This document shows, piece by piece, positions 1 to 32,156 of a stretch of DNA of 32,156 nt. The notes beneath the pieces were generated by a model. It worked only from the letters and a program-made list of their open reading frames with translations, made no database searches and was not told the origin of the DNA. The first letter of the stretch is position 1; the number at the start of each line of letters is the position of its first letter. A program made the translations under genes and the position numbers. Origin of the DNA: Verrucomicrobiota bacterium (lineage in GTDB: Bacteria; Verrucomicrobiota; Verrucomicrobiia; Opitutales; UBA953); contig JAPLTV010000119.1 of the NCBI GenBank assembly GCA_026397955.1, forward strand, positions 1 through 32,156. Reading direction: 5' to 3'.

Positions 1-26
1 GGGAATGTTTTCCATGTTCGTAGGCA

Positions 27-1825
27 TTAGAGGTTACCCTTGCGCATCTCTTCGACGAGATGGTCGGTGGCGCGCCACGCGAGCGCCATGATGGTGAGCG
101 TGGGGTTCTTGTCGGCGTTACTGCAGAAAGCCGAGCCGTCGTTAAGCAGGAGATTCGGCACTTCCCAGCACTGGTTCCACTGGTTGGTGACGGATTTCTT
201 GGCGTCGGCGCCCATAATGGCGCCACCGACTTCATGGATGATCGAACCCCCTGGCTCGATGGCCTTGGCTCCGTCGGCTTCGGGCTTTTTCGCCTTACCG
301 CCGATGGCGTCGATAATCATGGCGAAGGTCGCTTCCATGTGCGCGGCCTGCTTGAGCTCGTGCTCTGACCACTTCCAATGGAAGCGGAGCACGGGAATAC
401 CCCACTTGTCCTTCACGGATGGGTCGAGGTCGCAGAAGGAATTCTCGTTCGGGATCATCTCGCCGCGGCCAGCGAAGCCGATGCCTGCGCCATACTTCTG
501 GCGGACTTCTTCCTTATAGCTCTTGCCGTAGCCGGGGCTGGCGCCGCCGGCGCCGAGGCCCGGCATGCGGCGTCCGGTGCCACCGGCATGCGGCGTCCGG
601 TGCCAAACTCGATATGGTAGCCGCGGGCGAAGCCGAGCTTGCTGGCGTCCTTATACAGCCACCAAGGGATGTAGACGTGGGTACCGGCGCCTTCTTCATT
701 ATGGACCGGGAGATTCTCGAACGCCGGGACGCTGCCACCGAGGCCCGCGCCCACGGTGTCCATGATGTACTTACCGACGAGGCCAGAGCTGTTGCCCAGG
801 CCGTTCGGGAAACGATTGGACTTGGAGTTAAGGAGGATGCGGGCGGTCTCGCCCGAGCTGGCCGCTAGGATGACCGCACGACCCTTCACGGCGCGCTCCT
901 GACCGGTGACCTTGTCGATGTAGATGACACCGTTGGCCTTGCCGTCGGCGCCGACGGTGACTTCGCGGGCGTGGGCATTGCAAAGGATATCGAGGTTACC
1001 CGTCGCGAGGGCCGGCGGCAGGTGCACGGTGGTCGACTGGTAGTTGGCCTTGATGGAACAACCACGACCACAATCGGTCGCCCAGAAGCACGCGGCGCGT
1101 TCCTGCATGGCCTTGGCGATGATCTTCTGTGCCTTAGGATTATTCGGGTGCAGGCGGGCCGGGAAGTTGACGTGATCCTGGCGCGTGGAAAGGACCGCGC
1201 GATGGATCGGGATCACCGGCATGCCGAACTTGGCGATGTGCTTCTTAACGTAGAGTTCGCCGGCGCGGGCCTTGGGCGGAGGCAGTAGCGTGCCGTTCGG
1301 GGAGTCGGGCGTATTCTCGAGGCCTTCGTTCGAACCGTAGACGCCAACGAGCATCTCAACCTTGTCGTAATAAGGGGCAACGTCTTCATAACTGATCGGC
1401 CAATCGAAACCGAGGCCGTCACGGGAGTAAGGCTTGAAGTCGTAGGCGCCGTTACGGAGCGAGATACGACCCCAGTGATTGGTGCGTCCACCCAGCATAC
1501 GGGCACGCCACCAGTCGAAGCGCTGCTTCGGGTCGGTCGACGCCTGGGTGTAGGGCTCGCCGGGGACTTCCCATCCACCGTCGACGGTAGCGTCATGGAA
1601 GCCGAACGGTTTCTCTTTGGTGCTCATCGCACGCAAGGGAGCGTCCGCCTTGGACTGGAACATGGGGGTCTCGGTGACTGGGTCGTAGTTGCGGCCGGCC
1701 TCGAGCATAAGGACCTTTACGCCGTTCATGGTGAGCGTGTAGGCGGATTGACCGCCGCCCGCACCGGAACCGACGACGATCACGTCGTAGGTGGGCTGCA
1801 GGTCTTTTTCGGTGATGATGGCCAT
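27..1825 (-). pseudogene. GMC-family FAD oxidoreductase, frameshifted by a 23-bp tandem duplication
   Basis: Glucose-methanol-choline oxidoreductase, a flavoprotein family that oxidises alcohol groups, often on sugars. The N-terminal frame (455-1825) opens with a dinucleotide-binding fold, GSGAGG at residues 19-24. The remainder (27-566) lies in another frame and carries the family's C-terminal features: the HEVGGAIMG stretch with the expected catalytic histidine, and the NPTLTIMALAWR ending. Removing one copy of the repeat at 560-605 joins ...EFGTGRRMP to GLGAGGASPGYG... and gives exactly 592 codons including the stop, a normal family length. As written, the first frame reads out-of-family Ala/Arg/Pro-rich residues for about 50 codons after the break. 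No signal peptide is visible. Related membrane dehydrogenases can be exported with a Tat-bearing small subunit, but none is in the window. It starts 18 bp after the upstream hydrolase stop, so the two are probably co-transcribed. It may be a true pseudogene, a phase-variable gene or an assembly error. Confidence 0.9.
560..605. repeat. Perfect 23-bp tandem direct duplication inside the GMC gene
   Basis: Bases 560-582 and 583-605 are identical over all 23 positions; the core reads GGCATGCGGCGTCC. The flanking bases differ (C at 559 against A at 582; A at 606 against C at 583), so the unit is exactly 23 bp. Because 23 is not a multiple of three, the second copy shifts the reading frame of the GMC oxidoreductase. 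Confidence 0.97.
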
Positions 1826-1843
1826 GGGATGATGGAGCGGAGA

Positions 1844-3865
1844 TTATTTGGAAGCGCGGAACTGCCAGGCTTCGTCAAAGAAGCCGGCGGCGGGGATGGC
1901 ACCCGGAGCGACGGCGTCCGGGGCGACCTTGAGGTCGACGACGGCCCAGTCGGGCAGTTTGGCGACCTGGCGGGCGTTGTTGAGGTAGTCGTATTCGCGA
2001 TAGGTGAAACTGCTGTTGATCACGACGTACTTCTGCGGATTCAAGGGGTTCGGGTAGACCAGGATCGGCGCATGATCGGCAGCCGAGTAGGACTTGCCGT
2101 CGACGATAAGCTTCTCGGCGGTCCACTGAATCGGCAACTTGGCGATAATCTTTGCGAGCACGGCATTAGAAGAAGGATCACCCCACAGGATGAGGTTATT
2201 CTTGGCGATGTCCTCATCCTTGATTTGGGCATCTTTCTTCGTCGGCGCGACGCCGCGGAACTGACGGCGCCATTCGAAGGCGGCGCGATCCATCTCGGAC
2301 TTCACCCATCCGCCGACCTTGGCGTTGAGGGGCTGGCCGGTCGGAGCGACATACAGGAACGAGTCCATGAAGGCATCGTCAATCGGACCAGAAAGGCCAT
2401 GGCGCTTATGGGAACCCTTGTCGTCGTATTCGGAGACCTGCGTCCACTCGCCGTTCTTGGCCGCCCGAGAGAAGGTCGCCTTCCAGGAGCGGTCGGAACC
2501 GGCCTTGACCGAAGTCAGGACCTTGTGTCCGTCGATGGTAACGGCGGTCGGAGCGAACTGAGACTGCACCGAATCTCCCGGAGCGAAATCCAGGGTGAGA
2601 CCAGCGACGTTCGAGGTCTTCACTTCGATGGAACGCTCGTCGACCAGCATGGCGTCGACCTGAGCCTTCTGCCAGTGTTCGACCATGCGGTCGACCCGGA
2701 CCCAATGCATGCGGTCATAACGCAAGAAGTAGGTGGCGAAGGAGACTTCCTTCGGCGTACGGACGCGGCCGTTGGCGGCGATGGCGGCGAGGCGGCGCTC
2801 GATCTCGACCATGGAGTCGGGGTGGATCTTGTGGGCGGTCTGCGGTCCGATGATGTGCGTGAGCTCCATGCCGAGCTTGCCCATCTCGCGAGCCATCACG
2901 TCGGCGGCCTGCTTCTGCTTGTCGATCTCACCGCTGTAGGCGACCGTCGGGGCGTTGCGGAAGTTGATGGCGACGTCGGAAGCGTTGTACCAAGCCCAGA
3001 GGGTCTTCTGCCACGACGGGATTTTCGACACGTCCTCGTTCTGGAAGACGTTCAGGAATTCCGGGGTCTCGGAGAAGCCGGCGCCGGGATTGATACCGCA
3101 CCAGCGGTCGGTGTAGTGGGCCCCGAACTGCCAGACAGCCGCGCCACCCATGGAGAAACCGCGGATGAACAGGCGGTCGTCGTCGATGTTGTAGCTCTTA
3201 CGGGCGTGAGCGTAGGCTTCCCAGAGGTCGACCTCTCCGGCCATCTTGTTGGCACAGCAGTAACGGCCGTAGAGATGGAGCACCAGGCGGTTGTTGGCCG
3301 GGATCTGGCCGACGTTGGCACGACGGTCCTTGAGGAACGCGAGTTCGCTCAGGGTCTCGCCGCGGCCGTGGCACCAGAAATCGAGACGCATCAGCGAGCC
3401 GGCGTAGTTGTCGGGAATCACCATGCCGTAAGGCTGCACCGAGCCGTCGATCTTGGACTTATAGCCGCGGACGACCAAGCCGGTCTGACGGGTCCACGGC
3501 GTCTCGCTTTTCAGGAACGATGCCGCGCGGGCCTTGCCTTCGGCGACGAGCTCATGGGCGGTCTTAAATTCGCCCTTGTTGAAATACTCGTTGTACTTGC
3601 CAGCCCAATCGACCGCCTTGTGGAAGATCTCGATGTCGGCCAGGAACTCCTCGAGGCGCGGGTTCTTCGCCTGAGCCTTGGCAGCAGCGTCGATGGCCGT
3701 GCGCAGTTCGGCGAGCTCCTTGGTCAGCGCGACCTTGTCGGCTTCGGGCAGCGCGACCGCCTTGTCGGTCGGCGGGATCGGCCGGACGGCCGCAGGGATG
3801 TTATCCTTCGGGCCATCGGCCAGAGCCACGGCGGCAAAAAGGGAAAGGAGCAGGAAGGAGCGCAT
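1844..3865 (-). CDS. Secreted alpha/beta hydrolase, prolyl-oligopeptidase-like (673 aa)
   Basis: Predicted exported serine hydrolase. Residues 1-16 form a Sec signal peptide with probable cleavage after ALA. A hydrolase domain spans about residues 130-360, with the nucleophile elbow GFSMGG (Ser238) and plausible partners Asp315 (SGEID) and His345 (TAHKIHP). A long C-terminal domain ends with the blocks LILWGDPSSN and ILVYPNPLNPQKYVVINS, which I associate with large PVC prolyl-oligopeptidase-family proteins. The substrate, peptide or carbohydrate ester, cannot be assigned. It is first in a minus-strand unit, with the GMC gene 18 bp downstream. The ATG at 3865 is chosen because the signal peptide begins there. 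No clear Shine-Dalgarno sequence precedes it. It is divergent from the cytochrome gene at 4110. Confidence 0.85.
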   Translation of the reverse strand: MRSFLLLSLFAAVALADGPKDNIPAAVRPIPPTDKAVALPEADKVALTKELAELRTAIDAAAKAQAKNPRLEEFLADIEIFHKAVDWAGKYNEYFNKGEFKTAHELVAEGKARAASFLKSETPWTRQTGLVVRGYKSKIDGSVQPYGMVIPDNYAGSLMRLDFWCHGRGETLSELAFLKDRRANVGQIPANNRLVLHLYGRYCCANKMAGEVDLWEAYAHARKSYNIDDDRLFIRGFSMGGAAVWQFGAHYTDRWCGINPGAGFSETPEFLNVFQNEDVSKIPSWQKTLWAWYNASDVAINFRNAPTVAYSGEIDKQKQAADVMAREMGKLGMELTHIIGPQTAHKIHPDSMVEIERRLAAIAANGRVRTPKEVSFATYFLRYDRMHWVRVDRMVEHWQKAQVDAMLVDERSIEVKTSNVAGLTLDFAPGDSVQSQFAPTAVTIDGHKVLTSVKAGSDRSWKATFSRAAKNGEWTQVSEYDDKGSHKRHGLSGPIDDAFMDSFLYVAPTGQPLNAKVGGWVKSEMDRAAFEWRRQFRGVAPTKKDAQIKDEDIAKNNLILWGDPSSNAVLAKIIAKLPIQWTAEKLIVDGKSYSAADHAPILVYPNPLNPQKYVVINSSFTYREYDYLNNARQVAKLPDWAVVDLKVAPDAVAPGAIPAAGFFDEAWQFRASK

Positions 3866-4109
3866 GTCTGGGATAAATAATGAGGTGGCCGTGGGCAGGC
3901 CTTACCGGGGTGCCCAAGGTTTAGACTACGACCCACCTGACCGACAAGTGTTCCCTTCATAAAATTTGTCTGATTCTGCGCGCCGTACGCTCGTCAAGAC
4001 ATAGAGTATACGTTGTTAAAATAGGCTTAATGCTGTTATTACAAATACATGGCATGGATTTGCGTGGCTTGGGGGAAAATTAAGATTAGAGCATCTTTGC
4101 TCCCACCCC
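3866..4109. other. Divergent intergenic region (244 bp), locally AT-rich
   Basis: This gap separates the minus-strand hydrolase from the plus-strand cytochrome gene, so it must hold promoters for both. The part from about 3958 to 4095 is clearly more AT-rich than its surroundings. One sigma-70-like candidate for the plus strand is listed separately. No convincing minus-strand promoter, small ORF or RNA gene was found. Confidence 0.6.
4013..4041 (+). promoter_or_regulatory. Candidate sigma-70-like promoter for cytochrome/DUF1501 pair 1
   Basis: TTGTTA at 4013-4018 and TTATTA at 4036-4041 are separated by exactly 17 bp in the AT-rich part of the divergent region, about 70 bp before the ATG at 4110. 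The spacing is ideal but both boxes are imperfect. The call rests on pattern only. Confidence 0.3.
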
Positions 4110-6941
4110 ATGAAAATCGGAAGTGTCGTCATTCTTTGCGTTACTGCGACCTTGCCTGTGTTGGCTCAGGATACGGATGCAGAAATGCTGTTCGTCCGTC
4201 GCGTCGCGCCCCTTTTCCATGAGAAGTGCCTTGCGTGTCACGGCAAGGATGAGGCCAAGATCAAGGGCGGACTGGACATGCGCACGCTCTCATCGACGCT
4301 GAAAGGCGGCGACAGCAAGCTGCCCAGCCTCGTCGCCGGTAAGCCTGAGGAAAGCCCTCTCTATCTGGCGGTCACCCGCGCGCACGAAGACTGGGAGGCG
4401 ATGCCGCCGAAAGAAGCGGATAAGCTTTACGAGAAACAGGTGTCGTGGATCAAAGAATGGATCGCAGGCGGCGCGCCATGGCCGGAGGCCTCACGCGCCC
4501 AGGCTGTCGCTCAGGCGAACGAAGCCAAGTGGTCGGCGGAAGATGGCGTGATGGTGAAGACATCCGGCGGCCTTTTGTCGGAATGGACCAACCGTAAATA
4601 CAAACCTGAAGGCCTCTGGGCTTATCAACCGGTCAAGAAGCCGACGCCGGTCGCGAACCAAGGAAACCCCATCGACGCTTTCATCATGGCCAAGATGCCG
4701 GCAGGGCTTGCCTTCGCTCCTCCAGCCGACCGTGTCACCTTGATCCGCCGAGCGACGTTCGACCTCCTCGGCCTACCACCTAAGCCTGAAGAAGTAGAAG
4801 CTTTCGTGAAAGATGCCAAACCCGATGCCGAGGCTTTCGCCGTTCTCGTCGACCGACTCTTGGCATCGCCACACTACGGCGAGCGCATGGCGCAGCATTG
4901 GCTGGATGTGACGCGCTATGCGGATTCCTCAGGTTTCGCGAACGATTACGAACGTGGTAATGCCTGGCGATATCGGGACTACGTGGTGCGTTCTTTCAAT
5001 GCGGACAAACGCTACGATCAGTTCGTCCGCGAGCAGATTGCGGGCGACGAGATCCAGCCGAACAACCCGGAGATGGTCATCGCCGCTGGATTCTTGCGCA
5101 TGGGTCCATGGGAACTGACCAGCATGGAAGTGCCGAAAATCGCCCGCCAGCGCTTCCTCGATGACGTGAGTAACGGCGTGGGCGAAACCTTCTTGGCGCA
5201 CTCCTTACAATGTGCCCGATGCCACGACCATAAGTTCGACCCCATTCCGACGAGAGACTACTACTCGCTGCAAGCCGTGTTCGCGACGACACAGATCGCC
5301 GAAAGAAGCGCGCCCTTCCTTGACACAGAGAACAAGCAAGGCTTCGAAGAAAAAAAGTTCCTGGAACTAAGCCGAGATGACCACCTCAAGCAGTTGGCGG
5401 CCCTGGACAAAGTCCTCCTGAAAAATGCCCAACAGTGGCATAAGGAGCAGAAGAAAGATGACTCCAAATGGATCGCTGCGGTGGAATCGGCCGGCAAGTC
5501 GTCCGCCAAGAATAAATACGGCTTCTCCGATGTCTTCAAGCGTGCGCGCGATCGGGTTAAAGCTCAAGGCATGCCCGAGAGCGACTATCCTCCTAAATTG
5601 GTCGGCTTCACCCCGGAACAATATGGGATGGAACGAGTCGCCCGCAAGGGACTCGAACGCCTGCAGTGGGAGCTCGATCGCTATGAGCCGGTCGCGCTTA
5701 CCGTCTACGATGGTCGCACCCCGCAGATGACCTCAATTAGCGCGCCGTTCCGTCGGCCGAACGATCGCCTGACTGAGGGGGAATTAGAGGCTTCCTGCAT
5801 CCTCACGGGCGGAGACCCCCTGGGGTCCGGAGAAAAAGTGAAGCCGGGCGTACTTAGCGTGCTGGGCGACGTGCAGAAGACTCCGATCCCGGAAACCATC
5901 GAAGGTCGCCGGAAGGCGTTCGCCGAATGGGTCGCTAGTCCCGAGAATCCTCTTACGACGAGAGCCATCGTGAATCGGATCTGGCTCTGGCACTTCGACC
6001 AACCCATCGCCGGCAATCCGAACAACTTCGGCAGCACCGGCAAGGTGCCTACCCACCCCGAACTCTTGGACTGGATGGCCGCCGCGTTCGTCGAGCAAGG
6101 CTGGAGTTTCAAGACCATGCACCGGGTGATCATGACTTCGGAAGCATATCGTCGCAGCGCCACCCATCCCGACCTCAAAGGGCTCGCGGAGAAGGATTCC
6201 ACCGCTACGAGCTATGCCGTCTTCAAGCCCCGTCGGCTCACCGCCGAGGAATTACGCGACGCGATGCTCACGGCGACGGGCGAACTGAATCGTACGCTCG
6301 GCGGCATTCCAAATCGTCCTGAAATCAACCTGGAGGCGGCGCTGCAGCCGCGTCAGGTCATGGGCACCTTCGCCTCAGCCTGGACATCCAACCCCCTCCC
6401 CTCGCAGCGTCACCGACGGTCGCTCTATTCGCTGAAGACCCGCGGCCAGCCCGATCCGCAGCTCGAGGTATTCAACGCACCGACACCTGACTTTTCCTGC
6501 GAACGACGCGAATCGTCCACCGTGACGCCTCAGGTCTTCACCCTTTTCAACGGGCAGAGCACCCGTGCCCGGGCCCTGGCACTCGCTAACCGTGCAATCA
6601 GGGAGACGAAGAACGACGACGAAGCCATCACCCGACTCTTTGCCCTCGCCTTCTCAAGATCACCTAAGACCAGCGAACTCGAAAACTGCCTCCAACACTG
6701 GGCCACGATGATTTCCGCGGCGGCTGAGATCAAGCCGGCTGCCATCCGGCCGCCGCTCGTGGTCCGACGCGACGCGGTCGAAGAGAACACCGGCGAGAAG
6801 TTCTCCTTCGACGAGAAACTTTACGCGAACGCCGAGTTCGTGCCCGACCTCCAACCGGCCGATGTCGACGCCCGCACCCGCGCCCTCGCGGAGATCTGCC
6901 TCGTCCTCCTCAACTCCAACGAGTTCTCCTATGTCTACTAA
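4110..6941 (+). CDS. PSCyt1-DUF1549-DUF1553 planctomycete-type cytochrome protein, pair 1 (943 aa)
   Basis: Exported multidomain c-type cytochrome-like protein of unestablished function, expanded in PVC bacteria. It has a Sec signal peptide (residues 1-19, cut near VLA|Q). The PSCyt1 haem domain has CLACH at 40-44 and a likely distal methionine in MPP (Met98). DUF1549 (PSCyt2) spans about 185-395 and contains a second CxxCH, CARCHDHKFDP, at 368-378. After a charged spacer, DUF1553 spans about 595-935 and ends in the typical LLNSNEF motif. Haem attachment at the first site is strongly expected; at the second it is possible. The stop codon lies inside the start of the next gene (11-bp overlap), implying translational coupling with the DUF1501 partner. 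The ATG follows a C-rich leader without a Shine-Dalgarno sequence. Confidence 0.92.
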   Translation: MKIGSVVILCVTATLPVLAQDTDAEMLFVRRVAPLFHEKCLACHGKDEAKIKGGLDMRTLSSTLKGGDSKLPSLVAGKPEESPLYLAVTRAHEDWEAMPPKEADKLYEKQVSWIKEWIAGGAPWPEASRAQAVAQANEAKWSAEDGVMVKTSGGLLSEWTNRKYKPEGLWAYQPVKKPTPVANQGNPIDAFIMAKMPAGLAFAPPADRVTLIRRATFDLLGLPPKPEEVEAFVKDAKPDAEAFAVLVDRLLASPHYGERMAQHWLDVTRYADSSGFANDYERGNAWRYRDYVVRSFNADKRYDQFVREQIAGDEIQPNNPEMVIAAGFLRMGPWELTSMEVPKIARQRFLDDVSNGVGETFLAHSLQCARCHDHKFDPIPTRDYYSLQAVFATTQIAERSAPFLDTENKQGFEEKKFLELSRDDHLKQLAALDKVLLKNAQQWHKEQKKDDSKWIAAVESAGKSSAKNKYGFSDVFKRARDRVKAQGMPESDYPPKLVGFTPEQYGMERVARKGLERLQWELDRYEPVALTVYDGRTPQMTSISAPFRRPNDRLTEGELEASCILTGGDPLGSGEKVKPGVLSVLGDVQKTPIPETIEGRRKAFAEWVASPENPLTTRAIVNRIWLWHFDQPIAGNPNNFGSTGKVPTHPELLDWMAAAFVEQGWSFKTMHRVIMTSEAYRRSATHPDLKGLAEKDSTATSYAVFKPRRLTAEELRDAMLTATGELNRTLGGIPNRPEINLEAALQPRQVMGTFASAWTSNPLPSQRHRRSLYSLKTRGQPDPQLEVFNAPTPDFSCERRESSTVTPQVFTLFNGQSTRARALALANRAIRETKNDDEAITRLFALAFSRSPKTSELENCLQHWATMISAAAEIKPAAIRPPLVVRRDAVEENTGEKFSFDEKLYANAEFVPDLQPADVDARTRALAEICLVLLNSNEFSYVY

Positions 6942-8364
6942 GCCGTTCTTCCCCTGCGCCGGCGCCCGCGCCTTGCATGCGCCGACCCGACGCGACTTCA
7001 TCTATGGCCTGGGAGCCAGCCTCGGCAGCGTCGCCTTCAGCGCCTTGCTCGCCGAGGAAGCCAAGTCGCAACCGGTCACGACCAAGCAAGGCCACTTTCC
7101 GGGCGCGAAGGCCCAAAACGTGATCTTCCTCATGATGGAAGGCGGTCCTTCCCACATCGACACCTTCGACCCCAAGCCAACGCTGGAGAAATTACACCTG
7201 AAAGAGTTCACACGTGAGGGTAAACAGAAGTCCGCCATGGAATCGGGAAAACGCTACTATGTGCAGAGCCCCTTCAAATTCATCAAGGCGGGCCAGAGTG
7301 GCGCTGACATGGCAGACAATTGGACGCATCTCGCTAAGGTTGCGGATGACCTCTGCTTCTTCCGAGGTTGCACCGTCGACAGCGTGAACCATCCGACCGC
7401 GATGTATCAGATGAACTGTGGTAATCGCTTTGGCGGCGATCCCGGTCTCGGCGCCTGGGTGAACTACGGACTTGGTTCGACCAACCGCAACCTGCCCGGC
7501 TTCGTCGTCCTGCCTGAAGTCAGCTACCCTCAAGGCGGCGCCGCCAACTGGAGCAACGGATACCTGCCTGCCAATTTCCAAGGTACGCCCTTACGCGCCA
7601 AAGGCTCGCCGATTCTCGACCTCACGCCGCCCGCCGGCGTGACACAGGAACAACAACGCAAGAACCTCGACCTGATGGCCAAGCTCAACGCCGCCCATGC
7701 CGAACAACACCCCGGCCATGACGAGCTGTCGGCCCGAATGAATAACTACGAGCTGGCCTTCCGGATGCAGATGCAGGTGCCGGAGACGCTCGACCTTTCA
7801 AAGGAGGACGAGAAGACCAAGGAGCTCTACGGTATCGGTAAGGATTCGACAGACTCGTTTGGCCGTAAATGCCTCCTGGCCCGTAAGCTCATCGAAAAGG
7901 GCGTGCGGTTCGTGCAGCTGTACAATGGCTCTTGGGACAGCCACGATTACATCGAGCGTGCTCACGGCAACCTCGTTCGCGGCGTAGACCAGCCCATCAC
8001 CGCCCTCATCACCGACCTGAAGCAGCGTGGACTGCTCGAGAGCACTCTCATCGTCTGGTGCGGCGAGTTTGGCCGCACGCCTGACAATGGCGTCCGTGGC
8101 GGCACTGCCTATGGCCGTGATCACAACGCCAACGCCATGACCATGTGGCTCGCCGGGGGTGGCTGCAACGCCGGCCACACCATCGGGGCCACCGACGAAC
8201 TTGGCATGGCTGCTGTCGAAGACAAGGCCCACGTTCGAGACTTCCATGTCACCCTCCTGCGCCTGCTCGGACTCGACGACAACAAGCTCACCTATTACCA
8301 CGCCGGCCGCTTCAAACAGCTCAGCCAGTTTGGCGGTACCGTGATCAAGAAACTGATCGCATGA
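6931..8364 (+). CDS. DUF1501 protein with Tat signal, pair 1 (477 aa)
   Basis: DUF1501 proteins resemble the alkaline phosphatase/sulfatase fold, but their reaction is unknown. The N-terminus has a twin-arginine signal, TRRDFIYGLGAS, with Arg20-Arg21 followed by a hydrophobic stretch, so export of a folded protein is predicted. Family blocks visible are VIFLMMEGGPSHIDTFD near residue 65, GEFGRTP near 377-383 and GRDHNANAMTMWLAGGG shortly after; their Asp, Glu and His residues are candidate metal ligands. I chose the ATG at 6931 because it directly precedes the Tat motif and overlaps the upstream stop by 11 bp. An upstream in-frame ATG at 6862 would only add out-of-family residues read through the cytochrome gene. 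Confidence 0.9.
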   Translation: MSTKPFFPCAGARALHAPTRRDFIYGLGASLGSVAFSALLAEEAKSQPVTTKQGHFPGAKAQNVIFLMMEGGPSHIDTFDPKPTLEKLHLKEFTREGKQKSAMESGKRYYVQSPFKFIKAGQSGADMADNWTHLAKVADDLCFFRGCTVDSVNHPTAMYQMNCGNRFGGDPGLGAWVNYGLGSTNRNLPGFVVLPEVSYPQGGAANWSNGYLPANFQGTPLRAKGSPILDLTPPAGVTQEQQRKNLDLMAKLNAAHAEQHPGHDELSARMNNYELAFRMQMQVPETLDLSKEDEKTKELYGIGKDSTDSFGRKCLLARKLIEKGVRFVQLYNGSWDSHDYIERAHGNLVRGVDQPITALITDLKQRGLLESTLIVWCGEFGRTPDNGVRGGTAYGRDHNANAMTMWLAGGGCNAGHTIGATDELGMAAVEDKAHVRDFHVTLLRLLGLDDNKLTYYHAGRFKQLSQFGGTVIKKLIA

Positions 8365-8422
8365 CCCCTCTGCTGCCCATTTTCCTCGCCTCCGCCCTTC
8401 CCCTTCCTCACATCTCCGGGCA

Positions 8423-10234
8423 ATGGCCCTACTCAGTCTCCTTGATGTCTATGTCAGCTTCGGCGGCCCTCCCGTACTGGACCACCTGAACCTCCAGATC
8501 GAGGAAGGGGAACGCGTCTGTCTGCTCGGCCGCAATGGCGCCGGCAAGACTACCCTCATGCGCATCGCCGCCGGGGAATCTGCCCCCGACACTGGGTCGG
8601 TCACGATCCCTGACGGCGTCTGCATCGCCCGCCTGACCCAGGAAATCCCGGAGAGCCTCCCTGGCAACGTCCGGGATATCGTGACCTCAGGTCTCCGCGC
8701 CGACGACCATTCTGAAGATTGGGAAAAGGACCTCCGGGTCGACGACCTGATTGCCCGCCTCGGCCTCCCTGAGGACCGTGAGTTTAATGACCTCTCGGGC
8801 GGACTCAAACGTCGCTGCCTCCTTGCCAAGGCCTTGGCCGCCAAGCCGGGCCTGCTGCTGCTCGACGAGCCGACCAATCACATGGACCTCGATTCGATCC
8901 TTTGGATGGAAGAGTTCCTCCTCGAACAGAAAATCCCCCTACTCTTTGTCACGCACGACCGCGCCTTCCTGCGCCGCATGGCGAACCGCATCATCGAACT
9001 CGACCGTGGCAAGCTTGCTAGCTGGTCCTGCGACTACGACACCTACCTCGTCCGCAAGGAAGAGCTCTTTGTCGCCGAAGAACGCCAGCGCGCCGCCTTT
9101 GATAAGAAACTCGGACAGGAAGAAGCCTGGTCCCGCCGTAGCCCGGGCGCCCGCCGCACGAAGTCCAACGCCCGCATGGAAGCCCTCGTGAAGATGCGTG
9201 CCCAACGCGGCGCTTTGCGTTCCGTCGCTGGCTCCGCGAAGATGGAAATCAGCGAAGCAGAACGTTCCGGCGTCCGCGTGGTCGAAGCCGAAGAGATCGC
9301 CTTCGCCTACCCAGGCGGTACGCCCCTCATCCGCGAATTCAGCCTCGTCCTCAACCGCGGCGACAAGGTCGGCCTCATCGGTCCGAACGGCGCTGGCAAG
9401 ACCACCCTCGTCAAGATGCTGCTCGGCCAGCTGGCTCCGACCTCAGGTGTCCTGAAGTTCGGCACGAAGATGGAAGTGATTTACTTCGACCAGATGCGTG
9501 AACAGATCGACGACGACAAGACCGTCGCCGAGAACCTCGCCGGCGACAGCGATACGGTCACGGTGCAGGGCCGCTCGCGCCATGTCATCAGTTACCTGCA
9601 GGACTTCCTCTTCGACCCCACTCGTGCTCGCTCCAAGGCCAAGGTACTCTCGGGCGGCGAACGTAACCGACTCCTACTCGCTCGCCTGTTCACCAAACCG
9701 GCCAACGTGCTCGTGCTCGACGAACCAACGAACGACCTCGACGCCGAGACCCTCGACGTCCTGGAGGACATCCTCGTCGATTATGCCGGGACGCTGATCA
9801 TGGTCTCCCACGACCGTGCCTTCCTCGACAACGTCGTCACAAGCACGCTGGTCTTCGAGGGCAACGGTGTCGTCACCGAACACGCCGGCGGCTACACCGA
9901 CTGGCGTAACGAACTCGCCCGCATCGCCGTGGCCAAGCGAACGGCCGCCGTCGGGACGGTCGCCAAGACCGTCGCCACAAAAACGGCTGCCTCCGCCCAG
10001 CCTGGCGCCAAGCTCAACAATAAGGAGCGCAAGGAACTCGAGACCCTTCCCGGCAAGATCGAACAACTCGAAGCCGAACAGGCGCAGATCACCGTGCAGC
10101 TGGGCGACCCTGAAATTTATAAGGACGGTGGCACCAAGGCCGCCGCGCTGCAGAAGCGCCTTCACGCCGCCGAAGCCGAGCACTCCGAAGCCCTAGCTCG
10201 CTGGATGGACCTCGACGCCCGCAAGGACGCCTAA
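8423..10234 (+). CDS. uup: ABC-F family ATP-binding protein, Uup-like (603 aa)
   Basis: Soluble twin-ATPase protein of the ABC-F group, which acts on ribosomes rather than in transport. The first nucleotide-binding domain has Walker A GRNGAGKTT (36-44), signature LSGG near 123 and Walker B LLLLDEPTNHMD near 145. The second has GPNGAGKTT near 320, LSGGERNR near 409 and LVLDEPTNDLD near 429. The inter-domain linker is rich in Arg and Lys (SPGARRTKSNARMEALVK), and a C-terminal charged coiled coil spans about 525-600; both match Uup. E. coli Uup affects ribosome function and transposon excision. It lies 58 bp after the DUF1501 gene behind a pyrimidine-rich leader and looks like a housekeeping gene unrelated to the oxidative genes. 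The paralog name is moderately certain; the ABC-F family assignment is very certain. Confidence 0.93.
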   Translation: MALLSLLDVYVSFGGPPVLDHLNLQIEEGERVCLLGRNGAGKTTLMRIAAGESAPDTGSVTIPDGVCIARLTQEIPESLPGNVRDIVTSGLRADDHSEDWEKDLRVDDLIARLGLPEDREFNDLSGGLKRRCLLAKALAAKPGLLLLDEPTNHMDLDSILWMEEFLLEQKIPLLFVTHDRAFLRRMANRIIELDRGKLASWSCDYDTYLVRKEELFVAEERQRAAFDKKLGQEEAWSRRSPGARRTKSNARMEALVKMRAQRGALRSVAGSAKMEISEAERSGVRVVEAEEIAFAYPGGTPLIREFSLVLNRGDKVGLIGPNGAGKTTLVKMLLGQLAPTSGVLKFGTKMEVIYFDQMREQIDDDKTVAENLAGDSDTVTVQGRSRHVISYLQDFLFDPTRARSKAKVLSGGERNRLLLARLFTKPANVLVLDEPTNDLDAETLDVLEDILVDYAGTLIMVSHDRAFLDNVVTSTLVFEGNGVVTEHAGGYTDWRNELARIAVAKRTAAVGTVAKTVATKTAASAQPGAKLNNKERKELETLPGKIEQLEAEQAQITVQLGDPEIYKDGGTKAAALQKRLHAAEAEHSEALARWMDLDARKDA

Positions 10235-10270
10235 GTAAGCCCAGTGTATTCGTAGGGTTTTGCCGTCGAA

Positions 10271-10312
10271 TTGGAGAATTGTGCCGTTTTTAAGATAATA
10301 GTTTCAGTTATC
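10271..10312 (+). promoter_or_regulatory. Candidate promoter with overlapping dyad upstream of the XylR-like regulator
   Basis: TTGGAG (10271-10276) and GATAAT (10294-10299) are spaced by exactly 17 bp. The -10 box is also the left arm of a small inverted repeat, GATAA (10294-10298) and TTATC (10308-10312). A dyad over the -10 box would suit autoregulation or repression. The -35 match is weak, and the predicted start would leave a leader of about 160 nt before the ATG at 10469. Confidence 0.35.
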
Positions 10313-10468
10313 GGCAGTTGCCCGAAGGCATGCCGGGGACAGTATCTTCGTTAGTGCCAAGTAAATAGGGGCTAATTCGATCTGAAACACCTTGAACGAC
10401 CAGTCATCATTCCTCGGACCATTCTGTGCCGATTCTCGCCAGGAATCGTTCCTTTCCCTGCCCCTAGC

Positions 10469-11620
10469 ATGAAAAGCCCCCGTAACGTCCTGCTCGCCCT
10501 CGGCTGGTATGACCATCGTCTACTCCAAGGCATCGCGACGTATGCGTCAGAGCACCGCTGGCACCTGGCCTCCCACAGCATTATCCACGAGAAGGTAATC
10601 CCGTGGGGCTGGGACGGGGACGGCATCTTGGCTTGGCTAGGCGCCGGCGACGACCTGGCCGACTTCGTCCGCAAAGCCGACAAGCCGACGGTCGACTTCT
10701 CCCTGCGCCGTCGGGATACGCCCTTCGCGCACGTGGTGCAGGATCACGCCAAGACCGGAGAGCTGGTGGCCGAACATTTCATCGAGCGAGGCATGACCCG
10801 CTTCTGCTTCTTCAGCGACACCGAGAACTGGTCTCAGGTCGAACGTGGCGAAGCCTTCGCGGAAGCGCTCCGTCGACGTGGCCTCGCCTGCGATCAACTG
10901 CGCTGGCAGCCCACCGGCAAACGAGGAGCTGCCCAGGACGAATGGCAAAGTCGTCGCACCTGGCTGATTACCCGGCTCAAAGAATCACCCAAGCCTCTGG
11001 CGGTCTTCGCCGCCAACGGAACCTTGGCCGTCGAGGTCCGCGAACTCTGCGAAGAAGCCGGCCTGCACGTCCCCACCCAGGTCGCGATTGTCGGCATTGA
11101 CGACTATCTGCTCTCGGTCGGGGCGATTAAGAAATATGTCTCCGGCGTCGACACGAACCTAGAAGAACAAGGCTATCGCGGGGCCGAGCTGCTCGACCGG
11201 CTTATGCGCGGCGAGGCTGCCCCGATCGAACCCATCCGCATCCAGCCGGCCGGAGTCATCACCCGCATGAGCAGCGATATCCTGGCCACCGGCCATGAAG
11301 GCGTCATCCGGGCACTGCATCATATTACCGACCATTTCGCTGGCTCGCTTGGAGTGAAAGAACTGGCCGCTATCGCCCATATGTCCGAACGCGGCCTGCG
11401 TCAGGCCTTCGTGAAACACGTCGGGTGTACGCCGGGAGATCGCCTACGTACGGTCCGGATCGATTCCGCCAAACGCCTGCTCGCGGGCTCGACCGAGAAG
11501 ATCGAAGCCATCTCCCATCGCTGCGGCTACCCGAACCTGAACTCCTTCTTCGCCGCGTTTCGCCGCACGGAAAACATGACCCCGGCGGAATACCGCCGGA
11601 TCATGCGCTTCCGCAGCTGA
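10469..11620 (+). CDS. XylR-type transcriptional regulator: LacI-like sensor plus AraC HTH (383 aa)
   Basis: One-component sugar-responsive regulator. Residues about 5-275 form a periplasmic-binding-protein-like ligand domain of the XylR/LacI type: VLLALGWYDHRLLQGIATYA at the start and VAIVGIDDYLL near 207-217, the usual G-hDD block. Residues about 285-380 are an AraC-type double helix-turn-helix (LAAIAHMSERGLRQAF..., ending ENMTPAEYRR). The family usually activates sugar catabolic genes on ligand binding; its ligand here is unknown. It is the only specific regulator in the window and so a candidate controller of the nearby oxidative clusters, though no operator was identified. The ATG follows a C-rich leader without a Shine-Dalgarno sequence. 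It ends 9 bp from the convergent gene below with no clear terminator between. Confidence 0.9.
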   Translation: MKSPRNVLLALGWYDHRLLQGIATYASEHRWHLASHSIIHEKVIPWGWDGDGILAWLGAGDDLADFVRKADKPTVDFSLRRRDTPFAHVVQDHAKTGELVAEHFIERGMTRFCFFSDTENWSQVERGEAFAEALRRRGLACDQLRWQPTGKRGAAQDEWQSRRTWLITRLKESPKPLAVFAANGTLAVEVRELCEEAGLHVPTQVAIVGIDDYLLSVGAIKKYVSGVDTNLEEQGYRGAELLDRLMRGEAAPIEPIRIQPAGVITRMSSDILATGHEGVIRALHHITDHFAGSLGVKELAAIAHMSERGLRQAFVKHVGCTPGDRLRTVRIDSAKRLLAGSTEKIEAISHRCGYPNLNSFFAAFRRTENMTPAEYRRIMRFRS

Positions 11621-11629
11621 GCCGTAAGA

Positions 11630-13897
11630 TTACTCCGCCAAGGCGTGGATGGTATTGATTACCTGACCACGCAGCTCGACACCATCGGCCGCTTTGATCT
11701 CATACTTTAGCTGCATCTGCATGGCGGGACGAAGATCGGGAATCTCTAGGAAGACCGAACGGCGGTCGGCGGAGACGGTGGCGGACTTGACGGCCAAAGG
11801 GTTGTGCTTTCGCTCCGACATCTGGGTCTTGCTGAACTGGAGCTTGCCGTCGTTGCCGAGCTCAGTGGCGGCCACCTTAGTCTCAAGCGTGGAGACATCA
11901 GGCGACCCGTAGGCTGCGGACCAAACGTAGTTCCAGACTTCGATGTTCCAATTTCCGGCGTCGGCGGCGGCCTTGGGGTCAATCTCGCACGCGAAGTCGA
12001 GCTTGATACCTTTCTTGGTCGCGGCGAGGGCGATGGGCATGCGGGTGGCGGCGCCGGTATAGCGCACGCGCTGGAAGCAGCCGTTCTGCGTCGCGGTGGT
12101 CTGCCAACCACGCAGGCCAGTCACGTAGAGCTGTCCATCCTTGGGATTGAACCGGGCGCGCATGGCTCCGCTACCGAAGTCGACGTTGAAGCGTGCCACC
12201 CCACCCTGCATCTGCGGCTGGCCATTGTAGGTCACTTCCTGCGGCAAGACGCCGAACAAGGAACAGGTACCGTAGCTGAGATGGAGTAGACGGTCTTTCC
12301 ACGGGCCGAACTTGTCTGAAGTGACCCAGACCTGACCCCCGCTGGAGTTGTCCACGTCCTTGGGGAACCAGCACAATGGGCGATCGTAGTCGGTCGGCTC
12401 CGTCGCACGGTGGGCGAGCGGAGGGACGCCATAGAAGCCGCCCTGCTTGACCCAGTTAAGACGGCACACGGGCGTCCAGGTGCCTTCGTTGTCGCCGGTG
12501 GTAACTTGGCCGGTCGGGCTGACGGCCATGCCGTTGGGCGCACGGAAGCCGGATGCGAAGAGCTCACTCTTCTTACCGTCAGGTGAGATTTTCAGGAGTG
12601 CACCGTGATGGTCGCAGATTTCGTCAAAGCCTCGGCCACCCTTGCGGACGGGACCGGCCTTGATGTAATAGAAATTCCCGGCGGCGTCCGTCTGCAGGTC
12701 GAAGACGAACTCATGGAAGTTCTTCGTGACCATCACGTCGAAATTGAAGGCCTCGTAAGCGTCGCACTCGCCGTCGCCGTCGGTGTCGCGCAACTTCCAG
12801 ATGCCGTCGCGGCAGGTGACGTAGACTTCCCCGTTCACGACCTTGAGTCCGAGGGGATGATAGAGTCCGGCGGCGAAGCGGCGCCAGGTGACCTTCTCGA
12901 GCTTGTCATCGATACCGGAAGCGATGAAGACATCGCCATGGAAGGTGCTGATGACGGCGCGTCCGTCGGGCAGGAAATCGAAGGCCGAAGTAAACATCTG
13001 AGCCTTCCAAGGATTGGTCACCGGCAGCTTCACGTCGTCTACGACATAAGCCTCACCCGGCTTCTCGGAGAGCTTACCCGCGGTCTCGACGGACTCAGGC
13101 CAGAGCGTCTTGGCGACCTTCAGCAGCATCGCAGGCGTATCGGTCTCGAAAGATTGCGGCAGCGGCACGCCAGGCGGCAGATAGGCGATACGGACCGTCG
13201 TCACATCCTTTGATCCGTCCACACGGGCGACGGCATGGCCGTCGAGCTGGCCGACCTTGGTGGCGCCAATCGTGACGATGCGGGATACGTCGGCCGACTT
13301 GCCCAGCATGAGGGTGATACCCTTGGCGGAGGCAGCGATATCGAGCGTACGCACGACGAACTGGACCTCGTTCGCCGTGACGACCTCCGCGGTCTCATCG
13401 ATGGCCACGCCACCGATCTCCCAGCGGACGACGACAGATCGACCAGCGTTATGGAATCCCTTGAAACGAACCTGGCTGACCGGCAGCGGACCGAAGCCCT
13501 TGCGGGGAGACAGCGCTGTAGCGTCGGCGCCCAGCATAAAACCAGCGAAGTCACCGGTGACGAAAATCGTGTCACCCATCGCCGTCGGATAATCCCCGCG
13601 AGACATCAGATTCATCTCAGTCGTGAACTTGCCGGACCACGCACCGATCGGACGACAGAGATCGAGGTCGTAGGCGATACCCTTCTTGCCATCTTCCCCG
13701 AGACGGACAGCCAGCCCCTTCAGGCCAGTCGAATCAATCGTGCCGTCCTTGTGCTTACCAACCCCGACGGTGCCGAGGATCCACTGGCCCGGGGCTTCCG
13801 CGACGGGCGCAGCGACGGTGGTCTTCTTGGCGGGCTTCTTGGCCTGGCCGAAGAGTAGACCAACGGAGAGGAATAAAGCGACGAGGGGCGAACGCAT
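11630..13897 (-). CDS. Secreted beta-propeller protein of the DUF6797 type (755 aa)
   Basis: Exported protein resembling PVC proteins annotated as DUF6797-containing. Order of parts: a signal peptide (MRSPLVALFLSVGLLFGQA) and a short Lys/Ala/Pro stretch; a beta-rich N-terminal region to about residue 240; an NHL/glucose-dehydrogenase-like propeller at about 290-600, with blocks such as FDFLPDGRAVISTFHGDV, GLYHPLGLKVVNGEVYVTC and GFRAPNGMAVSPTGQ; and a beta-rich C-terminal domain. DTDGDGECD resembles a calcium-binding loop. There is no CxxCH, so electrons, if any, would pass elsewhere; the reaction is unknown. I place the start at 13897, where the signal peptide begins. An in-frame ATG at 13909 would add only four residues and directly abuts the hexamer array. 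An upstream terminator separates it from the neighbouring minus-strand gene. Confidence 0.8.
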   Translation of the reverse strand: MRSPLVALFLSVGLLFGQAKKPAKKTTVAAPVAEAPGQWILGTVGVGKHKDGTIDSTGLKGLAVRLGEDGKKGIAYDLDLCRPIGAWSGKFTTEMNLMSRGDYPTAMGDTIFVTGDFAGFMLGADATALSPRKGFGPLPVSQVRFKGFHNAGRSVVVRWEIGGVAIDETAEVVTANEVQFVVRTLDIAASAKGITLMLGKSADVSRIVTIGATKVGQLDGHAVARVDGSKDVTTVRIAYLPPGVPLPQSFETDTPAMLLKVAKTLWPESVETAGKLSEKPGEAYVVDDVKLPVTNPWKAQMFTSAFDFLPDGRAVISTFHGDVFIASGIDDKLEKVTWRRFAAGLYHPLGLKVVNGEVYVTCRDGIWKLRDTDGDGECDAYEAFNFDVMVTKNFHEFVFDLQTDAAGNFYYIKAGPVRKGGRGFDEICDHHGALLKISPDGKKSELFASGFRAPNGMAVSPTGQVTTGDNEGTWTPVCRLNWVKQGGFYGVPPLAHRATEPTDYDRPLCWFPKDVDNSSGGQVWVTSDKFGPWKDRLLHLSYGTCSLFGVLPQEVTYNGQPQMQGGVARFNVDFGSGAMRARFNPKDGQLYVTGLRGWQTTATQNGCFQRVRYTGAATRMPIALAATKKGIKLDFACEIDPKAAADAGNWNIEVWNYVWSAAYGSPDVSTLETKVAATELGNDGKLQFSKTQMSERKHNPLAVKSATVSADRRSVFLEIPDLRPAMQMQLKYEIKAADGVELRGQVINTIHALAE

Positions 13898-13910
13898 GGG
13901 AAGATACATA

Positions 13911-13934
13911 GGGACAGGGACGGGGACAGGGACA
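13911..13934 (-). repeat. Phased hexamer array upstream of the DUF6797-type gene (4 units)
   Basis: On the plus strand the four consecutive units are GGGACA, GGGACG, GGGACA and GGGACA. Read toward the gene on the minus strand they are (T/C)GTCCC units ending 13 nt before the ATG at 13897. Four GGG runs with three-base spacers meet the standard G-quadruplex pattern on the plus strand, which is the template strand for this gene. Confidence 0.9.
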
Positions 13935-13971
13935 GAAAAAAGAAAGGGTCGGAGTCCACAGACCCCGACCC
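13935..13971 (-). terminator. Intrinsic terminator after the NPCBM/cytochrome gene
   Basis: In the minus-strand transcript an 11-bp stem (13961-13971 with 13946-13956) encloses a four-base loop (13957-13960) and is followed by TTTCTTTTTTC (13945-13935). The one imperfect pair is G-U in the minus-strand RNA but would be A-C in a plus-strand RNA, which supports the minus orientation. It should end the transcript of the 1050-aa gene before the DUF6797-type gene. Confidence 0.85.
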
Positions 13972-13981
13972 AATTTCAATT

Positions 13982-14011
13982 GGCCCTAGCCCGGGCCCTG
14001 ACCCGAGCCCT
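13982..14011. repeat. Degenerate phased hexamer array downstream of the NPCBM/cytochrome gene (5 units)
   Basis: On the plus strand the units are GGCCCT, AGCCCG, GGCCCT, GACCCG and AGCCCT, all with CCC at positions 3-5. The minus strand therefore has five GGG runs with three-base spacers, a G-quadruplex-type pattern. It begins 3 bp after the stop codon of the 1050-aa gene, inside its 3' untranslated region and before the terminator. Unlike the other arrays, its G-rich strand is the same sense as the flanking transcripts. Confidence 0.8.
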
Positions 14012-14014
14012 AAA

Positions 14015-17000
14015 TCACAGACTACGCAGGTAGGCGGCAAGGTCAGCGACACCCTGCTCCGTCAGACCCATCTGGGCCGGCGTGAACATGAGCGAACGGT
14101 CGAGATGCTTCTCTTCCTTGATACGGTTGCGGGGAATCGACTGCACGAGGCCGCCCATGGACTTGATCATCAGCGGATCGCCCGAGGACAGCACCATGCC
14201 GGTGATGACCATGCCGTCGTCGAGCACCACGCGCGTGCCCTCGAAGCCGTGCGAGATGTTGTTGGACGGCTGCGAGATGTTCAGCACGAGGGTCTCGAGC
14301 GACTGCTGCTTGGCGTAGGTCGTGAGGTCGGGGCCGAAGTCGATGCCTTTGCCATCGAACTTGTGGCAAGCCTGACAGACGGCCGAAACGGCCTTACCGC
14401 GGGCGGCATCGCCCTTGAGCGCGGCGATGACCTCAACGGAGGCGAGCGCCTTGGAGCCAGCCGGTTCAGGAGGCAGGTCGGAGCCGACGAGCTTGGCGGC
14501 CGAAGCGTCGCCCCCATGGGCTTTCACAATGGCGTCGACGTCGAAGGCCTTCCAGAGGCTAGCCTTGCGATTACCGATCCACCATTTGGCGAGGTCGGCC
14601 AGAGCGAACTTCTTGTTCAGCGAAAGCTCGACCATCGTGCCGGCGGCTTCGGCGCTGCGCGTGAAGGCCAGCGTGGTGAGGTCGCGCTTGAGCTCGTTCT
14701 CGTTCAGCTTGCCGGAGAGCAGGCGGGCGCGGACGTCGCGGACGGAGGAAGCCGGGTGCAGGCGCCAGGTCAGCCAGGCATAAGCCGGCGTCCATTCGAG
14801 CGCGGGCTTGACCATGACCTTGGCGATGGCGGCATGAACTTGGGCCTCGCGGTCTGTGGAACCGAGGCCGATGGCCTCGAGGTAAGCGCGGTCCTGTCCG
14901 TCGAACTGCTGGGCGATCGTCACAAGCGTGGCGACGGCGGCCGGGGTCTTGAAATCACGCAACGCAATCGCGACCTCGCGACGCACGGCGGCGGACTTGT
15001 CCTTGGCCATGGATTCGCAGAGCGAGAAGACGTCGCGATCGGCGGCGCGGAGGGCGCGGAAGGCCACGAGGCGTCGGGTATCGTCCGCGGAAGCGAGTTC
15101 CTTGCGGGCGAGTGCGGAGCCCTTGTCACCCAGCTGCGCGAGCAGCCAGACGGCCCGGGATGAGACGTAAGGATTCGCGTCGGACAACAGGGCGGCGACA
15201 TCGTCGGCGACCTTGTCGCCAGCGGCCTTGAGGCGGTTGAAGCCACCGGCACGGACGTTCGGCGCCGGGCTGCGCAGCGCGGCGAGCTGTCCGGCTACGG
15301 TGGTGAGATCAATCTTGGGCATGACCGACTTGAAGCCCTTCGGAGCGATTCGGTAGATGGTACCGGACAGGCTGTTGTCGCGGGTGCCGTGACCGCCCAC
15401 GCCGGGGTCGAACCAGTCGGCGACATAGATCGCGCCGTCAGGGCCGACGCAGACGTCGGAGGGGCGGAACTTGGTCTTCAGGAGGCCGGTGGCCTTGCCG
15501 CCGAGGAAGTCGGATCCGGCCCACTCCTTCTCCTTATTGGACGTCAGGAAGTCGAAGCGCTCGAGCTTCATGCCGGCGCCATCAGGCTTGGGGAGGTAAC
15601 CGAAGACGACATTCTTGCCAGCCTCGCAGGCAAGGAGCAGGCCGTTCCACTTCGGGTCGAGCGCGCCATTCTCGTAGAAGGCCACGCCGGTCGGCGAGCC
15701 GCCGCCGTAGACGTCGCCGGCAGGCATGGTGCCGGGGTCATCCTGACGCCATTCGGCGACCGGAGTCTCCTGGCCGGGGCGCTTATCGGCACCCCAGGAG
15801 CGCTGGCCGTCGGCCGAAGCGAAACCGGCGTTGCCTCCTTCCATGACCAGAGTCACGCGGCAGGCGGGCGGATCGTCGTTGTCGCTCTGGTACATGTCGC
15901 CCAGCGAGTTGATAGACTGCTCGAAGCTGTTGCGGTAATTGTGGCCGACGATGCGGGCGTGGGTGCCGTCGCTGTTCATGCGCACGGAGAAGCCACCGAC
16001 CCAGACATTGCCGTCATCGCTGCGCAGACCGGCCACCTTCTGGGCATCCACGGCCTGCTTGGTGAACTCACCATGGTTATAGGGGCTGCCGATACGGAAG
16101 GTCTTGCCGGACCTGTCGGTGAACTGCGCGCAGGTGTTGCCCTGATTAAAGTTCCACTTGCCGTCGGGACCGAAGGTCGCGCTGTGGAGCGAGTGGTCAT
16201 GGTTGCGGCCATTGAAGCCGGTGAGCAGGACTTCGCGCTTGTCGACCTTGGGATCGTAGACGCCGTCGCCGTTAACGTCGGTGTAGACGATCAGGTCCGG
16301 CGGCTGGGAGACGACGATCTTGCCGTCGATGTGCGCCACGCCGAGCGGCGAGACGAGATTGTCATCCTGGGTGAAGACCGTGACCTTGTCGGCTTTGCCG
16401 GCGCCGGTCGTGTCTTCAAGGACCACGATCCGGTCGCCTTCCGGACGGCGGCCTTTCTTGCCGCGGTAGTTGACGCCTTCGGCGACATACATCCGGCCGC
16501 GTTCGTCGAAATCGATGTTTGTCGGATTGAAGATCTGCGGCGAAGTGGCCCAGACCGTGACCTCGAAACCTTCGGGTACCGTGAAGAGTTCGGCCGGGAC
16601 GAGCGTAGGTCCGCCTTCGAAATCGACCGGCTTGTATTTCTCCGGACGGGTCGTGAAGACCGCGAACTTCACGTCGGCCGAACTGGCCTTGCCGCCACGG
16701 ATGGCGCCACCGTCGTCGATGCCGACCTTGGCGCGGAAGGACTTCGCCGGACCAGGCAGATCAAAGGCGATGAAGGAGCTGGCATGGGTGCCGATGCCGC
16801 GGGCGTAAGTCTGGCCGGCGATCTTGAGCGGCTTGCCGTCGTAGTTCTTGCCGATCCGGCTCGTCCCGAGCGACTCAGCTTCCTTCCACTTGAGTTTGGT
16901 GAGGTCAACTACCGTGCCGTCCGCCAAGACGACTTCGGGCTCGATCCAATTCGACCAGTCGCAGGCGTTGCCGTCCATTTCAGCAACCACCAGGTAGAGT

Positions 17001-17167
17001 TGCTTCGAGCCACTAAGCTCGGCCGTCAGCTCGACCAGGCGCTGCTTGTCCTTGGCATACAAGACGGGCGTTTCGGCGACAGGCTTAGGAGCGGCGGCGG
17101 AAGCCAGCGCTGCGAAGCCAAGAAGGGTCAAGAAGGAGGCATTGGCCATACGGGGTACGAAGGACAT
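14015..17167 (-). CDS. PVC-type haem-binding dehydrogenase: NPCBM, propeller, HEAT, cytochrome c (1050 aa)
   Basis: Large exported redox protein. After a signal peptide (ATG at 17167; an in-frame ATG at 17149 gives a tighter signal, MANASFLTLLGFAALASAAA) comes an NPCBM-like sugar-binding domain at about 45-165 (YARGIGTHASSFIAFDL). A 'PVC membrane-bound dehydrogenase' propeller follows at about 185-610 (NPTNIDFDERGRMYVAEG; ASRS-free but with GPDGAIYVADWFDPG), then HEAT-like helical repeats at about 620-880, and a C-terminal cytochrome c/haem-binding domain with CQACH at 931-935. The layout suggests sugar binding or oxidation at the propeller with electron transfer to the haem; the substrate is unknown. 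It is divergent from the operon at 17338 and shares a 170-bp promoter region with it. It ends at a hexamer array and an intrinsic terminator. Confidence 0.9.
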   Translation of the reverse strand: MSFVPRMANASFLTLLGFAALASAAAPKPVAETPVLYAKDKQRLVELTAELSGSKQLYLVVAEMDGNACDWSNWIEPEVVLADGTVVDLTKLKWKEAESLGTSRIGKNYDGKPLKIAGQTYARGIGTHASSFIAFDLPGPAKSFRAKVGIDDGGAIRGGKASSADVKFAVFTTRPEKYKPVDFEGGPTLVPAELFTVPEGFEVTVWATSPQIFNPTNIDFDERGRMYVAEGVNYRGKKGRRPEGDRIVVLEDTTGAGKADKVTVFTQDDNLVSPLGVAHIDGKIVVSQPPDLIVYTDVNGDGVYDPKVDKREVLLTGFNGRNHDHSLHSATFGPDGKWNFNQGNTCAQFTDRSGKTFRIGSPYNHGEFTKQAVDAQKVAGLRSDDGNVWVGGFSVRMNSDGTHARIVGHNYRNSFEQSINSLGDMYQSDNDDPPACRVTLVMEGGNAGFASADGQRSWGADKRPGQETPVAEWRQDDPGTMPAGDVYGGGSPTGVAFYENGALDPKWNGLLLACEAGKNVVFGYLPKPDGAGMKLERFDFLTSNKEKEWAGSDFLGGKATGLLKTKFRPSDVCVGPDGAIYVADWFDPGVGGHGTRDNSLSGTIYRIAPKGFKSVMPKIDLTTVAGQLAALRSPAPNVRAGGFNRLKAAGDKVADDVAALLSDANPYVSSRAVWLLAQLGDKGSALARKELASADDTRRLVAFRALRAADRDVFSLCESMAKDKSAAVRREVAIALRDFKTPAAVATLVTIAQQFDGQDRAYLEAIGLGSTDREAQVHAAIAKVMVKPALEWTPAYAWLTWRLHPASSVRDVRARLLSGKLNENELKRDLTTLAFTRSAEAAGTMVELSLNKKFALADLAKWWIGNRKASLWKAFDVDAIVKAHGGDASAAKLVGSDLPPEPAGSKALASVEVIAALKGDAARGKAVSAVCQACHKFDGKGIDFGPDLTTYAKQQSLETLVLNISQPSNNISHGFEGTRVVLDDGMVITGMVLSSGDPLMIKSMGGLVQSIPRNRIKEEKHLDRSLMFTPAQMGLTEQGVADLAAYLRSL

Positions 17168-17337
17168 ATTAGGTCAGGGGTGTGCCCCATAGACACCGCC
17201 TTTGGCCGACGGTTCAAACCCTAACCACGTCGTTATCCGCCCATCGGCTCGAAAACCGCACGGACGGCTTTACATCCTAATGACAGCCAACACGTTTTAG
17301 GAACCAAGGGCACCCCGCCCTGTCCTATCCTTTTCCG
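17168..17337. other. Divergent intergenic region (170 bp)
   Basis: This gap must carry promoters for the 1050-aa dehydrogenase (minus) and the four-gene operon (plus). A small GGGG-TGTG-CCCC dyad at 17177-17188 lies just before the minus-strand gene. The last 30 bases before the plus-strand ATG are C/T-rich. I see no box pair good enough to call a promoter and no RNA gene. Confidence 0.5.
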
Positions 17338-20308
17338 ATGTCTTTCCGGTATCTCTTTGGCCCCCTTTTCCTAGCCCTCTCGGCTTCCGCCGCGGAGATG
17401 GCTGCTCCCCCGACGGCCGCTCAGATCGAGTTCTTCGAAAAGGAGGTCCGCCCGGTCCTCGCCGATAATTGCTATAAGTGCCACGGACCCAAGAAACAGA
17501 AGTCCCGTCCAGACTCCCGCGACGCCCGCCCTCGCTCCGGTCGAAGAAGCCAAGGTCCGGCAGCCGCTCGATCGCTTCGTGCTCGCGAAACTGAAGACCG
17601 CCGGTCTCGACTTCAATCCCGAGGCGCCGCGCGAAGTCATCGTCCGTCGCCTCACGCTCGCCCTCTGGGGTTTCAATCCTTCCGCCGAGGAAATCTCCGC
17701 CTACGTCTCCGACAAGGATGCACAGGCGACCGAGAAACTGGTCGACCGCCTGCTCGCCGCGCCGGCCTTTGGTGAACGCTGGGCCCGCCACTGGCTCGAC
17801 GTCGCCCGCTACTCCGACACGAAGGGCTATGTCTTTCAGGAAGAGCGCCGTTACCCCTACGCCTACACCTACCGCGACTGGGTGGTGAACGCCTTCAACC
17901 AGGACCTGCCTTACGACCAGTTCCTGCGCCTGCAGATCGCCGCCGACCAGATCGCCAAGGACCCCGAGAACAACCGTGACCTCGCTGCGCTCGGCTTCCT
18001 GACGCTGGGCCGCCGCTTCCTCAACAGCACCCCGGATATCATCGATGATCGTATCGACGTCGTCATGCGTGGCACCCAAGGCATGACGATGGCCTGCGCA
18101 CGCTGCCACGACCACAAGTTCGACCCACTGCCGACGTCCGAATACTACTCGCTCTACGCGATCTTCAATTCGAGCCAGGAGCCGAAGGAGCTTCCGCCGC
18201 TTAAGCCATTCGCCCGCACGAAGGAGACCGACGAGTTCGACGCCGAGCTCGCCAGTCGCCAGAAGAAGCTCGACGACTTCATCGACAGCCGACGTGAACT
18301 ATCCTTCGGCCCGACCAAGATTGCCGACTATCTCGCACTGATGCTCCGCGCGGCAAAAGAACCTAACTTCAATTACACGCAGGAAGCCAAGCGCACCAAC
18401 CTCTACCCGACGGTGCTTAATGGCTGGCAGCATGTGCTAACGAAGAAGCTGAACGACAAGGACCCAGTCTGGGGAGGATGGTATCAGCTTAAGGACACCC
18501 CCGACGACCAGTTCGCCGCCAAGTATGCCGCGCTGATCGCCAAACCTGAACAATTCCAGGACGCACTCCTCCGGGCCGAGTTGCAGAAGAAGACGCCGAA
18601 GAAGTTCAGCGAGCTCACCGCCGCCTACGCTGGGATCCTCGCTGAAGCGCACAAGCCTGATAAGAATACCATCGTCGCTTGGAAAGCTTGGCGTGACCTG
18701 GTCGAAGCTTCTAACGGCCCGATCGCCGTGACGGCCGCCTCACTGATTCCTGCGTACAACGTCGCTGACCGCAACACGCGCAACAACCTCGAGATCCAGG
18801 TCGTCGGCTTCAAGGCCACGAGCCCCAAGAGCCCGCCCCACGCAATGGTGCTCCTGGACAAACCCACGGCGGTCAAAGGCGTCATCTTCGTCCGCGGCAG
18901 CGCCTCCCGACCAGGCAAGACCGTCCCGCGCCAATTCCCGGCCGTCCTGACCGATGGTAAGGTCAAGGAATTCACCGAAGGCAGTGGCCGCCTCGACATG
19001 GCCAACGCCATCGCCAGCAAATCCAATCCGCTGACGGCCCGCGTGATGGCCAATCGCATCTGGAACGAACTCATCGGTCGCAGCCTGGTCGAGACCCCGA
19101 GCGACTACGGCGTGCGCACGCCGCTCCCGAAGAACCCCGAGCTCCTCGAATACCTAGCCTCGTCCTTCATGAAGGACGAATGGTCGATGAAGCGGCTCAT
19201 CCGCTCCATCGTCCTCTCCCGCACCTTCCTGCAGACGGTCGACGTGCGCCCCGAAGGCTTGGCCAAGGATCCCGACAATGACCTGAGCTGGCGCGCCCAA
19301 CGCCGTCGCCTCGACTTTGAGGCCATGCGCGACAGTATGCTGCGCGTCGCCGGAAGCCTGGATGCCGCCAAGATCGGCGGCCAGCCGTTCAATCTCGAAG
19401 CGAATTTCTCTGAGCCGCGCCGCACACTCTACGGCAGCATCGATCGCCAGAATCTTCCGGCGTTCTTCCGTACGTTCGACTTCGCCAATCCGGACTATCA
19501 CGTCCCGAAGCGCAACCAGACCACCACGCCGCAGCAGGCGCTCTGGATGATGAACCATCCGTTCGCGCGCACCCAAGCCGAAGCCCTCGTCAGCAAGGTC
19601 GCTGCCCTGCCCTCGCCCGAAGCGAAAGTAAAGGCCCTCTACCTTTCCGTGCTCGGTCGTTCGCCGAACAAGAATGAGCTCGCCCTCGCCCTGGACTATC
19701 TCCGCGAAGCCGAACTGGCGCCCGCCCCGGCGAGCTGGCGTAATGGCTACGGTGGCTGGAATCCGGCGACCAAGACCGTCGCGTTTACTGAGATGAAGGT
19801 CCAGACCAAGGATCGTATCTCGCCCTCCGATAAAGTGCCGGACAAGGAGTTCGCCCATACCTTCCTCACAGCCAAGGGCGGACACCCGGGCGACAAGACC
19901 GACGCCACTGCCGTCATCCGCCGCTGGACAGCCGGTAGCGCCGGCAAGTATCGCATCGAAGGCACCCTCGCCGTCAGCAGCAAGGTGAGCGATGGCGTCC
20001 GTGCCCGTATCGTCACCGCCCGCAAAGGCATCCTCTCCGAAGTCGTGACCAAGGGCGGTGCCTCTTTGTCCGTGGACCTCGCGGAAGTCGAACTCGCCGC
20101 CGGTGAGAGCATCGACTTCATCGCCGACAACTTCCTCGGTTCCAATAGCGACAGCTTCTCTTGGTCGCCGGTCATCAAAGATGCCAAGACGGGAGAGATC
20201 CTCACCTCCGCCGCCGGTGAGTTCGGCAAGAAGCCCGAACGGCAGTCAGCCCTCTCCACCTTCGCCCAGGTCCTTCTCACCAGCAACGAATTCATCTTCG
20301 CCGACTAA
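17338..20308 (+). pseudogene. PSCyt1-DUF1549-DUF1553 cytochrome protein, pair 2, broken in the haem domain
   Basis: The first frame (from 17338) encodes a signal peptide and the start of PSCyt1, with CYKCH at residues 45-49 followed by GPKKQKSRPDSRDA. Family coding then resumes in another frame at about 17527 (PALAPVEEAKVRQPLDRFVLAKL) and runs to 20308 through DUF1549 (CARCHDHKFDPLP) and DUF1553 (PLTARVMANRIW; end LLTSNEF). Intact relatives in this window have about 100-140 residues between CxxCH and the equivalent of QPLDRF; here there are about 25. Roughly 75-115 residues, including the expected distal Met segment, are therefore missing, with a frame change. A GTG at 17579 could restart translation but would lack the signal peptide. 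A beta-rich insertion near the C-terminus (about 19735-20210) precedes the final helix. The stop overlaps the next ATG (TAATG). It may be a decayed gene or an assembly deletion. Confidence 0.8.
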
Positions 20309-21747
20309 TGAACCATCTCGAACCCCTCTCCCTCGGCTCCCGCCGCGAGTTCCTCCGCCGGGTCGGCATGGGCCTCGGCGGCGTCGCCATGGCCTCGCTC
20401 CTGCAGCAGGAACTCCGTGGCACCGAGATCAAGGTGGACCCGCTCCACCCCCTCGCCGCCCGTAAGCCCCCGCTACCCTGCAAGGCCAAGCGCGTCATCC
20501 ACATCTTCGCCAACGGCGGCGCCTCTCAGGTCGACACCTTCGACCGCAAGGTCGCCCTGGATAAGTACCACGGTAAGACGCTGCCCGGCGATTACATCGC
20601 TACCGAGCGCAAGACCGGCGCCGCCTACCGCTCGCCGTTCACCTGGAAACGTTACGGTAAGAGTGGCCTCGAGGTCAGCGAGCTTTTCGACAAGACCGCC
20701 CAGCATGCCGATGATCTCTGTGTCATCCGCTCGATGAAGGCAGACGTGTCCAACCACGAGCCTTCGCTACTCCTGATGAACTGTGGCGAAGCCCGCCAAG
20801 TCCGCCCCTCGATGGGCTCGTGGGTTACCTATGGTCTCGGCACGGAAAACGAAAACCTCCCTGGTTTCATGACGCTCTGCCCCGGTGGCTTCCCCATCCA
20901 AGAGACCCAGAACTGGCAGTGCGGTTTCCTCCCCGGCGTCTACCAAGGCAACTACGTCGACACCTCGAAGCGCTCCGTCGAAGAGCTGATCGAGAACATC
21001 CGCAACTTCGGCCTTTCCCGTCCGGCCCAGCGCCAGCAGCTCGACCTGCTGGCCAAACTCAACGCGGCCCACCAGTCCGTCCGTCCGCAGGACGCCGCCC
21101 TCGAGGCCCGCGCCCAGTCCTTCGAGATGGCCTACCGCATGCAGCTCGAGGCCACCGACGCTTTCGACATCGGCCGCGAATCCGAGAAGACCCGCGAGAT
21201 GTACGGCGACACCACCCTGGGCCGCCAGTTCCTCATCGCCCGTCGCCTCGCTGAACGCGGCGTCCGCTTCATCCAGCTCTGGCATGGCGCCGGCCAGCCG
21301 TGGGACAGCCACGACGATATCGAGAAGAACCATAAGCGTCTCGCAATGGAAGCCGACCAGCCCATCGCGGCTCTACTCACCGACCTTAAGCGTCTCGGCA
21401 TGCTCGACGAGACCCTCGTCATCTGGGGCGGCGAATTCGGCCGCACCCCGACCGTCGAACTTCCGACCCCTGGCTCCAACGCCGGCAAGATCAACGGCCG
21501 CGACCACAACAGCCACGGCTTCACGATGTGGATGGCCGGCGGCGGCGTGAAGGCCGGCACGGTCTACGGCGAAACCGACGAATTCGGCTACAAGTCCGTC
21601 AAGGATGTCGTTCACGTGCATGACCTGCATGCGACCATTATGAGGCTCCTCGGCTTCAACCACGAAGAGTTTACCTTCCGCAGCTCCGGACGCGACTATC
21701 GCCTCACCGACGTCCACGGGAAAATCGTGCAACAGATCATCGCCTAA
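20308..21747 (+). CDS. DUF1501 protein with Tat signal, pair 2 (479 aa)
   Basis: Tat-exported DUF1501 protein. SRREFLRRVGMGLGG (Arg12-Arg13) is a near-ideal twin-arginine motif. Family blocks present are VIHIFANGGASQVDTFDRK near residue 60, WDSHDDIEKNHKRLAMEADQ near 331, GEFGRTP near 374-380, and GRDHNSHGFTMWMAGGG shortly after. It is intact although its cytochrome partner upstream is broken, so any dependence on that partner would leave it orphaned or served by another copy. The start is fixed by the TAATG overlap with the upstream stop, and the stop overlaps the next start the same way, giving tight translational coupling across three genes. Confidence 0.92.
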   Translation: MNHLEPLSLGSRREFLRRVGMGLGGVAMASLLQQELRGTEIKVDPLHPLAARKPPLPCKAKRVIHIFANGGASQVDTFDRKVALDKYHGKTLPGDYIATERKTGAAYRSPFTWKRYGKSGLEVSELFDKTAQHADDLCVIRSMKADVSNHEPSLLLMNCGEARQVRPSMGSWVTYGLGTENENLPGFMTLCPGGFPIQETQNWQCGFLPGVYQGNYVDTSKRSVEELIENIRNFGLSRPAQRQQLDLLAKLNAAHQSVRPQDAALEARAQSFEMAYRMQLEATDAFDIGRESEKTREMYGDTTLGRQFLIARRLAERGVRFIQLWHGAGQPWDSHDDIEKNHKRLAMEADQPIAALLTDLKRLGMLDETLVIWGGEFGRTPTVELPTPGSNAGKINGRDHNSHGFTMWMAGGGVKAGTVYGETDEFGYKSVKDVVHVHDLHATIMRLLGFNHEEFTFRSSGRDYRLTDVHGKIVQQIIA

Positions 21748-22592
21748 TGCGACTTCTCGTCCTGCTGCTGAGCCTCGCTGCCACGTCAGCGGCGGCGATC
21801 GAGACCAAGGTCGTTAAGGATATCCCTTATAAGGACGACGTCATATCCCTGACGCCCTACGAGCAGGAACGCTGCAAACTCGACCTGACCGTCCCCGCCG
21901 GAGCCAAGGGCTTCGCCACTTACGTGTGGTTCTACGGCGGAGGCATGAAGAACGGCGCCAAGGATCTGCGTACGGAATATTGCACCGAAATCCGTGAAAG
22001 CCTCGCCCAAGCTGGCGTCGCGGTCGTCACGCCGGACTATCGTCTGAGCCCGAAGGTCAAATACCCCGCCTACGTCGACGATGCCGCCGCGGCCTTCGCC
22101 TGGACGGTGAAGCACATCGCCGAACACGGCGGCGACCCACGCAAAGTCTTCATCGGCGGCCACTCCGCAGGCGCCACCCTCGCCTTGCTCGTCGGCATGG
22201 ACCCGGACCGGCTCAAGCCCCACGGGCTCACCCTCGGCTCCGTGGCCGGCATCGCCCAGGTCAGCGCCCAAGTGCTGACCCACTACACGATTCGCGAAGA
22301 ACGTAATCAGCCTCGCTACGCCATCACCTGCGACGAAGCCGCCCCGGCGTTCTATATCCGGAAGACCCTGCCCCCGATCCTCACGATCTACGCGCAGAAC
22401 GACATGCTCAGCCGCGCAGAAGAGAACCAATTCTTCGTGACCACCCTCAAGGCCGCAGGCCATGCCGAGAACTATTCCCTGCGCGTCGATGATCGCGACC
22501 ACGGCACGGTCGGACATAATATCCGCAACCTCGACGACCCCGCCCGCCTCGCGATTCTGAACTTCATCGCGAAGCAGTCCGCCAGCCGCTGA
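21747..22592 (+). CDS. Secreted alpha/beta hydrolase, esterase-like (281 aa)
   Basis: Exported carboxylesterase-like hydrolase of the Abhydrolase_3/BD-FAE type. Signal peptide MRLLVLLLSLAATSAAA. The oxyanion region WFYGGGMKNGA occupies the place of the usual HGGG. The nucleophile elbow is GHSAG (Ser140), with Asp219 (AQNDM) and His252 (DRDHGT) as the likely rest of the triad. VVTPDYRLSPKVKYPA is a characteristic family block. Secreted members commonly remove acyl groups from carbohydrates or small esters; the substrate here is not determined. It sits third in the operon, coupled by TAATG to the DUF1501 gene and 48 bp before the FAD oxidoreductase, which fits a de-esterification step in glycan processing. 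Confidence 0.87.
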   Translation: MRLLVLLLSLAATSAAAIETKVVKDIPYKDDVISLTPYEQERCKLDLTVPAGAKGFATYVWFYGGGMKNGAKDLRTEYCTEIRESLAQAGVAVVTPDYRLSPKVKYPAYVDDAAAAFAWTVKHIAEHGGDPRKVFIGGHSAGATLALLVGMDPDRLKPHGLTLGSVAGIAQVSAQVLTHYTIREERNQPRYAITCDEAAPAFYIRKTLPPILTIYAQNDMLSRAEENQFFVTTLKAAGHAENYSLRVDDRDHGTVGHNIRNLDDPARLAILNFIAKQSASR

Positions 22593-22608
22593 CGCCCGGG
22601 GGTGGCAA

Positions 22609-22632
22609 ACCCCTACCCCTACCCCTACCCCT
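22609..22632 (+). repeat. Four perfect ACCCCT hexamers just before the FAD oxidoreductase start
   Basis: ACCCCT occurs four times in perfect tandem, followed by CTTCAGTC and the ATG at 22641. The complementary strand has four GGGG runs, a G-quadruplex-type pattern on the template strand. If a GTG at 22602 were used as start, the array would be translated as repeating Pro-Tyr, which is unlikely as a signal-peptide N-terminus. Confidence 0.93.
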
Positions 22633-22640
22633 CTTCAGTC

Positions 22641-24731
22641 ATGCTCCTCCGCTTATCCCTCCTCTGTCTCTTCACCTTACGCCTTAGCGCGGTCGAGTCG
22701 TACGACGTCGTCGTCTATGGGGGCACCGCCGCCGGCGTCATCGCCGCCGTCCAAGCCAAGAAGATGGGAAAGTCCGTGGTCATCGTTGGACCCGACAAGC
22801 ACCTCGGCGGCTTGAGCAGCGGCGGCCTCGGCTTCACGGACAGCGGCGATAAATCCGTCATCGGCGGCCTATCCCGCAACTTCTACCACCGCGTCTGGCA
22901 ATATTATCAGAAGCCGGAAACCTGGGTGCACCAGAAGCGCTACGACTTCGGCAACAAGGGCCAGGGCACCGTGGCGATGGACCAGAATGAGCGCACGATG
23001 TGGATCTTCGAGCCCAGCGTCGCTGAGAAGGTCTTCGAGGACTACGTTAAGGAATTCGCTATCCCAGTGCTTCGCGACGAATGGCTAGACCGCGCCCAAG
23101 GCGTCCGCCTCGCCGACGGCCGCATCGCGGCGATCACGATGCTCTCGGGCAAGTCTTTCGAGGGTAAGATGTTCATCGACGCCACGTACGAAGGCGACCT
23201 CATGGCCGCCGCGGGCACCAGCTATCACGTCGGACGGGAAGCCAACGCGACCTACGGCGAGAAACACAACGGCTCACAGGTCGGCGTCCTGCACCATCGC
23301 CACCACTTCGGCGTACTCAAGTCGCCCATCGACCCCTACGTCATCCCCGGCGACCCCAAGAGCGGCGTCATCGCCCGCGTCTCGACCGAAAAGCCGGCAC
23401 CCAAGGGCGAAGCCGACCGACGCCTCCAGGCCTATTGCTTCCGCATGTGCCTCACGAACGTGCCCGAGAACCGCGTCCCGTTCACGGCTCCCCCCGGCTA
23501 CGACCCTAAACAATATGAAGTCCTCGCCCGCGCCTACGCGGCCGGCTGGAAGGAGACGTTCGGTAAGTTCGACCTGATCCCGAACGGCAAGACCGACACG
23601 AACAACCACGGCGGCTTCTCTTTCGATAATATCGGCTTCAACTACGACTACCCCGAAGCGAGCTACGAACGTCGCCAGGAAATCATCAAGGAGCATGAAA
23701 CCTATCAGAAGGGCCTGCTCTACTTCATCTGCACCGACCCGCGTGTCCCGGCCGACGTCCGCGAGAAGATGAACACCTGGGGCCTGCCTAAGGACGAGTT
23801 CAAGGACAACGGTAACTGGTCGCACCAAATCTACGTCCGCGAAGCCCGCCGCATGGTCGGCGCTTTCGTGATGACCGAGAACGAACTGACGAAGGTGAAG
23901 CCGACCCCGGAGTCGGTCGGCATGGGTTCCTACATGATCGATTCGCACAACACCCAGCGCTACATTACCCCCGAAGGCTCCGTGCAGAACGAAGGCGATA
24001 TCGGCGTCTCTCCGCGCGGCCCTTACGAGATCGCCTATGGTTCGCTGGTCCCGAAGAAAGGCCAGGCCGCTAACCTTCTCGTGCCGGTTGCCTGCAGCGC
24101 CACGCACATCGCCTACGGCTCGATCCGCATGGAGCCCGTCTTCATGATCCTCGGCCAGTCCGCCGCCACCGCCGCCGTCATGGCGATCGACGGCAAGATC
24201 GCCGTCCAGGACGTCCCCTACGCCGCCCTCAAGGCCCGCCTGCTCGCCGACGGCCAGGTGCTCAGTAAGGCGGTCGACCTCTCCAAATACCCAGCTGAAT
24301 CAGACGACCACGCCTCCGCGCCTCGCCTGCCCGGGATCACGGTCGATGATGCCGACGCCAAACTTTCGGGTGATTGGACCGAGAGCCAGGCCGGCAAAGG
24401 CTTCGTCGGTGAAGGCTACCGCCATGACGGCAAAGGTACGAAAGGCCCAATGTCCGCCACCTTCTCCACCAAACTCCCCAAAGCCGGCAAGTTTGAGGTC
24501 TTCCTCACGATTGTCCCGAACGTAAATCGGGCCACCAACGCCAAGGTCCGGATCATCCATGCCGGCGGCCAGACCGACCGCGAAGTGAACCTCGCCAAAG
24601 GACCCGCCGACCGACTGGTCTCGCTCGGCACCTATGAATTTTCGGACAAGTCGGATGCCCAAGTCATCGTCAGTAACGAGGGCGCCAACGGCTACGTGGT
24701 CATTGATGCAATCAACTGGCAGGCCCGCTGA
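22641..24731 (+). CDS. Secreted FAD-dependent oxidoreductase with golvesin-like C-terminal domain (696 aa)
   Basis: Exported flavoprotein of the FAD_oxidored group found next to polysaccharide-degradation genes. Signal peptide MLLRLSLLCLFTLRLSAVE. The FAD-binding loop is VVVYGGTAAGVIAA (residues 23-36), followed by GGLSSGGLGFTDSG. The central part holds FIDATYEGDLMAAAG, typical of this group. From about residue 565 to the end there is a beta-sandwich resembling the golvesin/xanthan-lyase-type binding domain (GKFEVFLTIVPNVNRATNAKVRI; ending NGYVVIDAINW). The substrate is unknown. The ATG at 22641 is preferred over a GTG at 22602 because the hydrophobic signal begins there. It is last in the operon; a short CCCC-TGA-GGGG dyad after it is too weak to call a terminator. 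Confidence 0.88.
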   Translation: MLLRLSLLCLFTLRLSAVESYDVVVYGGTAAGVIAAVQAKKMGKSVVIVGPDKHLGGLSSGGLGFTDSGDKSVIGGLSRNFYHRVWQYYQKPETWVHQKRYDFGNKGQGTVAMDQNERTMWIFEPSVAEKVFEDYVKEFAIPVLRDEWLDRAQGVRLADGRIAAITMLSGKSFEGKMFIDATYEGDLMAAAGTSYHVGREANATYGEKHNGSQVGVLHHRHHFGVLKSPIDPYVIPGDPKSGVIARVSTEKPAPKGEADRRLQAYCFRMCLTNVPENRVPFTAPPGYDPKQYEVLARAYAAGWKETFGKFDLIPNGKTDTNNHGGFSFDNIGFNYDYPEASYERRQEIIKEHETYQKGLLYFICTDPRVPADVREKMNTWGLPKDEFKDNGNWSHQIYVREARRMVGAFVMTENELTKVKPTPESVGMGSYMIDSHNTQRYITPEGSVQNEGDIGVSPRGPYEIAYGSLVPKKGQAANLLVPVACSATHIAYGSIRMEPVFMILGQSAATAAVMAIDGKIAVQDVPYAALKARLLADGQVLSKAVDLSKYPAESDDHASAPRLPGITVDDADAKLSGDWTESQAGKGFVGEGYRHDGKGTKGPMSATFSTKLPKAGKFEVFLTIVPNVNRATNAKVRIIHAGGQTDREVNLAKGPADRLVSLGTYEFSDKSDAQVIVSNEGANGYVVIDAINWQAR

Positions 24732-24793
24732 GGCCTTTTCCTTAGAAATCCATTGGAACCCCTGAGGGGCAGGGTTGTCATAAAGACTTCCCC

Positions 24794-27700
24794 ATGCGCG
24801 TCCTGCCTTTAGTCGCCCCCTTCCTAGTTGTCGGCCTCCTCGGAGCCGCCGAATCCACTGACACGGTCCGCTTCAATCGCGACATCCGACCGATCATGTC
24901 GGACACGTGCTTCCACTGTCACGGCTTCGACCCGAAGTCCCGCAAGGGCTCCCTACGACTCGACATCCGCGACGACGCGCTAAAGGCCGGCAAGAGTGGC
25001 GCCATCGCGATCGTCCCAGGCAAGCCCGATGAGAGCGAAGTCATCAAGCGTCTCTTCACCAAGGACGAAGATGACGTGATGCCGAACAAGGAGTCGCACA
25101 AGACCCTCACAGCCGCCCAGAAAGATCTCTTCCGCCGCTGGGTCGCGCAAGGTGCGGTCTACGAACCCCACTGGGCCTACAAGGCACTGGAAGCCCCGGT
25201 CGTCCCCGCCCTGCCCACCGGAGGCAAGAACCCGATCGACGCCTTCATCGGCGCCAAGCTCGCCGAGAAGAAGATCCGCCCGTCCGCCGAAGCCTCCAAG
25301 GAGCGCCTGCTGCGCCGCGCCTCGCTCGACCTGACCGGCTTGCCTCCCACCCCCGCCGAGACGGCGGCCTTCCTCGCCGACGGCTCGGCCGATGCTTACG
25401 AGAAACAGGTCGACCGACTCCTGGCCTCGCCGCGCTTCGGCGAGCGCATGGCGGTCTGGTGGCTGGACGTCGCCCGCTTCGCCGACACGGTCGGCTACCA
25501 CGGCGACCAGAATCAGCGCATCTTCCCTTACCGCGATTACGTCATCAACGCCTTTAATACCAACAAACCGTTCGACGTGTTCACGCGCGAGCAGCTTGCC
25601 GGCGACCTCCTGCCTAACCCCACCGAAGAACAGCTCGTCGCGAGCGGCTATAATCGCCTGAATATGATGACCCGTGAAGGCGGCGCCCAGGTGAAGGAAT
25701 ACCTCGCGAAGTACGGCGCCGAACGTGTGCGCTCCGTCTCCAACGCCTGGCTGGGCAGCACCTTCGGCTGCGCCGAGTGCCATGACCATAAGTTCGACCC
25801 GATTAAGTCCGCCGACTTCTACACCCTGCAGGCGTTCTTCGCCGACGTGAAGCAGTGGGGCGTCTACGCGGACTACAATTACACCCCGGAACCCGAACTC
25901 AAGGGCGTGGGCAATGACCATCCGTTCTACCCCGAAGTCCGTACCAAGAACGCCTACCGCACGAAGAAGGACGCCGAATTCCGCGCCGAGCTCGCATCGC
26001 TCTACGCTAAGACGTTGGCCGAGCAGAAGGACCAGACCGACTTCTCCGCTTGGCAGAAAGACATCGCCGCCTTCCTGTCCGAACATCCCACCGGACTGCT
26101 CTCCCCGGCTGGCACTTTCTTCCTGAAGGCCGCACCCCCGGTCGCACCAGCGAAGATGGCCGCCAAGGCCCCAGCGAAGAACACCGACGCAACTTCGGTC
26201 GCCAAAAAGCCGGCCGCCAAGAAACCGGCCGCACCTGCCCCGGTCGCCTTCGCGGCTGGTGCCACCATCAAGATGCCCAAGGGCGTCGCTAAAGGCGAAG
26301 ACTTCGCCATCACTTTGAATACCGGCGCTACGCCGATTGCTTCCGTCCGTATCGATATACCCAAGGGCTCGATTCCGGCTGACTCCGCCGCGAACATCAC
26401 GGCTCGCTTCGGTATCGTCGACGCCAAGGGCAAGGAACGTCCGGTCGCTTTCCACCTGGCCGACGCCACCCATCGCGAACCTCGTTATAACAGCACCTTT
26501 GAGCTGACCGATATCAATGCGGGCTGGTCCTTGAAGATGCCGGACGCCGACGTGCATGCGGTCTGGCTCCTGGACACCCCGGTCACGACCAAGGCAGATG
26601 AGAAATTCGTGATCCACTTCGAAAGCAACGCCGCCCTGACACTCAAAGCCTCGGTCTCTCCGCTCTCCCACGATGACCCGTTGAAGGTGACCGCACCTGA
26701 AACCCTGTCCTCCCACAAGGACCCTCGCCTTACGGCTGCCACCGTCGCGCTCTTCTTGAACTCCCGCGGCACCGACCGCGCGACGCTCGAGAAGACGCGC
26801 ACCCTGACCACCACGCTCCGTCGCCAATACGACGGCTACGCCTGGTCGATGGTCACCCAAGCCACGAAACCGCTCACGGTCCGCGTGCTTCCTCGTGGCA
26901 ACTTCCTCGACGAGACTGGCCCGGTCGTACTCCCGACGACACCTTCGTTCCTGCCCGGCCTGCGCACCAGCACCGAACAGAAACGCCTAACCCGTCTCGA
27001 CCTCGCCGACTGGATCAATTCGAAAGACAATCCAATCACCGCGCGTACGGTCATGAACCGCCTCTGGCAGATCTTCCACGGCACCGGCCTCAGCGCCGGC
27101 CTGGACGACCTTGGTTCGCAAGGCGAACTGCCCTCACACCCGGAACTGCTCGAATGGCTGTCCCTGGAGTTCCGCGATAAGGGCTGGGACGTGAAGAAGA
27201 TGATCCGCCTGATGGTCACCAGCCGCACCTACCGTCAGAGCAGCAGCCTGCGCCCTGACCTGAAGGAGACCGACCCCAACAACCGTCTGCTCGCGTCGCA
27301 GAACCCGCGCCGTCTCGACGCCGAGTTCGTCCGCGACAACGCCCTCTTCGTCGCCGGACTGCTCAACATCGCGGACGTCGGCGGACCCAGCGTGAAGCCC
27401 TATCAGCCGGAAGGTTATTACGAGCCGATGCAGTTCCCCAACCGCACCTACGTCGCGAGCAAGGACTCCGACCAGTGGCGCCGCGGACTCTACATGCACT
27501 GGCAGCGCATGTACCTACACCCGATGCTGATCAATTTCGACGCCCCCTCGCGCGATGAGTGCACCGCGCTCCGCAGCTACAGCAACACCCCGCAACAGGC
27601 CCTGACGCTCCTCAACGACCCGACGTTCGTGGAAGCCGCCCGCGCCATGGCCGCCCGTCTCCTCGTCTTGCCCGCCGGCGATCGCCTGGGCCAGGGCTTC

Positions 27701-27922
27701 CGCCTCGCGATGGGCCGCGATATCAAGCCTGCCGAGCGCCCGTCGCTGGAGAAGCTGATCGCCGCCCAGACGGCTTATTATAAGACCAATCCGGCCGAAG
27801 CCGCCAAGCTGATCAAGGTCGGCTTCAGCCAGTCGCTCGCCGCCGACCCGGCCGAACTCGCCGCCTGGACACAGGCGTGCCGCGTCCTCCTTAACTCCCA
27901 CGAAGCGATCACCCGCTACTAA
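24794..27922 (+). CDS. PSCyt1-DUF1549-DUF1553 planctomycete-type cytochrome protein, pair 3 (1042 aa)
   Basis: Intact exported cytochrome-like protein. Signal peptide at 1-19; PSCyt1 with CFHCH at 39-43 and a probable distal Met96 (DVMP); DUF1549 at about 145-350 with a second CxxCH, CAECHDHKFDP, at 326-336. A low-complexity Ala/Lys/Pro linker (AKKPAAKKPAAPAP) lies near residues 470-485 and is followed by a beta-sandwich-like insertion to about 620. DUF1553 spans about 735-1035 and ends LLNSHEAITRY rather than the usual LNSNEF. The linker and insertion are absent from pair 1 and probably form an extra binding module. The DUF1501 partner begins 4 bp after the stop. The leader ACTTCCCC precedes the ATG without a Shine-Dalgarno sequence. 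Confidence 0.93.
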   Translation: MRVLPLVAPFLVVGLLGAAESTDTVRFNRDIRPIMSDTCFHCHGFDPKSRKGSLRLDIRDDALKAGKSGAIAIVPGKPDESEVIKRLFTKDEDDVMPNKESHKTLTAAQKDLFRRWVAQGAVYEPHWAYKALEAPVVPALPTGGKNPIDAFIGAKLAEKKIRPSAEASKERLLRRASLDLTGLPPTPAETAAFLADGSADAYEKQVDRLLASPRFGERMAVWWLDVARFADTVGYHGDQNQRIFPYRDYVINAFNTNKPFDVFTREQLAGDLLPNPTEEQLVASGYNRLNMMTREGGAQVKEYLAKYGAERVRSVSNAWLGSTFGCAECHDHKFDPIKSADFYTLQAFFADVKQWGVYADYNYTPEPELKGVGNDHPFYPEVRTKNAYRTKKDAEFRAELASLYAKTLAEQKDQTDFSAWQKDIAAFLSEHPTGLLSPAGTFFLKAAPPVAPAKMAAKAPAKNTDATSVAKKPAAKKPAAPAPVAFAAGATIKMPKGVAKGEDFAITLNTGATPIASVRIDIPKGSIPADSAANITARFGIVDAKGKERPVAFHLADATHREPRYNSTFELTDINAGWSLKMPDADVHAVWLLDTPVTTKADEKFVIHFESNAALTLKASVSPLSHDDPLKVTAPETLSSHKDPRLTAATVALFLNSRGTDRATLEKTRTLTTTLRRQYDGYAWSMVTQATKPLTVRVLPRGNFLDETGPVVLPTTPSFLPGLRTSTEQKRLTRLDLADWINSKDNPITARTVMNRLWQIFHGTGLSAGLDDLGSQGELPSHPELLEWLSLEFRDKGWDVKKMIRLMVTSRTYRQSSSLRPDLKETDPNNRLLASQNPRRLDAEFVRDNALFVAGLLNIADVGGPSVKPYQPEGYYEPMQFPNRTYVASKDSDQWRRGLYMHWQRMYLHPMLINFDAPSRDECTALRSYSNTPQQALTLLNDPTFVEAARAMAARLLVLPAGDRLGQGFRLAMGRDIKPAERPSLEKLIAAQTAYYKTNPAEAAKLIKVGFSQSLAADPAELAAWTQACRVLLNSHEAITRY

Positions 27923-27926
27923 GAAC

Positions 27927-29363
27927 ATGCGCCCTTACGACCCAGTCGCCCACGCCCTGTCGATCAATCGACGGAGCTTCCTCACCAAGAGCGCCTACGG
28001 CCTCGGCAGCGCGGCGTTCGCCATGCTCGCCGCGAAGTCTGGCTTCAGCGACCTACACGCCGCCCAGTTCTCCAAGGGCGTGCTCCAGAAGCCTGATCTC
28101 CCCGTCAAAGCCAAGCGCGTCATCTTCCTTTGCATGGCCGGCGGTCCTCCGCACCTTGAACTCTTCGACAACAAGCCGGTCCTGAAGAGCCTCCACGGCC
28201 AGGCTTTCCCGGAGTCGTTCACCAAGGGCAAGCAGATCGCCCAGCTCCAGAACACCGTCCTTAAGGCCCGCGGCGGCTCCTTCGAATTCAAGAAATGGGG
28301 CAAGTCCGGCATGGAACTGACCGACATCTTCCCGCACATCGGTGGGGTCGCCGACGACCTCTGCGTCGTCCGCTCGCTGAAGACCGAGCAGATCAACCAC
28401 GACACCGCCCATGCCTTTTTCAACACGGGCTCGATTATCAAGGGCCGCCCGAGCATGGGCTCCTGGCTCCTCTACGGCCTCGGCTCCGAGACCGAGAACC
28501 TGCCGGGCTACATCGTCCTGACCTCCGCCGGCCGCACTGGCCAGCAGCCGATTTCCTCACGCCAGTGGTCCAGCGGCGTGCTGCCGAGCAAATACCAGGG
28601 CATCCAGTTCCAATCCAAGGGCGAAGCGGTCCATTACATCGGCAACCCCGAAGGCGTCTGCCAAAGCACCCAGCGCCAGGTCATCGATGAGATCCGCCGC
28701 CTTAACGGCCAGCTCGCCGAAGAGACCGTCGACCCCGAGATCGCCACGCGCGTCGCCCAATACGAGATGGCCTTCAAGATGCAGTCGAGCGTCCCCGAGC
28801 TGCTCGACTTCAAGAGCGAGTCCGCGAAGACGCTCGAAAACTACGGTATCAAGGAAGTCGGCGACGGCTCTTTCGCCTCGAATTGCCTCATGGCCCGCCG
28901 CCTCGCCGAACGTGGCGTGCGTATGATTCAGCTCTACCACCGCGCCTGGGATCTCCACGGCGGTCTCGACAACGGGATGAAGATGGGCGCCGAAGACGTC
29001 GACAAGGCCACCGGCGCCCTCATCCGCGACCTCAAGGAGCGCGGCATGCTCGACGATACGCTCATCCTCTGGGGCGGAGAATTCGGCCGCACGCCGATGG
29101 GCCAAGGCACCGGGCGCGACCACCATATCGCCGGCTACTCAGTCTTCCTCGCCGGTGGCGGCATCAAGGCTGGAACGACCTACGGCGCCACCGACGAGCT
29201 CGGGTATAACGCCGTCGAGAACGTCGTCGATGTCCATGACCTGCACGCCACGATGCTTGCCCTGATGGGCATCGATCACCATCGCCTGAACGTGAAGTAC
29301 CAAGGCCTCGACGTCCGCCTGACGGGCGTCGCTGGCAAGGTGGTCAAGGGCATCATGGCCTAG
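27927..29363 (+). CDS. DUF1501 protein with Tat signal, pair 3 (478 aa)
   Basis: Tat-exported DUF1501 protein. The motif INRRSFLTKSAYGLGSAAFA (Arg15-Arg16) matches the S/T-RRxFLK consensus well. Family blocks are VIFLCMAGGPPHLELFDNKP near residue 65, GEFGRTP near 383-389 and GRDHHIAGYSVFLAGGG following it. Compared with pairs 1 and 2, the first block has HLELFD in place of HIDTFD/QVDTFD, so one acidic position differs, and the post-GRDH block is less conserved. It is probably co-translated with the cytochrome gene 4 bp upstream. A 9-bp hairpin follows the stop. Confidence 0.92.
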   Translation: MRPYDPVAHALSINRRSFLTKSAYGLGSAAFAMLAAKSGFSDLHAAQFSKGVLQKPDLPVKAKRVIFLCMAGGPPHLELFDNKPVLKSLHGQAFPESFTKGKQIAQLQNTVLKARGGSFEFKKWGKSGMELTDIFPHIGGVADDLCVVRSLKTEQINHDTAHAFFNTGSIIKGRPSMGSWLLYGLGSETENLPGYIVLTSAGRTGQQPISSRQWSSGVLPSKYQGIQFQSKGEAVHYIGNPEGVCQSTQRQVIDEIRRLNGQLAEETVDPEIATRVAQYEMAFKMQSSVPELLDFKSESAKTLENYGIKEVGDGSFASNCLMARRLAERGVRMIQLYHRAWDLHGGLDNGMKMGAEDVDKATGALIRDLKERGMLDDTLILWGGEFGRTPMGQGTGRDHHIAGYSVFLAGGGIKAGTTYGATDELGYNAVENVVDVHDLHATMLALMGIDHHRLNVKYQGLDVRLTGVAGKVVKGIMA

Positions 29364-29377
29364 CGGTAAACGACACT

Positions 29378-29403
29378 TAAACGCCGTTAAAATTCGGCGT
29401 TTA
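29378..29403 (+). terminator. Hairpin after pair 3, probable weak terminator or attenuator
   Basis: TAAACGCCG (29378-29386) and CGGCGTTTA (29395-29403) form a perfect 9-bp stem with an eight-base loop, 15 bp after the DUF1501 stop. There is no T-run beyond the final TTTA, so it may be inefficient, bidirectional or a transcript-stabilising hairpin. It leaves only 37 bp before the next gene. Confidence 0.5.
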
Positions 29404-29440
29404 GACTTCAATGGTCAGGGCGGAATCGTAAGGTCGAACC

Positions 29441-30091
29441 ATGCCCCTCCACCGCCTCACCCTGACGGCCACCCTACTGGCGTCCGCCTTCGTCAACGCC
29501 TTCGCCGCCGATGCGATCACGCCGACCGCGAAGACCGAACTCTTCAACGGCAAAGACACCGTCGGCTGGGCCATCTACCCCGAAGCCGGGAAAGATTCCT
29601 GGTCGATCAAGGATGGCATCCTTGCCTGCACAGGTAAGCCAAGCGGCTTCCTCCGCACGGAGAAGAGCTACAAGCAGTATCGCTTCACGGTCGAGTGGCG
29701 CTTCACAAAGACCGGCAATACCGGCGTGGTCGTTCACATGGCGCCCCCCGATGCGATCTGGCCGAAGAGCATTGAATGCCAAGGTATGCACAAGAACCAG
29801 GGCGACTTCTATTTCTGGAATGGCGCCACGCTCACAGGTGGCACCGAGCTCAAGGACAAGAAGAGCGGCAAGATCCGCGGCTACCGTCTGGGCAAGCAGG
29901 CCGATGCCGAAAAGCCGGCCGGCGAATGGAATACCTTCACCACGGTCTGCGACGGCAATACGGTCACGATCCTCGTCAACGGCAAGGAAGTGAACAAGGC
30001 CACCGGCACGAATCTCTCTGAAGGCTTCATCGGCCTCCAGGTCGAAGGCGGCGCCTTCGAAGTCAAGCGCTGCACCCTCGAACCCCTCTAA
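29441..30091 (+). CDS. Secreted DUF1080 protein, 3-keto-disaccharide hydrolase family (216 aa)
   Basis: Exported single-domain protein of the DUF1080/3-keto-disaccharide hydrolase family (PF06439), a concanavalin-like beta-jelly-roll. Some characterised members cleave 3-keto-glycosides made by sugar 3-oxidation; others may only bind carbohydrates. Signal peptide MPLHRLTLTATLLASAFVNAFAA. The family opening ELFNGKDTVGWAIY is at 33-46, then DSWSIKDGILACTGKPSGFL, a core strand WRFTKTGNTGVVVHM, AGEWNTFTTVCDGNTVTILVNG, and a closing GFIGLQVEGGAFEVKRCTLEPL-type block. The domain fills the whole mature protein, the usual length for the family. It is 44 bp upstream of a tandem-domain relative in the same direction. 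Confidence 0.9.
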   Translation: MPLHRLTLTATLLASAFVNAFAADAITPTAKTELFNGKDTVGWAIYPEAGKDSWSIKDGILACTGKPSGFLRTEKSYKQYRFTVEWRFTKTGNTGVVVHMAPPDAIWPKSIECQGMHKNQGDFYFWNGATLTGGTELKDKKSGKIRGYRLGKQADAEKPAGEWNTFTTVCDGNTVTILVNGKEVNKATGTNLSEGFIGLQVEGGAFEVKRCTLEPL

Positions 30092-30096
30092 ATAAC

Positions 30097-30126
30097 AACC
30101 CCACCCCTAGCCCCACCCCTATCCCT
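30097..30126 (+). repeat. Degenerate phased hexamer array before the tandem DUF1080 gene (5 units)
   Basis: Units AACCCC, ACCCCT, AGCCCC, ACCCCT and ATCCCT follow each other in strict six-base phase and fill the gap between two DUF1080 genes. CTTTAGTCT and the ATG at 30136 come next, nearly the same leader as after the array at 22609. The complementary strand has five GGG/GGGG runs. Confidence 0.9.
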
Positions 30127-30135
30127 CTTTAGTCT

Positions 30136-31431
30136 ATGCGTCTCCTCACCACCCTCCTCGCCGTCGCGGCTTCCGCTCTCTCTGCGGATTCTCCGCCCGC
30201 CGGCTTCACCCCGCTCTTCAACGGCAAGGACCTTGCCGGCTGGCATGGCTACAACCCGCACTCCATCACCAAGCTCACCGGCGAGAAGAAGGACGCGATG
30301 CTTGCCAAGATGCGCGAGGAATTCTCGCAGCACTGGTCCGTGAAGGATGGCGAACTCTTCAACCCCGGTACCGGCGCCTACGCGACGACCGACAAGGAAT
30401 ACGGCGACATCGAGCTGGTGCTCGAATATAACATGGCGCCGAAGGGCGACTCGGGCGTCTACCTCCGCGCGGTCCCTCAGGTCCAGATCTGGGACCCGAC
30501 CGACGAGAAGGCCTTCAAGCATAACGCCCAGCTCGGCTCCGGCGCCCTTTGGAACAACTCCCCGGGCAAGCCTGGCAAAGACCCGCTGGTCCTGGCTGAT
30601 AAGCCCGCCGGTGAATGGAATACCCTCCGCGTCGTGATGGTCGGCTCCCGCGTCAGCGTCTGGCTCAACGGCAAGCATACGGTCGACCACGCCATCCTCG
30701 AGAACTACTACGACCGCAAGTCGGCCATCCCGGCGAAGGGCCCGATCTGCCTCCAGACGCACGGCGCCGCAATCCGCTGGCGCAATATCGCCGTCCGCGA
30801 GATCGCGGGCGCCGAAGCCAACCAGATCCTCGCGTCGCACGGCAAGGCCGGCTTCAAGTCGATCTTCAATGGTAAGGACTTCACGGGTTGGGCCGGTCCG
30901 GTCGAGAACTTCGAAGTGGCCGATGGTGCCATCCGTTGCAAGACGGGTAAAGGCGGCACGCCCTACTACAATCAGGACCTGACCGACTTCGCCAATCGCC
31001 TTGAGTTCAAGCTCCCTCTCGGCGGCAACAACGGCCTCGCCATCCGCTACCCCGGAACGGGCAACACGGCCTACGCTGGCATGTGCGAACTCCAGGTGCT
31101 CGACGACAACTACGAGAAGACGAAGGGCAAGATTGACCCGCGCCAGGTCCACGGATCCGCCTACGGCATGGTCGCCGCCCAGCGCGGTTATCAGCGCCCA
31201 ATCGGCGAATGGAACTTCCAAGAGACCACCGTCGTCGGCTCGACGATCAAGGTCGAACTCAACGGCTTCATTATCCTCGAAGCCGACCTCTCGAAGGTCG
31301 ACATGGCCACGGTGATGGGCAAGAGCCCGCACCCGGGCAAAGACAACACCCACGGCTTCTTCGGCTTCGCCGGTCACAACGACGCCGCGGCTTTCCGGTA
31401 TATCGAAATCAAGGACCTGGCTGCCAAGTAA
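30136..31431 (+). CDS. Secreted tandem-DUF1080 protein, 3-keto-disaccharide hydrolase family (431 aa)
   Basis: Two DUF1080 domains in one exported polypeptide. Signal peptide MRLLTTLLAVAASALSA. Domain 1 spans about residues 22-222 (PLFNGKDLAGWHGY at 26-39; DSGVYLRAVPQVQIWD; AGEWNTLRVVMVGSRVSVWLNG). Domain 2 spans about 238-428 (SIFNGKDFTGWAG at 242-254; NNGLAIRYPG; CELQVLDD; IGEWNFQETTVVGSTIKVELNG; HGFFGFAGH). The FNGKD motifs are 216 residues apart and the two copies are clearly diverged, so the duplication is old. The domains may divide catalysis and binding, but which does which cannot be told from sequence. A strong terminator follows 22 bp downstream. Confidence 0.9.
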   Translation: MRLLTTLLAVAASALSADSPPAGFTPLFNGKDLAGWHGYNPHSITKLTGEKKDAMLAKMREEFSQHWSVKDGELFNPGTGAYATTDKEYGDIELVLEYNMAPKGDSGVYLRAVPQVQIWDPTDEKAFKHNAQLGSGALWNNSPGKPGKDPLVLADKPAGEWNTLRVVMVGSRVSVWLNGKHTVDHAILENYYDRKSAIPAKGPICLQTHGAAIRWRNIAVREIAGAEANQILASHGKAGFKSIFNGKDFTGWAGPVENFEVADGAIRCKTGKGGTPYYNQDLTDFANRLEFKLPLGGNNGLAIRYPGTGNTAYAGMCELQVLDDNYEKTKGKIDPRQVHGSAYGMVAAQRGYQRPIGEWNFQETTVVGSTIKVELNGFIILEADLSKVDMATVMGKSPHPGKDNTHGFFGFAGHNDAAAFRYIEIKDLAAK

Positions 31432-31453
31432 GGGGCCCTTTCAGGCCTCCATC

Positions 31454-31480
31454 AAAACCCCTCGAAAGAGGGGTTTTTTT
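31454..31480 (+). terminator. Strong intrinsic terminator after the DUF1080 genes
   Basis: A perfect 10-bp stem, AAAACCCCTC (31454-31463) with GAGGGGTTTT (31468-31477), encloses a GAAA tetraloop and runs into an unbroken run of seven T (31474-31480). Because the stem begins with four A, it could also act on the minus strand. Confidence 0.93.
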
Positions 31481-31539
31481 ATTAACTGCTAATTGCTATG
31501 CCCCAGCGAGGGTCTTAATTGTCTTCCATCGCAAGCCCC

Positions 31540-32156
31540 ATGCCCCCTTACCGCTCTCTTCTCGCCGTCGCCGGCGTCTTACTCTTCGCGTCTGCATCGG
31601 CCGCAGAGCACGTCCAGTTCAACCGCGACATCCGTCCGATCTTCTCGGACACCTGCTTCGCCTGCCACGGTCCGGACGAGAATAAGGTGAAGGGCAAGCT
31701 ACGCCTGGACTCCCTCGACGCCGCACGCAAAGGCGGTAAGTCCGGCGAACCGGCCATCACTCCGGGTCATCCGGAAAAGAGCGAAGTGATGAAGCGACTG
31801 CTGACGAAGGATACGGATGACCACATGCCTCCGGCAGATTTCCATAAGGTACTCAGCAAGGCGCAGATCGCCCTCGTCGAACAGTGGATCAAAGAAGGCG
31901 CCGAGTACCAAGGCCACTGGGCTTTCCAGATTCCGGTCAAGCCCACCGTCCCGACGATTCCCGCCGGCGGTAACGCGATTGATGGCTTCCTCGCCCAAGG
32001 CCTCTCCGCCAAGGGCCTCAAGCCCAACGGCGACGCCCCGAAGGCCACCCTGCTCCGTCGCGCCGCCCTCGACCTGACCGGCCTGCCTCCCTCCGACGCC
32101 GACCTGCAGTCCTTCCTGTCCGACTCTTCGCCTGAAGCCTGGTCCAAGGCCATCGA
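31540..32156 (+). CDS. PSCyt1-DUF1549 cytochrome protein, fourth copy, 3' end outside the window
   Basis: The reading frame from the ATG at 31540 stays open to the window edge (205 full codons). It encodes a signal peptide (MPPYRSLLAVAGVLLFASASA), a PSCyt1 haem domain with CFACH at residues 39-43 and a likely distal Met96 in HMPP, and the start of DUF1549 (NAIDGFLAQGL; LLRRAALDLTGLPP). It most resembles the pair 3 protein (shared VxFNRDIRPIxSDTCFxCHG). A full-length product of about 900-1050 aa followed by a DUF1501 gene is expected beyond the edge. It starts its own unit, downstream of the terminator at 31454. Confidence 0.92.
   Translation, partial: MPPYRSLLAVAGVLLFASASAAEHVQFNRDIRPIFSDTCFACHGPDENKVKGKLRLDSLDAARKGGKSGEPAITPGHPEKSEVMKRLLTKDTDDHMPPADFHKVLSKAQIALVEQWIKEGAEYQGHWAFQIPVKPTVPTIPAGGNAIDGFLAQGLSAKGLKPNGDAPKATLLRRAALDLTGLPPSDADLQSFLSDSSPEAWSKAI

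Follow-up and report, generated by a model that had tools for sequence, protein, structure and literature searches.

Phased hexamer arrays in the window

The window, by which we mean the whole stretch of 32,156 bases analyzed here, was scanned for strict arrays, defined as runs of four or more CCC (or GGG) tracts with a period of 6. It holds four such arrays and no others, each with 4-5 CCC tracts in exact six-base phase, as an earlier note on this DNA had claimed. They occupy three gaps, and two of them share the 117-bp gap 13898-14014 between two minus-strand genes. The array at 13911-13931 has four CCC tracts on the minus strand (GGG on the plus strand), in CCCTGT and CCCCGT units, and stands 5' of gene 11630-13897 (minus strand), whose longest open reading frame extends to 13909. 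The array at 13984-14010 has five GGG tracts on the minus strand (CCC on the plus strand) and begins 4 nt past the stop of gene 14015-17149, likewise on the minus strand. Between the two lies a terminator-like hairpin (13946-13971, minus strand; 11 pairs, then TTTCTTTTTT), present in 23 of 33 examined related loci at no more than five differences from the consensus.

The other two arrays are on the plus strand. The one at 22610-22631, three CCCCTA units followed by CCCC, ends 9 bp upstream of the ATG at 22641 of a gene for an FAD-dependent oxidoreductase. The one at 30099-30125, with five CCC tracts, lies in the 44-bp gap separating two genes with 3-keto-disaccharide hydrolase domains, 7 bp past the stop of the first and 10 bp ahead of the ATG at 30136 of the second. 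Both are followed by a common flank differing in one base, TCTTCAGTC at 22632-22640 and TCTTTAGTC at 30126-30134, the latter adjoining the start codon; TCTTTAGTC or a near form of it is found in 15 of 26 usable orthologues of the 30126-30134 site. An array plus the flank TCTTYAGTC precedes, in this genome, two unrelated genes 7.5 kb apart, and contig C43 of another genome (G003) carries the flank twice at a spacing of nearly 7.5 kb. The idea that the flank accompanies arrays throughout the genome was rejected: CCCTCTTYAGTC occurs three times in the window's own genome, and an array precedes the window's two copies only. Searches of the window against Rfam (at the gathering score) and for tRNAs gave 0 matches each.

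Abundance, strand, and pairing across the genus

Upstream regions are C-rich, and arrays could in principle arise from chance C-richness of gaps, but this explanation is refuted and retains next to no probability. In a sample of 399,742 bases from the window's own genome (G000), period 6 gave 22 gap arrays versus 1 gene array, while periods 4, 5, and 7-12 gave 0-2 gap and 0-1 gene arrays each, so that among periods 4-12 four phased CCC tracts are enriched at period 6 only. Dinucleotide shuffles of the same gaps yielded a mean of 0.075 arrays and a maximum of 1 (40 shuffles), which upholds the earlier claim that the phase exceeds random C-richness. Array density in the sample is biased because its contigs were already known from a hit list; the contrast of gaps and genes holds in both parts of it, with 5 gap arrays and 1 gene array in 313,986 bases (C25, C36, and C37) and 17 and 0 in 85,756 bases (C53, C33, and the window). 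Pooled stretches from seven genomes of the genus contain 51 arrays in gaps and 5 in genes, and the proposed preference for gaps thus stands, equal frequency being ruled out. By gap type, arrays occur in 9 of 190 gaps between divergent genes, 23 of 573 between tandem genes, and 3 of 95 between convergent genes, and detection, which needed at least four tracts, returned 18 arrays with 4, 24 with 5, and 9 with 6-8. A genus member rated 99% complete (G048) gave zero matches to the five array patterns searched. One gap of G016 with an N run of ~7.5 kb is included in the early shuffle figures for that genome and excluded from the unit-family strand counts onward.

The G-rich strand points out of the gene, with CCC ahead of starts and GGG past stops, in 43 of the 51 pooled arrays (27 C-oriented arrays nearest a start and 16 G-oriented arrays nearest a stop); 8 violate this rule, and in the stretches of one genome, G019, it is obeyed in 16 of 16. 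The earlier note had expected arrays within 20 bp of starts. With start positions from a simple in-house gene caller, this is so for 9 of the 27 C-oriented arrays, but one lies at 21 bp and 17 lie at 49-110 bp, while 15 of the 16 G-oriented arrays are located 4-28 bp past the stop. Starts that follow gaps show Shine-Dalgarno-like motifs in 23 of 210 cases versus 71 of 210 in the reverse-complement control. The 3' side of genes is unskewed in overall composition, yet its arrays are 16 G to 4 C.

Neighboring arrays that share a gap mostly face each other (14 GC, 2 GG, and 0 CG in the pooled set), and across 55 genomes of the genus the facing-pair pattern is found in 17 and 29 genomes at two spacing ranges, against 0 and 2 for the reversed control. 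In an order-mate, G037, arrays of other units form inverted pairs too, and its GARNAA family is oriented oppositely. The prevalence of facing pairs could mean that the two arrays of a pair join in a single stem, of RNA or DNA, which reinforces the terminator or insulates the gap, and the predicted RNA fold of gap 13898-14014 indeed pairs both arrays round the terminator hairpin (z -3.98), although that score covers the terminator itself. We regard such a stem as quite improbable, as 21 of the 51 arrays, two of them in the window, have no facing partner, and pairs also occur between divergent genes, where a single transcript is not expected to carry both arms. Co-evolution between the arms is not supported, since arms from the same gap match each other no better than arms taken from separate gaps: hexamer arms scored 15.7 in 17 same-gap pairs versus 15.25 when permuted (1311 of 5000 permutations reach 15.7), and heptamer arms 17.9 in 9 pairs versus 19.0 (4651 of 5000 reach 17.9). 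Facing pairs as the two ends of one mobile insert were likewise considered; the window's first gap (13898-14014) speaks against this because the terminator persists while the arrays change. Heptamer-flanked pairs may, judging from their sequence, be ends of such an insert, since several pair interiors in G011, G016, and G000 share ~70-95% identity over 30-318 bases.

Unit families and orthologous sites

The unit is a degenerate hexamer, CCCTRN on the C strand, with three free positions. Its consensus is CCCTAC in G000 and CCCTGY in G019: arrays with an A versus a G majority at unit position 5 number 30:3 in the former and 1:14 in the latter, in samples both partly picked by hits. Over whole genomes, the general array pattern matches at 176 places in G019 and 172 in G000, while an all-CCCTGY pattern matches 107 times in G019, against 10 for its reversed control, and twice in G000. 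Among the array-bearing genomes whose consensus was compared, it departs clearly from CCCTAC in G019 only and partly in G040, and G016, G011, G046, and G060 share that of G000. Several unit families stand side by side within one genome, and those without GGG keep to the strand rule as well, the heptamer YAACCGC (GG only) by 35 to 2 and GAGTATN arrays by 12 to 3.

A conserved core, free positions, fixed phase, and a usual 4-5 units are what one might expect of a row of binding sites for a putative DNA- or RNA-binding protein reading the unit core, and the different consensus of G019 could then track a change in that protein's specificity across the whole genome. We nevertheless think this unlikely. 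Searches covering two protein families only (Y1_Tnp and RVT_1) gave no candidate, G048 lacks matches to the five patterns despite its rated completeness, and the coexistence of several unit families in one genome would call for several readers.

It had also been suggested that the arrays are unstable microsatellites. In that case they would be phase-variable repeats that lengthen and shorten by slippage. Between conserved flanks, orthologues of the 30099 array do range, by eye, from about 1 to 5 tracts, and units of GGGAATC type are among the variable tandem-repeat loci of Xanthomonas euvesicatoria in the available part of a published account (PMC8002079). Adjacent units, however, are no more alike than in shuffled order, with identical neighbors in 58 of 512 cases for hexamers (60.6 by shuffled order), 10 of 160 for YAACCGC (15.4), and 5 of 54 for ATACTC (8.7). 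Identical adjacent hexamers do exceed shuffling of the pool (58 versus 43.3), so some local duplication is possible. Given that the units are also degenerate and that the array type itself is swapped between species, slippage is very unlikely as the origin of the arrays.

Such swaps are seen at the 22610 site, where several other species of the genus have a YAACCGC heptamer or a CCCTCCNG octamer array instead of hexamers; read by eye, 9 of 29 loci carry the heptamer array. By that reading L185 is a heptamer and L197 an octamer, both of them misassigned in a scripted table of orthologue types, which also counts the irregularly spaced L207 as a hexamer. Of 25 orthologues of gap 13898-14014, 2 retain four tracts in phase on the 3' side, and 2 do so on the 5' side. 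These 25 come from 33 loci displayed out of 63 fetched, after L059, L071, L072, L074, L079, L093, L100, and L113 were dropped; a recount over all 33 finds strict arrays in the same three loci. In the 30099 gap, 14 of 26 loci retain three or more tracts in phase. All these orthologue counts are raw, with shared ancestry included, and the loci come from different species representatives.

These comparisons bear on whether the arrays are G-quadruplex or i-motif regulatory elements at gene ends, a putative role in which four tracts, folded at the DNA or RNA level, would modulate transcription, translation, or the decay of RNA. All four window arrays fit the G-quadruplex motif, with four GGG tracts separated by three bases each, as had been noted before; CCC positions vary less than free ones across 15 orthologues (18 of 180 changed versus 42 of 180); and places and strands match repeats described by Rehm et al. 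2015, whose oligonucleotides fold by CD according to the available part of that paper (PMC4692102). While the fit to the motif is sound, its standing as the reason for the arrays is weakened because the tracts are poorly kept in gap 13898-14014 and because sibling arrays without GGG follow the same strand rule, and the 22610 site carries a GG-only heptamer array in some orthologues. We therefore judge this role improbable, on a par with the row of binding sites.

Gene-margin repeats and known systems

What is observed is a set of intergenic arrays in six-base phase, with the G strand leaving the gene and often in facing pairs round an interior, whose unit spelling differs in one or more genomes of the genus. 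At orthologous sites the hexamers give way to arrays of heptamers or octamers. Our preferred reading, offered tentatively and at somewhat less than even probability, is that they form a genus-wide class of degenerate short-unit repeats at gene margins in one genus of uncultured bacteria, spread by copying and with their orientation held by gene-end constraints. We infer that copying, and not in-place slippage, accounts for the spread of arrays and for their likeness within one genome, possibly through template switching from gap to gap or ectopic gene conversion, and that arrays would persist where other constraint is slight. Orientation would be filtered by gene-end function: on the 5' side, a C-rich, unstructured sense RNA free of Shine-Dalgarno sequence would be kept ahead of the start codon, and on the 3' side G-rich RNA would be tolerated past the stop. 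In facing pairs the cores could pair, GGG with CCC, round the interior, and a dedicated G-quadruplex switch would be unnecessary. Note here that such a translation filter accounts for 5' ends better than for 3' ends, and that the shared-flank case for the inferred copying is one pair of sites.

Two candidate sources were tried and rejected. A requirement for a Y1 transposase is not supported, as G019 (rated 99% complete) and G012, G013, and G003 (75-85%) have arrays but no Y1_Tnp match at E 0.001, and a reverse transcriptase (RVT_1) was found in 1 of 55 genomes of the genus and so is not a general source of arrays.

A bolder reading, which we hold to be unlikely, is a genome-wide system that marks gene margins with a short word, mostly facing away from the gene, whose spelling can change between species (CCCTAC, CCCTGY) and which can be rewritten in 6, 7, or 8 bases at one site. 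If it were true, copying machinery or a co-evolving reader would recognize gene borders whether or not a G-quadruplex folds, and the repeats of Xanthomonas and Nostoc discussed below would be further instances.

For the gene-margin repeats that we prefer, several known systems offer comparison. REP/BIME elements are associated with RAYT (Y1) transposases. The genus arrays resemble them in being intergenic, in their inverted units, and in their many copies, but are tandem hexamers whose arms lack a specific match to each other, and G019 combines its 176 array-pattern matches with no Y1_Tnp match. STRR are heptanucleotide repeats of cyanobacteria, and like the genus arrays they comprise several short tandem-unit families in one genome, the genus units being hexamers. 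Three heptanucleotides in Calothrix are mentioned in the available text of Rehm et al. (PMC4692102). The TAACTGA direct repeats of Beggiatoaceae (MacGregor 2015; PMC4679880), as far as the available part of that paper goes, have a Shine-Dalgarno sequence in about 10% of repeat-bearing gaps and precede genes whose functions are patternless; they are heptamers, searched for as exact copies, and have no GGG tract, whereas the genus unit consensus differs, and their 169 direct-repeat sets with only one indirect set are unlike the facing pairs of the genus.

The closest likeness is to the G-rich heptamer repeats GGGAATC of Xanthomonas and GGGGA(C/T)T of Nostoc (Rehm et al. 2015). As described in the available part of that paper (PMC4692102), their G strand is mostly the non-coding one in the 50 bp ahead of starts and the coding one in the 50 bp past stops, convergent inverted pairs number 70 and 75 in two xanthomonads and are few in Nostoc, arrays of four units are favored, the repeats are transcribed, and the repeats, studied for their G-quadruplex potential, are under-represented between divergent genes and are assigned no function by the authors. 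Like them, the genus arrays are intergenic and tandem, combine a fixed G tract with free positions, and carry a G-quadruplex motif; also shared are the strand rule at gene ends and the convergent inverted pairs of xanthomonads. The placement rule and gap preference are therefore already published for these heptamers, and the earlier statement that no named element matches does not hold, while among the matches listed (titles and abstract beginnings, from a literature search mostly outside subscription papers) there was no prior description of such arrays in this bacterial group. The genus arrays differ from the Rehm repeats in being hexamers with three free positions rather than GGGAATC or GGGGAYT, in occurring in 9 of 190 divergent versus 23 of 573 tandem gaps, and in having one genome with a divergent unit consensus; several of their unit families share gaps and swap at orthologous sites, and sibling arrays without GGG obey the same rule. 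The genus is a natural test, with one placement rule for units with and without GGG and orthologous sites that swap between them, so that the rule becomes separable from the G-quadruplex fold. Because the consensus can shift throughout a genome, the ideas of a copying mechanism and of a trans-acting reader also become open to testing. What is new beside the Xanthomonas and Nostoc heptamers is the degenerate hexamer CCCTRN, with a differing consensus (CCCTGY) in one or more genomes, its swaps with heptamer or octamer arrays at an orthologous site, and its lack of a slippage signature.

Placement and orientation of the arrays

An exact scan of all 32,156 bases of the window, requiring four or more CCC or GGG tracts in a six-base period, recovered the four phased six-base arrays of the earlier note, at 13911-13931, 13984-14010, 22610-22631 and 30099-30125, and zero others. 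Their intergenic placement in short gaps also held, and the gaps number three: the first two arrays share a gap of 117 bp (13898-14014) flanked by two minus-strand genes, while the others lie singly in gaps of 48 bp (22593-22640) and 44 bp (30092-30135), both within a run of plus-strand genes. Among the neighbours of these gaps are a DUF6797/DUF7133 protein, a DUF7133/NPCBM/cytochrome c protein, an alpha/beta hydrolase, an FAD oxidoreductase and two proteins with a 3-keto-disaccharide hydrolase domain. The protein at 14015-17149 has its nearest relatives in named genomes that mostly go under the titles of uncultured Opitutae, Opitutales or Verrucomicrobia, Opitutia bacterium UBA953 among them.

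A sample of 399,742 bases from the window's own genome, of which 28,284 are gap bases according to a simple codon-usage gene caller, holds 22 period-six arrays in gaps and one in genes; no other period from 4 to 12 yields more than two gap arrays. Dinucleotide shuffles of the same gaps yield a mean of 0.075, which bears out the earlier claim of an excess over random C-richness. The sampled contigs were already known from a hit list, so array density in them is biased: contigs C25, C36 and C37 carry 5 arrays in gaps and 1 in a gene over 313,986 bases, and C53, C33 and the window carry 17 and 0 over 85,756 bases. Pooled stretches from seven genus genomes, on contigs likewise known from hit lists and not random, contain 51 gap arrays vs 5 gene arrays, so that the frequencies in genes and gaps, a check proposed earlier, are unequal; two of the seven samples (G050 and G048) have zero gap arrays.

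With gene starts assigned by a simple gene caller, the pooled arrays follow a strand rule on the coding strand, CCC before starts (27, against 4 GGG) and GGG after stops (16, against 4 CCC). One of the four stop-side exceptions is the array at 30099 in the window, which has a stop 7 bp away on one side and a start 10 bp away on the other. The rule is kept in 16 of 16 cases in stretches of the related genome G019, none of them in genes, and partnerless arrays show the same tendency (starts, 13 CCC and 1 GGG; stops, 5 GGG and 2 CCC). Neighbouring arrays of one gap in the pooled sample form 14 facing (GC) pairs, two GG pairs and no reversed (CG) pair. Across 55 genus genomes, the facing pattern occurs in 17 at a spacing of 25-55 (reversed control in none) and in 29 at 56-86 (reversed control in two).

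Other unit families and taxonomic spread

When gaps were searched for degenerate tandem arrays irrespective of unit, the strand-rule counts, which include stretches picked because arrays were present, came to 53 to 10 for hexamers, 35 to 2 for YAACCGC heptamers, 12 to 3 for GAGTATN heptamers, 2 to 0 for two octamer families, and 23 to 4, with one tie, for the mixed remainder. Sequence-alike pairs within a gap are mostly inverted, both in the genus (28, with 3 direct) and in the outgroup sample G037 (14, with 4 direct). The GARNAA family of G037 is oriented opposite to the strand rule, which is therefore a property of particular families and not of every such array. Contig C24 of this genome (loci L134-L143), an order-mate from another family, carries its own dense gap arrays of GARNAA and AGTGAR hexamers and GGAAGCC heptamers, arranged as inverted pairs, one family being oppositely oriented. 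In another relative, locus L272 (G011:C32:34998-35609) has nested, inverted arrays mirrored across a 458-bp interior, GCGGTTA heptamers outside and GAGTATN heptamers inside, and this interior shares stretches with those of other pairs.

Most of the genomes compared are fragmentary. A 21-base array pattern has 172 overlapping matches across the whole own genome, is matched in 22 of 24 same-genus genomes, and gives 0 to 17 matches per genome in 13 genomes from other families of the order. The narrower CCCTRN pattern is matched in 7 of 132 order genomes, namely in four of the five genomes searched from the genus and, with one or two matches each, in three further genomes, and in none of five genomes from other genera of the same family. 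The heptamer pattern hardly occurs outside the genus: of 132 order genomes 5 match it, including four of the five genus members. G048, a genus member rated 99% complete, matches neither of two facing-pair patterns and none of CCCTRN, CCCTGY and the heptamer pattern; having few arrays, if any, it is a natural genome for comparison.

Unit variation and turnover at orthologous sites

The consensus of 137 hexamer arrays, whose 649 units come in part from pattern-picked loci, is CCCTAC, the free positions being T in 69%, A in 60% or G in 20%, and C in 54%. Of 512 adjacent hexamer pairs 58 are identical, where order shuffling predicts 60.6 and pool shuffling 43.3; the excess over the latter indicates that units of one array are somewhat alike. 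Identical neighbours number 10 of 160 for YAACCGC units (15.4 and 20.5 by order and pool shuffling) and 5 of 54 for ATACTC units (8.7 and 8.0). This is not the pattern of in-place slippage, and the unstable microsatellites entertained earlier lack their signature here. Arms of the same gap match each other no better than arms from different gaps. The consensus shifts between whole genomes: in the window's genome 30 arrays have an A majority and 3 a G majority, in G019 1 and 14 (Fisher p 2e-8), and an all-CCCTGY pattern searched genome-wide has 2 matches in the former and 107 in the latter. G040 arrays prefer G at unit position 6, while G016, G011, G046 and G060 have a consensus similar to that of the window's genome.

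Array types also swap at orthologous sites, with counts taken over related loci and kinship ignored. The 22610-site gene has a match in 42 of 55 genomes, and 29 of the 30 loci listed for it include the start. By eye (a script classification differs at two loci), these 29 carry a YAACCGC heptamer array in nine, an octamer array in two, a clear hexamer array in four (own genome, L188, L194, L196), an irregular one at L207, and a short or no array in 13. At the 30099 site, 14 of 26 usable loci (of 30) have at least three phased hexamer tracts, three an octamer array and nine a short or no array. In 15 orthologues including the own genome, anchored on the conserved flank, off-majority cells are commoner at free positions (42/180) than at CCC positions (18/180; Fisher p 0.001, indicative given related rows). 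A hairpin resembling the window terminator occurs in 23 of 33 loci of the 13898-14014 gap, where the flanking arrays vary or have decayed; strict four-tract arrays remain in 2 of 25 orthologues on the 3' side and 2 of 25 on the 5' side. Ten of 33 gaps after the DUF7133 gene (L052, L054, L056, L057, L061, L062, L063, L067, L068 and L110), the window's not among them, hold a palindrome, GGGGTCAGACCGCTTC...GAAGCGGTCTGACCCC, between terminator and next gene that looks like a mobile REP-like element.

Possible origin and relation to known repeats

The consensus shift and the swaps, together with one pair of sites sharing both array and flank, lead us to infer that arrays are homogenised through copying between gaps. 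In that pair, the flank TCTTYAGTC (22632-22640 and 30126-30134) and the array are common to two unrelated genes 7.5 kb apart; contig G003:C43 of a relative carries two copies of the flank, spaced almost as in the window. The presence of arrays is tracked neither by Y1 transposases nor by reverse transcriptases.

Orientation may in turn be filtered at gene ends. Gaps preceding 210 starts in the own-genome sample are C-rich (C up to 45% in the last six bases), and Shine-Dalgarno-like motifs precede 23 of these starts, compared with 71 of 210 in the reverse-complement control; a GGG array there could therefore behave as a structure or a false ribosome site. Such a filter explains the 3' side less well.

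Among known repeats, the GGGAATC units of Xanthomonas and the GGGGA(C/T)T units of Nostoc described by Rehm et al. (PMC4692102) follow the same strand rule; those authors also describe inverted repeat pairs in xanthomonads and give no known function for the repeats. GGGAATC-type units are also tabulated among variable Xanthomonas loci in PMC8002079, and MacGregor (PMC4679880) places TAACTGA repeats directly before starts and suggests a translational role. In placement the arrays of the window resemble the repeats of Rehm et al., of which they are best described as a hexamer variant; by their unit they do not belong among them.
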